Shown piece after piece: positions 1 to 64,000 of a stretch of 64,000 nucleotides of DNA (positions are counted from its first letter, which is position 1; the number at the start of each line of letters is the position of its first letter). The notes beneath the pieces are model-generated. The model saw only the letters and a program-made list of their open reading frames with translations. It did not search any database and was not told the origin of the DNA. Source of the stretch: Halorussus salinus (GTDB lineage Archaea; Halobacteriota; Halobacteria; Halobacteriales; Haladaptataceae); the NCBI RefSeq assembly GCF_004765815.2, contig NZ_ML974127.1, forward strand, positions 265,259 through 329,258, given 5' to 3'. A program made the position numbers and the translations under genes.

Positions 1-1
1 G

Positions 2-682
2 CGCCACGAGCGGTCGCTGACCAACGCCTTCTTGCAGGAGATGAACGACATCGAGGACAATCTGCTGGTCATCGGCGCGACCAACATGCCCTTCACCATC
101 GACCCGGCCGCGACGCGGCGCTTCCCCATCCAGCAGTTCATCCCGCAACCCGACGCCGCGGTCATGTCGCAGGTCTGGGAGGTCAACCTCCGGGACCTGC
201 CCAACGCCGACGAGATAGACTTCCAGCGACTCGGCGAGGAGTCCGTCGGCTACACCCCCGCGGAAATCGCCGACCGGGTGCTGGGTAGCGACCTCCAGCG
301 GGAGTTCGTCGAGAGCGTGGTCCACGACGACCGCGAGGCCATCACGCCCGACACCGACTACCTCCTGTCGTGGCTGGACGACACCGAACCGAAGACCGTC
401 CGCCAGTACGTCTCCAGCGTCCGCGAGCAGTTGGACGACTTGGAGGGGTACCCCGAGATGCAACGCTACGTCGAGGAGCAGGCCGAGGAACACGGCATCT
501 CGCTCGGGAACGGCGGCGGCGGACTCGGCGACCTCCTCGCGTCGGCGGCGGGCGGCGGAAGCGACAGCGACGCCGAGAGCGAGGGAGACGCCAGCGAGGG
601 CGGTGGCGATACCGGTAATGCCGGTGGCGACGACGCTCCCGGCGCGCTCCCCGAGGGTCGCGCCGGAGGAGGCGACTCGTGA
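2..682 (+). CDS. AAA+ ATPase, C-terminal part (5' end outside window)
   Basis: The reading frame is already open at the left edge, so only the last part of the protein is visible. It begins inside an AAA+ module: a sensor-1-like stretch (LLVIGATNMP) is followed by IDPAATRRFP, whose adjacent arginines fit the arginine-finger/second-region-of-homology position of Cdc48, Vps4 and proteasomal AAA ATPases. A small alpha-helical lid follows (TPAEIADRVLGSD), then a Gly/Ser/Asp-rich tail that is probably disordered. Walker A and B lie outside the window, so substrate and subfamily cannot be judged. The stop codon overlaps the GTG start of the next gene (GTGA), so the two are translationally coupled. 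The gene converges on the FtsZ-like operon. A role as remodelling ATPase for that system is inferred from position only. Confidence 0.85.
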   Translation, partial: RHERSLTNAFLQEMNDIEDNLLVIGATNMPFTIDPAATRRFPIQQFIPQPDAAVMSQVWEVNLRDLPNADEIDFQRLGEESVGYTPAEIADRVLGSDLQREFVESVVHDDREAITPDTDYLLSWLDDTEPKTVRQYVSSVREQLDDLEGYPEMQRYVEEQAEEHGISLGNGGGGLGDLLASAAGGGSDSDAESEGDASEGGGDTGNAGGDDAPGALPEGRAGGGDS

Positions 683-3600
683 GCGACCCCGGTCCGACGG
701 GCGGGTACGCCCCGACCGAATCGTTCGAGTCGGGCCGGGTCACCGCGGTCTCGGCCGACGCCGACCGGGTGGTGTTGGGGACCGACGCCGGGACCGTCGA
801 AATCGTCGCGGCCGACGGCCGGACCACCGTGGACTTCGAGGCACCGATAGCCGACCTCGCGGTCGGCAACCGGGTGTACGCGCTGGCCGACGGGAGCGTC
901 GCCGCGCTCTCGACCGGCGGAACGCGCGTCTGGTCGGTCGAACTCCCGGAAGCGAGCGAACTCGCCGCGCTCCCGGAGGCCGACGTGCTGGGCGTCGTGA
1001 CCGACGACGACCGACTCGTCGGGTTCGACGGCGAGACCGGCGGACAGGAGTTCGACGTGGACCGGCCCCACGCCGACGTAACCGGCGACCCCGGCTTCTT
1101 CGGGACCGACGGCGCGTTCGTCCTCGTGGCGTGGTCGTTCCTCGCGGTCCGGAACTTGGACGGGAGCGAGCGGTTCGACGAGAACTTGGACGGTGCCATC
1201 GAGTCGGCGGGCATCGTGGACGACACCATCGTCGTCTCGCTCAAGGACGAGCGCGTCGTCGGCGTGGACCTGACGACCGGCGAGAAGCAGTGGGAGCGGG
1301 AACTCGCGGTCGCCGACCTCCCCGACCGAGGAGACGACGCCCTGCTGTTCACCGCCGAGGAACAACTCGTCTCGCTGGAAGCAGACGGCACGTACGCCCC
1401 GGTCGCGGACCTCCCGAGCGGCGACGTGTACCCGACCAGCGACGGCGACCTGTTCTGCGTGGTCGCGGACGGCACCATCGCGGTGTACTCCTCGACCGCC
1501 GGTCCGGACGCCCTCGGCTTCGCGGTCGAGGAGGACCGACTCGTTCGGGGCGAGACCGACGCCGTGACCCTCCGAGTACGGAACCGAGGCGACCGGCCGG
1601 TCGCGGCCCCGCTCCGCGTCGTCGGCGACGGCGCGGCCCTCGACCGGGCGTCGTGGACCGCAGACCTCGCGCCCGGCGAGTCGGCGACGCGCTCGCTCGC
1701 GGTCGAATCCATGGGAACCGACGACACCGCCGCGCTGGCCGTCGAGTCGGAGGGCGACCTCCTCGGGTCGCTGTCGCTCCCCGTGGAATCGCCGCCCGGC
1801 GCGTCGCTCGCCGCGGATGTCTCGCTCGACGCCGTGACCGACGGCGCGGCCGCGCTCACGGTTACGGTCGAAAACGAGGGCGACGCGCCAGCGACCCACG
1901 TCTCGGTGTCGCCCGGCGACGTGAAGTTGGGACGACTCGCGCCCGGCGAGTCGGCCGCCGCGGACCTCGAACTCCCCTTCGAGGAGGGCACCGCCGTCCC
2001 CGTCGCGGTCCGGAGCGACGACGACGCGGCCGAGGTCGAGACCGCGCTCCCCGACCGCGGCTGTGCGGTGGACGTGGACGCCACCGACGGATTCGTGGAC
2101 GCGACCGTCGAGAACCGCGCGGACGCGACCGTGAGCGACGACCTCGTGGTGTCGGGCGACTGCTTCGACGCGCCGGTCGAGCGCCGGGTCGAACTCGCCG
2201 CCGGGGACCGACTCGTCGTCGCGCTTCGCCCCGACTGGACCGTCGAGACGGCCGACGTGGAGGCCGGGCTGGTCGGTCTCGGCGCGAGCGCGTCGGCCCG
2301 GTTGGACGGCCGTCGCTTGGGCGGGTCCGACCGCGGCAGGTCGGGTCGCGGTGGATCTGACCGCGACAGGTCGAGTCGCGGCGGGTCGGGACGCCGAGAC
2401 GGTCGGTCGCCCGACCGCGAGCGACGTCAGCGCCGCGACGACCGGTCTCGCCGTGACGACGGCCGGTCGTCCCGTGACGAACCGCGCCCCGAGGAGGGCG
2501 GTCGGCGCGACGGACCCCGGAGAGAGTCCGGCGAGCGTCGCCAGCGACCGCCCCGCCGCGAGGCGGACGCGAACCGAGCGTCCCGCGAGCGGGACCGACG
2601 ACCGCCGCGGGAATCGGACCGGCGTCCGCCGCGACGAGAGTCCGACCGCCGACCGCCTCGGCGGGACCGAGATGGCGAGTCGGCCCGCCGAGAGACCGAA
2701 GCCGACTCCCGACGCCGCGACCCGGACCCCGGCGCTGTCGAGGAGTCCCGGCGACGCGACGAGAAGGAGCCTCGGCGACGCGACGAGAAGGAGCCTCGGC
2801 GACGCGACGACGGGGACTCCTCGGCGATGGTCGAGGACGGCCCGGTCGAGTCCGGGGCCGGAGTCGCCGATTCGGCCGGTCGAGGAGCGACCGGTCCGGC
2901 TCTGGCGGCCGACCGGCGACTGGAGACGACCGACCCCGCCCGGACCCGCGGCGTCCGCGAGCGAATCGCGGTCCGCAACGAGGGCGACGACGACGCGACC
3001 GGCGTCGAACTCTCGCTGGCCGACGAGACCGTCGCGGTCGGCGACCTCGCGCCCGACGACCGCGCGGTCGTCGAGCGTTATCACGCCTTCTTCGAGGCCG
3101 ACGAGACCGACCTCCCGGCCGGGCGGGTCGCGGGCGACGACGCCGACTGCGAAATCGAGGGCGAACGTCTCGCGGTCGAACCCGCCGACCTCGCCGCGGA
3201 AGTCGTCTTCGAGCGCGAGGACGACGGCTACCTTGTCCGTGCGCAACTCGAAAACGGCCGGGACGCCGACTGCGCGGTCGAGCGAATCGGAACCCGCGAC
3301 CTCGGTATCTGGGACGCCGACTGCCGGGTCCCCGCCGGTGAGACCGTCGAGTGGACTCGCCGGGTCGAGGGGTCGGGGTTAGACCCCGTGGTCGAGACGG
3401 TCGTGGAGTACGCGTTCCCGGACGGCGAGACCGAGCGGTTCGGCACGCTCGGCCGAGTCACGGAGGCGAACGGGACCGACCCGACGGGCGTCGATGCCGT
3501 CTCGGTCGGCGTCGGCGACGAGACCCGCGTCTCGGGTGGCTACGGAAGCGTCGTCCTCGCGGTCGAGAACCGCGGCGACGCGCCGGTCGAGGAGCTTTCG

Positions 3601-3903
3601 GTCGAGGCGACCGGCGAGGCGGTCAGCGACCTGATGTACGCTGGTGGCGAGGAGGTAGACCGACTCGCCCCCGGCGACCGGTTCACCCACTTCGTGGACG
3701 TGGAGACCGACGGCCCCGAAGCCAGCGTCTCGGTCTCGCTGGCGGCCGACGACGACGAGGGCGAGGTCGTCCTGCGCGGCCCCGCTCCCGCCGACGAGGA
3801 CGAGTGGTCCGACGAGACGCTGGCCGACTGGTCGGTCGAACGCGGCGACGACGCCGACGAGACCGACGTGAGCCACCTTCGCTCGTCCTTCGAGACCGCT
3901 TGA
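679..3903 (+). CDS. Cytosolic beta-propeller / Ig-like repeat protein with Arg/Asp-rich insert
   Basis: A protein of 1074 residues starting at a GTG that overlaps the stop of the AAA+ gene by 4 bases. No signal peptide or membrane segment is visible, so it should be cytosolic. Residues 1-290 form PQQ-like propeller blades (for example VVGVDLTTGEKQWERE). Residues 290-545 contain two or three CARDB-like Ig modules, recognisable by the recurring VRNRGDRPV / LAPGESA pattern. Residues about 548-714 are a low-complexity Arg/Asp/Ser/Pro stretch with an exact 8-residue tandem repeat (RRRDEKEP). More CARDB-like modules follow to the end (NEGDDDATGVELSLADE, NRGDAPVEELSVEATG). I know no named family with this order. 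Coupling to an AAA+ ATPase suggests an adaptor or scaffold, which is inference. Confidence 0.8.
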   Translation: MSDPGPTGGYAPTESFESGRVTAVSADADRVVLGTDAGTVEIVAADGRTTVDFEAPIADLAVGNRVYALADGSVAALSTGGTRVWSVELPEASELAALPEADVLGVVTDDDRLVGFDGETGGQEFDVDRPHADVTGDPGFFGTDGAFVLVAWSFLAVRNLDGSERFDENLDGAIESAGIVDDTIVVSLKDERVVGVDLTTGEKQWERELAVADLPDRGDDALLFTAEEQLVSLEADGTYAPVADLPSGDVYPTSDGDLFCVVADGTIAVYSSTAGPDALGFAVEEDRLVRGETDAVTLRVRNRGDRPVAAPLRVVGDGAALDRASWTADLAPGESATRSLAVESMGTDDTAALAVESEGDLLGSLSLPVESPPGASLAADVSLDAVTDGAAALTVTVENEGDAPATHVSVSPGDVKLGRLAPGESAAADLELPFEEGTAVPVAVRSDDDAAEVETALPDRGCAVDVDATDGFVDATVENRADATVSDDLVVSGDCFDAPVERRVELAAGDRLVVALRPDWTVETADVEAGLVGLGASASARLDGRRLGGSDRGRSGRGGSDRDRSSRGGSGRRDGRSPDRERRQRRDDRSRRDDGRSSRDEPRPEEGGRRDGPRRESGERRQRPPRREADANRASRERDRRPPRESDRRPPRRESDRRPPRRDRDGESARRETEADSRRRDPDPGAVEESRRRDEKEPRRRDEKEPRRRDDGDSSAMVEDGPVESGAGVADSAGRGATGPALAADRRLETTDPARTRGVRERIAVRNEGDDDATGVELSLADETVAVGDLAPDDRAVVERYHAFFEADETDLPAGRVAGDDADCEIEGERLAVEPADLAAEVVFEREDDGYLVRAQLENGRDADCAVERIGTRDLGIWDADCRVPAGETVEWTRRVEGSGLDPVVETVVEYAFPDGETERFGTLGRVTEANGTDPTGVDAVSVGVGDETRVSGGYGSVVLAVENRGDAPVEELSVEATGEAVSDLMYAGGEEVDRLAPGDRFTHFVDVETDGPEASVSVSLAADDDEGEVVLRGPAPADEDEWSDETLADWSVERGDDADETDVSHLRSSFETA
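2749..2809 (+). repeat. 24-bp tandem repeat, 2.5 copies, inside CDS
   Basis: Two exact 24-bp units (2749-2772 and 2773-2796) and a 13-bp partial unit encode repeated RRRDEKEP within the Arg/Asp-rich insert. The unit length is a multiple of three, so copy-number change by slippage keeps the frame. Confidence 0.85.
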
Positions 3904-4117
3904 GCAGTCCAGCGGTTCGGCGACAGCTTTCTCCGTCGCTTTCGGTGTTCCCGCCAGCCTCGCGTGGCTCCCGGCGCTCCTCGCGTCGAGTCGGTCGGCG
4001 CTCGAAGCGCGCGTCGGTCGCTACTCGAACCGCGGACTTGCCGGTCGCGCTCGCACCGCGCGTTGACCGTCACCGAACTCGTTCCGGTAGAGACGACGCT
4101 ACCGACGCGGTAGACGA

Positions 4118-4148
4118 CGAAAAACAATTCTTAACAAATGAAAAATAT
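4118..4148 (-). terminator. Putative terminator of the FtsZ-like operon
   Basis: On the minus strand, just past the last gene of the operon, two T5 tracts (4145-4141 and 4124-4120) stand in an AT-rich stretch that contrasts with the surrounding GC-rich DNA. T-tracts are the usual signal for archaeal transcription termination. The rest of the interval 3904-4159 between the converging units shows no gene I can support. Confidence 0.5.
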
Positions 4149-4159
4149 GTCTCTACTGC

Positions 4160-6859
4160 CTACGACGCCACGAGGAAGTCGCCGCTGACCGACTCGCGGG
4201 CGTCCCGGACGTAGGCGTACGTCGAACGCACGAGGTAGACGACCAGTCCCGCGAACCCGAGGAGGTAGGCCGCGGTCGAACCGTACATCGAGTAGCGGGC
4301 CAGCTGGTACTGGCTGGCCATCCGCTGGCGCTCGTCGGCGACGCGCTGGGCCTCCTCGGTCGCGCCCGCTTCGCGGAAGGCGGTCGCGGCCTCGCCGTAG
4401 GTCGCCTGCACCGCCGACGAGGTCCGCCCGAAGGCGTCCCACTTCGCCGGGTTGAGCATCAGCGGTTGGCCGAACACGACCGTCAGCATCTCGTCGCGCG
4501 CCTCGTCGTGGAGCTTTCGGGCCGACTGACGCTCCTCGTTGCCCTCCTTGACCGTCTCGGTGTAGGCGTCGAACGCCGCGGCCGACTCGGTGCGGAGGCG
4601 TTCGGCGCGCTCGTCGTCGCCTTGGAGCGAGGCGAGTTGGGCGAGTTGGCGCTTGATGTGGGCCTGCTCTATCTTCGAGACGTTTCCGGAGTCCAGTCGC
4701 GACTGGTAGTAGTCGGTCTGGCGGGTGACGAGTTGCTGGACCGTCTCGTCGGCCGCGGCCCGCGACTCGCCCGCCGAGTCGCGCAGTTGCGAGTCGTCCA
4801 GTTGCGAGACGTAGCTATCCAGCAGGTTGTACGTCGCGGCGGCCCGAACCACCTCGTCTTGGGCGGCCTCGTTGCCGTCGCTCGCCCGAATATCGCGGGC
4901 GTTCTCGACCGACTCGATGAACAGCAGTGTCGCTCGTCCGGCCGCGATAGAGGTCGAGAGGTCCGTCCGGGACACGTCGCCGCCGTCCCTGAGTTGGCCT
5001 TCGAGCGTGTCGAGGGCCGTCACCATCCCCGAAGCCGTCTCGTCCTGCCAGTCGCCCGACCCGGTGTACTCGTTCAGCGGGTCGCGTATCTGGTCGAACG
5101 AGTAGGGCTTGGCGGTCGCGGTGACGGTGACGGTGCGGTTCTCGACGTTCTCGCCCGCGACGCGGTACGTCCACGTGTACTCGCGGTAGAGTTCCGCACC
5201 CGTATCGAACCGAAGCGCGACGACGAACGGCGCGGCCTCGCCCGCGGTCAGCGTCTCGGGCGGGCGCTCGACCACCGTCAGCCACTGGTCCGGTCCGGAG
5301 ACCTTCGTCACCGACAGGTCGCTCACGTCGCGGTACTCCAAGTCCTCGGCCACGTCGGTACTCTTCGTGAGGTTCTTCGTGACGATCACGTCGCCGTAAC
5401 TCAGCGCGGTCTTCTCGACGGATAGCTTGACGCCGTGACTGACCGAAATTTGCGTATCGACCTGCTTGCTCCCGGCCTCCTCGGCGTTCACGTCGACGCT
5501 GAGTCCGTAGTTGCCTTCGGGCGTCGAGGGGTCGGCTTCGACTCGAACCCTCACCGTACCGGTCGATTGGCCAGCGATAGTGTCGGGCGCGTTCACGACG
5601 CTCGCGGTGACGCGACTGCTATCGGTACTCGCGCTCGCGCCTCGGAGGTTCATGTCCAAGTCGCCCTCGTTGGGGACCGTCACCTCGACGGTCTTGGTGT
5701 GGGAATCGACCTCGGACCGGGGCTGGTCGAACTCCATCGAGGTGTCGCTGGTCCCGAGGCTCCCGAACCGCGCCGGGTAGATGACCCGCCCGTTGAACTC
5801 TATCTTTTTGCCGACGCTGTTCTCGCCGTCCGGCTTGAGTCGGACCGTCCAATCGAGGTTGCTGTGCTGTGGCGCGCTGTCGGGCACCGACACGGACACC
5901 TCAGCGGTCGCCGACCCGCCGGGCGAGGTGTCGAGGTAACGCAGGCCGTCGAACGCGATGGAACCGTACTGGTCGGCGTTCGTCACCGTCGAGGAGACCC
6001 CGCTGATGCCGGTGTAGCCACCCTCCTCGGAGACGGTGAACTCGACGGTCTCGTCGCCGCCGACGAGGATGTCCCCGACTTCGACCTCACCGTTGTCCCC
6101 TGCGTCGAGGACTGCGGGCTTCGCCACCGTGACCGACACGTCGAAGCTCTCGGTCTTCCCGAGGTTGTCGGTGACCGTCGCTCGGAACTGGTAGTCGCCC
6201 TTCGAGACCGACTGGGCGGCCTCGATTTGGAGCGTCATCGACTTGCTGTCGCCAGCGCCGATTCTGTTCGGCAGGTTCTCGGCGTTCACCGCGAACCCGT
6301 CCGGAACGCCGCTGAAAGTGACTTCCGAGGGGCGCATCTGACCCTCTCCGTCGTTCGAGATGTCCACCTTCTTGCTGGCGCTTCCCTGATCGTTCGACTT
6401 GAACACCACGGTCACGTCCTGCGTGTCGATGAAACCGAACTGCGGTTCGGTCACTCTGACGGTGAGTTGTTTGCGCTCCGGGCCACTGCCAGCGGTGTAC
6501 GCCGTGTGGTACCCCTCGCTGGCGCTTGCCGGGATGGTCGCTCGGTAGCGCAGTTCGTACTCGTGGCCCGCTCGGACGCGCCACGAGGTTCCGGTCCCGT
6601 CCGCGGTTCCGTCGAGGTCGCTCCACTCTTGGAAGGCGAATTCGACGTTCCCGTCGGCCATCTGGCCGTCGACGTTGACCGTCCGATTCGAAGTCGCCTC
6701 GAAGGTCGTGGTCACGGTTCGCGTTATCTGGTCGCCGGAACTCGCGGCGGCCGCCGCCCGACTGACCGACACGTTCGACTGGGCCGTCGCCGCTCCGGCG
6801 AAGCCGTGGACCGCGACCAACAGCGCCAGACAGACCGCTACTGCACTGCGCTTATCCAT
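4160..6859 (-). CDS. Secreted, membrane-anchored Ig-like (NEW3/CARDB-type) protein
   Basis: Last gene of the FtsZ-like operon, 899 residues. An N-terminal Sec signal peptide (about residues 1-26, VCLALLVAVHGFAGAATAQS) is followed by a long beta-rich ectodomain of repeated Ig-like modules of the NEW3/COG1470 kind (motifs such as VDISNDGEG, TVPNEGDLDMN and GDYQFRATVTD). A mainly alpha-helical region (about residues 600-850) precedes one C-terminal membrane segment (YLLGFAGLVVYLV) and a short cytosolic tail. The topology is therefore outside with a C-terminal anchor. The start overlaps the previous gene by 8 bases. No enzyme motif is visible. It could be an envelope or S-layer contact protein of the system. 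Confidence 0.8.
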   Translation of the reverse strand: MDKRSAVAVCLALLVAVHGFAGAATAQSNVSVSRAAAAASSGDQITRTVTTTFEATSNRTVNVDGQMADGNVEFAFQEWSDLDGTADGTGTSWRVRAGHEYELRYRATIPASASEGYHTAYTAGSGPERKQLTVRVTEPQFGFIDTQDVTVVFKSNDQGSASKKVDISNDGEGQMRPSEVTFSGVPDGFAVNAENLPNRIGAGDSKSMTLQIEAAQSVSKGDYQFRATVTDNLGKTESFDVSVTVAKPAVLDAGDNGEVEVGDILVGGDETVEFTVSEEGGYTGISGVSSTVTNADQYGSIAFDGLRYLDTSPGGSATAEVSVSVPDSAPQHSNLDWTVRLKPDGENSVGKKIEFNGRVIYPARFGSLGTSDTSMEFDQPRSEVDSHTKTVEVTVPNEGDLDMNLRGASASTDSSRVTASVVNAPDTIAGQSTGTVRVRVEADPSTPEGNYGLSVDVNAEEAGSKQVDTQISVSHGVKLSVEKTALSYGDVIVTKNLTKSTDVAEDLEYRDVSDLSVTKVSGPDQWLTVVERPPETLTAGEAAPFVVALRFDTGAELYREYTWTYRVAGENVENRTVTVTATAKPYSFDQIRDPLNEYTGSGDWQDETASGMVTALDTLEGQLRDGGDVSRTDLSTSIAAGRATLLFIESVENARDIRASDGNEAAQDEVVRAAATYNLLDSYVSQLDDSQLRDSAGESRAAADETVQQLVTRQTDYYQSRLDSGNVSKIEQAHIKRQLAQLASLQGDDERAERLRTESAAAFDAYTETVKEGNEERQSARKLHDEARDEMLTVVFGQPLMLNPAKWDAFGRTSSAVQATYGEAATAFREAGATEEAQRVADERQRMASQYQLARYSMYGSTAAYLLGFAGLVVYLVRSTYAYVRDARESVSGDFLVAS

Positions 6860-7853
6860 GTCTGACCCCCTCGGTCGCCACGATGTCGCCGATTTGGGCG
6901 TCCTCCACGTCGCGCGCCCACGCCGCGAGGCGGTGGGCGAACAGGCTCGCGACCAGCGCCACCGCGGCCGCGAACCCGAGCGCGAGGAGGGCGCTCGCCA
7001 GCGCCAGCGACGCGACCGCCGACGAGGTGCGCTCGCGCATCGCGGCGACCGTCTCGGCGCGGTCGGCCAACCCGTGTTCGGCCGTCACGTCCGTGGCGGT
7101 GCCGAGTCGGTCGCTGGCCGTGCGTGCGGCCGCGTACCGGTCGAACACCGCCGTCGTGTGGGTGGTGAGCGCGCCGACCGCCGAGCCACACGACTCGCCA
7201 CACGAGTCGAGGAACTCGCCCGCCGCCGCCACCGACTCGTTGAGCGTCTCCACGTCGGCCCGGTAGGTCGATTGGAGTCGCTCGCGCTGGACGACCAGAT
7301 TCGAGTACTGCTGGACCGCGCCGCCGCGTTTGTAGGCGGTAGCCGCGCTCGCCATCCGGTCGAGTCTGGCTCGCGTGTCGTTGGTCGCCAGCGCCGACTC
7401 GTGGAGCGCCTCGCCCTGATTCTGGTAGAACCGGTCGAGCGCGAGGGTGGTCAGCGCCGCGTACTGGCTCCCGCCCGCCGCTCGGAGGTCGGCCACCAGC
7501 GCCTCGGTCCGGTTGGCGCGCTCGATGCTCGCCGTCCGCGCCCCGCTCTGGCTCAGGTTGTAGGCCTCGTCGAAGGTCACCAACACCTCGTACACCAGCG
7601 CCATCCGCTCGGCCTTCGCGTCGGTGAACGTCCCGACCTGCACGGTCGAGACGGCCTGCGCCCTGACTACTTCGAACTCGCTGTACTCCTGAAACGCCGC
7701 CTGCCCTTCGAGTTCGCGGAACGAGTCGAGGAACTCGTCGGCCGTCTCCGGCGACGACTCCTCGGCCTGCGTCGCGGCCGCCGGAGCGACCAGCGACCAG
7801 CAGACGACTGCGACCGCGAACACGCATCGGGCGTACCGCTGTGCCTCTGTCAC
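6852..7853 (-). CDS. Secreted helical protein with C-terminal membrane anchor
   Basis: A protein of 333 residues with an N-terminal signal peptide (FAVAVVCWSLVAPAAATQA) and a predominantly alpha-helical ectodomain containing two close cysteines (DSCGESCGSA) that could form a disulfide. A C-terminal hydrophobic segment (LASALLALGFAAAVALVAS) is followed by a short cytosolic tail. It lies 3 bases after the large Ig-like/TM protein and overlaps the next gene, so it is in the operon. No family is recognised. Its layout (signal, helical ectodomain, C-terminal anchor) matches that of its downstream neighbour, which suggests they act together at the outer membrane face. Confidence 0.75.
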   Translation of the reverse strand: MTEAQRYARCVFAVAVVCWSLVAPAAATQAEESSPETADEFLDSFRELEGQAAFQEYSEFEVVRAQAVSTVQVGTFTDAKAERMALVYEVLVTFDEAYNLSQSGARTASIERANRTEALVADLRAAGGSQYAALTTLALDRFYQNQGEALHESALATNDTRARLDRMASAATAYKRGGAVQQYSNLVVQRERLQSTYRADVETLNESVAAAGEFLDSCGESCGSAVGALTTHTTAVFDRYAAARTASDRLGTATDVTAEHGLADRAETVAAMRERTSSAVASLALASALLALGFAAAVALVASLFAHRLAAWARDVEDAQIGDIVATEGVRHG

Positions 7854-7856
7854 TGT

Positions 7857-10643
7857 TTAGAACACCGTCCGTTCGAGTCGTTCGCGCAGTTCGTCGTGGT
7901 CGAACAGTTCGTCTATCGCCTCCAGCAGTCCGGCCGCCGCGAAGACGACCGCCGCACCCCGAACCGGGTCGTCGTCGGGCGCGTCGCGCACGAGTTGCTT
8001 GACGCCCTCCCAGAGTTCGCGGGCCGGAGCGACAACCGCCACGTCCGACCGCTCGTCGTTGATGCGGTCGTCCACCGCCTGCAGTTGGGTCCGGACCGGT
8101 TGGCGCTGTGCCGTGCGGTCCTCCCCGAGGAGACCGAACAACGTCTCGACCTCGAAGTCGCCGTCCCACGAGACGCGCGCGTCGGCCATGTCCACGCAGG
8201 CCCCGAACAGGTCGGTGTTGCGCTTGGTCGCCATCGCGTCGTCCACGAGTTCGACGGTCTCCTCGGCCGTGTCGAGGAGCGCCGCGACCACCTCGTCGGG
8301 GTCGGCGTCGGCGGTGGCGAACCGGTGGCCCTCCCGCGGGAGTCGTTCGACGGCGTCGAGGAGAGCGGTCACGACGCTCCCGTAGTAACGGGGAATCGCC
8401 ACGTCGCGGCCCGAACCGGTCGTCAGTTCGTCCACGTCGCGTCGAATCTCGGCGATGCGGTCGCGCTGTCGGCGACCCAGCGAGTACTCGAAACTCGCGT
8501 CGAGGGTCGCGCGAGCGCGCCGACCGTCGCGCACGCTGACGCGCTTGGACTGGACCGCGAAGGCGTCGCCGGGAATCTCGGTCCCGACCTCGTACTTGCC
8601 GACCGGGAGGCCGGTGAACCCGGCCACGCCCTCGTCGTCGGTCGTCCCCTCGCGCTGGCCGCCGACCTCGCGGACCGCCTGCTCGCGCGAGCGCGTCTCG
8701 ACGGGCAGTCCCGAGACCGGCGTCCCGTCCACGGTGACGGTCACGTCGAGGCTCCCGGTCCGGAGGTCGAGGGTCAGGGACTCCTCGGGGGCGCTACCGC
8801 CGCCGAGCGACACCGTGGTCGCGTCGCCGTCGTACTTCTCGTGGCTGGCGGACAGTTCGACCTCGTCGGCTTCGAGCGGGAGTTCGAACGCCACGCGTCC
8901 GTCGGAGTCCGTCCGGCCCGTACTGCTCTCGCCGCCGTCGAGCGTGGCCGTCACCGGGACGTTCGAGAGCGGTTCTCCGTCGTCGTCGGTCACGATCGCC
9001 GCGGCGTTCTGCGGGCCGAGTTCGAATCGAAGCGTCGCGTCGGAGTTGATGGTCCGCCGACGCTTCTGGTCGCTCACGTCGCCGGACTCGGCCGTGAACG
9101 TCCACCTGCCCCGGCCCAGTGACAGCGACCCGGTGCCGTCGGTCAACTCGATCTCCTCGCGGCCCCCGTCGGCGCGCGCCGTGCTGCCGTGCTTCTTGGC
9201 GACGACGGTCACCGGCTCGGCCGCCAGTTCGCTCCTCGCGGCGTCCATCGCTCGAAGCTGGACTTCGTGGTCGGTACCTCCCGAAGTCGCTCCGGCGCTT
9301 CCGCTCGAACTGTCTCCTCTGGAATGGAGGAACGCGCCGCCGATGACGCCGACGAGGAGAACTCCTCCGATACCGGCGACGAGCATCAGGTTGTCCTCGA
9401 TTAAGCTGAACGTCCCCGACGAGCCGTCGCCGCCGCTCCCGCCGTTCGCGGCGTCACCGGCCGCGTAGAACAGCGTATCGCTCGCCGATTCGTTGCCCGA
9501 TACCTCCGCGCGGACGAACTGCTCGCCCGTCACGACGAGGCGGTAGCTCCCGTTGGGGTGTAGGCGATAGCGCGTCGAACTCAGGTTCACGTCGCCGTTC
9601 TCCACGGGGACCGACACCGAGACGTACCGCGACTGGTTGGTCGCCGAGGAGGCCTGCGAGACGTTGGTCAGCCAGACGGTCGTTCGCGTCGCGGATACCG
9701 ACTCGTCGGCCAGCGACACGACGCTCCCGTTCTGCGTGACGTTCGCCGTAATCGTCTCGGTCGTGCGGGCCTGCTCGGTGACGTTCTCGAACAGCGGTTG
9801 GCCGTCGCGGTACGCCGAGACGGTCCAACTGCTCGCGGCCGCGAGCGCCGAATCGGACACTGTGAGTCGGCCGTCCGTCGCGGTCACTGCACCGGCGAAT
9901 CGCGCGCCGTTCGTCTCGACCGTGAGGTCGTACTCGCCGCCCGCGAACAGCGGGTTCGACACCGCGAGCGTCCCGCCGTCGAGCGCCGTGACGCTGGTCG
10001 CGCGCTCGACGTGCGCCCGGAGATTTATCGAGGTCGTCGCGCGGTTCGACACCGCGAGGTTCGCGTTCTCCTTGAGCGGGAGCGACAGCGCGCCCGCGTC
10101 GAACGAGACGGCGAGATACGAGTCGTTGCCCTCGTACTGGACCGTCCCCGACACCGGCTTCTTCGAGCCGCCGAGCGTCACCGCCACCGACTGGCCGCCG
10201 CCGTAGCCGAGCGCCTGCGTCAGCGGCACGCGGAGTTTCCCGTTCCCGAATTCGGCGTTCTTGGTCTTCCCGAACTTCAGGTGCCGGAGGTTCGCGGTCT
10301 CGTTGAACAGTTCGGTACCGTTCGACTTCACCGTCACCCGCGTCCGGTTCAGATTCTGTTTCGGAACGCTGAGTTTCTTCACCGGGACGGGGAACGTCTT
10401 CGTCGCGTTCTTCGTCGTCACGCCGACCGTCCTGCCGCCCGCGACCGAGACGGTAATCTTCTTCGTCGCGGTCGCGTTCTCGCCGAGTTGGACGACGAGC
10501 GTGTCGCCGTTCCGGGTGACGTGGTCGGTTCCGTCGTTGGCGGCCCCCAATCCGGCGACGCCCGCGACGACCGACAGCGCCAGCAGGGCCGCCAACAGCG
10601 CCGCCCCGAGGCGTTCGCGTCGTGAGGAGTTCGTCCCGGCCAT
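7857..10643 (-). CDS. Signal-peptide, beta-rich ectodomain, TM, cytosolic Ig-like/helical protein
   Basis: A protein of 928 residues. The signal peptide lies at about 11-34 (AALLAALLALSVVAGVAGLG). An ectodomain of short beta repeats runs to about 400, then one membrane segment at about 412-433 (LMLVAGIGGVLLVGVIGG). The inside half is unusual. It contains about three carboxypeptidase-regulatory-like Ig modules (for example DDDGEPLSNVPVTATLDG and VTVDGTPVSGLPVETRS), then a long helical C-terminal domain with no recognised family. The protein thus spans the membrane with Ig-like folds on both sides and sits directly downstream (1-base gap) of an FtsZ-like gene. It is a good candidate for the link between a cytosolic GTPase polymer and the envelope, though this is inferred from topology and position. 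Confidence 0.75.
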   Translation of the reverse strand: MAGTNSSRRERLGAALLAALLALSVVAGVAGLGAANDGTDHVTRNGDTLVVQLGENATATKKITVSVAGGRTVGVTTKNATKTFPVPVKKLSVPKQNLNRTRVTVKSNGTELFNETANLRHLKFGKTKNAEFGNGKLRVPLTQALGYGGGQSVAVTLGGSKKPVSGTVQYEGNDSYLAVSFDAGALSLPLKENANLAVSNRATTSINLRAHVERATSVTALDGGTLAVSNPLFAGGEYDLTVETNGARFAGAVTATDGRLTVSDSALAAASSWTVSAYRDGQPLFENVTEQARTTETITANVTQNGSVVSLADESVSATRTTVWLTNVSQASSATNQSRYVSVSVPVENGDVNLSSTRYRLHPNGSYRLVVTGEQFVRAEVSGNESASDTLFYAAGDAANGGSGGDGSSGTFSLIEDNLMLVAGIGGVLLVGVIGGAFLHSRGDSSSGSAGATSGGTDHEVQLRAMDAARSELAAEPVTVVAKKHGSTARADGGREEIELTDGTGSLSLGRGRWTFTAESGDVSDQKRRRTINSDATLRFELGPQNAAAIVTDDDGEPLSNVPVTATLDGGESSTGRTDSDGRVAFELPLEADEVELSASHEKYDGDATTVSLGGGSAPEESLTLDLRTGSLDVTVTVDGTPVSGLPVETRSREQAVREVGGQREGTTDDEGVAGFTGLPVGKYEVGTEIPGDAFAVQSKRVSVRDGRRARATLDASFEYSLGRRQRDRIAEIRRDVDELTTGSGRDVAIPRYYGSVVTALLDAVERLPREGHRFATADADPDEVVAALLDTAEETVELVDDAMATKRNTDLFGACVDMADARVSWDGDFEVETLFGLLGEDRTAQRQPVRTQLQAVDDRINDERSDVAVVAPARELWEGVKQLVRDAPDDDPVRGAAVVFAAAGLLEAIDELFDHDELRERLERTVF

Positions 10644-10644
10644 G

Positions 10645-11853
10645 CTACCCCTCGTTGATTTCCATGTACTCGGTCAGGTTCTCCTCGATGCGCCGGAGTT
10701 CGTTCGCGGGCAGGCGGGCGTTCCCGAGCGACCGCCCCGACTGGAGGCTCTCCTTGTACTCCTCGAACTCGTCCCACGAGTGGTCGAGCAGGGGGTCCAA
10801 GTCGAACCCGCCGAGCAACAGCAACACGTCCACCTCGTTGCTCCGGTCCTGTTTGGGCGTGAGGCTGGTCATCCCCGAGGCACCCAGCAGACCGTGCTTG
10901 CGCTTCCACTCGTTGAAGGCGTTCTGCACGTCGGGTTCCGTGATGTCGCCGCTCTCTATCATGTGTTCGGGCGCTCGCACCACCGCGTAAGTGACCCGTG
11001 AGGTGCCCACGTCCATCGGGACGAAGGCGTTCTCGGCGGCCTTGTCGAACATGTACTCCATCTCGAAGAGGTCGCCGTTCAACTCGGTCGCCACCGCCGG
11101 GGTGAAGTGGTACGCCCCGATTTGGGACGGCACCGTCACGTAGTCCTGAATGTCGATGACGCCGCGGGTCTCCCGGCCCGCGCCGATCATCAGGTCGATG
11201 GCCGAGATTATCTGGTCGTTGACCTCGCTGTAGTCGGTGCCGGTGGTCTCGTCGTCGCTGAGATGCGAGTTGGCGACCAGCAACACCATGTCGGCGTTCT
11301 GGCTCCCGTCGTCCGACCGGAGGAGTCGCGAGAGACCGCAGACCGCGTTGAACTGGCGCTGGGGTGCCTCGTAGTAGTAGGGCCAGACCGCCAGCGCGGC
11401 GTGGATGGTGCTGTCCATCCACTGCTTGTGCTGGCTGGTGTCGAGACCGCTCCGGAACTGGTCGATGACGTAGGGAATCGACCCGTTGCCGGTGCCGCCG
11501 CCGAGCGTCGCGGCGTGGAGGAACGCGTCGGTGTGACCGCTCAGGTCGCTGATGCTGGCGACGATGCGGTCCAAGTCCTCGCGCGCGGCCTCCTTGCCGG
11601 TGACGAAGAAGTTGCCCGCGCCCTGCTGGGACCCGAACTCCAAGGCGTGGCGCGCCCACGGGTCGCCGTCGATGCGGTCCTCGATTCGGGTGATGGTGTT
11701 TCGGATGTCCGCGCGGTTCGTGTTCATCACGAGGATGCGGTCGTCGATACCGGGGTTGTCCGACCGTGTGAAAAACTGCGAGGCGATTCGCCCGCCACCC
11801 TCGCCGGAAGCGATGACCATCCACTGCGTGTACGTGTTCTGCTTGCTTGACAT
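10645..11853 (-). CDS. FtsZ/tubulin-like GTPase, paralogue C
   Basis: A protein of 402 residues that is neither a canonical FtsZ nor a CetZ. The glycine-rich T1 region is IASGEGGGRIA (about 14-24). The tubulin signature T4 loop is GGGTGNG (118-124), T6 is LLVANSHLS (about 191-199), and a T7-like DxxD (DIQD, 234-237) aligns by eye with the catalytic Asp pair of FtsZ. Nucleotide binding and hydrolysis therefore look possible. The C-terminal half is shorter and different from FtsZ and lacks the usual C-terminal tail peptide. It is flanked one base on either side by membrane-protein genes. It belongs with the noncanonical FtsZ-like/tubulin-like families; which subfamily cannot be settled without alignment. 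Confidence 0.85.
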   Translation of the reverse strand: MSSKQNTYTQWMVIASGEGGGRIASQFFTRSDNPGIDDRILVMNTNRADIRNTITRIEDRIDGDPWARHALEFGSQQGAGNFFVTGKEAAREDLDRIVASISDLSGHTDAFLHAATLGGGTGNGSIPYVIDQFRSGLDTSQHKQWMDSTIHAALAVWPYYYEAPQRQFNAVCGLSRLLRSDDGSQNADMVLLVANSHLSDDETTGTDYSEVNDQIISAIDLMIGAGRETRGVIDIQDYVTVPSQIGAYHFTPAVATELNGDLFEMEYMFDKAAENAFVPMDVGTSRVTYAVVRAPEHMIESGDITEPDVQNAFNEWKRKHGLLGASGMTSLTPKQDRSNEVDVLLLLGGFDLDPLLDHSWDEFEEYKESLQSGRSLGNARLPANELRRIEENLTEYMEINEG

Positions 11854-11854
11854 G

Positions 11855-13960
11855 TTAGGCTCGTTTCGTTACTCCGTCGGAAGTGAGTTCGACCGACTCC
11901 CCGAACTCGGCGTCGGCGACGGCTTCCCGAATCACGTCGTCGGGGAGCGGTGCCGACAGGAACCGGCTTCTGAAGTCGTCGAACGTCATCGTCTCGTCGT
12001 CGTCGAGGTTGTGCTGGACGACCATCTCGACCTCCCGGTCGAGTTGCTCGCCGTCGTAGGCGACCACGCCGTCGGCGTCGGTCCGCGTGACCGAGAGGTC
12101 GGCCTCCTCGGCCCAGATGGCCAACAGGCACGGCACGTAGTCGTCGGTGATGGGGTAGTCCATCGACGCCGCCAGATACCCCTCGTCGTCGTACTGGTCG
12201 GTCAGGTCGTCTTCGAGGTCGGGCAGGTACTCGCGGATGTCCGCCTCGACGCCCTCGCAGACCTGCTCGCGCAGACCCACCTCGTCCATCGTGAGTTCGA
12301 CCCGCGCGTCGTCCTCGACCGTGACCGTCTCGGTCGGCGTCCGGTAGTCGTCGGGGTCCGGAACCGCCCGGACCTCGTACTCGCCGAAGGGGACCTCCTC
12401 GAAGGTGACCTCCTCGGCGAGGTGGGTCCGGCGGTGTTCGCTGTCGTCGTGGGCCGTGCCCTCGATTTCGATGGCGACGCCCCGCTTGGGACCGCCCTCG
12501 TCGAACTGGGCGAACACCGTCACGTCGTGGGTCTCGCCGTCGCCCGCCGCGACGAGCGCCGGTCCCGTCGAGTCGTAGGACACCTCGGCGTGCTTGCGGG
12601 CGTAGAGGTCCATGAACGCGCCCGCGTCCTTGACGGGCAGGTCGTCGGACGTGACCTCGGCGTTGGCCCGAATCTCTTGGTCGATGACCGACTCGATGTC
12701 GTCGTACGACCGCGCGACCGACGCCTTCTCCGAGAGGGCGTCGAGCGCGTTCGAGAGGTCGCCGACCGCGCCGGTCCACGTCAGCCGGAACTGGTCGAGG
12801 TCGTCGGTCCGCCGGAGTTGGGACTCGTACTCCTCGTCTCCAGCCGAGGGCCACTCGTAGTAGTCGGCGGGCACGTCGGCCCGGCCGAGCGCCGACAGGT
12901 CGTCTTCGAGGTCGCCCTCCATCTCCGCGACCATCTCGATACAGACCTCCCGGAGGTCGTCGCGATGCTCCCGGAGGTCGCTCACGTCGAGCGCCGAGTC
13001 CAGCGACGCCATCGCGGCGTCTATCTCCTCGACGCGCTCGACGTGGCGATTGGAGACGTACTCCTCGACCACCGACGACTGGACGGTCTCCAGCAGGTTC
13101 TCGACCGACTCGCGGTCGGCCTCGAACCGCCCGGAGAGGTCGCCTTCGAGCGCGGCCTGCGCGTCGAGTACCGCGTCGACCGCGCCGTCGTAGTCGTCGG
13201 CCTCGGCCCGCGACTGGGCGTCTTCGAGGAGGTCCCGAACCTGCGCGTCGTCCACCCGGCCGTCAACGTCGCCGAGGAGCGTCTCGACCTCGCCGCTGGC
13301 TCGCTCCACGACCGCGGCCGCGTCGGCGCGGTGGTCGGCCAGCACGTCTTCGAGTGCCTCGATTTCGTGGCTCGCGTCGTCCACGGCCTGCTGGCCGCGC
13401 CACGACCGAACGTCCACGAGGTCGGCGTCTTCGAGTCGGCCGAGGGTGTCGCGGAGTCGCCGGAGTTCGCTCCGGACGAACTCCTCGAAGGAGTCGGTCA
13501 GGGTCGCGTCGAGGTCCCGCACGTCCGACTGGATGCGCTCCAAGTCTTGGATGTCGGCCGACCCGAACCGCTTGGTCGAGTACGTTCCCGCCGCGGTGTC
13601 GAAGCTGACGCCCTGTTCTTCGAGGTCGTCGGCGACCTGCTCCACGTCGGTCTCCACGTCGTCGGCGGTCCAGTCGGGGTACTCGGTGCGAAGCGCCTCG
13701 AATTCCGTGTGGAAGTCCCGAAGGTCGGTCGCCGTCTCGGTCGCCTGCTGTTTGGTGTAGTTCGATTCGCTGGTACCCTGTCGGGAGACCACGCTCCGGA
13801 CGTAGACGCCGACGCCGACGACCAGTAGCGTCGGAATCCCGATGGCGATGAAGCCGACGCCGAGCTGTGAACTCGTGAACAGGAACAGTCCGAGTCCGAC
13901 CGCCGCCGCGACGATGACGATGCCGCCGATGCCGAGTGCCGATTTGGTTTCTCGTTTCAT
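11855..13960 (-). CDS. Membrane-anchored coiled-coil protein with Ig-like C-terminal module
   Basis: A protein of 701 residues. The ATG was chosen because it begins a typical positive N-terminus (MKRETK), follows directly on two membrane segments (about 9-28 and 32-52) and overlaps the previous stop (ATGA). The Lys/Arg-rich start puts the N-terminus and the large C-terminal part in the cytosol. Residues about 60-430 are strongly helical and acidic with heptad-like Leu/Val spacing, probably coiled coils. Residues about 500-600 contain a carboxypeptidase-regulatory-like Ig module (VTFEEVPFGEYEVRAVPD), and a small mixed domain ends the protein. It is probably a scaffold or membrane receptor for the adjacent FtsZ-like GTPase. 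Confidence 0.75.
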   Translation of the reverse strand: MKRETKSALGIGGIVIVAAAVGLGLFLFTSSQLGVGFIAIGIPTLLVVGVGVYVRSVVSRQGTSESNYTKQQATETATDLRDFHTEFEALRTEYPDWTADDVETDVEQVADDLEEQGVSFDTAAGTYSTKRFGSADIQDLERIQSDVRDLDATLTDSFEEFVRSELRRLRDTLGRLEDADLVDVRSWRGQQAVDDASHEIEALEDVLADHRADAAAVVERASGEVETLLGDVDGRVDDAQVRDLLEDAQSRAEADDYDGAVDAVLDAQAALEGDLSGRFEADRESVENLLETVQSSVVEEYVSNRHVERVEEIDAAMASLDSALDVSDLREHRDDLREVCIEMVAEMEGDLEDDLSALGRADVPADYYEWPSAGDEEYESQLRRTDDLDQFRLTWTGAVGDLSNALDALSEKASVARSYDDIESVIDQEIRANAEVTSDDLPVKDAGAFMDLYARKHAEVSYDSTGPALVAAGDGETHDVTVFAQFDEGGPKRGVAIEIEGTAHDDSEHRRTHLAEEVTFEEVPFGEYEVRAVPDPDDYRTPTETVTVEDDARVELTMDEVGLREQVCEGVEADIREYLPDLEDDLTDQYDDEGYLAASMDYPITDDYVPCLLAIWAEEADLSVTRTDADGVVAYDGEQLDREVEMVVQHNLDDDETMTFDDFRSRFLSAPLPDDVIREAVADAEFGESVELTSDGVTKRA

Positions 13961-15033
13961 AGGAGTCCTCCGAGGGTCGAGAGTCCGCCGAGTGCGACCA
14001 GTCCGCCCGCCGTCAGCGCGACCACGAGGAGCGCGAGGCCGACCGCCCGCGTCAACACGCCCAGCCCGTAGCTCACGTCCGAGTTGACCTGTCGGTCGTA
14101 CCGGATGGCTTCGAGTTTGCTCGCGGTCAGTTTCCAACCGGGGAGCGCGCCGACGACCAACCCGACGAGAGCCGCCCCGCCGAGGTTGAATAGCACCGTC
14201 GTCTTCGCGTCGCCTCCGGCGGTTTCGAGCGCCGAGCGGTATCGCTTCATCGCGCGCTCGGCCTCGGCGTCCGCTCGCCGCTCGTCGCTCCGAGCGGCTT
14301 CGAGCGCCGCCAGCGCGGTCGTCCGTCCGTCCGCCCGCCACGCCGTCTCGTAGAGGAGCGTTTCGAGCCGCTTACCGCGAGTCGCCACGGCGCTCCGGTC
14401 GTCCGCGACCGCGGCGACGACCGTCTCGTTGATCGTTTCGGAGTCGGCGTCACCGGATTCGAGCGCGGCGGCCGACTCGTTCAGTCGCTCCGCCGAGTCG
14501 TTGAGGTCCGAGAGCGACGCGAGGTAGTTCCGTTCGGCTTCCCGGTACTCCTCGGCCGCCGACGCGTTGTCGAAGGACAGCGAGCCGTTCGCCAGCCTCG
14601 AATCGACGCTCGGCGTCTGCTGGACGACGACCGAGACGCCCGCCAAGTTCTGCTTGCCCGAGACGAGTCCCGGCAGGTCCACGCTGGACTCCTCGCCGGT
14701 CACGCGCACGGTCACGGTCGCGTCGGTTCGGTTCAAGACTTCCAAGCCCTCGGGGTTCTGGAGCTTCCACTCCGGCCCGCGGGTGGACTTCACGTCGCCG
14801 TCCTTACACAGGGCGACGCGGAACGTCGTTCCGGGGTAGAGCGTCGTCTCGTCGGTCAGAACCTGCTGTGGCGTCGGGTTCGACGCGCCCGGCAGGACGC
14901 CGACCAGCACCTCGCCGCCGGAGGTCTGGCCGCACGCCGCCTCCGCGTCGGGGTAGGTCGCCGCACCCGCAGTCGCCGGGACCGCCCCGAAAAGTAGGGA
15001 AACGACGATCAGTCCGGCCAAAATCCGTCTCAT
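13957..15033 (-). CDS. Secreted/anchored protein with two C-terminal TM segments
   Basis: A protein of 358 residues. The N-terminal signal peptide (LAGLIVVSLLFGAVPATAGA) is followed by a small beta-rich domain with two cysteines (AACGQTSGG, VALCKDGD) that may pair outside the cell, then an acidic helical stalk (about 140-260). Two hydrophobic segments end the protein (LGGAALVGLVVGALPGW and VGLALLVVALTAGGLVALGG). Both ends of the gene overlap neighbours by 4 bases (ATGA), so it is translationally coupled in the middle of the operon. No family is recognised. Confidence 0.75.
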   Translation of the reverse strand: MRRILAGLIVVSLLFGAVPATAGAATYPDAEAACGQTSGGEVLVGVLPGASNPTPQQVLTDETTLYPGTTFRVALCKDGDVKSTRGPEWKLQNPEGLEVLNRTDATVTVRVTGEESSVDLPGLVSGKQNLAGVSVVVQQTPSVDSRLANGSLSFDNASAAEEYREAERNYLASLSDLNDSAERLNESAAALESGDADSETINETVVAAVADDRSAVATRGKRLETLLYETAWRADGRTTALAALEAARSDERRADAEAERAMKRYRSALETAGGDAKTTVLFNLGGAALVGLVVGALPGWKLTASKLEAIRYDRQVNSDVSYGLGVLTRAVGLALLVVALTAGGLVALGGLSTLGGLL

Positions 15034-15296
15034 CCGCTCTCACCTCGGTTCACGTACGCCACGACGCCGCCGCCGACCAGTCCGACCGCGAGTCCGAGTC
15101 CGGCCCCCGCGATTCGGGGAACCCACGGGTCCTCGGCGGCCGCCAGCGCGGCCGTCGTCGCGTCCGTCTGTGCGTCTATCTGGTCGGCCAGCGCGGACGC
15201 GGCCACGGGGTCGGCGACGCTCGCGGCGGTTCCGGCCGACGCCGCGAGGAGCGTCGAGACGGCCACAAAGCCTATCAAGATGACACTTCGTCTCAT
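15030..15296 (-). CDS. Small secreted/membrane protein (88 aa)
   Basis: The start was set at the ATG that overlaps the stop of the upstream FtsZ-like gene (ATGA). It gives an 88-residue protein with a signal-like N-terminus (SVILIGFVAVSTLLAASAG), an Ala/Asp-rich helix and a C-terminal membrane segment (IAGAGLGLAVGLVGGGVVAYV). Longer upstream extensions in this frame lie inside the FtsZ-like gene and were rejected. Its strict coupling to the GTPase gene suggests stoichiometric co-production. It may be a small membrane tether or a subunit of the neighbouring two-TM protein. No family is recognised. Confidence 0.7.
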   Translation of the reverse strand: MRRSVILIGFVAVSTLLAASAGTAASVADPVAASALADQIDAQTDATTAALAAAEDPWVPRIAGAGLGLAVGLVGGGVVAYVNRGESG

Positions 15297-16498
15297 GCCA
15301 CTTGCCGCGCCTCGTTCTGTCGCTCGTACTCGTCCGCTCGCTCCTCTATCTCCGTGATTCGGTCCACGTTCTCGCGCCGATAGGTGTAGAGCGAGGTGAA
15401 CGACGCCAGATTCCGGCGCGTAAGCGCGACGCCCATGTTCACCTCGGGGGACTTCGATTCGAGGAACCGACGCATGGTCGAGGTCTCGATGCCCTTGCTC
15501 CCGCCCGAGACGTACTCGACGGGCGCGCGGACGAGACCGATGGCCTTCTCCGCGTCGTCGGGCGACGCCTCCGAGAGCGTCCGCTTGCTCGCCGCGAGTC
15601 GGGGGAGCGCGCTGCTGTCTACCGACTGACCGCCGACGAACGGCAACAGGTAGCCCAGCAGGGAGCGTGTCATCGTGACCGACCGACCGAGCGTCGCGTA
15701 CCCCGGCCGGGCGTTCGTCCCTCGCGTGTCGAACGACAGCGAGGTCACCACGTCCTGTAGGTCCACGACCGGCGGGTCCACGTCGTCGTACTCGCCGGGG
15801 TCGATTCGCTCCAAGGTCGATCCCGAGATGAGATCGACCAGCCCCGACGCCACGTACTCGTTGTACTCCGAGAAGCGGCCCTCCGCGGCGTCCTCGTAGG
15901 CGAGCCGCTGGTTGTCCACGAGGATGACGCCGTCGACGGTCTCCTCCAGTCGGTCGAGTCCGTAGACGGTGTTCCACGCCTGTCGGCCCGCGCTGATCTG
16001 TTCGTCGTCCTCTGCGACTGGTCCCTTCGTGTTGGGCAACACCGCGACGCCGATGACCTGCGCCACGCCGTCGGTGTACTCCTTGATGGCCTCGGCAACG
16101 TGGGGCGCGATACCGCAGCCGGTACCGCCGCCCAGTCCCAGACAGACGAACGCGAACGGGATGTCTCCCGGCGTCCCGTCCGGTTCGTCGAAGTGCGCCG
16201 AGAGCTTGTCCAGCAACTCCTCGCGGTGGCTCTCCATCACTTGGTCGGCCTGCACTGGATTCCGACCGAAGCCACCGGTCACCTGCTCCTCGAATCCCGG
16301 CGTGCCTCGCTCGACGAGACCGTGACGCTCGGCGATGCCGTACTGGTGTGCCTCGCTCACGTTCGAGAGGTTCCGAAGGTCCCGGATGGTCGAATTGAAC
16401 ACCAAGGGAGCCGCGGGCGTGGAGACGCGCCTGTGCCCGAACACGTCGTCCACGATTGCGCTGCCCGCTTGCCCGGTGCCAGCAAATATATATACCAT
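15293..16498 (-). CDS. FtsZ/tubulin-like GTPase, paralogue B
   Basis: A protein of 401 residues. The ATG was chosen at MVYIFAGTGQAG so that the T1 loop (FAGTGQAGSAIV) sits close to the N-terminus as in FtsZ, and because it follows a promoter-like element. The T4 signature is GGGTGCG (123-129), preceded by LGL as in FtsZ. T6 is VILVDNQRL (191-199), helix H7 is recognisable (YNEYVASGLVDLI), and the T7-like DLQD (246-249) keeps the two acidic residues needed to hydrolyse the neighbour's GTP. The C-terminus is helical with many charged residues. The stop overlaps the start of the 88-aa membrane protein. Of the three paralogues this one has the most canonical GTP-binding loops. Confidence 0.85.
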   Translation of the reverse strand: MVYIFAGTGQAGSAIVDDVFGHRRVSTPAAPLVFNSTIRDLRNLSNVSEAHQYGIAERHGLVERGTPGFEEQVTGGFGRNPVQADQVMESHREELLDKLSAHFDEPDGTPGDIPFAFVCLGLGGGTGCGIAPHVAEAIKEYTDGVAQVIGVAVLPNTKGPVAEDDEQISAGRQAWNTVYGLDRLEETVDGVILVDNQRLAYEDAAEGRFSEYNEYVASGLVDLISGSTLERIDPGEYDDVDPPVVDLQDVVTSLSFDTRGTNARPGYATLGRSVTMTRSLLGYLLPFVGGQSVDSSALPRLAASKRTLSEASPDDAEKAIGLVRAPVEYVSGGSKGIETSTMRRFLESKSPEVNMGVALTRRNLASFTSLYTYRRENVDRITEIEERADEYERQNEARQVA

Positions 16499-16527
16499 GT
16501 CGGTACGTCGGTCACTTATCCACAAAG

Positions 16528-16545
16528 CGAACACATATACCTAAC
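16528..16545 (-). promoter_or_regulatory. Probable internal promoter before FtsZ-like B
   Basis: The longest gap but one in the operon (150 bp) carries a minus-strand TATA-like element (GGTATATGTG, 16531-16540) centred about 39 bases before the ATG. An A/T-rich upstream flank is consistent with a BRE. The predicted transcript would have a very short leader. This would let the downstream eight genes be expressed separately from the first three. Confidence 0.5.
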
Positions 16546-16648
16546 GGAAAAAGAAATTCAAGGATGCGCGAATTCGAGCAGGATTGGTAAGTTTTGCGCG
16601 GTTACGCTTCTAGCATGGAAGGCCGACGATAGGTCGGCCGCCGGTCAC

Positions 16649-18124
16649 CTACCCCCGAAGTCGTCGGAGCATCACGCTGTACTCGTTTCGCTCGTAGAGC
16701 TTCTCCACGTGGTCGAGCGTCTCGTCGGCCGCCGCGGCGAGTCCGGTCGCTCGGGCGTCGTCGCCGACCGACGCGGCCTCCTCGGCGTCCTCGCGGAGCG
16801 CGTCCACCAGCGAGAGGAAGTGCAGTGGGATGCTGTGGTTGTGGTCCCTGCGCCCGTCCACGTAGCGGTCCTCGAACTCCTCGCGGCGGTCGGCCACCGA
16901 CGCGATGCGCTCGTCGGCCCCGGTCCCCGATTCGTTCGCGCCCTCGTCCGTGTCCGCGCCGTCGCCGAACGCGTCGTCGCCGAACATCCCGTCCCCACCG
17001 GTCTCGCCGACACTCCCGCTCGATTCGTCGAGTCGGTCGAGGAGGGTCCGGTCGTAGAATCGGAGTTCGTTGCGGACCGCGTAGGGGATGACCGCGTTCG
17101 AGTCGTCGGCCCGGTCGGCCATCCCGCGGAGGTCGCCGACCCGCTCGTCCAGCGCGTCCGCGACCGGTCCCGACCGCCCGTCGAGTCGGTCGGCCACGCT
17201 ATCAGCCAACTCGGCGACCTCCTCGGGGTCCAACTCCGCCACGATGCTCTGGGTCGTGGAGGCGGCGTCCAACTGCTCGACCGCGGTGTCGAGCGCGGCC
17301 CGGAGGTCGCCGATGCCCGGCGAGGCGAGGCGGTCGAGCATCCGCTTGGCGACCGCGCTCTCGGGGCGCTGTTCCCGGCGGACCGCGGCCGCGACCGACT
17401 GGACGCCCTCGTCGTCGCGTTCGTCGCTCCCGCTCTCGTCGCTGGCGTCGCTTTCGTCGTTCTCGTCGGCCGCCGCGACCTCCTCGACCAACTGCCGGAG
17501 GCCCGCCGCCACGTCGCCGTCCGCGCGGTCGAGGTGGTCCGCGGCGCGCCGGGCGTCGCCGGGCGTGACGGCTCTGTCGTCGGGGACTTCGCTCACCGCG
17601 CGTTCGAGCGCCCGCTGGCGGTCGAGCGCCGCCACCGCACGCTCCAACGCGGCTTCGAGTTCGTCGGGGTCCGCTCGGTCGGGCGCGGCTACGGCGTCCA
17701 GCAGTCGGCGGGCCGCGGGCGACGAGGGCGTCCGGTCGCGCTGGAGTCCGGTCGCCGCAGTTGCGACCGCGCCGTCCGCGTCCGAATCGCCGGTCCGGGG
17801 CGGGCGAACCGAGAGCCTGTCACCCTCGACCGCGCGAGCGAGCGCCTCGGCCTTCTCGACGCTCGTGGCGTCCACGGCGGGCGGGTCCCGGAGGTGACGG
17901 TCGAGGTCGGCGTCGCCCGCGAGGTCGTCGAGCGCGGCTTCGAGGTCGTCGAGTCGCCGGGCTATCGCGTCGGGGTCCTCGCGGGCGTCGAGTCGCCGCG
18001 CGATGTCGGCGAGGTCGTCCTCGTCGTCGGAGCCGCGACCGAAGAACCCGGCCACCCCGAGCGCGGCCAGCGAACAGACGGTTCCGGCTACCGCGAGGCC
18101 GCCGAGGGGAACGAGCGTCTGCAT
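16649..18124 (-). CDS. N-terminally membrane-anchored acidic coiled-coil protein
   Basis: A protein of 491 residues. The ATG was chosen because it gives an immediate membrane segment (LVPLGGLAVAGTVCSLAALG, about 3-25) and lies one base past the upstream FtsZ-like stop. The remainder is acidic and helical with repeated Arg/Leu/Ala heptads (DAIARRLDDLEAALDDLAGD), interrupted by two Asp/Glu/Ser-rich linkers (about 215-235 and 375-400). No enzymatic motif is seen. It follows FtsZ-like A directly, so a role as its membrane anchor or regulator is plausible, in the way ZapA/EzrA/SepF-type proteins serve FtsZ, although no sequence relation to those is visible. Confidence 0.7.
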   Translation of the reverse strand: MQTLVPLGGLAVAGTVCSLAALGVAGFFGRGSDDEDDLADIARRLDAREDPDAIARRLDDLEAALDDLAGDADLDRHLRDPPAVDATSVEKAEALARAVEGDRLSVRPPRTGDSDADGAVATAATGLQRDRTPSSPAARRLLDAVAAPDRADPDELEAALERAVAALDRQRALERAVSEVPDDRAVTPGDARRAADHLDRADGDVAAGLRQLVEEVAAADENDESDASDESGSDERDDEGVQSVAAAVRREQRPESAVAKRMLDRLASPGIGDLRAALDTAVEQLDAASTTQSIVAELDPEEVAELADSVADRLDGRSGPVADALDERVGDLRGMADRADDSNAVIPYAVRNELRFYDRTLLDRLDESSGSVGETGGDGMFGDDAFGDGADTDEGANESGTGADERIASVADRREEFEDRYVDGRRDHNHSIPLHFLSLVDALREDAEEAASVGDDARATGLAAAADETLDHVEKLYERNEYSVMLRRLRG

Positions 18125-18125
18125 G

Positions 18126-19739
18126 TCAGGCCATGTTCTCCCGGCCGAGACACGAGAACAGCGGGTCCACGAGGTGCCAGATGTCCCGGAGGTTTTCGGC
18201 CTGCTGGTTGTTGCCCTCCTCTTTGAGTTGCTTGGCGTGGTCGTACATCGCTTCGAGCGACGGCATCCGGGGGTTCCAGAGGGCACCCCAGAGGTACACG
18301 TCGTCCAGATACGGGATGACCATCTGGCTGACGTGGATGTCGATGGACCCGGCACTGCTCACGTCGTCGACGTTCAGGAACTCGTCGCCGCCGATTATCT
18401 CCCTGAGCGTGTTGTCGTTGACGTAGGGCGAGACTTGCTCCATCTTCTCCTCGGGGCCGTAGACGATGAAGGTACCACCCCACGCGGTCGTCGGGTCGAA
18501 GTCCGAGAGCCGGTTTTGGAACAGGGTGTTTCGGACCATGATTTCGAGCGACGACTTGTCGAGCTTTGCGTCGCGCGACCGCCCGAGAACCGGCGCGAGA
18601 ATGACCGCAGGGGTGTACTCGCGGTCGATGTCCAGCGGATACTTGTCCTCGACCGGCCGGAAGCTGTCGGACACGTCGAACACCTCGCCCTGAATCGACA
18701 TCGTGGCGTCCTGATCCACGATTTGGGGCGTCGAGGACATGGTGAACGCCTCCAAGTACGCGACCAGCGGCTTGTTGAGTTCGGTGTACTGGGGCGGGTT
18801 GTACTTCTCGATGCCGTCGATGCGGGGCTTCACGTCGCCCTGCACGTCCTGCAGTCGCTCGTTGTTGAACGGGATGATGGCGTCGGCCGTCTGGGAGATG
18901 CGCGCCAGTCCGACCGCGCCGTTGGTCCGCGCTCGTCCGCCGAACTTGTCCTCCGCCGAGGGGATGACGACCGAACTCAGCAGGGCCTTGTCGATGACGT
19001 AGTCGTCCGAGAGGACCTCCTCACGGACTTTCTCGGCCAGCGGCGGGGTCGAACCGCACCCGGTCCCCTTGGTGACGCTGTGGACGAACATGATAGCTTG
19101 GGCGTCCCGGATGTCTTGGGGGTCCATGTCCCAGCGGTCCCGGAAGGGGTTGCCCTCCTCGAAGTCGGCCCGGACGACCTTCTCGCCGAGGTCCCAACGC
19201 CGACCCATCCCGGAGTAGTCCTGCACGCCGAACCCGATGATGGCGTTGGGTAACAGGTCGTTACGGCTGTACTGCTTGAGTTCTTGGGCGTAGTAGGTCT
19301 GCTCCAACTCGGCGATGTTGGTGTTGAGCATCCCGTACCCGGCGAGGCCGCCGCGCCACACCATCGCTCGCTCCTCGTTGTTGCGCTCCAAGGTGTTTTT
19401 TCGGAGTAGGATGGCGTCCATGATGTTGTTGCCCGCGCCGCCGACGCCGATCATGTACCACTTCTTGCCGTACGCCGAGTCCAGCAGGTCGTCGTCCATC
19501 GCGGGACCGTCGTCCATCGGGGTCCCTATCCGATCGACGGACCCGGAGTCGTCCGGTTCCGAGTCGTCCTCGTCGCCGAGGTCCGCGGGTTCGCCCTCCT
19601 CGAACAGTCGGTCGTACCGGTCGCTGTACACCGCCCGGACCGACGTTTCGTCCGCGGCGTGCGAGCCGAGGAGGTGTTCGTCGAGGCTGTCTTCGTCCCA
19701 TTCGGTCTCCGTCTGAAAGCAGATTCTGCACTTTGTCAT
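18126..19739 (-). CDS. FtsZ/tubulin-like GTPase, paralogue A, with N-terminal C2H2 zinc finger
   Basis: A protein of 537 residues. Residues 4-27 have the spacing C-x2-C-x14-H-x4-H (C4, C7, H22, H27), a C2H2-type finger. An acidic linker follows, then the GTPase domain. T1 is IGVGGAGNN (97-105) as in FtsZ. T3 includes GMLNTN. The T4 signature is altered to TKGTGCGS (223-230), with Lys in place of a glycine. T6 is IIPFNNERL, and a T7-like DVSD lies at 355-358. The zinc finger is not part of FtsZ, CetZ or tubulin as known to me. The finger could recruit a protein, membrane component or nucleic acid; the sequence does not say which. Confidence 0.85.
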   Translation of the reverse strand: MTKCRICFQTETEWDEDSLDEHLLGSHAADETSVRAVYSDRYDRLFEEGEPADLGDEDDSEPDDSGSVDRIGTPMDDGPAMDDDLLDSAYGKKWYMIGVGGAGNNIMDAILLRKNTLERNNEERAMVWRGGLAGYGMLNTNIAELEQTYYAQELKQYSRNDLLPNAIIGFGVQDYSGMGRRWDLGEKVVRADFEEGNPFRDRWDMDPQDIRDAQAIMFVHSVTKGTGCGSTPPLAEKVREEVLSDDYVIDKALLSSVVIPSAEDKFGGRARTNGAVGLARISQTADAIIPFNNERLQDVQGDVKPRIDGIEKYNPPQYTELNKPLVAYLEAFTMSSTPQIVDQDATMSIQGEVFDVSDSFRPVEDKYPLDIDREYTPAVILAPVLGRSRDAKLDKSSLEIMVRNTLFQNRLSDFDPTTAWGGTFIVYGPEEKMEQVSPYVNDNTLREIIGGDEFLNVDDVSSAGSIDIHVSQMVIPYLDDVYLWGALWNPRMPSLEAMYDHAKQLKEEGNNQQAENLRDIWHLVDPLFSCLGRENMA

Positions 19740-19793
19740 TGTTGTCGCTCGCGTCTGTCTCCCGCTGTCTGTCGCTCTCGTACCGTGCGCCGG

Positions 19794-19847
19794 TCTCCTG
19801 CCGTCGGTCGCTTTCCTGCCACCGCTCGCTCTCCTGCCGTCGGTCGC
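19794..19847 (-). repeat. 18-bp tandem repeat, three copies, in operon gap
   Basis: The 154-bp gap between the four-TM coiled-coil gene and FtsZ-like A contains three 18-bp units (19794-19811, 19812-19829, 19830-19847). The outer two are identical and the middle one is diverged. The gap 19740-19893 holds no other feature I can support. Confidence 0.7.
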
Positions 19848-19893
19848 TCGCCCGTCACGTCCGTCGTCGGTCGCTCGTCCGCCGTCGCGAGAC

Positions 19894-21837
19894 TCACGCG
19901 TACTGCTCCTGATACCGCTCGTGGAGCGCGTCTATCGCCCGGTCGGTCGAGGTCCCGTCTTTCGGCACTAACTCTACGAATCCCGGCGGCGCGCCCTCCT
20001 GCACGTCGAACTCTGCGACCACGTCCGTCTGGCGCTCGGCGAACTGCTCCAAGCGATTCAGCACCGTGGGCGTGGCGACGCTCTCGGGGAGGTCGTCGGT
20101 CTGGAGCTGTGCCCGGTCGGCGTCGGTCTCGCGTCCGGCGTTCTTCAGCTCTCGGAGGACGAACAGCACCGAGTCGATTATCTCCTCGGGGCGTGCCCGC
20201 TCGTCCCGCCGGTCGCGGCTGTCGTCGGCGTCCCGGCCGCTCGCGTCTCGACTCCCTGCCTCTCGACTCTCTGCCTCCCGGCCGTCGCCGCGGCTCTCGA
20301 CAGCCCCGACCGACCCGGAACCGGACGCGGCGCGAGCGGCGTCGCTCCCGGCAGTCGCTGGCTCCTCGGGGTAGGTGAGCGACACCGCGCCGTCTTCGAC
20401 CCGGAACTCCACGTCGTAGTCGCGCTCGAACGCCGGTCGGAGTTCCGCGACTAGCTCCTCGTCTACGCCGCTCGGGAGCGAGACGCGCTCGCCGCCGTGG
20501 TCGATGGTCCCGACCACGCTCCACAGGAACTCCACGAGCGTCACGAGTTCGCCCGCGTCGGCCGCGGCCGACTCCACCCGGCGCTCGGCGTCGTCGAACC
20601 GACAGTCGTGGAGGTCGTCTTTCCCCGCGTCGAGTTCCGAGCGGACGTTCCGGACGCTCGGGAGGTCGTCGTGACGCCCTTCGATTGCCACCTCGGCGAG
20701 TCGGTCGGCGACCTGCCCCTCGAACCGCTCGGTCTTGTTCTCGACCGTTTCGAGGTCCGCCTCGGCCGCCTCGGCCGTCTCGGCGAACGCGGCCTCGCGC
20801 TCGCCGACGTGGGCCTCGATTCGCTCGACGTGGTCGTCCACCTGCCCGACGGCCGCGCCGACCGTCTGGAGGTCGTCGCCCTCCTCGACGTGGTTCGACA
20901 GCACGTCGCTCACGCGGTCGAGGTGGACCGACGCGTCGAACGCGGGCACGTCTACCTCGCGGAAGCGACTCGGCAAGTTCACGAGTTCGTAGGCTCGGTC
21001 GTACCGCGACCAGCACTGGACGGTGCCGTAGGTGGTCGTCACGCCCGAGGCGACCCGCTCGCGGAGTTCGTCGTCGATTCGCTCGACTTCGGCCGCCGGG
21101 TCGAGCGCGTCCACGCGACTCCGGAGCGCGGCCGCGTCCGCACGAAGCCGGTCGGCCGACTGGCGCTCGGCGGCGTCGAGGTCCTCCGCGATGTCGTCGC
21201 ACTCGCGGCGGAATTCCCGGCGAGAGTCCTTCGCGCGCTCGACGCCGGTCGGCGCGACTTCCGAGAGCGCGTCGAGGTCGCCGATTCGCCGCCGGTAGGT
21301 TTCCTCGAACTCCTCGCGCTTCTCGTCCAGCTCCGCGGTCACTTCGGCGAGTTCGGCCGACTTCTCCTCGACTACCTGCTCGTCCCAGTCGTGACGAAGG
21401 GCGGCCCCGATGGCCGCGCCCGAGGCCACCACCGGCACTGCGAAGAAGCCGACGACCTGCACCGTCGGCACCTCCATGCCGAACATCGGCGCGTAGACGC
21501 CGAAGAAGAGCGCGAAGAAGAGGACCGAGACGAGTCCGGCGGCCGCGAAGGTCACGTCCCGGTTGCGCCGTCGGAACTGGGCGACGCCCTGCGCGCCCCA
21601 CGCGCCCGCGATGAGGATAAAGAGGCCGAACACGAGCGTCGGACTCTGCCACATCAACACGGCGGCGGCGTCGAACACCGCGACCGACCGAATCGCGCCT
21701 TGGACACCGCCGAGTCCCGCCGACCCGAGCGTCGTCTCTACCATCGCCAACGTCGTCTGCACGAACGTCGCAAGTATCGGTACCCCTGCGAGCCCCCACG
21801 CCGCGAGCGTCGCTTTCGTTTCACGACCTGTAGCCAT
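19894..21837 (-). CDS. Four-TM coiled-coil membrane protein, first gene of FtsZ-like operon
   Basis: A protein of 647 residues. It starts at the ATG that follows a promoter-like element; a GTG one codon upstream is possible. Four hydrophobic segments fill about residues 12-150 (for example LVFGLFILIAGAWGAQGVAQ and VSVLFFALFFGVYAPMFG). Next comes a long charged helical region (about 160-430) with strong coiled-coil character (ELAEVTAELDEKREEFEETY). A central domain is followed by a Ser/Arg/Asp-rich linker and a C-terminal helical domain of about 110 residues. Four segments with a basic N-terminus place the coiled coils in the cytosol. It heads the operon and is probably a membrane platform. 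No family is recognised. Confidence 0.75.
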   Translation of the reverse strand: MATGRETKATLAAWGLAGVPILATFVQTTLAMVETTLGSAGLGGVQGAIRSVAVFDAAAVLMWQSPTLVFGLFILIAGAWGAQGVAQFRRRNRDVTFAAAGLVSVLFFALFFGVYAPMFGMEVPTVQVVGFFAVPVVASGAAIGAALRHDWDEQVVEEKSAELAEVTAELDEKREEFEETYRRRIGDLDALSEVAPTGVERAKDSRREFRRECDDIAEDLDAAERQSADRLRADAAALRSRVDALDPAAEVERIDDELRERVASGVTTTYGTVQCWSRYDRAYELVNLPSRFREVDVPAFDASVHLDRVSDVLSNHVEEGDDLQTVGAAVGQVDDHVERIEAHVGEREAAFAETAEAAEADLETVENKTERFEGQVADRLAEVAIEGRHDDLPSVRNVRSELDAGKDDLHDCRFDDAERRVESAAADAGELVTLVEFLWSVVGTIDHGGERVSLPSGVDEELVAELRPAFERDYDVEFRVEDGAVSLTYPEEPATAGSDAARAASGSGSVGAVESRGDGREAESREAGSRDASGRDADDSRDRRDERARPEEIIDSVLFVLRELKNAGRETDADRAQLQTDDLPESVATPTVLNRLEQFAERQTDVVAEFDVQEGAPPGFVELVPKDGTSTDRAIDALHERYQEQYA

Positions 21838-21860
21838 CACCTACATATCTCACAGGGGGG

Positions 21861-21874
21861 TTTCAAAACGTTTA
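21861..21874 (-). promoter_or_regulatory. Probable promoter of the FtsZ-like operon
   Basis: An AT-rich box in GC-rich DNA (TTTCAAAACGTTTA on the plus strand) lies 24-37 bases upstream of the first ATG on the minus strand. That is the spacing expected for the TATA element of a leaderless or nearly leaderless haloarchaeal transcript. Confidence 0.5.
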
Positions 21875-22080
21875 CCCTTGCTACAGATGCGGAAAATGGC
21901 GAGACAGCGCCGGAGTCGGTCAGTCCTGAAAGCTACCTGAAGAGACTGGTCTCGACGGAGACGTACGTTCGAGTCGCCTCGCTCGCCGCCGGGTCGGGAC
22001 TCGCCGCACCGACCGCTCTGGCTGGCGGCGTTCTCCGGTCGAGGAGAGACGGGACTCCTCGGTCGTGAGGTAGCGTCGAT

Positions 22081-22298
22081 AGAAAGCGCCCGAGGCGGGA
22101 TTTGAACCGGAGTCAGACGGTCCGGGCGTGCGACTGATAGGGTTCAACTCCATCTAATCGACCGTTTCCGAGTCACGACGAAGCGAAGAGAGCAGTTGCT
22201 CGCCCGTTAGTTCGTCGGCAGAAAGCGCCCGAGGCGGGATTTGAACCCGCGTCACGACCGTGACAGGGTCGTATGATGGGCCACTACACCACCCGGGC
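22081..22298 (-). repeat. tRNA-Asp duplication unit, copy 1
   Basis: The unit consists of a tRNA-Asp gene plus, about 120 bp downstream, a 21-bp copy of its own 3' end (22088-22108, exact match to the T-arm and acceptor 3' strand), separated by a conserved spacer. The same arrangement recurs at 22919-23159. The spacer of both copies contains a second T-arm-like segment on the opposite strand. Copy 2 has 24 extra bases, a partial tandem duplication in the spacer. No protein gene is supported in 21838-22225. Confidence 0.8.
22226..22298 (-). tRNA. tRNA-Asp (GTC), copy 1
   Basis: A 73-nt cloverleaf on the minus strand. The 7-bp acceptor stem starts GCCCGGG and pairs with CTCGGGC (one G-U). The anticodon stem CGACC/GGTCG encloses the loop CTGTCAC with anticodon GTC, and the T-loop is TTCAAAT. 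The base after the stem is G73, the aspartate discriminator. CCA is not encoded. It is identical to the second copy at 23087-23159. Confidence 0.95.
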
Positions 22299-22386
22299 TT
22301 CCGAGTGCATTTCCTCTTTTCTGCCGCGCTTATTAATGGGTATCGGTTTCGTCGCCCATTGGTAAAATCTGCCGCACGTGGGCGGG

Positions 22387-22806
22387 CTACTCGAACCGTT
22401 CGGACATCTCGTACTCGTTCGCCCAGTTAATCCTCGATTTCGGGGCCTTCGGATTGGGTTCCTCGACCCGTAGTCACATCTCGCCGCTTCCCGTCTCCTC
22501 GATGGGGACCCAGTACGCGGTGTCCGTATCGGGCGAGTAGACGGCGTACGCGTCGATTTCGTCCGCGGTGTAGTCGGCGTCGATTCGACCGTCGGAGTTC
22601 GTGGTCGAGGAGTAGAGATTGAACCGGACCGTGCCGTCGATTCGACTCCTCGTCTTGCACTGGACGCGGTAGCGCCGGGTTCCGTCGTCTACGACGAGGT
22701 CGTAGCGGTCGCTGTCTCCGAAGGGGACCGACACGGAGACTCCGGCGGCCATTAGTCGCCCGAGAAGCGTCGCTTCCGTCTCGTCTCCTCTGCGTGATGG
22801 ATTCAC
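22387..22806 (-). pseudogene. PD-(D/E)XK homing-endonuclease-like gene (PDDEXK_5/I-Ssp6803I type) with in-frame stop
   Basis: From a GTG start the frame encodes an N-terminal GDETEATLLGRL helix, then VPFGDSDRYDLVVDD and YRVQCKTRS, which fit the PD-(D/E)XK core (D, then Q-x-K) of the I-Ssp6803I-like family. The frame meets TGA at 22474-22476, giving 110 residues. Reading straight on in the same frame gives LRVEEPNPKAPKSRINWANE and a natural TAG at 22387. That is the length and C-terminal pattern I would expect of the family. The stop is explained by a single CGA-to-TGA change. It lies between the two tRNA-Asp units. It is either a recent pseudogene or a C-terminally truncated protein. Confidence 0.7.
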
Positions 22807-22918
22807 GAGTCGCTACAAGATGTGCCGTCATCGTATTTAACGGACGGGTCATCTCGGAGAACAACGAATCGACCACTCGAAGCGAGGAGACGCACCGCTC
22901 CACGATTAGTTCGTCGGC

Positions 22919-23159
22919 AGAAAGCGCCCGAGGCGGGATTTGAACCGGAGTCAGACGGTCCGGGCGTGCGGCCTACGGCCGTTCCGGGCGTGCGACTGAC
23001 AGGGTTCAAATCCCTCTAATCGACCGTTTCCGAGTCACGACGAAGCAAGAGAAATCACTGCTCGGAAGTTGGTTCGTCGGAGAAAGCGCCCGAGGCGGGA
23101 TTTGAACCCGCGTCACGACCGTGACAGGGTCGTATGATGGGCCACTACACCACCCGGGC
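22919..23159 (-). repeat. tRNA-Asp duplication unit, copy 2
   Basis: The second copy of the tRNA plus spacer plus 21-bp 3'-end remnant (22926-22946). Compared with copy 1 the spacer carries a 24-bp insertion built from an imperfect repeat of the CCGGGCGTGCG segment. The sequence around the remnants (TTCGTCGGCAGAAAGCGCC) is also shared, so the duplication includes tRNA flanks. Confidence 0.8.
23087..23159 (-). tRNA. tRNA-Asp (GTC), copy 2
   Basis: Identical in all 73 positions to the copy at 22226-22298, including anticodon GTC and discriminator G73. The first bases of the 5' flank (TTCCGAGTGCATT on the plus strand) are also shared. In transcription order it precedes the endonuclease remnant. 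Confidence 0.95.
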
Positions 23160-23278
23160 TTCCGAGTGCATTCCTTCGTTGTCCCCGGTTAGACTTAAGG
23201 CTTCTCAAACGACTCCGGTACGGGACTCCCTCTCGGTGTCGTCGGCTTCCGTTCTGCGCGGATGCTCCTCGCCGCAAA

Positions 23279-23388
23279 CAATTTATATCTCGACGGAGTG
23301 GGTGACAATCGTAGGCACCCTCCTCGGTTGGGGGTAGTGGGGTCGAACAGCTAGCGGTCCGAGAGCTACTTAGCAAGCCTTAAATGAA
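23279..23388 (+). promoter_or_regulatory. Candidate promoters of the rpo operon
   Basis: Two TATA-like boxes precede rpoH: AATTTATATC at about 23279-23288 and CCTTAAATGA at 23378-23387. The proximal one would start transcription about 50 bases before the rpoH ATG, the distal one about 155 bases before. The 301-bp interval between the tRNA and rpoH holds no protein gene I can support. Confidence 0.45.
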
Positions 23389-23460
23389 TTCCCTGTGTAA
23401 TGCCCTGTAGTATCTCGTGATAGCCATTTCTCCCTCTGCGCAGACAACCCATCGCCACAC

Positions 23461-23688
23461 ATGGTAGACGTAAGCCAACACGACATGGTTCCGGACCACA
23501 GCGTCGTCGACGACGAGGAGTTAGACGGCGTGTTAGAAGAGTACGACATCAAATCGACCGACTTGCCGAAGATAAAACGGACCGACCCCGCGCTCCCCGA
23601 CGACGCGGAGGTCGGCGACGTGATCAAGATCGTGCGCGACTCCCGAACGACAGACACCGCGACCATATACCGACTCGTCGTAGAATAA
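23461..23688 (+). CDS. rpoH: DNA-directed RNA polymerase subunit H (Rpo5)
   Basis: A protein of 75 residues, the usual length of archaeal Rpo5, the homologue of the C-terminal domain of eukaryotic Rpb5. The conserved core is visible: [14 protein letters not shown] near the start, [11 protein letters not shown] in the middle and [12 protein letters not shown] at the end. It is the first gene of the polymerase operon, with rpoB'' starting two bases after its stop. It forms part of the polymerase jaw that holds downstream DNA. Assignment is secure from sequence and position. Confidence 0.97.
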
Positions 23689-23690
23689 TA

Positions 23691-25256
23691 ATGAACAGAG
23701 AAGACCGACGCGAGATTTCCCGAGAGTACTTCTCGAAGGAACGGCTCGCAGAACACCACTACCGCTCGTTCAACAGCTTCCTGAGTCGCGGCATGCAGCA
23801 GGTCGTCGACGAGAAGGGTACCGTCGACACCGACATCGGCGACAAGGAAGACGAGGAACCAGTCCACGTCGAGTTGGGTGACGTTCGCATCGTCACTCCG
23901 CGCGTGCGTGAGGCGGACGGGAGCGAGGAACTCCTCTACCCCCAAGAAGCCCGCCTCCGGAACATTACCTACGCCGCGCCCGTCTTCATGGAGATGTCCA
24001 TCGTCAAGGGCGAGGGCGAGGACGAACGCGTCGTGGACTCGACGGAGACCAAGGTGGGGCGGATGCCCATCATGGTCGGCTCCGAGAAGTGTAACATCGC
24101 GGGCTTCTCGGACGACGAACTCATCGAGATCGGCGAGGACCCCGCCGACCCCGGCGGCTACTTCATCGTCAACGGCTCCGAGCGCGTCCTGATGACGAGC
24201 GAGGACCTCGCGCCGAACAAGATTCTCGCGGAGTACGACACCAAGTACGGCGACGAGATTCAGGTCGCCAAGACGTTCAGCCAGCGTCGTGGCTACCGCG
24301 CGCTCGTGCTGGTCGAGCGGACCCGCGACGGCCTGTTGGAAGTGTCGTTCCCCTCCGTCTCGGGGAGCGTCAACTTTGTGACGCTGGTCCGGGCGCTCGG
24401 CCTCGAATCCGACGAGGAGATCGTTCACCGCGTCTCCGACGACCCCGAGGTCGTGAAGTTCATGCTGGAGAACCTCGAAGAGGCGGAGGTCCAGACCGAG
24501 GAGGAGGCCATCGAGTCACTGGGTAAGCGCGTCGCCTCCGGGCAGGGCAAGAACTACCAGCTCAAGCGCGCCAACTACGTCATCGACCGCTACCTCCTGC
24601 CCCACCTCCACGAGGAGGGCGTCGAGGAGGAGGACGTGCGCATCAACAAGGCGTACTACCTCTGTCGGATGGCCGAGGCCTGCTTCGAGTTGGCCCTCGA
24701 CCGGCGCGAACCCGACGACAAGGACCACTACGCCAACAAGCGCCTGAAGGTCAGCGGCGACCTGATGAAAGACCTCTTCCGGACCGCGCTGAACAAGCTG
24801 GCTCGGGACGTGAAGTACCAGTTGGAGCGGGCCAACATGCGCAACCGCCAACTGTCGGTCAACACCGTGGTTCGGTCGGACGTGCTGACCGAGCGACTCG
24901 AACACCCGATTGCGACCGGGAACTGGGTCGGTGGTCGCTCGGGTGTCTCCCAACTGGTGGACCGCACGGACTTCATGGGGGTCCTTTCGCACCTTCGGCG
25001 ACTTCGCTCGCCGCTGTCGCGGAGCCAGCCTCACTTCGAGGCGCGGGACCTGCACGCGACCCAGTGGGGTCGCATCTGTCCCTCCGAGACCCCGGAGGGA
25101 CCGAACTGTGGGCTGGTGAAGAACTTCGCGCAGGCGATGGAACTCTCCCAGAACATCGAGAACGAACAGGGACTGAAACGAGAACTGGCGTCGATGGGTG
25201 TCGAAGGCATCCCCGGTATCGAAGGCGTCGAACCAACTGCAAGCGCAGACGACTAA
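23691..25256 (+). CDS. rpoB2: DNA-directed RNA polymerase subunit B'' (Rpo2 N-terminal half)
   Basis: A protein of 521 residues corresponding to the N-terminal half of bacterial beta/eukaryotic Rpb2. As in other haloarchaea the subunit is split. Conserved blocks include the protrusion/lobe start ([20 protein letters not shown]), [21 protein letters not shown] (the fork/lobe region) and the C-terminal fork-loop motif [13 protein letters not shown], which contacts the active centre. The gene ends just before rpoB'. The C-terminal tail after GLVKN is short, as expected for a split subunit. Nothing unusual is seen. Confidence 0.97.
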
Positions 25257-25257
25257 C

Positions 25258-27084
25258 ATGAGTCAGGGACGAGAAGCGAAAGTATACGTGAACGGTAGTC
25301 TGGTCGGGACCCATCCCGACCCGGAACAGCTCGCAGAACAGGTCCGCCACGCGCGTCGCCGCGGCGACGTGAGCGAGATGGTCAACGTCTCGGTTAAAGA
25401 GCGGACCCGCGAGGTCATCATCAACGCCGACGCGGGGCGCGCCCGGCGGCCCCTGCTGGTCATCGAGGACGGCGAACCCCTCGTCACCGAGGAGGAAATC
25501 GCCGCCGTCGAGAACGGCGACTTGGACTTCGACGACCTCGTGGAACGCGGTAAGGTCGAGTTCATCGACGCCGAGGAGGAAGAGGACATCTACGTCGCGG
25601 TGGACGAAGACGACCTCACCGAGGACCACACCCACCTCGAAGTGGACCCGCAGCTCATCTTCGGTATCGGTGCGGGCATGGTGCCCTACCCCGAACACAA
25701 CGCCTCGCCTCGGATTACGATGGGGTCGGGGATGATCAAGCAGTCGCTCGGGCTTCCCGCGGCGAACTACCGCATCCGGCCCGACACCCGCCAACACCTG
25801 CTTCACTACCCGCAGCTTTCGATGGTCAAGACCCAGACCACCGAGCAGATCGGGTACGACGACCGCCCGGCCGCCCAGAACTTCACGGTCGCGGTCATGT
25901 CCTACGAGGGCTTCAACATCGAGGACGCGCTCGTCCTCAACGGCGGCTCCGTGGACCGCGCGCTGGCTCGCTCGCACTTCTTCCGGACCTACGAGGGCGA
26001 GGAGCGACGCTACCCCGGCGGTCAGGAGGACCGCTTCGAGATTCCGAGCGACGACGTGCGCGGCGCGCGCGGCGAAGACGCTTACACCCACTTGGACGAC
26101 GACGGGCTGGTCAACCCCGAGACCAGAGTAGACGAGAACTCGGTTCTGCTGGGCAAGACCAGTCCGCCCCGGTTCCTCGAAGAACCCGACGACATGGGAG
26201 GCCTCTCGCCCCAGAAGCGCCGGGAGACCTCGGTCACGATGCGCTCCGGTGAGTCGGGCATCGTGGACACCGTGACCCTGATGGAGGGCGAGGACGGCTC
26301 GAAGCTCTCGAAGGTCTCGGTGCGCGACGAGCGCATCCCGGAACTCGGCGACAAGTTCGCGTCCCGGCACGGCCAGAAGGGTGTCGTCGGCCACATCGCA
26401 CCGCAGGAAGACATGCCCTTCACCGAGCAGGGCGTCGTTCCGGACCTCATCATCAACCCCCACGCCCTGCCGTCCCGGATGACGGTCGGCCACGTGCTGG
26501 AGATGATCGGCGGGAAGGTCGGTGCCCTCGAAGGGCGGCGCGTGGACGGCACGCCGTTCACGGGTGAGGACGAGGAGGAACTCCGCGGCGGACTCGAAGA
26601 GCAGGGCTTCAAGTCCTCCGGCAAGGAGATCATGTACTCCGGAATCACCGGAGAGAAGATCGAGGCCGAAATCTTCATTGGCACCATTTTCTACCAGAAG
26701 CTCTACCACATGGTGTCGAACAAGCTCCACGCTCGCTCGCGCGGCCCGGTGCAGGTGCTGACGCGCCAGCCGACCGAGGGTCGCGCCCGCGAGGGTGGCC
26801 TGCGCGTCGGGGAGATGGAGCGGGACGTGCTCATCGGGCACGGTGCCGCCCTCACCCTGAAGGAACGACTGCTGGACGAATCGGACCGCGAGTGGATCTA
26901 CGTCTGTGCCAACTGTGGCATGAGTGCGGTCGAGAACGTCGAGCAGAACCGCGTCTACTGTCCGAACTGCGACGAGGAGACCGACATCCACGAGATAGAG
27001 ATGTCCTACGCGTTCAAGCTACTGCTGGACGAGATGAAGGCGCTGGGCATCGCCCCGCGACTCGAACTGGAGGACGCAGTCTAA
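25258..27084 (+). CDS. rpoB1: DNA-directed RNA polymerase subunit B' (Rpo2 C-terminal half)
   Basis: A protein of 608 residues from the ATG one base after the rpoB'' stop. A start 60 bases further upstream in the same frame lies inside rpoB'' and is rejected. It contains the hybrid-binding and catalytic-centre blocks of the Rpb2 C-terminal half (for example [28 protein letters not shown] and [18 protein letters not shown]) and a C-terminal zinc site with two CxxC pairs (CANCG and CPNCD). No intein is present. It sits between rpoB'' and rpoA' with one-base gaps. Confidence 0.97.
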
Positions 27085-27085
27085 C

Positions 27086-30010
27086 ATGTCAACAGGACAA
27101 ACACCCAAAGAGATCGGCGAGATCAGCTTCGGGCTGATGGACCCCGAGGAGTACCGCGAGATGTCGGCGACCAAGATTATCACCGCCGACACCTACGACG
27201 ACGACGGCTTCCCCATCGACATGGGGCTGATGGACCCGCGACTGGGCGTCATCGACCCCGGTCTGGAGTGCAAGACCTGCGGCAAGCACTCGGGGTCGTG
27301 TAACGGCCACTTCGGTCACATCGAACTCGCCGCGCCGGTCATCCACGTCGGGTTCACGAAGCTCATCCGACGGCTCCTGCGCGGGACTTGTCGGAACTGC
27401 TCGCGACTCCTGCTCACCGACGAGGAGAAAGAGAAGTACGAGAGCAAACTCACCCGGACCCGCGAACTGGGCAACGACCTCACGGACGTGACCAAATCCG
27501 CGATTCGAGAGGCCCGTAAAAAGGACCGGTGTCCCTACTGCGGCGAGGTCCAGTACGACATCAACCACGAGAAGCCCACGACCTACTACGAGGTCCAGCA
27601 GGTCCTCACGTCGGAGTACTCCGAACAGATTGCCGCCGCGATGCAGGGCAAGAGCGAGGACGGCGAGGATGAGCGCGAACCGATGGCTCCGCAAGAACTC
27701 GCCGAGCAGACCGACATCGACCTCGACCGCATCAACGAGATCATGTCCGGGGAGTTCCGGCCCCGCGAGGACGACCGGAAGGCCATCGAGAAGGCGCTGG
27801 ACCTCGATCTGACCGAAGAGGACATGAACAAGCTGATGCCCAGCGACATCCGCGACTGGTTCGAGGACATCCCGGACCAAGACGTGGAGACGCTCGGCAT
27901 CAACTCCGAGCGCTCCCGTCCGGAGTGGATGATTCTGACGGTCCTTCCGGTGCCGCCCGTGACCGCCCGTCCGTCCATCACGCTCGACAACGGCCAGCGC
28001 TCCGAGGACGACCTGACTCACAAGCTGGTGGACATCATCCGCATCAACCAGCGGTTCATGGAGAACCGCGAGGCTGGTGCGCCCCAACTCATCATCGAGG
28101 ACCTCTGGGAACTGCTTCAGTACCACGTCACCACCTTCATGGACAACGAGATTTCGGGGACGCCGCCCGCCCGACACCGTTCGGGCCGACCGCTCAAGAC
28201 CCTCTCTCAGCGCCTGAAGGGTAAGGAAGGTCGCTTCCGGGGAAGCCTCTCCGGCAAGCGCGTGAACTTCTCGGCGCGGACCGTCATCTCGCCGGACCCG
28301 ACCCTCTCGCTCAACGAGGTCGGCGTCCCCGAGCGCGTGGCCCGCGAGATGACCCAGACGATGAACGTCACCGAGCGCAACAGGGACGAGGCCCGCCGCT
28401 ACGTCGCCAACGGCCCGGAGGGCCACCCCGGCGCGAACTACGTCAAGCGACCCGACGGCCGACGCCTCAAGGTGACTGAGAAGAACTGCGAGGAGCTAGC
28501 GACGAAGGTCGAGGCCGGGTGGGAGGTCAACCGCCACATGGTCGACGGCGACATCGTCATCTTCAACCGCCAGCCGTCGCTCCACCGGATGTCCATCATG
28601 GCCCACGAAGTGGTCGTGATGCCGTACAAGACCTTCCGGCTCAACACCGTCGTCTGTCCGCCGTACAACGCCGACTTCGACGGCGACGAGATGAACATGC
28701 ACGCCCTGCAGAACGAGGAGGCCCGCGCGGAGGCCCGCGTCCTCATGCGCGTGCAGGAACAGATTCTCTCGCCGCGCTTCGGCGAGAACATCATCGGGGC
28801 GATTCAGGACCACATCTCCGGGATGTACCTCCTGACCAACGAGAACCCCCACTTCAACGAGACGCAGGCGCTCGACCTCCTCCGGGCGACTCGCATCGAC
28901 GAGTTGCCCGAACCGTCGGGCACCGAAGACGACGGCTCGCCCTACTGGACGGGTCGAGACATCTTCTCGGAACTCCTCCCGAGCGACCTGAACTTGGAGT
29001 TCACCGGCACGGTCGGCGAGGACGTAATCGTCGAGGACGGCCAACTCGTGCAGGGGACCATCGCCGAGGACGAGGTGGGCGAGTTCGGCGGCGAAATCGT
29101 GGACACCATCACGAAGGTCTACGGCAACACGCGCTCGCGCATCTTCATCAACGAGGTCGCGGCGCTGGCGATGCGGTCGATCATGCACTTCGGGTTCTCC
29201 ATCGGTATCGACGACGAGTCGGTTCCGCCGGAAGCTCAGAACCGCATCGACGAGGCCATCGACAACGCCTACGACCGCGTCGAGGAGCTTATCGACACCT
29301 ACCAGAACGGCGACCTCGAATCGCTGCCCGGCCGGACGGTGGACGAGACGCTGGAGATGAAGATCATGCAGACGCTAAGCAAGGCGCGTGACTCCGCGGG
29401 TGACATCGCCGAGGATCACTTCGCCGACGACAACCCGGCCGTGGTCATGGCCGAGTCCGGCGCACGTGGGTCGATGCTCAACCTGACCCAGATGGCTGGC
29501 TGTGTCGGCCAGCAGGCGGTTCGGGGCGAGCGCATCAACCGCGGCTACGAGGACCGCACGCTGAGCCACTACAAATCCGACGACCTCTCGGCGGAGGCCC
29601 ACGGCTTCGTGGAACACTCCTACACCGGCGGTCTCGACCCCCGCGAGTTCTTCTTCCACGCGATGGGTGGCCGCGAGGGGCTGGTGGACACCGCAGTCCG
29701 TACCTCCAAGTCCGGCTACCTCCAGCGCCGTCTCATCAACGCGCTCTCGGAACTCGAAACCCAGTACGACGGCACTGTGCGGGACACCTCCGACACCATC
29801 GTCCAGTTCGAGTTCGGCGAGGACGGCACCAGTCCGGTGAAAGTCTCCTCGAACGACGAGGGCGACATCGACGTTGAGCAGATCGCCGACCGAGTTCTCG
29901 AAGAGGAGTTCGGCAGCGACGAGCGCAGACAGGAGTTCCTCGGCGAGAAGAAGCCGCCGACGAACCTCTCGGAACACGTCGACGCTCGGCAGGCCCAGAG
30001 CGACGACTGA
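27086..30010 (+). CDS. rpoA1: DNA-directed RNA polymerase subunit A' (Rpo1 N-terminal part)
   Basis: A protein of 974 residues, normal for haloarchaeal A'. The clamp zinc sites are visible near the N-terminus (CKTCGKHSGSCNGHFGH, then CRNC and CPYC). The catalytic metal-binding loop NADFDGDEMNMH carries the three Asp residues that hold Mg2+. The bridge-helix/trigger region is represented by YTGGLDPREFFFHAMGGREG near the end. A' and A'' together make the Rpb1-like largest subunit. The gene is followed by a 60-bp gap before rpoA''. Nothing irregular was seen. Confidence 0.97.
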   Translation: MSTGQTPKEIGEISFGLMDPEEYREMSATKIITADTYDDDGFPIDMGLMDPRLGVIDPGLECKTCGKHSGSCNGHFGHIELAAPVIHVGFTKLIRRLLRGTCRNCSRLLLTDEEKEKYESKLTRTRELGNDLTDVTKSAIREARKKDRCPYCGEVQYDINHEKPTTYYEVQQVLTSEYSEQIAAAMQGKSEDGEDEREPMAPQELAEQTDIDLDRINEIMSGEFRPREDDRKAIEKALDLDLTEEDMNKLMPSDIRDWFEDIPDQDVETLGINSERSRPEWMILTVLPVPPVTARPSITLDNGQRSEDDLTHKLVDIIRINQRFMENREAGAPQLIIEDLWELLQYHVTTFMDNEISGTPPARHRSGRPLKTLSQRLKGKEGRFRGSLSGKRVNFSARTVISPDPTLSLNEVGVPERVAREMTQTMNVTERNRDEARRYVANGPEGHPGANYVKRPDGRRLKVTEKNCEELATKVEAGWEVNRHMVDGDIVIFNRQPSLHRMSIMAHEVVVMPYKTFRLNTVVCPPYNADFDGDEMNMHALQNEEARAEARVLMRVQEQILSPRFGENIIGAIQDHISGMYLLTNENPHFNETQALDLLRATRIDELPEPSGTEDDGSPYWTGRDIFSELLPSDLNLEFTGTVGEDVIVEDGQLVQGTIAEDEVGEFGGEIVDTITKVYGNTRSRIFINEVAALAMRSIMHFGFSIGIDDESVPPEAQNRIDEAIDNAYDRVEELIDTYQNGDLESLPGRTVDETLEMKIMQTLSKARDSAGDIAEDHFADDNPAVVMAESGARGSMLNLTQMAGCVGQQAVRGERINRGYEDRTLSHYKSDDLSAEAHGFVEHSYTGGLDPREFFFHAMGGREGLVDTAVRTSKSGYLQRRLINALSELETQYDGTVRDTSDTIVQFEFGEDGTSPVKVSSNDEGDIDVEQIADRVLEEEFGSDERRQEFLGEKKPPTNLSEHVDARQAQSDD

Positions 30011-30070
30011 CGCCGCCATCGCTTTCCAACCGACACGACCCACCACGACCAACGTACGCCCACGCCACAC

Positions 30071-32737
30071 ATGACAGAATACGACGTATCCGAGGACATC
30101 GAGGCCGTCGTCGAGGACACCGACCTCCCGCGACGGCTGAAAGACGAAGTGTACAGCACCGTCGAAGCCCGCGACGGCGTCACCGCCGAGCAGGCCGACC
30201 AGATCGCCCGCGCCGCCGAGAACCGCTATCTCGACACGCGCGTCGACCCGCTCGACCCGGTGGGGACGGTCTCGGCTCAGAGTATCGGGGAGCCGGGAAC
30301 CCAGATGTCGATTCCGGCCGACGAGCGCGTTTTGATTCGCCGTAACGGCGAGACCGACACGACGGAAATCGGCCCGCTCGTGGACGACCTGATGGAGGGT
30401 CGAGAGACTCGGCGCGTAGACGACCACGAGGTCGCGCTCGCGCCCGACGACCTCGAAGTCGTCAGCCTGCGCGACGACGAACGAGTCTCGTGGAAGACCG
30501 TCGAGGAGATCAGCCGACACGAGACGCCAGACGAACTGCTCGAACTCGAACTCGAATCCGGACGCTCGATTCGAGCGACGAAATCCCACTCGTTCGTCAC
30601 CCGCCAAGACAACGAGGTCGTTCCCGTGACGGGTGACGACCTCAACGCAGGTGACTGGCTTCCGGTCGTCGGCGACCTGCAAGTCGGCGACGGTAGCGAC
30701 ACCGTAGACCTCCGGGAGTTCCTTCCGGCTGGCGACTACTGGTACACGTCCACGCTCGCAGACGGCGGTGTCGAAGCACAGCCCGGCGGCGAGGCGCAGG
30801 TCCGGAACAAACGACAGGCACTCGAAGACGGGACCCTCGACGAGCGCACCGTCTATCCGGTCCAAGGGACTACGGGCCTCCCAGAACAGTTCCCGCTCGA
30901 CGAAGAGACTGGATTCTTCGTCGGTGCGTGGCTCGCCGAAGGCTCGCTGACCGACTACTACGTCTCCGTATCGAACGTGGACGCGACGTTCCAGAACCGC
31001 GTCCGGTCGTTCGCCGAGCGGTTCGACCTCTCGGTCAACGAGTACGAGAACACGAGCGGTTTCGCCGACGGGTACGACGTTCGAGTCAACGGAAAAGTTC
31101 TCGCCGACTTCGTAGAGGCGGCCTGTCTCGAAGACGGTGAGAAGGTCGTCCCCGGATTCGCGTTCGGCGCGTCTCCCGAGTTCGTTCGTGGCCTGCTCGC
31201 GGGCTACTTCAGCGGCGACGGCAACGTCGGCGAGAACTCGGTGCGAGCGAGTTCGACCTCCGAGCGACTCACCGAGGGAATCGCGTTCCTCCTCGCTCGC
31301 TTCGGACTCTACGCTACGCTCGGCGAACAGGACGACTCGAAGACGCTTCGCCTCCCGAAGAAACACGTCCCGGCGTTCGAGGAGCGAATCGGGATGGTCG
31401 GCGAGCGCGGCGAGCAACTGACCGAACTCGCGACGAGTGTCGAGAGCGACGGGCCCGACGCGACCGACATGATTCCGAACTTCGGCGACGCGCTCGAAGA
31501 CGCCGCGAGTGCGGCGGAAATCCCTCAGCGGCAGGTCAACAGCGCGACGAAGCGACAGCGAATCGGTCGCCGGACGCTCGCCGACTTCGTTGCTCGCGTC
31601 GAGCGCGAGACCGACGAGCGACCCGACGCGCTGGACGACCTCGAACAGGCGGTCTCCGGCGACGTGGTCTGGGACCGAATCGAGTCCATCGAGACTGTCG
31701 AGAGTGACCACCAGTACGTCTACGACTTCTCGGTCGAAGGTTTGGAGACGTTCACCACCGCTTCGGGTGTCGTCACTCACAACACGATGAACACGTTCCA
31801 CTACGCGGGCGTCGCGGAGATCGACGTGACGCAGGGTCTGCCCCGACTCATCGAGTTGGTGGACGCCCGGAAGACCCCCGACACGCCGATGATGACGGTC
31901 CACCTCGAAGACGAGTACGCGACCGACCGCGAGAAGGCCCACGAGGTCGTCTGGCAGATCGAGGCGACCCGGATTCTGGCGCTCGGTGACATCTCGACCA
32001 ACGTCGCCGACATGATCGTCTCCATCGACCTCAACGAGGACACGCTCCAAGAGCGGATGATAGCCCCCGACGAGATAGCGGGCATCATCGAGGACGAACT
32101 CGGCGTCCAGACCAACCAGCAGGGGACCGTCATCGAGTTCGGCCCGGAACAGCCGAGCTATCGGGACCTCCTCCAGTTGGTCGAACAGCTCCGGGACATC
32201 GTGTTCAAGGGTATCGAAGACATCACGCGCGTCGTCATCCGAAAGGAGGAACTCGACGACGGCGAGGAGTTCGTCCTCTACACCGAGGGGTCGGCGTTCG
32301 GCGACGTGATCGAAATCGAGGGCGTCGACGCCTCCCGGACCACGACGAACAACATCCACGAGATTCACAAGAACCTCGGCATCGAGGCGGCCCGCGAGTC
32401 CATCATCGAGGAGACCATGAACACCCTCGAAGAGCAGGGGCTGGACGACGTGAACATCCGCCACCTGATGTTGGTCGCCGACATCATGACCAACCGCGGC
32501 GAAATCGAGTCCATCGGTCGCCACGGCATCTCCGGGAGCAAGGAGTCGGTCCTCGCGCGTGCGGCGTTCGAGGTCACGGTCAACCACTTGCTGGACGCCG
32601 CCATCCACGGCGAAGTGGACGACCTCAACGGCGTCACCGAGAACGTCATCGTCGGCAAGCCCATCAAACTCGGGACGGGCGACGTGGACCTCCGGATGGG
32701 TTCTACGTCGCGTAGCGAACCCGAGGCCTCGGACTGA
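30071..32737 (+). CDS. rpoA2: DNA-directed RNA polymerase subunit A'' (Rpo1 C-terminal part), intein-containing precursor
   Basis: The precursor has 888 residues, but A'' of other archaea has about 400. Residues 1-79 (ending GEPGTQM) and 572-888 (starting [12 protein letters not shown]) match A'' and join to a 396-residue mature subunit. The 492 residues between are an intein, annotated separately. The interruption falls in one of the most conserved parts of the largest subunit (GEPGTQMTMNTFH), close to the trigger loop, so correct splicing is essential for transcription. nusA follows three bases downstream and completes the usual archaeal order. Confidence 0.96.
30308..31783 (+). mobile_element. 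Intein with LAGLIDADG homing endonuclease in rpoA''
   Basis: The in-frame insert is 492 codons (precursor residues 80-571). It begins with Ser ([14 protein letters not shown], block A) and has a block B TxxH (TKSHSF). It ends [14 protein letters not shown] then VVTHN, followed by extein Thr: the standard His-Asn terminus. Two LAGLIDADG-type endonuclease motifs are visible, VGAWLAEGS and [11 protein letters not shown], each with an acidic residue. So both splicing and homing functions look intact. Inteins at rpoA'' are known from other archaea, such as Methanocaldococcus and some haloarchaea. Ser as first residue and Thr at +1 are compatible with splicing. Confidence 0.93.
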
Positions 32738-32740
32738 GCG

Positions 32741-33175
32741 ATGGTCGTCACGCTCTCGGACACGGCCCGGCAGTTCATCGCCCTCTTCGAGGACGAGACG
32801 GGCGCGACCGCCCGCGACTGCGTGGTCTTCGAGGAGGACGACGGCGACGAGCGCGTCGTCTTCCTCGTGAAAGCCGGGGACATGGCTAAGGCCATCGGGT
32901 CGGGCGGCGAGACGGTCCGGGCGGTCGAGTCCCAACTCGACCGCGAGGTCGTGTTGGTCGAGGACGCCGACACGCCCGAGGCGTTCGTCGCCAACGCCTT
33001 GGCACCCGCGGCGGTGTACAACGTCACCATCAGCGAGGACGACGAAACGATCGCCTACGCCGAGGTGGACTCGGAAGACACCGGCGTCGCCATCGGCGAG
33101 GGCGGTCGGAACATCGCCGCCGCCGAGAAACTGGCCAAGCGCCACTACGACATCGACGACATCCAGTTGACGTAG
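32741..33175 (+). CDS. nusA: NusA-like transcription factor (KH-domain protein)
   Basis: A protein of 144 residues, the normal size of archaeal NusA, which consists only of the two KH domains of the bacterial factor. The GxxG loops of the two KH folds are visible as GSGGETV and GEGGRNI. The gene follows rpoA'' by three bases, the universal archaeal position. It is an RNA-binding elongation/termination factor. In many euryarchaea rps12 follows directly, but here two unrelated genes intervene. Confidence 0.95.
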   Translation: MVVTLSDTARQFIALFEDETGATARDCVVFEEDDGDERVVFLVKAGDMAKAIGSGGETVRAVESQLDREVVLVEDADTPEAFVANALAPAAVYNVTISEDDETIAYAEVDSEDTGVAIGEGGRNIAAAEKLAKRHYDIDDIQLT

Positions 33176-33307
33176 CGGACCGCCGTCCGCACCGCGGCCC
33201 TTTTCCCGTTACTTCGGATAGATGGCGATTGCTTTTGGAAATATCGAGGTTTCTCCAGCAGTCGGTCCGACCGCCGAAGCGGTCTCTCCTCTCGTTGAAA
33301 CCACGCT

Positions 33308-33320
33308 CCCGAAATTTTAG
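33308..33320 (+). promoter_or_regulatory. Candidate promoter of the Tat/PQQ gene pair
   Basis: The AT-rich box GAAATTTTAG lies about 68-78 bases before the ATG of the Tat protein gene, in the 210-bp gap after nusA. It would give a leader of roughly 45 bases. No other feature is visible in the gap. Confidence 0.35.
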
Positions 33321-33385
33321 CCGTCGAACCGTCGTTCCCGAGGGCAAGTACTTCCCGACTTCCCGTGTGGACTCTGGACGGTAAC

Positions 33386-34315
33386 ATGCCAGACAATCGC
33401 ACACTCGCGGACGGCGTACCGGACGTAGACGAGCGCGACCGGCGCAACTTCCTGAAGGTCCTCGGCGTCGCGGGGAGCGTCGGCGCGGCATCGGAACTCT
33501 CGCTGTCGGACTTACGCGGCGCGGTCGGCGAGGAGTCCGCCGGGCAACTGGCGACCTACGGTGAGCGTATCCGGGCCGACCTCGCGGGCGGTCTCGACGG
33601 CGGCCGACTCGCGGGCGCGCTCTCGGGCATCGAGGCGGGCGTCGCCCGATTGCCGGAACTCCGCGCCGCGGGGTTCCCCGACGAACCCGGCACCGCGTAT
33701 CAGGAGGTCGCCGCACCCGCGTGGGACGCCTACGACCACCTCGCGGAAGTGGGCCTGTTCGCGGCGGCCGAGCGCCACCTGCCGGAGTTCTCGCCCGACC
33801 ACGTGCGCGCGACCGTCGCGGAGTTGGTCCGGGCCGAACCCCTGACCGCGGCGCTGGCCGACGCCGGACTCGACGAGCGCGAGCGCACCGCGGTCGTCGT
33901 GGACGCGGTCAACCAGAACGACCGCCTCGCGGAGTGGGTCACGACCGCGAGTCTGCCCGCCGACCCCGAGGGGTACGACCCCGACGACGTGGCTCCGCTC
34001 CACCAGCGCGCGCTCGGCGGGGGCCTGCTCTGGATAGACGAACTCGACCAACACCTCTGGCAGCGCGAGGTCGTCCTGACCGACGACCTCCTCGAAACCG
34101 GACTCTGGGACGCGAAACGCATCCTCGCCGGGACCCACCTGTTCGTCTCGGCGGCCCGCGACCTCGCCGGGCCGGGCGAGTTGACCGACGAGCAACTCGC
34201 GGCCGGACTCGCTGGCGGTTCCGCAGTGGCGATTCGCGGCCAAGAGGCCATCGCGGCCGACCTGTTCAGGGTGACCGACGCCGAGCGCGCTCCTCGGGGA
34301 GGTGACGCCGCATGA
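33386..34315 (+). CDS. Tat-signal protein of unknown function, coupled to PQQ dehydrogenase
   Basis: A protein of 309 residues with an early twin-arginine motif (RRNFLKVLGVAGSVGAASEL, from about residue 19), so it is probably exported folded by Tat. The rest is Ala/Leu/Asp/Glu-rich, mostly helical, and not a family I recognise. The stop overlaps the ATG of the following PQQ-dependent enzyme by 4 bases. That enzyme lacks a signal of its own, so this protein may be the Tat-bearing partner that carries it out of the cell, as small Tat subunits do in some dehydrogenase complexes. That is inference from the pairing. Confidence 0.7.
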   Translation: MPDNRTLADGVPDVDERDRRNFLKVLGVAGSVGAASELSLSDLRGAVGEESAGQLATYGERIRADLAGGLDGGRLAGALSGIEAGVARLPELRAAGFPDEPGTAYQEVAAPAWDAYDHLAEVGLFAAAERHLPEFSPDHVRATVAELVRAEPLTAALADAGLDERERTAVVVDAVNQNDRLAEWVTTASLPADPEGYDPDDVAPLHQRALGGGLLWIDELDQHLWQREVVLTDDLLETGLWDAKRILAGTHLFVSAARDLAGPGELTDEQLAAGLAGGSAVAIRGQEAIAADLFRVTDAERAPRGGDAA

Positions 34316-36021
34316 GTACCGACGAGGCTCACGCGAGAGTCCGCGAGACCGACGAGGGACTGCGCATCGAGTACCTCGCCGACGGCCCGACCACGGTCCG
34401 CCAGAGCGCCCAAGAGATTCCGCGACTGAACGTCACCGACGAGATGCTTCGGGACTCGGGTGAGAACCCGCAGAGTTGGCTGATGTACGGCGGTGACTAC
34501 GCCCAACAGCGGTTCACCACCGCCGACGCGATTCGGCCCCGGAACGTCGATAGGCTCTCGCTAGAGTACACCATCGAGGTCGGCGAGACGGGCCGCGGGA
34601 AACTCGAAGGGACGCCGGTCGTCGTCCCCTCGGACCCGCCGGTCATGTACCAGACCAACGGTCCCGACGAACTCCGAGCGGTCAACGCCCGCTCGGGCGA
34701 AGTTATCTGGACCTACCGGTACGCTCCCGCCGAGCAGGGACCGGACGAGGCGGCCGCGCTCCTCTGTTGCGGGTCGAACAACCGAGGAGTCGCGGTCTTG
34801 GGCGACACCCTCTACATGACGACGCTGGACGCGAACGTCGTCGCCATCGACCGCTACACCGGCGAACAGCGGTGGCTGTACGACTCCGCGCCGACGCGAC
34901 AGGGCTACTCCGCGACGTGGGCACCGGTCGTCTACGACGGGAGCATCCTCAACGGGAGCGCGGGCGGCGAGTACGGGATTCGGGGATTCGTCGAGTCCAT
35001 CGACGCCGAGTCGGGCGAACGGGAGTGGCGCACGTGGACCACGCCACAGGACCAGTGGATAGGCGACGCGTGGCGAAACGGCGCGGCCCCCAACTGGATG
35101 ACGATCACGGTCGATTCGTCGCGCGACATCCTCTACGCGAGCATGGGCAACGCCGGACCGGACGTGAACGGTATCGTCCGGCCGGGGCCGAACGTCTACA
35201 CCGCCGCCGTCCTCGCGCTCGACACCTCGTCGGGCGACGTGGAGTGGTACTTCCAAGAGAGTCCCCACGGCTGGTGGGACTGGGACGCCTCCGCACCGCC
35301 GGTCCTGTTCGACGCCGAGGTGGACGGCGAGACCCAGCGAGTCGTCAGCCACGCGGGGAAGACCGGATGGAACTACCTGCTGGGTGCCGAGGACGGCAAA
35401 CTCCACGAGCGCAGCGACGAGTTCAGCCAGCATCTCAACATGTGGTCGCTCCCGCAGGACACCCTCGAAGACACGCCGTGGATAATGCCTTCGGCCGACG
35501 GCGGTTCGGAGTGGAACCCGACCTCCTACAGCCGCGAGACCGGCAACGTCCACGTCAAGGCGATGAACTACCCGAGCAAGTTCCAGTGGGACGAGGTAGA
35601 CGAGTGGCAGTACCCCTCGACGTATCTGGGCGGGAGTTTCACCGTCTATCCCGCGATGGACGACCCCGGCCCGGCACCCGACGAGTGGAACGGCCAGAAG
35701 GCCATCTTCTCGGCGCTCGACCCGGTGAGCGGCGAGGTCGTCTGGCAGGACGAGTGGGAGGAGTTCGCCATGGGCGGGTCGATGAGTACTGCGACCGGCC
35801 TCACCTTCACCGGCAACGGGGACGGCGAGTTCATCGCCTACGACTCGGCGACCGGCGACCGGCTCTGGCAGTACCAGTTCGACGCCGCGGTCAACTCCTC
35901 GCCGATGAGTTGGTACGACCCCGGCGTCCGCAAGCAGTACGTCGCGGTGCAGGCGGGCGGCGGCGGTCTGCGGTCGGCCAGCGACGGGAACACGGTCGGG
36001 GTGTTCTCGCTGGAGCGGTAG
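34312..36021 (+). CDS. PQQ-dependent alcohol dehydrogenase-like quinoprotein
   Basis: A protein of 569 residues built of eight-bladed-propeller repeats of the methanol/ethanol dehydrogenase family. Visible family marks are the vicinal cysteines at 152-153 (LLCCGSNNRGVAV), which form the disulfide ring over PQQ; GGEYGIRGFVESID, with the Ca-ligand Glu; GNAGPDVNGIVRPG, with the ligand Asn; and PHGWWDWDASAP, with the putative catalytic Asp. W-motif repeats (ARSGEVIWTYRY, SGDVEWYF) are frequent. There is no CxxCH, so no fused cytochrome c, and no signal peptide. It should oxidise an alcohol, sugar or related substrate with PQQ. The substrate is not determinable here, and no PQQ biosynthesis genes are in the window. 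Confidence 0.88.
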   Translation: MSTDEAHARVRETDEGLRIEYLADGPTTVRQSAQEIPRLNVTDEMLRDSGENPQSWLMYGGDYAQQRFTTADAIRPRNVDRLSLEYTIEVGETGRGKLEGTPVVVPSDPPVMYQTNGPDELRAVNARSGEVIWTYRYAPAEQGPDEAAALLCCGSNNRGVAVLGDTLYMTTLDANVVAIDRYTGEQRWLYDSAPTRQGYSATWAPVVYDGSILNGSAGGEYGIRGFVESIDAESGEREWRTWTTPQDQWIGDAWRNGAAPNWMTITVDSSRDILYASMGNAGPDVNGIVRPGPNVYTAAVLALDTSSGDVEWYFQESPHGWWDWDASAPPVLFDAEVDGETQRVVSHAGKTGWNYLLGAEDGKLHERSDEFSQHLNMWSLPQDTLEDTPWIMPSADGGSEWNPTSYSRETGNVHVKAMNYPSKFQWDEVDEWQYPSTYLGGSFTVYPAMDDPGPAPDEWNGQKAIFSALDPVSGEVVWQDEWEEFAMGGSMSTATGLTFTGNGDGEFIAYDSATGDRLWQYQFDAAVNSSPMSWYDPGVRKQYVAVQAGGGGLRSASDGNTVGVFSLER

Positions 36022-36199
36022 CCCCGCTGGCCGCATAGGTGTCGCCTGTTCGATATCTCGCGCCCCGGTTTTCACTGCGAGCGACTCTCCTGACCGAACC
36101 GAACCTAAGCGGCGCGCAAATCGTTTCGCTGAAACGCGCTCAGATTCCGTAATCGCCCCCGCTACAGCGATGTGCGACGGTTTCGTCGGCTCTAAAGAG

Positions 36200-36222
36200 G
36201 GAGGCTTAAGTACCTCGGACGG
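36200..36222 (+). promoter_or_regulatory. Candidate promoter region of rps12-rps7
   Basis: The 215-bp gap before rps12 contains two AT-rich boxes near its end, CTCTAAAGAG and GGCTTAAGTA. They lie 15-37 bases before the ATG and fit a leaderless or near-leaderless start. Because nusA is separated from rps12 by the PQQ pair, the ribosomal genes need their own promoter. Confidence 0.4.
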
Positions 36223-36236
36223 ATAGCACACGCCAT

Positions 36237-36665
36237 ATGGCGAACGGTAAATACGCGGCTCGTAAGCTGAGGAAGGACCGCCAGAACCACCGGTGGTCCG
36301 ACTCCGATTACGCCCGACGCGAGCGCGGTCTCGGGGAGAAGTCCGACCCCCTCGAAGGCGCGCCGCAGGGCCGAGGTATCGTGCTGGAGAAAGTGGGCAT
36401 CGAAGCGAAACAGCCCAACTCCGCGATTCGGAAGTGCGTCCGAGTCCAGCTTATCAAGAACGGTAAGCAGGTCACCGCCTTCTGTCCCGGCGACGGTGCC
36501 ATCTCGTTCATCGACGAACACGACGAGGTCACCATCGCGGGCATCGGCGGCGCGAAGGGTCGCGCGATGGGCGACCTCTCGGGCGTCAACTACAAGGTAG
36601 AGAAAGTCAACGGCGTGAGCCTCGAAGAACTGGTTCGCGGAAACGCAGAGAAGCCGGTGCGATAA
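36237..36665 (+). CDS. rps12: 30S ribosomal protein uS12
   Basis: A protein of 142 residues, normal for archaeal uS12, located in the decoding centre of the small subunit. The archaeal start [16 protein letters not shown], the [13 protein letters not shown] loop and the C-terminal [14 protein letters not shown] are all recognisable. It is followed two bases after its stop by rps7. Assignment is secure. Confidence 0.98.
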
Positions 36666-36667
36666 TC

Positions 36668-37285
36668 ATGGCAGCAGAAGACCAGCCCGAACCCGACAAA
36701 CCTGCGGGCACGGACGAAGAGGGAACGGCCGTCGCGGAACTGTTCGGCGAGTGGGACATCACCAACATCGAGTACGAGGACCCCTCGACCGAACGCTACA
36801 TCACGGTCACGCCGGTCGCACACACGATGGGTCGCCACGCCTCCAAGCAGTTCCAGAAGAGCGAGGTGTCCATCGTCGAGCGTCTCATCAACCGCCTGAT
36901 GCAGACCGAGGAGAACACCGGCAAGAAGCAGAAGGCGATGCAGATTACGCGCGATGCGTTCCAGAAGATTCACGACCGCACCGACGAGAACCCGGTACAG
37001 GTTCTGGTCACCGCCGTCGAGAACGCCGCCCCGCGCGAGGAGACCGTCCGCCTGAAGTACGGTGGCATCTCGGTCCCGAAGGCAGTGGACGTGGCCCCCC
37101 AGCGCCGCGTCGACCAAGCCCTGAAGTACATCGCGGAGGGCGTCCAGAGTTCGTCGTTCAAGACTTCGACCGACGCCTCCGAGGCGCTGGCCAGCCAACT
37201 CGTCGGCGCGGCCAACTACGACGTGCAGACCTACGCTATCAACCAGAAAGAAGAGAAAGAGCGCGTCGCGGCCGCGGCCCGCTAA
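36668..37285 (+). CDS. rps7: 30S ribosomal protein uS7
   Basis: A protein of 205 residues, the length of archaeal uS7, which nucleates assembly of the 30S head. An acidic halophile-type N-terminal extension precedes the conserved core (KSEVSIVERLINRLMQTEEN, KIHDRTDENPVQVL, SVPKAVDVAPQRRVDQAL). It is immediately downstream of rps12. In many haloarchaea EF-2 follows nearby; here it is 5.6 kb away. Confidence 0.98.
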   Translation: MAAEDQPEPDKPAGTDEEGTAVAELFGEWDITNIEYEDPSTERYITVTPVAHTMGRHASKQFQKSEVSIVERLINRLMQTEENTGKKQKAMQITRDAFQKIHDRTDENPVQVLVTAVENAAPREETVRLKYGGISVPKAVDVAPQRRVDQALKYIAEGVQSSSFKTSTDASEALASQLVGAANYDVQTYAINQKEEKERVAAAAR

Positions 37286-37477
37286 CTCGGTCCTCTCCTC
37301 TCGGTTTCGCTCCTCGGTAGTGACGACTGTCCGGAATTTCGGTCCGAGTCGACGGTCGGAGTCCCCGGTCCGGGTCGGTGGTCCGACGCGTCGGCCGAAC
37401 CGATACCCGTAACTTCCCCCCCGTCAATTCGGCCATCTAACAGGTTCTGCGTCGGTCTTTCGACCGAATACCGATAT

Positions 37478-37495
37478 TTTTAGGGTGGCCTAAAA
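37478..37495. promoter_or_regulatory. Palindromic operator resembling a DtxR/IdeR-type iron box, over the promoter
   Basis: A perfect 7-bp inverted repeat, TTTTAGG-GTGG-CCTAAAA, ends 12 bases before the ATG of the PQQ sugar dehydrogenase gene and overlaps a TATA-like GATATTTTTA (37473-37482). The TTAGG/CCTAA half-sites resemble the operators of DtxR/IdeR-family metal-dependent repressors, including those proposed in haloarchaea. Its position over the core promoter predicts repression. The regulator itself is not in the window. Confidence 0.6.
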
Positions 37496-37507
37496 TCACG
37501 GTCGAGT

Positions 37508-38917
37508 ATGGACGCCGATGCTCCCCGACGGTCCCGTCGGGCGCGGTCGAACGGACGGACCGGGCGGACCCGACGCGAACTCCTCGCGGCCGCCGGTGCC
37601 GCCGGAGTCGCCGGACTCGCTGGCTGTGGCAAACTCGCCCGAGGAGATTCGCGGCCCGAGTACGAACTGAACCACACCGCCGCCGAGTGGTCGCGCTACG
37701 ACCCCGAGTGGGAGTCCTCACACGAGACACCTCGGACCTCGCCCCTTGATGCGTCGGTGACGCCCGAGGTGTTGGTCGAGAATCTGGAGATTCCGTGGGA
37801 CCTCGCGTTCGCGCCGAACGGCGAACTGTTCCTGACCGAGCGCACGGGCCGCGTCCGGCGGTTCGACGGCGACGGACTCGAAACGGTCGCGACCCCCGAC
37901 GCGGTCATCGACGCCGAGGCGATGGCTCCCGGTCCCGACGACCAACCTCACTGGGAGACGTGGTTCCTCGAGGGCGGCGAGGGCGGGATGCTCGGCGTCG
38001 CCGTCCACCCGAAGTACCCGACCGCGCCGTACCTCTTCGTCTACTTCACCGCCGAGACCGACGACGGGAAAGTAAACCGCGTGGTCAGGTACGACGTGAC
38101 CGCCGACGACCCCGCCAGCACCGGCCGGGTGGTCGTGGACGGGATTCCGGCGGGCGGCGTCCACAACGGCGGACGCGTCGCGTTCGGTCCCGACAACTAC
38201 CTCTGGGTTACGACTGGCGACGCCGGGCGCGGCGACCTCGCCCAAGACACCTCGTCGCTGGCGGGGAAAGTTCTCCGCGTGAACGCGGTCGGCGACCCCG
38301 CGCCGGACAACCCCGACCTACCCGGCGACGAGACCGACGCGCGAGTCTACACCTACGGCCACCGTAACCCCCAGTGCATCACGTGGCTCCCGGACGCGAC
38401 CCCGGTCGTCACCGAACACGGCCCGGACGGCCACGACGAGGTAAGTCTCCTCGTCCCCGGCGAGAACTACGGGTGGCCCGAGGCCCGGACGCGCGAGGAG
38501 TACGCCGGGACCGACTACCGCCGCCCGCTGGTCAACACGCCCGAGTCGTGGGGTCCCGCTGGCGGCGTCTTCTACACCGGCGAGGCGATTCCGGCGTGGC
38601 GAAACCGACTGGTCTTCGGGTCGCTCATCGGCCAGCGGGTCAACGTCGTCACGCTCGCCGACGAGGCCCGGACTCTCCCGGCAGTCGGCGACGAACGCGG
38701 GATGGCCTTCGACGCCGACTGGCTGGACTCGCAGTACGCCGCGACCGCCCACTGGACGCTGACCGACGTGCTGGGTCGCGTGCGCCACGTCGAACAGGGA
38801 CCCGACGGTCTCCTCTACGCCGTCACCTCGAACCGCGACGGCAGGCCGAAGGGCGACCGGTTCCCCCGCCAGCGCGACGACGTGCTGGTCAGACTGACGC
38901 CGGGCGAGCGCGAGTGA
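37508..38917 (+). CDS. PQQ-dependent sugar dehydrogenase, Tat lipoprotein
   Basis: A protein of 469 residues of the soluble glucose/aldose-sugar dehydrogenase (GSDH/YliI) family. The N-terminus carries a twin-arginine motif (TRRELL, about 22-27) and a lipobox LAGC with Cys40, so it should be anchored outside by a lipid. The six-bladed propeller starts with EIPWDLAFAPNGELFLTERT. The family's catalytic His is in GGVHNGGRVAFGP (His219). PQQ/Ca-binding segments are TTGDAGR, GHRNPQ (284-289) and LVPGENYGWPE. It should oxidise aldoses to lactones and pass electrons to the respiratory chain. The iron-box-like palindrome upstream suggests metal-dependent control. Confidence 0.9.
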   Translation: MDADAPRRSRRARSNGRTGRTRRELLAAAGAAGVAGLAGCGKLARGDSRPEYELNHTAAEWSRYDPEWESSHETPRTSPLDASVTPEVLVENLEIPWDLAFAPNGELFLTERTGRVRRFDGDGLETVATPDAVIDAEAMAPGPDDQPHWETWFLEGGEGGMLGVAVHPKYPTAPYLFVYFTAETDDGKVNRVVRYDVTADDPASTGRVVVDGIPAGGVHNGGRVAFGPDNYLWVTTGDAGRGDLAQDTSSLAGKVLRVNAVGDPAPDNPDLPGDETDARVYTYGHRNPQCITWLPDATPVVTEHGPDGHDEVSLLVPGENYGWPEARTREEYAGTDYRRPLVNTPESWGPAGGVFYTGEAIPAWRNRLVFGSLIGQRVNVVTLADEARTLPAVGDERGMAFDADWLDSQYAATAHWTLTDVLGRVRHVEQGPDGLLYAVTSNRDGRPKGDRFPRQRDDVLVRLTPGERE

Positions 38918-38923
38918 ACCTCA

Positions 38924-40117
38924 TCACTCCGCTCGCGGGTCGGTCACGTCACGGAGCGCGTCGCCGAGCGTCTGGAACGCGACGACGACTGCGCCGAGCG
39001 CGAGCGTGGGGAACAGCGCGCCCCACCAGTAGAACGTCGGGAAGAAGTCGTTTCGCACGCTGGTCGTCAGCACGTACCCCCACGAGGGGTGGCTCGCCGA
39101 CCCGATGCCGAGGAACGATAGCGAGGCTTCCAACAGGAGGAGCCACCCGATTTGGACCGTCAACGCGGTGAACACCGCGTTGAGCGTGTTCGGCACGACG
39201 TGCTTGCGGGCGACCTCGAAGGTACTCGCGCCCGCGCTCCGGGCGGCCTGCACGTACACCTGTTCCTGCAACTGGAGCGCCTCGGACCGAACGATGCGCG
39301 CGACGCCGCCCCAGTTCAGCAGGCCGAACACGAGGACGATGAGCAACAGGCTCCCGCCGTAGGTCTCGTTGACGAACCCGAGCGCCTGCTGGGCGAGGAT
39401 GATGACGAAGAACGCGGGAATCGACTGCTGGAGGTCCACGTACCGCATCAGAACCTCGTCCACTCGCCCGCCGTAAGTCGCGGCGACGGTGCCGACCGCC
39501 GTCGCCAGCGGGACGACCAAGGCGACGCAGACCGCCGAAATCTGGAGCGCGACCCGCGACCCGGCGACTATCATCCCGAACACGTCCTTGCCGCCGGGGG
39601 TCGTCCCGAGCGGGTGTTTCCACGTCCCGTGACAGAACCCGTCCACTCTCGGGCCGAGGCAGTAGCCGCTCCGGAGTACTTCGACCCCGACCGGCGGCTG
39701 GCCGATGGGCACGCCGTACCCGCCGGTCTGGCCGAAGACGGCTTGGTCCGGTCGGAAGACGAGCGGGCCGACGAGTCCGACAAGCAAGAACGCGACGAGG
39801 AGACCGAGACTCGCGGTCGCCAGTCGATTCTCCCGGATGCGTCGGAGGTAGCCGACGGTCCGCTCGCGGTCGGTCGCCAGCGGGAGGCAGACGTAAAAGC
39901 CCAGCACGTCGGCGGCGTACAGCGACAGCCAGTCGAGTCCCTTCAGGTTCGCTCCGAAGACGAGTCGGTCGGCCGGATAGACGCCGCGCCAGTCCGCGAG
40001 GAAGGCCGCGACGAGGAGGGCGAGAACCACGAGGAACGCCCAGTCGCGCCGGGCGAGTCCTGACCGCCCGCCGTCGGCGTCGGCGAGTTCCGCGTCGGTC
40101 ACGGTCGGTCGGCTCAT
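38924..40117 (-). CDS. ABC transporter permease, DppC/OppC type
   Basis: A protein of 397 residues. The start is the ATG overlapping the upstream permease stop (ATGA). The N-terminal part has extra membrane segments compared with bacterial DppC (LARRDWAFLVVLALLVAAFL, then YAADVLGFYVCLPL). The core is typical: HPLGTTPGGKDVFGMIVAGSR is the OppC signature, and QVYVQAARSAGAST followed by HVVPN is the EAA loop that contacts the ATPase. It is the partner of the DppB-like gene. Neither an ATPase nor a binding-protein gene is adjacent. The substrate is probably a peptide, metal complex or sugar; it cannot be told. Confidence 0.9.
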   Translation of the reverse strand: MSRPTVTDAELADADGGRSGLARRDWAFLVVLALLVAAFLADWRGVYPADRLVFGANLKGLDWLSLYAADVLGFYVCLPLATDRERTVGYLRRIRENRLATASLGLLVAFLLVGLVGPLVFRPDQAVFGQTGGYGVPIGQPPVGVEVLRSGYCLGPRVDGFCHGTWKHPLGTTPGGKDVFGMIVAGSRVALQISAVCVALVVPLATAVGTVAATYGGRVDEVLMRYVDLQQSIPAFFVIILAQQALGFVNETYGGSLLLIVLVFGLLNWGGVARIVRSEALQLQEQVYVQAARSAGASTFEVARKHVVPNTLNAVFTALTVQIGWLLLLEASLSFLGIGSASHPSWGYVLTTSVRNDFFPTFYWWGALFPTLALGAVVVAFQTLGDALRDVTDPRAE

Positions 40118-41052
40118 CTCTCCGCCTCCACGCGCGGGTCGATGTAGGCGTAGGCCACGTCCTGCAGGAGGTTGCCCAACAGCACCAGCAGGATGGGGAA
40201 GATAGTCGTCGCGAGGAGGACCCCGGCGTCGCGGTTCTCGATGCCCTCGTACAGGAGCGTCCCGAAGCCCGGAATCCCGAAGATGACCTCCACGACCACG
40301 ACCACGACGAACATCACGCCGACGAGTTCGGAGAAAAACAGCGACAGTAGCGACGAGGCGGCGTTCTTCAAGACGTGGCGCGCGAAGTCGGTCGTGTCCG
40401 CGCCGGTCGCCCGGAGCGTCCGTACGAAGTCCGCCTGTAGGATTTCGACCGACTCCGACTGGGCGTAGCGCAACTGGACCGCCAGCAGGTTGACCGTGAG
40501 GACCAGTCCCGGCAGGACCAAGGCCCCGAGGTTCCGTCCCGTGAACACCGCCATCTCGGGTTCGTAGCTGAAGTTGTACCACCGCAGGCCCTCCTCGGCG
40601 AAGATGAACAGCGCCTCCGCCGCGACGAACGTCGGCACGGCGAAGCCCAGATACGACGCACCCTTGACCGCCCGGAGGAGTCGGCTCTCGGGATTCATCG
40701 CCACGTAGGTCCCGACGCCGACGCCGATAGCGACCGCCAGAACGACGGCCGGGACGAGATACAGGAGCGTCACCGTACTCGCGTCGGCGAGGACGCCAGC
40801 GATGGGTTCGCCTCGGACGGTCGAACCGAGGTCGAGGGTCACCAGACTCTCCACCCACGAGAGATAGCGGTCCAAGAGCGGTTCGTCGTAGTTGCGCGCC
40901 GCCCGGTAGGCCTCGCTCCCGCCGCTGAGCGTGTACTGGCCGGGGTCGGGCGTGAGCGCGTACGCGAGGAAGATAGCCGTGAGCGCGCCCCACGCGCCGA
41001 CGACCGTCCACGCTAGTCGGTAGACGAGATACCGTCGCCTATTCACGAGCAT
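40114..41052 (-). CDS. ABC transporter permease, DppB/OppB type
   Basis: A protein of 312 residues with six predicted membrane segments. The ATG was chosen over a GTG one codon upstream. DppB marks are the N-terminal YLVYRLAWTVVGAWGALTAIF, LGSTVRGEPIAGVLA, and the EAA loop around ILQADFVRTLRATGAD with HVLKNA. VEVIFGIPGFGTLLYEGI and the C-terminal YAYIDPRVE are typical too. It forms an operon of two with the DppC-type gene and runs against the PQQ sugar dehydrogenase gene. The remaining transporter parts must be encoded elsewhere, or the pair is a remnant. Confidence 0.9.
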   Translation of the reverse strand: MLVNRRRYLVYRLAWTVVGAWGALTAIFLAYALTPDPGQYTLSGGSEAYRAARNYDEPLLDRYLSWVESLVTLDLGSTVRGEPIAGVLADASTVTLLYLVPAVVLAVAIGVGVGTYVAMNPESRLLRAVKGASYLGFAVPTFVAAEALFIFAEEGLRWYNFSYEPEMAVFTGRNLGALVLPGLVLTVNLLAVQLRYAQSESVEILQADFVRTLRATGADTTDFARHVLKNAASSLLSLFFSELVGVMFVVVVVVEVIFGIPGFGTLLYEGIENRDAGVLLATTIFPILLVLLGNLLQDVAYAYIDPRVEAER

Positions 41053-41169
41053 CACCGACGGGAGGGCCGGTCGGGATGTGTCTCGTTCCCGACCACCGTT
41101 CGTTACTCACTCGCACGATAGCGTGGACTGGACACGCTACCGACATAAAATTTCCCAGTCGCGGCCGCC

Positions 41170-41499
41170 TCACTCGTCGCCGGACGCTCCGACCAGCACG
41201 AACCGGCTCTCGGTGTCGCCGTTGTGAATCTGGCGGGTCGCCCCGGCGGGAATCCGGAGGGCCTCGCCCGACTCCAGTGCCACCTCCTCGCCGTCTACCG
41301 TGACGGTGGCCGACCCCTCGAGGAGGACGTAGACCTCTTCGTGGCCCTCCTCGGCGTGGTCGTGTTCCTTGCCGGTCCAGCCGGGGTCGGCGTCGAGTAT
41401 CGTCACGCCCAACTTCTCGCAGTCCAGCGGGTCGCGGAGAAAGCGCATCCCCTCGGCTATCGGTTCTACGTCGCGCGAATCGACCTTACTGTAAGACAT
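41170..41499 (-). CDS. Cupin-domain protein
   Basis: A protein of 109 residues forming a single cupin_2 barrel. Motif 1 is represented by EHDHAEEGHEEVYVLLEG, with several His and a Glu able to hold a metal. Motif 2 is represented by GEALRIPAGATRQIHNGD, where the final His is retained. Such small cupins can be enzymes, binding proteins or regulators, so no reaction is assigned. The gene stands alone, upstream of and on the same strand as the permeases, separated by about 117 bp. Confidence 0.85.
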   Translation of the reverse strand: MSYSKVDSRDVEPIAEGMRFLRDPLDCEKLGVTILDADPGWTGKEHDHAEEGHEEVYVLLEGSATVTVDGEEVALESGEALRIPAGATRQIHNGDTESRFVLVGASGDE

Positions 41500-41666
41500 C
41501 GACGGTAGTACGACGCGAGGAGTGTTCAGTGTTGGCGATGGAGCGGAGATTTCCGGGGTTTCGGTCCCTCCCGCGTTCCTTCGCGGAGCGGCCGCCAGCT
41601 TTCGAGCCTGAAACTGCCGTTTTCACCACATCTTTGAAGTGGCTGGCGTTTGCAGACGCCGATGCC

Positions 41667-41891
41667 ATGGACGAAGTACTCGAAGTCGTGGACCTCGTCG
41701 CGGACTCCGGACTCGAAGGTGTCGTGACGTGGCTACTCCGACTGGTCGGACTGTTCGCCCTGCTGGGCGGACTCGGCCTCTGGCTGGTCGGCGGGATGGA
41801 GTTACTCGTCCTCCCGGCGGCCCTGATGGTCGTCGGCGTCGTCCTGCTGGTCGCGCCCAGCGTTCTCCTCGCGCTGGCCGAGTTGGCGTAG
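41667..41891 (+). CDS. Small two-TM membrane protein (74 aa)
   Basis: The start was placed at the ATG giving MDEVLEVVDLVADSG, since upstream codons in the frame have no membrane-protein character and lie in the divergent promoter region. Two hydrophobic segments follow (LLRLVGLFALLGGLGLWLVG and VLPAALMVVGVVLLVAPSVL). The short loops have few charges. The family is unknown to me. It is oriented tail to tail with the HEXXH protein. Confidence 0.6.
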   Translation: MDEVLEVVDLVADSGLEGVVTWLLRLVGLFALLGGLGLWLVGGMELLVLPAALMVVGVVLLVAPSVLLALAELA

Positions 41892-41902
41892 GTCGCCGCC
41901 GA

Positions 41903-42673
41903 CTAATCTGCCGCTTTCTCCCCGCCGCCGACCGCGTACTCGCGGGTCGCCTCGACCAGCGAGCGCCGGTACTCGCTCTCGTCGGGGTCCGGCCCGAGCG
42001 ACTTGAACCGGTGTTTGAACGCCGAGAGGCTGACCTCGGGGGCGTCGTTCGCGGCCGCGTGCGCGAGGTCGTAGAGTCGGTGGTCCGAGTCCACGAGGTC
42101 GTGGCGCTCGACCAGCGCGAGCGCGAACGCGGCGTTGACCGCCGTAATCTCGGGGTCGGCCGTGCTGGTGATGCGGAGTCCGTCCCGACCGCCCGTCTGG
42201 CCGTCTCGGGCGTCTCCGGGCCGGTCGGCGACCGCCGCGGCGAGTTCGGATTCGAGGAACGAGACCAGTTTGTCGGTCGGGCCGACCCGCAACGTGATGT
42301 CGTCGGCGTAGATGTCCTTCATGTGGTTGGCTATCTGGTAGCAGTGAGCGACTAGCCTGCGCTCGACCGACTTGCCCGACAGCGCGAGGAACAGAACCTC
42401 CTCGGTCGATTGGGTGTGGGACGGGTGGGCCTCCTCGTGGCGAGCCATGTGCGCGAACTCGTGGAGCGCGAGTTCCGGGGCCATCGCGCTGGTCGCGGCC
42501 TGCCGGGAGATGTTCAAGACGTGGTCGTCGGGGTGTGAAGTCCACGTCCGTTCGTCGGGGTTCTCCCGGACGTGGACGTGAACTGGCGAGTCGAGGTCGT
42601 GTTCGGTCTCGAAGATGTCGCGGGCGCGGAGGAAGGGCGCGGCCGGACCGGGACCGTGGACGTGAACCTCCAT
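41903..42673 (-). CDS. HEXXH-containing protein, DUF5781-like
   Basis: A protein of 256 residues starting MEVHVHGPGPAAPFLRARD, which I recognise as the conserved start of a haloarchaeal family (DUF5781-like) usually found next to EF-2. It contains ELALHEFAHMARHEEAHPSH, where HEFAH fits the HEXXH zinc-metallopeptidase signature inside a helix, and further conserved His/Tyr in RLVAHCYQIANHMKDIYADD. There is no signal peptide, so it is cytosolic. Protease activity is a suggestion from the motif, not established. It is divergent from the EF-2 gene and separated from it by 200 bp. Confidence 0.75.
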   Translation of the reverse strand: MEVHVHGPGPAAPFLRARDIFETEHDLDSPVHVHVRENPDERTWTSHPDDHVLNISRQAATSAMAPELALHEFAHMARHEEAHPSHTQSTEEVLFLALSGKSVERRLVAHCYQIANHMKDIYADDITLRVGPTDKLVSFLESELAAAVADRPGDARDGQTGGRDGLRITSTADPEITAVNAAFALALVERHDLVDSDHRLYDLAHAAANDAPEVSLSAFKHRFKSLGPDPDESEYRRSLVEATREYAVGGGEKAAD

Positions 42674-42777
42674 GCGTATCTGTGACAAGGCTTCGACCGG
42701 TATGACTCTTGCGTTGGTTGCGGCGAGTTGCCGGTGCCTGTGGACCGTCGAGGAGTTTTCAGGCACCGCCGAAGACC

Positions 42778-42789
42778 GGTTTAATTCAG
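42778..42789 (+). promoter_or_regulatory. Candidate EF-2 promoter
   Basis: GGTTTAATTCAG, a TATA-like box in the divergent 200-bp interval, would give a leader of about 65 bases before the EF-2 ATG. A second, weaker AT-rich box (CGCTTTTCAAC) lies nearer to the start. Confidence 0.4.
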
Positions 42790-42873
42790 CCAATCTCGCC
42801 ATGCGAATGGCTCACGCGGTCGCTCGCGGCGAAACACTACGCTTTTCAACTTCCTTCGGGTAGAAGACCCATA

Positions 42874-45060
42874 ATGGGAAGACGAAAGAAGATCGTCGAA
42901 CAGTGCGAGCGACTGATGGACAAACCGGAGAACATCCGGAACATCGCTATCGCCGCACACGTCGACCACGGTAAGACCACGCTGACCGACAACCTCCTCG
43001 CTGGTGCAGGCATGATCGCCGACCAAGGCGAAGCCACCCAGCTCATGATGGACACCGAGGAGGACGAGCAGGAACGCGGTATCACCATCGACGCCGCGAA
43101 CGTCTCCATGACTCACGAGTACGAGGACACCAACCACCTCATCAACCTCATCGACACGCCGGGCCACGTCGACTTCGGTGGCGACGTGACCCGAGCGATG
43201 CGCGCCGTCGACGGCGCGCTCGTGGTCGTGGACGCGGTCGAGGGCGCGATGCCCCAGACCGAGACCGTCCTGCGACAGGCGCTCCGCGAGGGCGTCAAGC
43301 CGACCCTCTTCATCAACAAGGTCGACCGACTCATCTCCGAGCTTCAGGAAGGTCCCGAGGAGATGCAGCGTCGTCTCCTCAACGTCATCGACGACGTGAA
43401 CGAGCTGATTCGCGGCATGACCGAAGACATGGACGACGTTGACGACTGGACCGTCTCCGTCGAAGACGGCACCGTCGGCTTCGGTTCCGCTCTCTACAAG
43501 TGGGGCGTCTCGATGCCCTCGATGCAGCGCACCGGCATGGACTTCGGCGACATCATGGACCTCGAACGCGCCGACAAGCGCCAAGAGCTCCACGAGCGGA
43601 CGCCGCTCTCGGACGTTGTGCTCGACATGGTCTGTGAGCACTTCCCGAACCCTATCGACGCCCAGCCCCGTCGTATCCCGCGCGTCTGGCGCGGTGACGA
43701 CGAGTCCGACCTCGCCGAGGGGATGCGTCTGGTAGACGAGGACGGCGAAGTCGTCCTGATGGTCACCGACATCGGTATCGACCCCCACGCTGGCGAGATC
43801 GCCGCGGGCCGCGTCTTCTCCGGCACGCTGGAGAAGGGCCAAGAACTCTACGTCTCCGGGACTGCGGGCAAGAACCGCGTCCAGAGCGTCGGGATCTACA
43901 TGGGCGGCGAGCGCGAGGAGGTCGAGCGCGTCCCGGCCGGAAACATCGCGGCCGTCACCGGCCTCAAGGACGCCATCGCCGGTTCCACGGTGTCCAGCGT
44001 CGAGATGACGCCGTTCGAGTCCATCGAACACATCTCCGAGCCGGTCATCACGAAGTCCGTCGAGGCCAAGAACATGGACGACCTGCCGAAGCTCATCGAG
44101 ACGCTCCGACAGGTCTCCAAAGAGGACCCGACCATCCAGATCGAAATCAACGAGGACACCGGCGAACACCTCATCTCCGGGCAGGGTGAGCTTCACCTCG
44201 AAGTCATCACCCAGCGCATCGAGCGCAATCAGGGTATCCCGGTCAACACGGGTGAACCCATCGTCGTCTTCCGCGAAGCCATCCGGGAGCCGACCCAAGT
44301 CATCGAGGGCATCTCGCCGAACCGCCACAACCGGTTCTACCTCGAAGCCCGACCGCTCTCCGAGGAGATTACCGAGAAGATCAAGCTCGGCGACGTGTCG
44401 ATGGACATGCCCGAGCAGGAGCGCCGTGAGGCGCTTCAGGAAGCGGGCATGGACAAGGACCTCTCGCAGAACGTCGAACACATCCACGGGACCAACATCC
44501 TCATCGACGACACGAAGGGTATCCAGCACCTCAACGAGACGATGGAACTCGTCATCGAGGGCCTCGAAGAGGCGCTCGACGACGGCCCGCTCGCTGGCGA
44601 ACCCGTGCAGGGGACGCTCCTGCGACTCGAAGACGCCAAGCTCCACGAGGACACCATCCACCGCGGTCCCGCGCAGGTCATCCCCGCGGTCCGCAACGCG
44701 GTCCACAACGCCCTCGTGCAGGGTAAGGTCGCGCTGATGGAGCCGATGCAGGACGTGCGCATCGACGTGCCCAACGAGTACATGGGTGCCGCCTCCGGCG
44801 AGATTCAGGGTCGCCGCGGCCGCGTCGACGACATGTACCAAGAGGGCGACCTCATGGTCGTTGAGGGCATCGCGCCCGTCGACGAGATGATCGGGTTCTC
44901 CTCGGACATCCGGAGCGCCACCGAGGGCCGCGCGTCGTGGAACACCGAGAACGCAGGCTTCGAGGTCATGGCCGACAACCTCCAGACCGAGACCATCATG
45001 GAGATTCGCGAGCGCAAGGGCATGAAGCTCGAACTGCCCGAAGCTATCGACTACTTCTAA
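42874..45060 (+). CDS. fusA: Translation elongation factor EF-2
   Basis: A protein of 728 residues, the normal archaeal EF-2 length. The ATG at [16 protein letters not shown] is the conserved start; 55 upstream codons in frame are rejected. GTPase motifs are [10 protein letters not shown] (G1), DTPGHVDF (G3) and NKVDR (G4). The domain IV tip has [12 protein letters not shown], whose final His is the diphthamide site modified in archaea and eukaryotes. It catalyses translocation on the ribosome. The C-terminus (LPEAIDYF) is typical. It is transcribed separately from rps12-rps7. Confidence 0.98.
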
Positions 45061-45205
45061 GCACCCTGCGGTCTCCCGACTCTGCGGATTTCTCTCGTTT
45101 TCGCCGCGCTCAGTACCGACTCGGGGACGATTCTGGCACCGCCTGAGTCCGATTTAGGAGGCGTATAACGAAGGCACTCGTTACCACACGTTTACTCGCC
45201 CTGTC

Positions 45206-45343
45206 ATGCTCTCGCTCGTCACCCTCCTGTGGGTCGCCGTCGTCGCGTTTCTGTGGTTTTGCATCGTTGCGAGCATCTGGGCGATGCTTTCGATAGGGAC
45301 CAAACGGGGCCCGAGTACTCGGACGATAAAAGTGGACGAGTAG
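45206..45343 (+). CDS. Very small membrane protein (45 aa)
   Basis: The short frame from ATG to TAG encodes 45 residues: one strongly hydrophobic segment rich in Trp and Phe (TLLWVAVVAFLWFCIVASIW) and a basic/polar tail (GTKRGPSTRTIKVDE). The hydrophobic run followed by basic residues is too regular to be chance, and an AT-richer box precedes it (GTATAACGAAGG, about 45162-45173). It lies tail to tail with the cysteine-rich secreted protein gene. Function unknown. Confidence 0.5.
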   Translation: MLSLVTLLWVAVVAFLWFCIVASIWAMLSIGTKRGPSTRTIKVDE

Positions 45344-45408
45344 TCGGTCACCACGACCGGTCGGACGAGACCGGCGGCCGCTTCCGTCTCAGGTTGTCGG
45401 CGTTCGCA

Positions 45409-46083
45409 TTAGGGACACTGGAAGACGCAGTTCAGCCCGCAACTGACGCAGTTACAACTGCACACTTCTCGATACTGCGGTGAACAGACGCTACAGCTGT
45501 CACAGGCCCCACACGAGGGACAACCGGGGTAGCCACACGAACAGCTGACACACTCGTAGCTACACTGACACTCTTTGTTGTTCGGACAGCCGCCACAGCT
45601 ACCTTGGATGCTCGGCCCCTCGATCTCCTTCAGATCTCCCTCTTCCGGATCGAAGATCGCGTACCGGTCGTCAAGTTCAGGCAGGACGACGACGTTGAGC
45701 ATACCGCCCTCGGTCGGTAGCTGGTAGTGAATCTCCGGCGTGGCCTCGCCGTCAACGCGTCGAGCGTTGAACGACGTGTGAACGTTTCGCGCTTCAACGT
45801 CACCCTCGGCGTCCGACGCCAGACCGACGTTCAGTTCGCCAACCGAGGTGCTGGGAAGTTCGATCTCGTCGATTTCGATGGTCTTCTCGAGGACATCCGC
45901 GTGGTTGGCAAAGATGTTTTCCACAAGCATGCCGTCTCGATAGTCCTCGACGGCACGCTCGATCTCCTTCTGACGGAGACCGTTGTCGGCCGCGGCCGCT
46001 CCGGAGACTCCCATCGTAGTAGCCGCACCTGCACCGATTCCTTGAAGCACGGTTCGCCGATTAAGGTTGGTGTTTTCTTCCAT
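45409..46083 (-). CDS. Tat-exported cysteine-rich precursor, halocin-C8-like architecture
   Basis: A protein of 224 residues in three parts. The Tat signal has NRRTVLQGIGAG and an A-A-A-A-D cleavage-like site. The middle domain (about 35-160) has no cysteine. The last roughly 63 residues contain 18 cysteines in close spacing (for example CGGCPNNKECQC, CPSCGACDSCSVC and CSCNCVSCGLNC). Halocin C8 has the same plan: Tat signal, a proregion that acts as immunity protein, and a Cys-rich C-terminal antimicrobial peptide. Sequence identity to HalC8 is not evident by eye and the cysteine density is higher. A metal-binding surface protein is the alternative. Confidence 0.65.
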   Translation of the reverse strand: MEENTNLNRRTVLQGIGAGAATTMGVSGAAAADNGLRQKEIERAVEDYRDGMLVENIFANHADVLEKTIEIDEIELPSTSVGELNVGLASDAEGDVEARNVHTSFNARRVDGEATPEIHYQLPTEGGMLNVVVLPELDDRYAIFDPEEGDLKEIEGPSIQGSCGGCPNNKECQCSYECVSCSCGYPGCPSCGACDSCSVCSPQYREVCSCNCVSCGLNCVFQCP

Positions 46084-46609
46084 GCAGTTGGAAATATTAC
46101 TACTAACAATTAAAATTTAATACTTAGATACTTTATATGGTTTGTGTATACTGGGTATAAAATCTGGCGGCGCGCGGACTCACCAGAAGTTCCGTACTAT
46201 CCTCGGCGACCGATGTCGCACCGGATTCTGTTGATGACTCCGCTCACTGATTCCTTTCGCTCCTAGTTCACGCGCGCGGTCTAGACAGAAACATCATTCG
46301 CCCACGTCGGTTCTCGGTGCTAGCGGAGAACGACCCTTGTGTTACTGCCCGGACAGGTGGTCCGCTCGTTCGCGTCTACTTCTCGATACTCACAAAAATG
46401 AGTAGTCAGTGTTCGTCTACAGGTAGAGAGACTGACAGTGGATTTAAATAAAATTAGCTATATTAATAATATAAAGGTTGAAATATTTCGTTGTACCGTG
46501 TCGCATTTATCATCGTCGTCTAATACCACTATCCTGCCGAAGCAGTGGCCGCACTATTTGGGAACGCCTGAAGCCTTATGCTCGCCCGCGAGTGAGACAA
46601 CGAGTAACG
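46084..46609. other. AT-rich intergenic island between divergent genes
   Basis: This 526-bp interval is much richer in A+T than the rest of the window, especially at 46084-46170 and 46440-46500. On the minus strand the TATA-like boxes AAATTTTAATTG (about 46106-46120) and CCATATAAAG (about 46133-46142) are candidate promoters of the cysteine-rich gene. On the plus strand CCTTATGC (about 46573-46580) is a candidate promoter for the ACT-domain gene. No further gene is supported. Confidence 0.55.
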
Positions 46610-47152
46610 ATGAGCGACGACACGAGCGCTACCGACCCGCGGGCCTACACGGTCCGACTCGAACTAATCGACGAACCCGGCGAACTGTTGGGTGCGCTCG
46701 AACCCATCGCGGCCAACGGCGGCAACCTGCTCTCGGTGTTCCACGAGCGCGGGTCGCTCACCCCGCGGGGCCACATCCCCGTCGAGGTCGATCTGGAGTG
46801 TCCGCCCGACCGCTTCGACGCCATCGTCTCGGGACTCCGAGAAGCGGGCGTCAACGTGATTCAGGCGGGCGCGGAACGCTACGGCGAGGAGGTCACGGTG
46901 CTTCTCGTCGGCGACGTTATCGAGAGCGACCTCTCGGATACGCTCTCGTCCATCGAATCGAAGGCCGACGCCTCCGTCTCGGACGTGTCGCTGTCGGCAC
47001 CCGGCGGCACCAGCGAGGTAGCGAGCGCCCGCCTCCGACTGGCGGCCGAGACCGGTGCGACTAGCGAGGTCGTCGGCGCGGTCCGCGAAATCGCTGACAG
47101 CAAGGAGTTGCGCGTGGTCGAACCCCTGACCGAACTGGAGGGTTCCGCATGA
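46610..47152 (+). CDS. ACT-domain amino-acid-binding protein
   Basis: A protein of 180 residues. The start was chosen at MSDDTSATDPRAYTVRLELI, since the upstream part of the frame is AT-rich non-coding DNA. An N-terminal ACT fold is recognisable in TVRLELIDEPGELLGALEPI and GGNLLSVFHERG. A second ACT-like half covers about residues 95-175. It overlaps homoserine dehydrogenase by 4 bases, so it is probably the threonine- or methionine-responsive regulatory part of that enzyme, which lacks its own ACT domain here. The ligand is inferred from the pathway. Confidence 0.85.
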   Translation: MSDDTSATDPRAYTVRLELIDEPGELLGALEPIAANGGNLLSVFHERGSLTPRGHIPVEVDLECPPDRFDAIVSGLREAGVNVIQAGAERYGEEVTVLLVGDVIESDLSDTLSSIESKADASVSDVSLSAPGGTSEVASARLRLAAETGATSEVVGAVREIADSKELRVVEPLTELEGSA

Positions 47153-48093
47153 AGTTGGCAGTCCTCGGCGCGGGTGCGGTCGGCCGGTCGGTCGCGGACC
47201 TCGCGGGCGAGTACGGTCACGAAATTACGGCGCTGGCCGACTCGTCCAGCGCCGCGGTGGACGCCGACGGCATCGACGTGGCGGCCGCGCTGGCCGGGAA
47301 AGACGAGGAGGGCCGCGTCGGGTCGGCCGCGCCCGAGGACGCCCTCGACGCCGAGTACGACGTGTTGGTCGAGGCGACGCCGACGACGCTCGGCGACGCC
47401 GAACCCGGATTCGGGCACGTGCGCGCGGCACTCGAAGCCGACCGCCACGTCGTGCTGGCGAACAAGGGACCGGTCGCCGAACGCTACGCCGACCTCCGGG
47501 AACTGGAGCGCGACAGCGACGGCCGGGTCCGGTTCGAGGCGACGGTTGGCGGCGCGATTCCGGTCCTCTCGACCGTCGAGAGCTACGGCCCGGACACCAT
47601 CTCGGCCGCGCGCGGGGTTCTCAACGGGACCGCGAACTTCGTCCTCTCGCGGATGGCCGCCGAAGGGTTGGGCTACGAACACGTCCTCGCGGAGGCCCAA
47701 GACCTCGGCGTCGCCGAGGCCGACCCCTCCTTCGACGTGAACGGGACCGACGCGGCGCTCAAGTGCGTCATTCTGGCGAACGTCCTCGGGAATCGAGAGT
47801 ACTCGCTCGACGACGCCGAGGTCGAAGGCATCGCGGACCTGCCGGGCAACGCGCTCGAACTCGCGGGCGAGGACGGTCGGACCGTCCGACTCATCGGCGA
47901 GGCGACGCCCGAGGGCGTCCGCGTCGGCCCGCGACTCGTCCCCGAGAACGGCACACTGGCGGTCTCGGGTACGCGCAACATCGTCCAACTGGAGACCGAC
48001 CACGCAGGCCGACTCAACTTGAGCGGTCGGGGCGCGGGCGGTCCGGAGACCGCGACCGCGGTCCTCGCGGACGTGAACCGGCTCGGGAATTGA
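47149..48093 (+). CDS. hom: Homoserine dehydrogenase
   Basis: A protein of 314 residues that reduces aspartate semialdehyde to homoserine, the branch point to threonine and methionine. The NAD(P)-binding motif is LAVLGAGAVGRSVADLAG at the N-terminus. The catalytic domain has VVLANKGPVA (with the Lys), EATVGGAIPVLSTVESY, and GVLNGTANFVLSRM followed by AEADPSFDVNGTDAALK, the family signature with catalytic Asp/Lys. There is no fused aspartokinase or C-terminal ACT domain. The start overlaps the ACT-protein gene, so the two are coupled. Confidence 0.95.
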   Translation: MKLAVLGAGAVGRSVADLAGEYGHEITALADSSSAAVDADGIDVAAALAGKDEEGRVGSAAPEDALDAEYDVLVEATPTTLGDAEPGFGHVRAALEADRHVVLANKGPVAERYADLRELERDSDGRVRFEATVGGAIPVLSTVESYGPDTISAARGVLNGTANFVLSRMAAEGLGYEHVLAEAQDLGVAEADPSFDVNGTDAALKCVILANVLGNREYSLDDAEVEGIADLPGNALELAGEDGRTVRLIGEATPEGVRVGPRLVPENGTLAVSGTRNIVQLETDHAGRLNLSGRGAGGPETATAVLADVNRLGN

Positions 48094-48237
48094 CCGAACT
48101 CCTCCGAGAAGTGACCGTTCCAGTTCGAGGCGACGACGTAGCTCCGCTCGAATTCCGGTCGCTTGGCCGGAATCGTGAGACAGTCTAGCAATAAACGCGG
48201 GACGGCGTCGGGGTCGCCAGCATAGCGTATCGAAATG

Positions 48238-48247
48238 GTTTTAACTG
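48238..48247 (+). promoter_or_regulatory. Probable EF-1A promoter
   Basis: GGTTTTAACT, a TATA-like box 48-57 bases before the ATG, predicts a leader of roughly 27 bases. It is the only AT-rich box in the 201-bp gap after hom, apart from a weaker AGCAATAAAC upstream. Confidence 0.5.
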
Positions 48248-48294
48248 CTTCTGCCAAAAGATAGCGACAGAGCGCGTCTGCGCGTGAGATACAA

Positions 48295-49563
48295 ATGAGC
48301 GAAGACAAACCGCACCAGAACTTGGCCATCATCGGCCACGTTGACCACGGGAAGAGTACGCTGGTCGGGCGACTCCTCTACGAGACGGGGAGCGTACCCG
48401 AGCACGTCATCGAACAGCACAAAGAAGAGGCCGAGGAGAAGGGCAAGGGCGGCTTCGAGTTCGCCTACGTCATGGACAACCTCGCCGAAGAGCGCGAGCG
48501 CGGTGTCACCATCGACATCGCCCATCAGGAGTTCGACACCGACGATTACTACTTCACAATCGTCGACTGTCCGGGCCACCGCGACTTCGTGAAGAACATG
48601 ATTACGGGCGCCTCGCAGGCCGACAACGCGGTCCTCGTCGTCGCGGCCGACGACGGTGTCGCGCCCCAGACTCAGGAGCACGTCTTCCTGGCTCGTACCC
48701 TCGGTATCAACGAACTCATCATCGGCGTCAACAAGATGGACATCGTCGACTACGAGGAGTCCAAGTACAAGGAGGTCGTCTCCGAGGTCGAGGACCTGCT
48801 GAACCAGGTCCAGTTCGGCACCGAGGACGCGAGCTTCATCCCGATTTCCGCCTTCGAGGGCGACAACATCGCCGAGGAGTCGGAGAACACCGACTGGTAC
48901 GACGGCGAAATCCTCCTCGAGGCCCTCAACGGTCTCGAAGAGCCCGAGCCGCCGACGGAGGCCGACCTGCGCCTCCCGATTCAGGACGTGTACACCATCT
49001 CCGGCATCGGTACCGTCCCCGTCGGACGTATCGAGACGGGTCTGCTGAACACCGGCGACAACGTCAGCTTCCAGCCCAGCGACGTGGGCGGCGAAGTCAA
49101 GACCATCGAGATGCACCACGAAGAGGTGCCGCAGGCCGAACCCGGTGACAACGTCGGATTCAACGTCCGCGGCATCGGTAAGGACGACATCCGCCGTGGC
49201 GACGTTTGTGGCCCCGCCGACGACCCGCCGTCGGTCGCCGAGACGTTCCAGGCTCAGATCGTCGTGATGCAGCACCCGAGCGTCATCACGGACGGTTACA
49301 CGCCGGTCTTCCACGCCCACACGGCACAGGTCGCGTGTACCATCGAGTCCATCGACAAGAAGATGGACCCCTCCTCGGGCGAAGTCGCCGAGGAGAACCC
49401 CGACTTCATCCAGTCCGGCGACGCCGCGGTCGTCACGGTCCGACCGCAGAAGCCGCTCAGCATCGAGCCGTCGTCCGAGATTCCGGAACTCGGCAGCTTC
49501 GCCATCCGTGACATGGGTCAGACCATCGCGGCTGGCAAGGTCCTCAGCGTCAACGAGCCCTAA
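48295..49563 (+). CDS. tuf: Translation elongation factor EF-1A
   Basis: A protein of 422 residues, the usual haloarchaeal size. It carries aminoacyl-tRNA to the ribosomal A site. G1 is [11 protein letters not shown]3 is DCPGHRDF and G4 is NKMD. Domain II begins at [20 protein letters not shown], and domain III ends with [19 protein letters not shown]. uS10 starts three bases after the stop, the conserved archaeal pair. Confidence 0.98.
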
Positions 49564-49566
49564 CGC

Positions 49567-49875
49567 ATGCAGCAAGCACGCGTCCGACTGGCGGGAACCA
49601 GTCCCGAAGACTTAGGCGACATCTGCGACGATGTCCGCGAAATCGCCAACAAGACCGGCGTTTCGCTCTCGGGACCCATCCCGCTTCCGACCAAGACGCT
49701 GGAAGTGCCCACCCGCAAGTCCCCCGACGGTGAGGGGACCGCGACGTGGGAACACTGGGAGATGCGCGTCCACAAGCGTCTCATCGACATCGACGCCGAC
49801 GAACGCGCGCTCCGACAGCTCATGCGGATTCAGGTTCCGAACGACGTGAGCATCGAGATCGTCCTCGAGGACTGA
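49567..49875 (+). CDS. rps10: 30S ribosomal protein uS10
   Basis: A protein of 102 residues, normal for archaeal uS10. It starts [16 protein letters not shown] and contains [20 protein letters not shown], the loop that reaches into the 30S head, and [14 protein letters not shown]. It closes the str-type cluster. A 228-bp gap with a T5 tract on the plus strand (about 49993-49997) follows. Confidence 0.98.
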
Positions 49876-50103
49876 GGGCCGTTCCGGTCCTGTCAGTTCG
49901 AGGGTTCGCACTCGACCCCGCCGTTCGACCGGCGGAAACTTTTCCATTTCTTCGCTTTCGATAGCCGCGCACGCGCGACGCTCCCCGGTCTTTTTGACCG
50001 CGCCGGACGTACGGACGTGCGTGCGACGGCCGAGCCAAGCAGTCACGAGTGGTGTCGCAGTACCGATCAGCGGCCGGTCTCGCCGGACGGGAGGGCGTCG
50101 GCC

Positions 50104-50727
50104 GTGAGCTACCGGTACGGCGACCCCGAGGAGGCCCGCCACGACTCGGGCTGGCTCGGCGGGAGTCCGACGGTCCAGACGCTCGTGGCGTTCCTCGCCG
50201 TCTTCGCGGTCCAGTCGGTGGTCGGCGTCGTCTCCCGCGGACTCGCTATCGGCCTGTTCGCGCTCGGCCCCTCGGTCTCGGCCAAGCCGTGGACGCTGCT
50301 GGTGAGCGTCTACGCCCACGCGGGCGTCGGCCACCTCGTCTCGAACGCGGTGGTCCTCGTGCTGGTCGGGCTGGCGGTCGAACGCGTGACGACGACGGTG
50401 CGATTTCACCTGTTCTTCGCGTCGGTCGGCATGCTCGCCGGACTCGCGCAGGTCGCGGTTACGGGCGTCTTCGGTCGCGGGAGCATGGTCCTCGGTGCGA
50501 GCGGTGCCGTTTTCGGCTTGTTGGGGTATCTGCTGGCTGGGAACCCGGTCACCGACGCGGTCCTCGGTCGGCTCCCGCTGGGTGGCCGGGCACGGGTGGC
50601 GTTGCTCCTCGTGCTGGCCGGAGCCGTGACGTTGTTCACCGCCTCGCCGGGCGTCGCGCTGGTTGCGCACTTCACCGGATTCGCGCTCGGCGCGGCGGCC
50701 GGGCGCGCCCGACTCCTGCGCGCGTGA
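50104..50727 (+). CDS. Rhomboid-family intramembrane serine protease
   Basis: About 207 residues from the GTG at SYRYGDPEEARH. A GTG 87 bases upstream is possible, but that extension looks non-coding. It has six hydrophobic segments. The rhomboid marks are present: YAHAGVGHLVSNAVVLVLVG in TM2 (H and N that stabilise the oxyanion), GASGAVFGLLGY with the nucleophilic Ser in TM4, and ALVAHFTGFALG with the catalytic His in TM6. The catalytic pair is intact. Substrates are not predictable. The gene stands alone between uS10 and the tRNA-Ala gene. Confidence 0.9.
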   Translation: MSYRYGDPEEARHDSGWLGGSPTVQTLVAFLAVFAVQSVVGVVSRGLAIGLFALGPSVSAKPWTLLVSVYAHAGVGHLVSNAVVLVLVGLAVERVTTTVRFHLFFASVGMLAGLAQVAVTGVFGRGSMVLGASGAVFGLLGYLLAGNPVTDAVLGRLPLGGRARVALLLVLAGAVTLFTASPGVALVAHFTGFALGAAAGRARLLRA

Positions 50728-50824
50728 GAAGTCCGACGCGAGACCGTGGGGAACACTCACCACCACGCCCGCGTCGAAACATAAGCTTCTAATAAGTGGA
50801 CACGCTACGAACTATTGCATTCGC

Positions 50825-50896
50825 GGGCTCGTAGATCAGCGGTAGATCGCTTCCTTCGCAAGGAAGAGGCCCTGGGTTCAAATCCCAGCGAGTCCA
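50825..50896 (+). tRNA. tRNA-Ala (CGC)
   Basis: A 72-nt cloverleaf. The acceptor GGGCTCG pairs with CGAGTCC (one G-U), the D-stem is GATC/GATC, the anticodon stem CTTCC/GGAAG encloses loop TTCGCAA with anticodon CGC, and the T-arm is CTGGG-TTCAAAT-CCCAG. The discriminator is A. The second and third acceptor pairs (G-C, G-U) carry the G-U wobble that is the alanine identity mark. CCA is not encoded. An A/T-rich box (TTCTAATAAG) lies about 35 bases upstream. Confidence 0.95.
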
Positions 50897-50973
50897 CTTT
50901 CTCCTTCCCTCGTTTCACTCGGTCAGTCGGTCGTGGACTCGCTGACCGTCGCAAATAAACCGCGTTTGCTCAG

Positions 50974-50988
50974 TCCCAGCGAGTCCAC
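50974..50988 (+). repeat. att-like copy of the tRNA-Ala 3' end
   Basis: The 15 bases TCCCAGCGAGTCCAC repeat exactly the end of the tRNA-Ala gene (50883-50897), 91 bp further on. A displaced tRNA 3' end is what integration and later loss of a tRNA-targeting element leaves behind. No integrase is visible between or next to the copies. The remainder of 50897-51126 shows only candidate promoter boxes (CATCTATTTACG at about 51079). Confidence 0.6.
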
Positions 50989-51126
50989 GAGATTTTCGCG
51001 GCGTAACGACGACGACCGAGGAGTCCCGACAAAATCCACGCCCCTCCTCGGTCGTCCCGTCGCTGGCACGCGAGTACGAACATCTATTTACGATGGTGGA
51101 GCAATGCCCGGATTATACCGACCAGC

Positions 51127-53343
51127 ATGTCACTGCAACCATCCCAACCCGACGGGACGCTCCACGTCCTTCCGTTCGGCGGCGGGTCGCTCGCCGCCCG
51201 CGTCCGAGCGGTCTACGACGAGGCCCTCGACGCGGCCGACGGTCCCCACGACGTTCTCGTCCTCAAGCGCCTCCCGAACGGCGTCGCCGAGTTCACGACC
51301 GGCCTCCGCGACGCGGCCGACCTCTCGGTTCGCCCGAACGTCAAGTCGCTCCCTCGACACGCGGCCACCGTCCTCGACGAGGCCGCCCCCGACAAGCGCC
51401 TCCTCTCCTACGAGGAGCGCATCGAATTTCTCGCTCGCGTCCTCGACGGGTACAACTGGTCGTCGTACTTCGAGGAGGCCAGCCAACACGACTCGTTCGG
51501 CCGCGACGTGGGGCAGTTACTCCTCGACGCCGCGTGGCAGGGCGGGTTCGACCTGCCCGACGGCGAGGGCGGCGAGTACGACGAGTACCTCCGGGAGTTG
51601 GCGGACGTGAACGACGCCTTCCACGAGAAGCTAGCCCAGCGCGGACTAATCGAGCAGGCCGACGCGATTCCCCGAGCGATAGCGGCGTTAGACCGCCCCG
51701 GCGTCCGCCAGCGGGTCGAACGCGAGTTCGACGCGATAGTCGTCGCGGAGTTCGAGGAGTGTACCGCGATAGACCGGGCGTATCTAGCGTCGCTCGCTCG
51801 GAATGCCGACCTCCACTGCGTCGCCGAGTCGCAGGCCAGCGTCGAGCGCGTGAAGAAAGAACCCGGCGGCGTCGAACGACTCGCCGACGGACTCACCGTC
51901 GTCCGCCACGACGACGCCGCGGCCGACCGCTCGGCGGCGGCGTCGCGGCCCGAAAGCGCGGGAGAAGCCGACTCGGCGTCCGAAAGCGCCGAAACAGCCG
52001 CCTCGGAGACCGTCGGCCGAGCGTTCGGGCAGTTTCTGGCGACCGGCGACTGGGACGGCGACGCGACGGCGCGACTGATAGAGGCGGCCACGTTAGACCA
52101 GCAGGTCGAGGAGGTCGCCAACGAAATCGAGTACCTCCGCCGGGAACACGGCTGGGAGTACGGCGACTTCGCGGTCCTGCTCCGGACGGTCGGCGACCCC
52201 ATGCCCCGCGTCCGTCGGATTCTACGTCACTCCGGGGTTCCGACCGCGGCCGCGGGGGTCGGCGGACTCGAACAGGACCTCGCGGTCCGCGAACTCCACG
52301 CGCTCGCCCGATACCACAGCGACGACGAGCGCCGCGCGCTCGACCTCCTGCGCGCCCGCGTCCCGGACGTGGACGCCGAACTCGTCGAGGAGTGCGTCGA
52401 CCCGCGCTCGGTGGCCCAGAGCCTCAAACGCTGGATAGTCACGACCGACCTCAAGGGTCGAATCGCGGCCGAAAGCGCGGACATCGACGCCCGCGAGCAG
52501 TTCCAGAACGTCTCGCGTCTCGTCTCTATCGCCGAATTCGTAGACGAACAGGATTTCTTCGAAGTCAATTGGTCAGAATTTGTCGGTATGCTCAGACGTG
52601 CCATCACCTACGACGCGCCCTACGCCCACACCGCCGAGGTCGATGTCGCGGAAGGCGGCGTCACCGTCGGCGACACCGCGCTGGTGAAAAACGACTCCCG
52701 GAAGGCCGTCTTCCTCCTCAACGTCGTGGACTCGGAGTACCCCGGCGACGAGACGCTTTCGCCGCTGTTTCCGACGACGTGGATAACTCAGATGGATGGC
52801 TACCCGGCAGTAACACAACCGACCGAGGAGCAAGTCATCGACACCTACGCGACGGTCACCGACGTTGCTGGAAACGAGTTCGAGCGGTACCACGACGAAC
52901 GCGCCCGCCGTCAGCTCGCCATCGGTGCCCGCGCCGCCGACGAGCGACTCTACTTCTGTACCTACGAACAGTCTCGCGGGTCGGTCGGGAAGCCCCGACA
53001 CCGGTCGCGCTACCTCCACGCCGTCGCCGAGCATCCGGACCTGACCCTCGAAGAAGTCGAAGGGCCGGGCATCGACCGGGACATCCACACCCTCGGGAGC
53101 GCCTCGACGGAGATTCTGGCCCAACCGTGGAGCGAACTCGAACGAGTGCAGGCCGAGGCGAGTACCGGCGGCGAGGTCCAACTCGAATCCGCCGAGGAGC
53201 GCCTCGCCGCCATCCAGAAGGTGATAGCCGAAAGCGAAACTGTGGACCCGCGGTTCGAGCGGGCGGTGAAGACCCAGTTCGACTTCGCTCGCGGCGCGGT
53301 TCGTCCCGACGAGAACCCCGGCGCGACCGGAGGTGGTGAGTGA
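51127..53343 (+). CDS. AddB/RecC-like inactivated SF1 helicase-fold protein
   Basis: A protein of 738 residues starting MSLQPSQPDGTLHVLPFGGG. The general layout follows UvrD/AddB-fold proteins: an N-terminal start resembling motif I but with FGGGS instead of GxGKT; a central block REHGWEYGDFAVLLRTVGD, as in the motif IV/V region (the xxDIAVLxR pattern); and RQLAIGARAADERLYFCTY, as in motif VI (xRLYVAxTRA) but without its conserved Arg pair. Walker A and the DExQ box are missing, so it should not hydrolyse ATP. It starts a three-gene overlapping operon and would be the AddB/RecC-like scaffold that recognises DNA ends. Confidence 0.75.
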   Translation: MSLQPSQPDGTLHVLPFGGGSLAARVRAVYDEALDAADGPHDVLVLKRLPNGVAEFTTGLRDAADLSVRPNVKSLPRHAATVLDEAAPDKRLLSYEERIEFLARVLDGYNWSSYFEEASQHDSFGRDVGQLLLDAAWQGGFDLPDGEGGEYDEYLRELADVNDAFHEKLAQRGLIEQADAIPRAIAALDRPGVRQRVEREFDAIVVAEFEECTAIDRAYLASLARNADLHCVAESQASVERVKKEPGGVERLADGLTVVRHDDAAADRSAAASRPESAGEADSASESAETAASETVGRAFGQFLATGDWDGDATARLIEAATLDQQVEEVANEIEYLRREHGWEYGDFAVLLRTVGDPMPRVRRILRHSGVPTAAAGVGGLEQDLAVRELHALARYHSDDERRALDLLRARVPDVDAELVEECVDPRSVAQSLKRWIVTTDLKGRIAAESADIDAREQFQNVSRLVSIAEFVDEQDFFEVNWSEFVGMLRRAITYDAPYAHTAEVDVAEGGVTVGDTALVKNDSRKAVFLLNVVDSEYPGDETLSPLFPTTWITQMDGYPAVTQPTEEQVIDTYATVTDVAGNEFERYHDERARRQLAIGARAADERLYFCTYEQSRGSVGKPRHRSRYLHAVAEHPDLTLEEVEGPGIDRDIHTLGSASTEILAQPWSELERVQAEASTGGEVQLESAEERLAAIQKVIAESETVDPRFERAVKTQFDFARGAVRPDENPGATGGGE

Positions 53344-54326
53344 TGAGCGACGACGCGACTGCCGACGACGTGGTTACGGCGGCCGAAATCGCCACCCATC
53401 TCGAATGCCCCCGGAAGTACGAGTTCGACCACGAGCGTCCACTATCGCCGCCGAAGACGAACCGCAATCGCCGTGAGGAGCATCGCCGGAAACTGTTGCG
53501 GGACTCGATTATCGCGGGTCTCCGCCTCGATACCGAGTCTCCCGACGAGCGCGCCGAGACTGCCCGTGAGCGGTTTGCGGAGCTATCGGGGTCGTCCCAC
53601 TCGTCGGTCCTCGTGGCCGAACAGGCCCGGTACGACCGGGAGGCCGTCGGGGCCGCAATCGACGCCTACTTCCACGGCGACGGACAGGAACACGGCGAGC
53701 GATTAGTCGCGGCCGACGTGACGCTCGGCTACGAACGTGGTGGCATCCGGTACGAAACCACTGTCGATGCCGTGACAAAAACCGACCGCGGCCATCTTGC
53801 AATCGAGTACCGACCGACGATGCAGGGTATCCTACACGTCAGTTGGAACAAGGACGACAACGTTCAAGATTTTATAGAGGAAAAGAAGTTCTATCCCCAA
53901 CAAATCGGGAGCTTCGTCCGGGCCGCAATCGCCATCTGCGGACTGACAGCAGAGTACGACCTGACTCGGAAGCACGATTTCGCCTGCATCTCGCTCCTCG
54001 AAAACAGTCGCCCCGCCTACGAGACCGGAGACGAGATTCACGTCAATCCCGAATCACGACGTTTCCGAAGCGCGTATCAAGACGAGCGGGATGACCTCGA
54101 TAAACTGGTCGCCGACCGGGCCGCGGCGCTCCTCGGCGACGAGACCGACCCGCGGGACTGGCAGTTCGAGGAGATAACCGACCGGTCGTGTTCGTACTGC
54201 GCTTACCAGAACGCCTGCCCGGATGTCCTCGAATCTGAACTCTCGTTCACTGACCGCCACCGCGCCGCCGACGAATCGCCCGGCCAAACGCTATCCCACG
54301 AATCCTCCTCGGAGGAGTCACAATGA
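53343..54326 (+). CDS. Cas4/RecB-nuclease-like Fe-S protein with altered catalytic residue
   Basis: A protein of 327 residues. The ATG overlaps the previous stop (TGATG). C22 (HLECPRKYEF) and the C-terminal C283, C286 and C292 (CSYCAYQNACPD) match the four-cysteine 4Fe-4S staple of Cas4, Dna2 and AddB nucleases. In the PD-(D/E)XK core, D142 (VDAVTKTD) and E155 are present, but the motif reads E155-Y156-R157 where the catalytic Lys is expected. Nuclease activity may therefore be weak or lost, leaving a structural or DNA-binding role. It is probably the detached nuclease-like domain of the preceding AddB-like protein. Translationally coupled on both sides. Confidence 0.8.
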   Translation: MSDDATADDVVTAAEIATHLECPRKYEFDHERPLSPPKTNRNRREEHRRKLLRDSIIAGLRLDTESPDERAETARERFAELSGSSHSSVLVAEQARYDREAVGAAIDAYFHGDGQEHGERLVAADVTLGYERGGIRYETTVDAVTKTDRGHLAIEYRPTMQGILHVSWNKDDNVQDFIEEKKFYPQQIGSFVRAAIAICGLTAEYDLTRKHDFACISLLENSRPAYETGDEIHVNPESRRFRSAYQDERDDLDKLVADRAAALLGDETDPRDWQFEEITDRSCSYCAYQNACPDVLESELSFTDRHRAADESPGQTLSHESSSEESQ

Positions 54327-57300
54327 CCGACAACAGCAGTTTCGACCCGAAAGGAAACCAACCCGCCGTCATAAACGCCACCGGGAGCGAACACAAAGTA
54401 GAGGCCGTCGCCGGGTCCGGCAAGACGACTACGATGGTCGAGCGACTGCGAAAGGAGATTCAGACTCGGGGGACGCCGCCGAGTCGGTTGCTGGTCCTCA
54501 CGTTCGCTAACGAGGCCTCTCACGCGATTCAGGACAAACTCCGGGACATCCTCGGCCCGCACGACGCGTTCGAGGTGGACGTGTACACCTACCACTCCTT
54601 TGGCTACCAGTTGCTTCAGGAATACGCCTATCACGTCGGCGTCTCGCCCGAGTTCGACCTGATTACGAAGGAGGAGCGCCCGAACCTCATCGAAGCGGTC
54701 TACGACGAGGTTGATTTCTCGTTCGTTTCTCCCGACCCGCCGTTAGCCGGTGGTTTAGACGAACGAAACACCGGAATTTCGGACCTGAAGACGTTCATCG
54801 AGCGAATGCGTCGGGAAGCGGTCGAACCCGAGGACATCCGAAACTATCTCCCAGTCGACGATGATTTGCGGGAAATTCTCAAGTTGGTCGAAGACCTGCA
54901 AGAGATGGCTTTCGACTTAGTGGATGTGGATGCGAACGACATCATGTGGGACGACGACGAGATTGCCGAGAAGTGCGACCAGTTGGCTCGGGTGTACGGA
55001 GCGAAGGCCAACCAGTTCGACGGACCGGACCGCGTTCACACGACCGTTGCGGCCCATCTTCGGGCGATGCGGGATACGGCCGAGAACGTCGCGGACCACC
55101 TTCGCTCGGGTCGGGACTTCGATTGGCAGGAGTTCCGCATCCCCGAGGCGCTGTTCGCCGACGAGCGAAACATGTTCGATTCGGTCGCCCAGACTCCGAT
55201 GGGTCGGCTTCACGAGTTCGTCCACATGCTCCGACGGTCTCGGGCCTTCGTGGACGCTTACGACGCCTACATCGACGCTTTGGACGACCGAGGAGCTTTC
55301 GACTACGACGAACTCATCCACGAGACCGTCTCGCTTCTCAAAGACGAGACAGTCCGCGAGGACATCCTCGGCCAGTGGGATGCGGTGTACTGCGACGAAT
55401 TTCAGGACACCGACGAATCCCAACTCCAACTGGTTCGGGAGTTGCGCGACGAACTCGACATCATGGTGGTCGGCGACAGCGACCAAGCGATTCACGAGTG
55501 GCGCGGCCAAGACCCCGAGAACATGTCGAATCTGCCGAACTCCTTCGAGGAGCAGGGTCTCGACCTCAACTTCCGGTCGCGCCAGCCGATTTTGGACCTG
55601 ACGAACAACATCGGCCGGGAGAAGCAGGCTATCACGTCGGATAGAGAGCCAGCGCCGCCGAACGTCTTCGCAGTCGATAGCGAGGCCGAACAGACCGAAG
55701 AGCAGGTCAGCACGACGATTTCGAGCCTCCTCACCGGGCGATTCGACGACGTGACCGACCGGGACCTCTCGGACATCGCGGTGCTGGTCCGGCGAAACAA
55801 ACAGGCCCGTGATGTCGCCGAGCAACTCGACGCCGACAGTATTCCCTACACCTTGTCGGACGATACGTCGAACGACCTGAGTCAGGGATTGCGGACCGTC
55901 CTGTCGTACCTCCGAATCTTGGTGTCGCCGGGCGACGACGTGAGTTGGCAACGCGTGCTGTTGCACCTCTATCGAGTCCCGAAAACCGACGTTGACACGC
56001 TCGCTCGGGCCGGAGAGACGATTCCCGAGGGGTACGCCGCCACCACCGACGACGAACTGGACGCCCCCGATGCAGTCGCGGAGGCCATCGCGGACTACGA
56101 GACGCTGGACGAGATTTCGGCGACCCACTCGGTTTCGGAACTCTACTTGCACCTCAAACGAGAGACGCACGTCGAGTGGTTCCTGCGCGACGTAGACCGT
56201 GAGGCCCTCCACAACATCGAACGACTGATTTCGTCGTTCGACGATAGCCCGGTCCAGTCGCGTCTCACCGACGAGTTCCTCACCCATCTGGAACGTCGCG
56301 CTCACCTGCTGTCGGGAAGCGACGACACGGCCACCAGCACGGGACCCCAGTCCGACGACGCCGTCGATATTATGACAATTCATCAGGCCAAGGGGTTGGA
56401 CTTCGACACGGTGCTGTTGCCCTTCCTCACCGAGGAGGACTTCGGTCATCTCGTACTCAACGACTATCAGGAGAAACTCCACAACTACGACCTGCTGGTG
56501 GACGACATCGAGGGCGAACTGGACGACCCGCTCCGGGGCGACCACAGCGAGAGCCAAATCGCCGAGGAGTGGCGCGTCCTCCACGTCGCCATCACGCGCG
56601 CCAAGGACCACCTCTTTCTGTTCGGTAACTCGGTCTCCGAGGAGGACCCGACCGCGGCGACGATAGACGACCTCCTCGCTGGCGAGGGGAGCGACGCGCC
56701 GATACGCTGGTCGTCGGAAGGCCCGCGGATGAGAGTCTGGGAGACGCTGATGGACAGCTACGACGCCGTCGCGGCCGAGACCCCCGAGGCGGTCCGGGAC
56801 TACACCGAGGTCGTCAACAGGGGCGTGGACGAGGACCCCGGCAAGATCACCTACTACGAGCGGGAGCTATCCACGGAGGATGCCCTCGAAACGACGCTCC
56901 AGTTCGCCGACGAGGTGGTCGCCGGGACGCTGGCCGACGGCGAGACCGACACCGCCCAGTTCTCCGACGCGCCGCTCGGGCAGGAACTCGACATCGGACT
57001 GTCGCGCCAGCACAGCCACACCGCACTCGAAGCGGTCCGAACCTGCGAGCGCAAGCACCTCCTCGACCACGTGGTGGGGGCGTTCCCCGACCCGGTGTCC
57101 GGGACCGACTCGGAGTCGGCTGGTCACCGCCAGCGAGACGTGGGAACGCTGTTCCACGACGTGGCCGAACTCGCCTACTGGCGGGATTACGACGGCATCG
57201 ACGAGTGGAAGTCCGCCTGCCGACGACTCGCTCGGAGCGAAGACCTGCCCCGCGCGCTCGACCCGGCGCTCGATTGCATCGACCGCTACTTCGAGACCCG

Positions 57301-57751
57301 AGCGTCCGGATGGGAGGCCATCGGTGCAGAGGTCCCCGTCGAACTGACGGGGGTCCCCGACGTGGACGGTGCGATAACCGGCTACGTCGACTCGATTCGG
57401 GAGTACCCCGACGGCGGCCTCGCGGTCGTGGACTACAAGACGAGTCACGACCGGAAGACGCTGGCCGAGAGTCACCAACTCGAACTCTACGTCCGCGCCT
57501 GCGACCGATTCGAGGACGAAGTGACCCACGCCGGGTACGTCTACGTCGGCGAGGCTGGTCCCGAGACCCAACTGTTCACGGCCGACGAGTTGGCCGAGAC
57601 GTGGGAGACGCTCCGCGAGGACCTGCGGGCCGCGGACGGGTCGTCGTTCGAGAGCTACACGCCGGGAGCCCACTGCGAGTACTGTCCGCATCGGTCGCTC
57701 GGTTGCTCGGCCGACGAGTTCGCCTACGACGGCGAGTTCCTCGTGGACTGA
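54323..57751 (+). CDS. UvrD/RecB-family helicase-nuclease (AddA-like)
   Basis: A protein of 1142 residues. SF1A helicase motifs are complete: Walker A AGSGKTTT (30-37), TFANEASHAI (Ia), VYCDEFQDTDESQ (II), GDSDQAIHEWRGQ (III), LNFRSRQPI (IV), TIHQAKGLDFDTV (V) and VLHVAITRAKDHL (VI). The C-terminus is a RecB-type nuclease with intact VDYKTS (D1037, K1039). Four cysteines (C908, then C1118, C1121 and C1128 in CEYCPHRSLGC) form the 4Fe-4S staple. The ATG overlaps the stop of the Cas4-like gene (ATGA). With the two upstream genes it should process double-strand DNA ends for recombination or degrade foreign DNA. Confidence 0.9.
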   Translation: MTDNSSFDPKGNQPAVINATGSEHKVEAVAGSGKTTTMVERLRKEIQTRGTPPSRLLVLTFANEASHAIQDKLRDILGPHDAFEVDVYTYHSFGYQLLQEYAYHVGVSPEFDLITKEERPNLIEAVYDEVDFSFVSPDPPLAGGLDERNTGISDLKTFIERMRREAVEPEDIRNYLPVDDDLREILKLVEDLQEMAFDLVDVDANDIMWDDDEIAEKCDQLARVYGAKANQFDGPDRVHTTVAAHLRAMRDTAENVADHLRSGRDFDWQEFRIPEALFADERNMFDSVAQTPMGRLHEFVHMLRRSRAFVDAYDAYIDALDDRGAFDYDELIHETVSLLKDETVREDILGQWDAVYCDEFQDTDESQLQLVRELRDELDIMVVGDSDQAIHEWRGQDPENMSNLPNSFEEQGLDLNFRSRQPILDLTNNIGREKQAITSDREPAPPNVFAVDSEAEQTEEQVSTTISSLLTGRFDDVTDRDLSDIAVLVRRNKQARDVAEQLDADSIPYTLSDDTSNDLSQGLRTVLSYLRILVSPGDDVSWQRVLLHLYRVPKTDVDTLARAGETIPEGYAATTDDELDAPDAVAEAIADYETLDEISATHSVSELYLHLKRETHVEWFLRDVDREALHNIERLISSFDDSPVQSRLTDEFLTHLERRAHLLSGSDDTATSTGPQSDDAVDIMTIHQAKGLDFDTVLLPFLTEEDFGHLVLNDYQEKLHNYDLLVDDIEGELDDPLRGDHSESQIAEEWRVLHVAITRAKDHLFLFGNSVSEEDPTAATIDDLLAGEGSDAPIRWSSEGPRMRVWETLMDSYDAVAAETPEAVRDYTEVVNRGVDEDPGKITYYERELSTEDALETTLQFADEVVAGTLADGETDTAQFSDAPLGQELDIGLSRQHSHTALEAVRTCERKHLLDHVVGAFPDPVSGTDSESAGHRQRDVGTLFHDVAELAYWRDYDGIDEWKSACRRLARSEDLPRALDPALDCIDRYFETRASGWEAIGAEVPVELTGVPDVDGAITGYVDSIREYPDGGLAVVDYKTSHDRKTLAESHQLELYVRACDRFEDEVTHAGYVYVGEAGPETQLFTADELAETWETLREDLRAADGSSFESYTPGAHCEYCPHRSLGCSADEFAYDGEFLVD

Positions 57752-57805
57752 GCGCGGTCGGTCCGTGGACCTCGGCGTCTGACACCCGTCATACGCCGAA
57801 ACACA

Positions 57806-57816
57806 GGGTTTACCAC
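57806..57816 (+). promoter_or_regulatory. Shared 11-bp promoter element (DUF7093-like gene)
   Basis: GGGTTTACCAC ends 23 bases before the ATG. The identical 11-mer stands at the identical distance before the DUF5611-like gene (58989-58999). The spacing fits a TATA/BRE element of a leaderless transcript. It also supports the ATG at 57840 over the in-frame ATG at 57819. Confidence 0.6.
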
Positions 57817-57839
57817 GGATGAACGTAAGGAAAAGCACA

Positions 57840-58934
57840 ATGAGTCTCAGGTGTTCGCTCCTCGGCCACAGCTTCGGGGAGGCAGAGATAGAACGGGAAC
57901 GCGAGGAGCAGGGAAGCGAGGTCGTGGTCACGGTCCGGGAGTTCGAGGAGTGCGAGCGGTGCGGCGAGCGCAAGACCATCACCGAGAACAAGGAGGTCAC
58001 CGCGATTCAGTCGCCCGCCCCCGACCTCGAAACGGCCGAGTCCGACGCCGGGATGGCCTCCCAGTCCGGGGAGTCCAGCGAGTCCGGTGGACAAACCACT
58101 GCCGAGGCCAGCGCGGGACAAGACGCCGGAACCGGCACGGCGACGGCCGGAGGCTCCGACGCGACACCGACCGGCGGCTCCGAGGCGACCGTCGGCGTCG
58201 AGACCGGCGCGGCCACCGACGCGGAGGTCACCGCGGCCGCTGGCGAGGACGACGCCGAGATTCTCGGCGACTCGACGGCGTCCGGTGGCTCCTCGGCGGA
58301 GGCGGGGGCGTCCGAGAGCGCATCGAACGCGACAGCGGATTCCGACGCCGCGGACTCCTCGGCGGACGCTTCCCCGCCTGCCGACGATGACTCGGACGAG
58401 GGACCATCGGCGGCCGACGACGACGGCGTCATCTTGGACGACGATGCCGACGCCGACGGGGCCGCCGAGTCGTCGGAGCGCACGCCCGGCGAGTGGCCCG
58501 AGGCCGAGACGACCCATCCCGCCGAAGCCGACGACGGTCCCGGCGAGTGGCCCGCCGTCGGGCGGGAGGACCCCGACGAGGGGTACGACGCCGAACCCGG
58601 CGATTCGGGCGACGCCGACGTGCAGTTCGGCGGCGGACTGACCCCCGAGTCCGCCCCGGAGGTGGACGACGACGAGTCCGACGAGGTGGAGTTCGTCAAC
58701 GCCGAGGGCGACGCGCTCCAGTCGAAAGACGACTCCCGGAACCGGACCGAACTCTCGTCGGGCATCTCGGCCGGTGCGGAGGCACCGTCGATGTCCGGAC
58801 CGTCCGAGGACCCCGACGTTGACGCCGAGTTCGTCTGCCCCGAGTGCGACTATCGGCAGGCGGTCGCCGGGTCGTCGCACCGGGCGGGCGACATCTGTCC
58901 GGAGTGTGGCCGCGGCTACATCGCACAGGAATAA
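57840..58934 (+). CDS. Acidic two-zinc-ribbon protein, DUF7093-like
   Basis: A protein of 364 residues. The N-terminal block MSLRCSLLGHSFGEAEIERE with ECERCGERKTITENKEV contains a Cys/His set that could bind zinc. The long middle (about 65-330) is an Asp/Glu/Ser/Ala-rich disordered linker. The C-terminus is a second zinc ribbon (CPECDYRQ and CPECGRGYI). I recognise the ends as a haloarchaeal family (DUF7093-like). No function is established. Zinc ribbons of this kind often bind nucleic acid or transcription/translation machinery. It stands alone between the AddA-like and DUF5611-like genes. Confidence 0.8.
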   Translation: MSLRCSLLGHSFGEAEIEREREEQGSEVVVTVREFEECERCGERKTITENKEVTAIQSPAPDLETAESDAGMASQSGESSESGGQTTAEASAGQDAGTGTATAGGSDATPTGGSEATVGVETGAATDAEVTAAAGEDDAEILGDSTASGGSSAEAGASESASNATADSDAADSSADASPPADDDSDEGPSAADDDGVILDDDADADGAAESSERTPGEWPEAETTHPAEADDGPGEWPAVGREDPDEGYDAEPGDSGDADVQFGGGLTPESAPEVDDDESDEVEFVNAEGDALQSKDDSRNRTELSSGISAGAEAPSMSGPSEDPDVDAEFVCPECDYRQAVAGSSHRAGDICPECGRGYIAQE

Positions 58935-58988
58935 ATACGCGATACACGGAGCGAAGCGTCGGATTCAAGAGGAAGAACGACGCGAAAA

Positions 58989-58999
58989 GGGTTTACCAC
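58989..58999 (+). promoter_or_regulatory. Shared 11-bp promoter element (DUF5611-like gene)
   Basis: The second copy of GGGTTTACCAC, again ending 23 bases before the ATG. A short purine-rich stretch (AAAGGGAG) lies between element and start. Confidence 0.6.
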
Positions 59000-59022
59000 A
59001 CCCTGTCCAAAGGGAGATTACC

Positions 59023-59418
59023 ATGAAGGAATACAAGATGCGACGCGGCGAACATCTGGAGGACCGCATCCCGGACATGAAGGCGAAAGTCGAGGAGTAC
59101 TTCGGCGAAATCACGGGCACCGAGGAACACAACGGCCACGAACTCTACGTGGTCGAAGACCCCGACAACCCCGTCTTCGACCGCATCCTCGCCGGGGCCG
59201 CCGAGTACAGCGGCAAGAAGGACAAACTCGCGGTCCACTTCGAGGAGCGCGACGCCGAAGAAGTCATCGCCGAGGGCAACGCCGACGCCGCGGCCGACGC
59301 CGTGGACAAGAAGAACGACTTCCTGCTGGAGGCGACGGGCCGCGACGCCAAAGCGCGCCGTGACTCCCTGAAGCGACAGGTCGAGGACGACGCCGAGAAA
59401 CCCGACGGCGTCTCGTAG
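59023..59418 (+). CDS. Conserved small protein, DUF5611-like
   Basis: A protein of 131 residues starting MKEYKMRRGEHLEDRIPDM. This start was chosen because the frame upstream runs through the neighbouring gene. It is a compact alpha/beta protein with a charged helical C-terminus (GRDAKARRDSLKRQVEDD). I recognise it as a conserved archaeal family without known function (DUF5611-like). It shares a promoter element with the preceding zinc-ribbon gene, so the two may be co-regulated. No membrane segment or motif for catalysis is visible. Confidence 0.85.
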   Translation: MKEYKMRRGEHLEDRIPDMKAKVEEYFGEITGTEEHNGHELYVVEDPDNPVFDRILAGAAEYSGKKDKLAVHFEERDAEEVIAEGNADAAADAVDKKNDFLLEATGRDAKARRDSLKRQVEDDAEKPDGVS

Positions 59419-59518
59419 TCCGGCCGGTCCGCGTTTCATTTTTTACCCTTCTCGAAATCGAATCGAACTGGACCGAACAGCGCCCCGGCTATCGGTGTCG
59501 GGAGCAGTCCCGGCCGTC

Positions 59519-59878
59519 TCAGAAGTGGTCGCTGTTGGGCGACCCCTCGCCGCGACCCCCGCGGCCGCCCTCGTTGCGGTCGATGCCCATCACGCTCTCG
59601 GGTTGGTCTACGTCCCACCCGCTCGTGCCGTCCTCGGCGACCCGGACGGTCACGTCTTCGACCTCCTCGAAGTCCTTGGCGAGGTCGAGTTTGATGTTCT
59701 GTGCGGTCCGGGGGCTGATAGCACACCCCGAACAGGCACCACCCAACTCGACGACGACCTCGCCGCTGTCGGGGTCGGCCTTCTGGACGGCGCTCTCGCC
59801 GCCGTGCATGCTGATGATGGGCATCTGCCCCGTCAACCACCGCTCGACGCGGGCCTTCAGCGAGTCGTCGTCGGTCAT
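59519..59878 (-). CDS. NifU C-terminal-domain Fe-S carrier protein
   Basis: About 119 residues from MTDDDSLKARVERWL. Upstream codons in frame are rejected because they lack family character and run into the neighbour. The NifU_C/Nfu core is clear: ISMHGGESAVQ, then VVVELGGACSGCAISPRTAQ, whose CxxC pair assembles and passes on an Fe-S cluster, and KDFEEVEDVTVRV. The C-terminus is a Gly/Arg/Ser-rich tail. It should be a cytosolic Fe-S cluster carrier. It is oriented tail to tail with the DUF5611-like gene and divergent from nothing; the gap to the LVIVD gene is 41 bp on the same strand. Confidence 0.9.
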   Translation of the reverse strand: MTDDDSLKARVERWLTGQMPIISMHGGESAVQKADPDSGEVVVELGGACSGCAISPRTAQNIKLDLAKDFEEVEDVTVRVAEDGTSGWDVDQPESVMGIDRNEGGRGGRGEGSPNSDHF

Positions 59879-59919
59879 GGTGTGAGAGTTAGGGATGCAG
59901 GGGTGGTAGGACTTTGGGT

Positions 59920-61368
59920 TTACTCCCGGACGCGTCGCCACGCGCCCGCCCCGACGAGCGCCGCGAGCGCCGCTCCGACACCGAATCCCGGCACCTCGCC
60001 GGAACCCCCGACATCGGAATCGGAGTCGGAACCGGATTCGGAGTCAGACCCGCGAGTCGTGGTCCCGCCAGCCAGCGCCGCCTGCTCGCTCGTCGCTCCG
60101 GCGGCCTCGGTCGTCAGCGACGGCGGGTCCTTCTGGGGCCTGTCGGTCCCGTCCTCTATCGGGAAGGTGTAGAGACCTCCTCTGCCGTTCGAACGCCGAC
60201 CCATGCTACTGGCGAGGAAGACGCCCTCGGTCGCGCGCTTGGCGGTCCAGAAGGAGGCCTCGTCGGGTTCGCGCCACCACGCCAACTGCTCGGGGTTCGC
60301 GGGGTCCGAGATGTCGTGTATCTTCACGCCGCCCTGATACCACGAGGAGAACAGGCGGTCGCCCACGATGTCGAAGTTGTGGGAGGTCGTCCACGTCCCG
60401 GCGTAGGCACCGGGCGACTTCGGCGGGGCGATGGTCGAGAGTCGCGTCGGGGCCGTCGCGTCGGAAACGTCCCACAGTTCGACGCCGCCCGGACGACCCT
60501 CGCCGTCTACCTGCCACGCCTCCTTGTTGATGCCCACCAGATTCCCGTCGTCGCTGGCCATCGCGTAGTGGTCGTTGCCCGGCAGTCGCAGGACCTGTCG
60601 GGCCTCCTCGGGAAGGTTTCGGAGTTCCTTCGGCGACCGACCGCCGATTCGGGAGACGAACTCCGGGCTGGCGGGGTCGCTCACGTCCACGAGATACGTT
60701 CCGGCGTCCCAGTGGGAGATGTACGCCCGGCCGTTCTGGACCCACACGTCGTGGACGGTCCAGAGGCTCGTGGGAACCTCGTCCCACGCCGCGTTTCGGT
60801 CGGCGGGCGACCAGCGACCGACCTCCTCGGGACTGTCGTCGCTCGCGTCTACTATCACGAGCGCGTTAGTCTCGCCCATGTTTCCCGTCAGGTAGACGAG
60901 ACCGTCCCGGAGGAAGCAGTTGTGAATCGGGAACTGGGTCTCGTGGAACGCGACCTGCTCGGGGTTCGTCGGGTCGCTCACGTCGAAGAGCGCGACCCCC
61001 TGCAACACCTCGCCCCGAATCGGGTTCGCGGGTCCGGCCGCGACCAGTCGGTCGCCCTCGACTTTCACGTCTTGGACCATCCGGAGCGGCCCGGTCTCGC
61101 GGCCCTCCTCCAGTCCGGTGCGCTCGGCGACGACCCGCGGGTCGCTGGGAACCTGTACGTCCACGACCGCGAAGCCGTCCATCTTTGCGACGTAAGCGAA
61201 GTCCCCGTCCGGGCCGGGCACTCCCTCTTTGGCGTTCGTTATCGAGACGCTCCCCAGTGGCCGGTAGGGACCCGGATGCGCCGTCGTCGTCTCGGCCGCG
61301 GAGCCGACTCCCACCGAAGCGAGCGCGACCGACCCGGACACCCCCCGCAGAAACTCGCGGCGATGCAT
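59920..61368 (-). CDS. LVIVD-repeat surface protein with Tat signal and PGF-CTERM tail
   Basis: A protein of 482 residues. It starts MHRREFLRGVSGSVALASVG, a twin-arginine signal. The body is a beta-propeller of LVIVD-type repeats (GFAVVDVQVPSDP, GVALFDVSDPTNPEQVAF, TYLVDVSDPASPEFV, VKIHDISDPANPEQLAW). A Ser/Asp/Gly linker is followed by PGFGVGAALAALVGAGAW and basic residues. That is the PGF-CTERM pattern, by which archaeosortase ArtA removes the tail and attaches a lipid. So the protein is exported folded and then anchored on the outer face. It resembles choice-of-anchor/LVIVD surface proteins of unknown ligand. It precedes the Fe-S carrier gene, but a functional link is doubtful. Confidence 0.85.
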   Translation of the reverse strand: MHRREFLRGVSGSVALASVGVGSAAETTTAHPGPYRPLGSVSITNAKEGVPGPDGDFAYVAKMDGFAVVDVQVPSDPRVVAERTGLEEGRETGPLRMVQDVKVEGDRLVAAGPANPIRGEVLQGVALFDVSDPTNPEQVAFHETQFPIHNCFLRDGLVYLTGNMGETNALVIVDASDDSPEEVGRWSPADRNAAWDEVPTSLWTVHDVWVQNGRAYISHWDAGTYLVDVSDPASPEFVSRIGGRSPKELRNLPEEARQVLRLPGNDHYAMASDDGNLVGINKEAWQVDGEGRPGGVELWDVSDATAPTRLSTIAPPKSPGAYAGTWTTSHNFDIVGDRLFSSWYQGGVKIHDISDPANPEQLAWWREPDEASFWTAKRATEGVFLASSMGRRSNGRGGLYTFPIEDGTDRPQKDPPSLTTEAAGATSEQAALAGGTTTRGSDSESGSDSDSDVGGSGEVPGFGVGAALAALVGAGAWRRVRE

Positions 61369-61410
61369 GGCCGTTCGAAAGGTCCACAGAAAGATAAATT
61401 GGGGGGCGTG

Positions 61411-62388
61411 TCAGGCGACCGTCCGCGACCGGTCGCCCGTCCCGCCCGTCATCGCGCTGGCGATGGCTCCCTTCAACACCACGTCGTCGCCGAGGTTCGT
61501 CAACTGCACGTCGGGGACGTTGTTGAACACGAGGTCCTCGATGCGCTCGCAGATGGGGTCCACGACTAGCTCCTCGTTTTCCAGTGCGACCGCGCCGCCG
61601 ACGTAGACCACCAGCGGGGCGTACGCCTGCGCGACGTTGGCGACCCCGAGCGCGTTCCAGTGGGCCACTTGGTCGATTACGTGGTCGGCGAAGTCGTCCT
61701 CGCCCGCCGCCGCGAACACGTCCACCGCCGAGAAGTCGGGGTCCGAAAGCGGGAGGTCGGTGTCGAGCGTGCCCGCGTCCTCCGCGAGCAACTTGGCGTA
61801 CTCGGGGATGTTGTTCCCCGAGCAGTACGCCTCCCAGTGGCCGTCGCGGCCACAGCCACAGGTGCGTCGGCCCTGCGGGTCCACGACCATGTGGCCGACC
61901 TCGCCCGCGTTGCCGTCCCACCCCGAGAGGACCTGTCCGTCCACGCAGACGCCAGCGCCGATGCCCGACGAGATGGTCAGGTACACCATGTCGTCGGGGT
62001 TGCGGTCGCTGTAGAACCGCTCGCCGATGACGCCCGCCACGGTGTCGTTGTGGAGGTAGACGCTGTCGCTGTCGATGAGTTGACCGACGGGACCGGTCAG
62101 CGGGATGCGGTCGATGGTGTCGGGCAGGTTCGCCGGGTTGTCGATCGCGCCCTCCGCCAGATCCAGCGGTCCGATGGAGCCGATGGCGGCGGCCCGAATC
62201 GCGGCCGGAGGGAGGTCCGCGGCCTCGCACGCCTCCCGAAGACACTCCAAGACCGCCTCCGTGACCGCGATGCCCGTGGGGCCGTTCGGGGTGTTCGCGC
62301 GGTGGACGCTCACCACGTCCCCCTCGTCGTCGGCGACTGCCGCCCTGACGTTCGTCGCGCCGAGGTCAACGCCCGCGTAGTACGCCAT
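61411..62388 (-). CDS. ROK-family sugar kinase (glucokinase-like)
   Basis: A protein of 325 residues. The ATP-binding phosphate-1 motif is VDLGATNVRAAV, the sugar-binding/catalytic segment is YLHNDTVAGVIGE with the catalytic Asp, and the ROK signature is GAGVCVDGQVLSGWDGNAGE. The zinc site reads HMVVDPQGRRTCGCGRDGHW: the His, two Cys and, at the third Cys position, His. This variation also occurs in other archaeal members. Glucose is the most likely substrate, by similarity to haloarchaeal glucokinases. A divergent promoter region (62389-62548), with AGTTAAGTGC on the minus strand, separates it from the next gene. Confidence 0.9.
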   Translation of the reverse strand: MAYYAGVDLGATNVRAAVADDEGDVVSVHRANTPNGPTGIAVTEAVLECLREACEAADLPPAAIRAAAIGSIGPLDLAEGAIDNPANLPDTIDRIPLTGPVGQLIDSDSVYLHNDTVAGVIGERFYSDRNPDDMVYLTISSGIGAGVCVDGQVLSGWDGNAGEVGHMVVDPQGRRTCGCGRDGHWEAYCSGNNIPEYAKLLAEDAGTLDTDLPLSDPDFSAVDVFAAAGEDDFADHVIDQVAHWNALGVANVAQAYAPLVVYVGGAVALENEELVVDPICERIEDLVFNNVPDVQLTNLGDDVVLKGAIASAMTGGTGDRSRTVA

Positions 62389-62548
62389 TCACCCGAGACG
62401 CACGGTCCGGTCGCACTTAACTACAAGCATTTACTCGCCGACGAGTATGACACTTCTTGCCGTACGAGGCCGCTCTGTCGGGGATTCGCTCGCGTTCCCG
62501 ACACGAATCTGCGATAGGCCTAACTGCTGTCGAGTGTTACCACAACTC

Positions 62549-63025
62549 ATGTCTTCCGATGCAGACGGTGGGCCGGACGCGAACGACCGGTCGGACCCGG
62601 CCGACGGTTCGGACTCGGCCGACCGGTCGAACTCGGCCGATGCCCCGGACGCGGACCTCACCGACGAGGAGATAGCCGCGCTCCACGAGGTCGAACTCGG
62701 CGTGGAGTGGTTGCACCGCGCGCACGGCCACCTCGTGCAGTTCCACCACGCGACCGGCCACGCGATGGACCACCTCGCCGAGGCCGAGGAGGGCCTGCGC
62801 GAGGCGGGGTACGACGACCTCGCCGACCGCCTGCGCGACGACCTCCTGCCCCGCGGCGTGGTCGGCGACACGTGGTCGTACGGCGTGTTGGAGGCGTTTC
62901 AGGACGGCCCGATGGCCGCCGTCGAGTCGTTCGGGACCGACGCCCGCGACGAGGTTGCCGACGGCGAGCGCCACGTCGCCGAGCGCCGACAGGAGCGCGA
63001 GTGGAAGGGCCGGTCCCGGAAGTGA
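62549..63025 (+). CDS. Conserved His-rich helical protein of unknown function
   Basis: A protein of 158 residues from the ATG at MSSDADGGPDANDRSD. The 34 codons upstream in frame overlap the divergent promoter and are rejected. The first 45 residues are an acidic disordered tail with degenerate SD/AD repeats. The rest is helical with a cluster of histidines (WLHRAHGHLVQFHHATGHAM) on what would be one helix, which might bind a metal or haem. A GDTWSYGVLEAFQDGP turn and a charged C-terminal helix follow. I do not recognise the family. It stands alone between the ROK kinase and the structured repeat. Confidence 0.7.
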   Translation: MSSDADGGPDANDRSDPADGSDSADRSNSADAPDADLTDEEIAALHEVELGVEWLHRAHGHLVQFHHATGHAMDHLAEAEEGLREAGYDDLADRLRDDLLPRGVVGDTWSYGVLEAFQDGPMAAVESFGTDARDEVADGERHVAERRQEREWKGRSRK

Positions 63026-63102
63026 GGCGTCTCGACCGCGCGAACGTCGGACTCCTCGTCCGACCACGAGGACGCGCTCGCTGACACGACTTCCTGTTTG
63101 GG

Positions 63103-63230
63103 TGGACTGAAAGGGGCCGCCCGCTCGCGTTTACGCTGGTCGTCTCTGCGGGCCACTATTCGGAGCGCCGAGCGAAGCGAGGCGAGAGAATATCCCGCAG
63201 AGCGACCGCGAGCGGGCGGGGGCTTTCGAG
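63103..63230. repeat. Structured intergenic element with nested inverted repeats
   Basis: The element begins TGGACTGAAAGGGGC. A 13-bp perfect inverted repeat (63117-63129 with 63207-63219) encloses a second 9-bp perfect one (63144-63152 with 63194-63202), and the end reads GGGGGCTTTCGAG. As RNA it would fold into one long branched hairpin. I recall similar TGAAAGGGG...CTTTCGAG elements downstream of genes in several haloarchaea, so it is probably a dispersed structural repeat. The remainder of 63026-63343 holds no gene. Confidence 0.6.
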
Positions 63231-63343
63231 AAGGAACCCGCTCCAGTGATATATTCGCACGAGAATAATCGGATTCCCGGCCAAAATCGTAACTCACCAC
63301 ACCTTCGACTATCGCCGACGGAAAACGAACCCGCTCGTTACAA

Positions 63344-63793
63344 TCAGTCCCCGCGGACGAAGGTCACGGGGCAGGGCGCGCTCAACATCACCTCTTGGGC
63401 CGTACTCCCGAAGACGGCCTTCCCGGTCGGCGAGCGCTTGCGACCGCCGACGACCACGCGGTCGGCGTTGACCTCGTTGGCGAGGTCCACGATGCTCTCG
63501 CCGTGTTCGCCGACGCGCCCGCGGACGGTGTACTCGACGCCCGCCTCGTCGAAGGCGTTCGTGAGTTCCCGGACCGTCGCGTGACGCGAGGCCACCTCGT
63601 CGGTGTCGATGTCGCCAGCGGGGTCGTAGTCGAGTTGACTGACCACGCCGTCGAACTCCTCGTCGGTGAACACGTGCGCGAGGACGACCTGCGCGCCAGT
63701 CGGGCTTGCGACATCTACGACCGCCTCGGCTAACTCCTCGGTGCGGTCGGCGTCGCCCGGCCCGACCGCCAGCAGGATAGTCTGTAATGCCAT
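63344..63793 (-). CDS. Universal stress protein (UspA family)
   Basis: A protein of 149 residues with one Usp domain. It starts MALQTILLAVGPGDADR. The ATP-binding motif near the C-terminus is GGRKRSPTGKAVFGSTAQEV, matching the G-x2-G-x9-G-(S/T) pattern, so nucleotide binding is likely. A TATA-like ATTAATATC (about 63815-63823, minus strand) precedes it and fits a short leader. It is cytosolic. The specific stress is not predictable. Confidence 0.93.
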   Translation of the reverse strand: MALQTILLAVGPGDADRTEELAEAVVDVASPTGAQVVLAHVFTDEEFDGVVSQLDYDPAGDIDTDEVASRHATVRELTNAFDEAGVEYTVRGRVGEHGESIVDLANEVNADRVVVGGRKRSPTGKAVFGSTAQEVMLSAPCPVTFVRGD

Positions 63794-64000
63794 ACCGACA
63801 ATTCCACGGTCCGGATATTAATGATATGCGGCCGTGGCGGTTTTTTGCGCCGCCTCGGTCCCCGCAGGCGGTCCTCCCGAGTCAGCGGTCCGAATCATGT
63901 CGAGGAATTGACTACCGCGGCGAGTCCGCCCGACGTTCGACGGGCGGCTTGAGGAATCTCGAACCACCCAAACAATTCTGTAGATATGTCTGACGCGCCT
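63794..64000. other. Intergenic right edge
   Basis: This holds the promoter of the UspA gene (about 63815-63823) and a T6 tract on the plus strand (63840-63845). I see no gene that I can support up to the window end. Whatever lies beyond is outside the sequence. Confidence 0.5.

Follow-up and report, generated by a model that had tools for sequence, protein, structure and literature searches.

Results

An eleven-gene locus with three tubulin-superfamily GTPases

The window, by which we mean the whole stretch of 64,000 nucleotides that was analysed, carries on its minus strand, between 4160 and 21840, eleven closely spaced genes, numbered here from g1 (the most upstream) to g11. High GC3, acidic products and orthologs in the same order at 24 other haloarchaeal loci support all eleven as real genes, and all lie on the minus strand, as stated in an earlier note on this DNA. 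Gene starts were in part picked from alignments; g1 begins at 21840, and g3, g4 and g7 probably begin at 18124, 16498 and 13960. At eight of the ten junctions, rather than the six counted earlier, neighbouring genes overlap or are no more than 3 bp apart (1, 4-overlap, 4-overlap, 4-overlap, 1, 1, 3 and 8-overlap), and the two gaps above 100 bp that the earlier note had listed measure 154 bp (g1/g2) and 150 bp (g3/g4; 114 bp if g4 starts at 16534).

The topologies given below were read from hydropathy alone, and by this measure the layout of transmembrane (TM) and signal segments is conserved among the proteins of the operon. The upstream module, M2, begins with g1 (19894..21840, 648 aa; orthologs at 24 haloarchaeal loci), in which three to four predicted N-terminal TM helices precede a cytosolic coiled coil. 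It continues with g2 (18126..19739, 537 aa), GTPase A, which has an N-terminal C2H2 zinc finger and the T4 loop VTKGTGCGST, and ends with g3 (16649..18124, 491 aa), with a predicted N-terminal TM and a coiled coil. The core module, M1, contains GTPase B, g4 (15293..16498, 401 aa; T1 GQAG, T4 GGGTGCG), and GTPase C, g8 (10645..11853, 402 aa; T4 GGGTGNGS); the loops TKGTGCGS, GGGTGCG and GGGTGNG reported earlier for g2, g4 and g8 are thus correct as written. Between the two GTPases of the core loci lies g7 (11855..13960, 701 aa), with two predicted N-terminal TM segments, a cytosolic coiled coil and a weak SpaA-like beta domain. Here g4 is also followed by g5 (15030..15296, 88 aa; signal-like N-terminus, single TM), which has a positional counterpart at other loci, and by g6 (13957..15033, 358 aa), with a signal peptide, an ectodomain and two C-terminal TM segments. 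The last member of the core is g9 (7857..10643, 928 aa), in which a signal peptide and N-terminal ectodomain are followed by a TM at about residues 421-439 and by a cytosolic portion of CarboxypepD_reg-type beta domains with a helical C-terminus. The downstream pair consists of g10 (6852..7853, 333 aa; signal peptide, helical ectodomain, C-terminal TM) and g11 (4160..6859, 899 aa; signal peptide, beta-sandwich ectodomains, helical stalk, C-terminal TM). A signal-like N-terminus is therefore found in five products (g5, g6, g9, g10 and g11), where three or four had been proposed.

Housekeeping genes flank the locus. On one side lie genes for RNA polymerase subunits and an Hjc-like gene, and directly upstream of g1 (window 22060-23160) lie two tRNA-Asp genes (22225-22298 and 23086-23159); a duplicated tRNA-Asp 3' end, spotted by eye at about 22090-22130, resembles an old integration site. 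On the other side come a convergent operon and then two small genes that are crcB-like by sequence and adjoin the start of that operon (L199:10262-11042). The genome is that of a Halorussus, and H. amylolyticus, H. halobius and H. litoreus are its nearest relatives that bear this gene set.

A convergent AAA+ operon beyond g11

The earlier note had closed the set at 4160 with its eleventh gene. Directly after g11, however, on the opposite strand, stands the operon d3-d2-d4-d1-d0 (module M3), which encodes an AAA+ ATPase, a beta-propeller/Ig protein and three cytosolic proteins and of which only d0 and the end of d1 fall inside the window. The final gene, d0 (679..3903, plus strand, 1074 aa), combines a beta-propeller (PQQ_2, 40.7 bits) with Ig-like domains (CARDB, 29.8 bits). 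The AAA+ ATPase d1 (PF00004, 107.7 bits; 580 aa) has its 3' part at 1..682, also on the plus strand, and its full gene at L199:14199-15941; upstream of it, beyond the window, follow d4 (L199:13591-14232), d2 (L199:12546-13589) and d3 (L199:11180-12490). By profile, d1 scores higher against Cdc48/p97 (188 bits) than against Vps4B (112 bits), and searches for Vps4_C and MIT domains matched neither. Katanin offers an analogy, with its AAA protein and WD40 propeller next to homologues of tubulin, but a severing activity of this type is not claimed, d1 being nearest to Cdc48/p97.

The model of d2 shows a small N-terminal alpha/beta domain and a helical hairpin; Foldseek returned nothing for it below 0.001, and in VIA-align its match to Vipp1 (Z 7.8) was level with many others, these rows being generic helical hairpins. 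No significant ESCRT-III match was obtained for d4, and PDB searches with the d3, d4 and d2 profiles gave chance or designed-repeat matches alone, with d3 having no meaningful PDB match. By gene order, d3 and d2 may correspond to the winged-helix families arCOG11740/11741. The ESCRT label of the d operon is thus not confirmed by the present profile and structure comparisons.

Three GTPase families outside FtsZ, CetZ and FtsZl1

All three GTPases score above the curated PF00091 threshold of 33 bits (g2, 46.8; g4, 45.7; g8, 36.1), and PDB searches with their profiles return FtsZ, CetZ and tubulin as the best matches. Against CetZ1, the g4 profile aligns over the full length (E 2e-22) and the g8 profile over the GTPase domain (E 4e-14). 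The AlphaFold2 model of g8 (pLDDT 88, pTM 0.90) predicts a complete two-domain tubulin/FtsZ fold, the best structural matches of which are CetZ, FtsZ and tubulin, with CetZ1 (4b46) at a TM score of 0.71/0.85, the latter by target length (E 1e-17).

In an IQ-TREE analysis of 90 sequences, g2, g4 and g8 each formed a separate clade with full or near-full support, on stems that match the FtsZ stem in length. The CetZ clade, which takes in the tandem pairs described below (support 95-97), and the FtsZ clade (support 100) both leave them out. Their membership of CetZ is ruled out by this placement. Membership of FtsZ1/FtsZ2 fails both on the tree and on TIGR00065, against which they score 30.8, 38.8 and 28.5 bits with a cut-off of 295. 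They also lie outside FtsZl1, both on the tree and by its profile (PF13809, cut-off 27 bits), for which g4 scores 20.4 bits and g2 and g8 are unmatched. We conclude that g2, g4 and g8 are three distinct families of the tubulin/FtsZ superfamily outside FtsZ, CetZ and FtsZl1. AU tests do not separate alternative deep branching orders of g2, g4, g8, CetZ and FtsZ, and g4 as sister to CetZ is compatible with the data (p 0.575).

In the tubulin superfamily, acidic residues of the T7 region complete the active site of the partner subunit. T7-like acidic pairs are invariant in g4 (D246/D249, in register with the T7 region of CetZ) and in g8 (D234/D237). In g2, the canonical DxxD is replaced by NKPLVxFLEAFTMSS, in which E330 of LEAFTMSS is invariant; g2 may not activate hydrolysis by the usual route. 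Its zinc-finger residues C4, C7, H22 and H27 are invariant in 22/22 sequences, and the finger is retained in two highly divergent relatives. A divergent paralog of g8 with a degraded GGGTG loop (PGGKASW) occurs in Halobellus salinus (L067:11298-12488), solitary and near ribosomal-stalk-type genes.

Conservation of the locus and its GTPase core

Of 26 haloarchaeal loci besides this one, 24 preserve the order of all eleven genes, and the remaining two (G042 and Halobellus salinus) have g4-g11 alone. Orthologs of g4 and g8 (for the latter E <1e-90, with the next match at 1e-17) occur in an identical set of 27 of 242 Halobacteria genomes. Beyond haloarchaea, relatives of g8 are found in ANME-2/Methanoperedens, Hydrothermarchaeota/Pyrohabitans, Altiarchaeota and Micrarchaeota. 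Methanoperedens and Hydrothermarchaeota-type genomes keep g4-g7-g8 together, with g10-g11 divergent just upstream and g9 close by; in ANME-2c and Altiarchaeum g8 stands apart from the other core genes. Even so, all 12 archaeal genomes with a stand-alone g8 that were tested also contain g4. Among the genomes sampled, then, g4 and g8 are never apart; these counts come from related, and hence not independent, genomes that cover several phyla. As a separate observation, the solitary g8 genes of ANME-2c (L090-L102, L118) are mostly divergent from a conserved gene of 470-480 aa (cluster c6).

The earlier note had tied its proposal, a transmembrane system centred on FtsZ-like GTPases, to the GTPases falling outside the FtsZ and CetZ clades and to the neighbours recurring in other genomes; both are what we find, the neighbour families being conserved together with their order. 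Judged by this conservation, g1-g11, with g4-g7-g8 and g9/g10/g11 at its core, is one system, and the presence of its two-tubulin core in very distant archaea makes it look old.

Within haloarchaea the distribution is patchy, about 89% of the sampled Halobacteria, including the congeners G024, G172 and G176, lacking the locus. This bears on three other readings. A defence or mobile-element cassette inserted at the tRNA-Asp site could account for the patchiness and for the tRNA-Asp genes and tRNA 3'-end remnant adjoining g1. We give it next to no credence, however, because the families are old and divergent with a conserved gene order, no integrase is present among the genes read, upstream flanks differ between genera, and PADLOC gave no meaningful match, the g1 coiled coil being weakly similar to ZorA/JetC. 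An accessory cell-division apparatus, to which FtsZ-superfamily GTPases with membrane anchors would be suited, is in turn very improbable: most Halobacteria do without it, and besides the locus the host genome carries two genes of the FtsZ clade and five that are CetZ-like, which means that division and shape are already covered. Finally, the genes may build a CetZ-like cytoskeleton that is tied to the S-layer and controls shape or patterns the surface, with no membrane remodelling. The strong envelope link of the gene set, the closeness of full-length g4 to CetZ1 and the g4+CetZ grouping, which the AU test does not reject, all speak for this possibility. We nevertheless hold it to be rather unlikely, given its presence in a mere 27/242 haloarchaeal genomes and an AAA module, which is not among the known features of CetZ.

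The third GTPase travels with the AAA module

Genes d1-d3 adjoin the g operon at 11 of 14 haloarchaeal loci besides this one; in the other three cases they lie elsewhere in the genome (one) or are missing (two). Among 242 Halobacteria genomes, orthologs of g2 and of d3 are found in an identical set of 25. Both genes are also present in Haloquadratum and Halovenus, and both are missing from G042, G048, two Halobellus genomes and all non-haloarchaeal genomes tested. Three Halopenitus-type genomes carry g2 and d3 unlinked, the d operon lying 80-260 kb off or on another contig. The joint loss of M2 and M3 represents few independent events. The shared distribution indicates that the third GTPase module travels with the AAA module and that g4-g11 can lack both; since the AAA/propeller operon co-varies with the g operon, the set exceeds eleven genes, and since M3 is absent outside haloarchaea, the AAA motor is not essential for the core. 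Tubulin-superfamily genes of the CetZ clade occur as tandem pairs at L210:8361-11309, L211:2160-4481 and L212:1360-3747; in the Halopenitus-type genomes, such pairs and the unlinked d operon are about 3 kb apart.

These data also bear on a reading already published for the locus (PMC10936438), namely ESCRT-type vesicle budding or protein sorting, in which an AAA/ESCRT-III engine pinches the membrane and the GTPases are accessory. The AAA+ gene, the propeller+Ig protein and the whole d operon co-vary with g2, as such a reading would have it. On the other hand, the GTPase core of Halobellus, Methanoperedens, Hydrothermarchaeota and Micrarchaeota comes without a d operon, d1 lies nearer Cdc48/p97 than Vps4B and has neither a Vps4_C nor a MIT match, and d2 and d4 have no significant match to ESCRT-III. 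We regard it as unlikely, though as the most probable of the rival readings.

A few genomes suggest that modules are exchanged with FtsZl1 parts. In two that lack g2, the operon has an FtsZl1 gene (PF13809) and a gene for a membrane protein, d8, at a distance of 6-11 kb. G081 contains a g1-g2-g3 set standing by itself that adjoins FtsZl1, d8 and a propeller protein, and in G031 such a set lies alongside a g9-like protein and a large d0-sized protein. These cases point to probable sharing of components with the FtsZl1 systems of PMC2875224. As to positions, FtsZl1 (1157 aa) and d8 lie near short operons lacking g1-g3 and d1-d4 at L191:5717-10579 and L192:6959-11862, and the divergent stand-alone g1-g2-g3 modules, which come without g4-g8, at L208:1-13543 (FtsZl1/d8/propeller) and L209:2654-16166 (g9-like).

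Discussion

A proposed modular envelope-remodelling machine

The model to which we lean, with modest confidence, is that the locus encodes a membrane-anchored tubulin-superfamily system that remodels the envelope and is made of exchangeable modules: the core M1, M2 and the soluble AAA+ module M3. In M1, g4 and g8 would act as an obligate pair, most likely as a mixed GTP-dependent filament at the inner face of the membrane, where polymerisation is assumed from the fold and direct contact between the two proteins would be expected. With its two TM segments and cytosolic coiled coil, g7 could anchor this filament, and g9, by virtue of its ectodomain, single TM and cytosolic beta domains, could relay its state to the surface proteins g10 and g11, which would face the S-layer. 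In haloarchaea, M2 (the zinc-finger GTPase g2 with the membrane coiled-coil proteins g1/g3) would join the core to M3, and M3 (d1-d4 with the propeller d0) would disassemble or remodel filaments, thus turning assembly over. As a result, a patch of envelope would be bent, sorted or shed. The model builds on sequence and prediction, namely on gene content, conservation, co-occurrence, the separateness of the GTPase families and the predicted tubulin fold of g8. Weighing against it are the small number of independent events behind the joint loss of M2 and M3, the lack of M3 outside haloarchaea and the separation of g8 from the other core genes in ANME-2c and Altiarchaeum. Envelope or membrane remodelling is the most likely output, with vesicle formation or protein sorting, after PMC10936438, as the leading specific guess.

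All in all, the locus has the look of an envelope-remodelling machine of old origin, which was partly noted in 2024 and has otherwise hardly been studied. We would give slightly less than an even chance to the bolder proposal that it is an ancient, undescribed archaeal cytoskeleton, in which a transenvelope machine is built around g4 and g8 in Halobacteria, Methanoperedens/ANME-2, Hydrothermarchaeota, Altiarchaeota and Micrarchaeota, and in which the haloarchaeal zinc-finger tubulin couples an AAA/ESCRT-like module, or the module is swapped with FtsZl1 parts.

Prokaryotic systems with two different tubulin-family subunits are, to our knowledge, rare. If g4 and g8 co-polymerise, they would constitute a third archaeal tubulin-family cytoskeleton alongside FtsZ and CetZ, and a system that requires three tubulin-family GTPases as well as surface proteins and an AAA ATPase would be new. 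If the model holds true, archaea would have a tubulin-type filament physically joined to an ESCRT-like module, with implications for how tubulin-type and ESCRT-type membrane machines became linked. Several of the carriers are culturable haloarchaea, and the system is thus open to experiment.

Relation to known systems

The earlier note saw no likeness to the known FtsZ1/FtsZ2/SepF and CetZ neighbourhoods of haloarchaea. The g1-g11 locus does, however, correspond to the Halo_adaptin ESCRT loci described by Makarova et al. in 2024 (PMC10936438), for which the text available to us lists an AAA ATPase, upstream cytosolic genes, a membrane protein, a propeller+Ig “adaptin-like” protein and a CetZ-related protein, with Haloquadratum walsbyi as an example. 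The g and d operons match these loci in gene order, domain content and species, and H. walsbyi J07HQW1 carries the locus with d3 and g2; going by that text, the locus itself had already been described. It speaks, however, of one CetZ-related protein where we find three GTPase families, and the part available to us mentions neither the ESCRT-free core of other archaea nor the strict link between g2 and the d operon.

Non-canonical haloarchaeal tubulin-superfamily proteins in quasi-tandem copies with coiled-coil neighbours were described in 2023 as “Halo.Tub” (PMC9871819); they may be the present families or, alternatively, the tandem pairs of the CetZ clade in L210-L212.

For the FtsZl1/PF13809 system of Makarova and Koonin (2010; PMC2875224), in which an FtsZ-like protein is encoded in operons with membrane proteins, membrane remodelling was likewise predicted. 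The likeness lies in the combination of FtsZ-like and membrane proteins and in the FtsZl1 genes near the operon or the g1-g2-g3 modules. Unlike FtsZl1, g2, g4 and g8 are not PF13809 proteins, measure 400-540 aa and have no long coiled-coil tail, and, as the earlier note had remarked, there is no VWA protein, domain profiles giving none among g1, g2, g4, g6-g11 and d0-d4.

CetZ (4b46, 4b45) is approached in the predicted fold of g8, the full-length profile match of g4 and the T7-like acidic residues; the present families nevertheless differ from it in their position outside the CetZ clade, in the obligate pairing of g4 with g8 and in their transenvelope partners.
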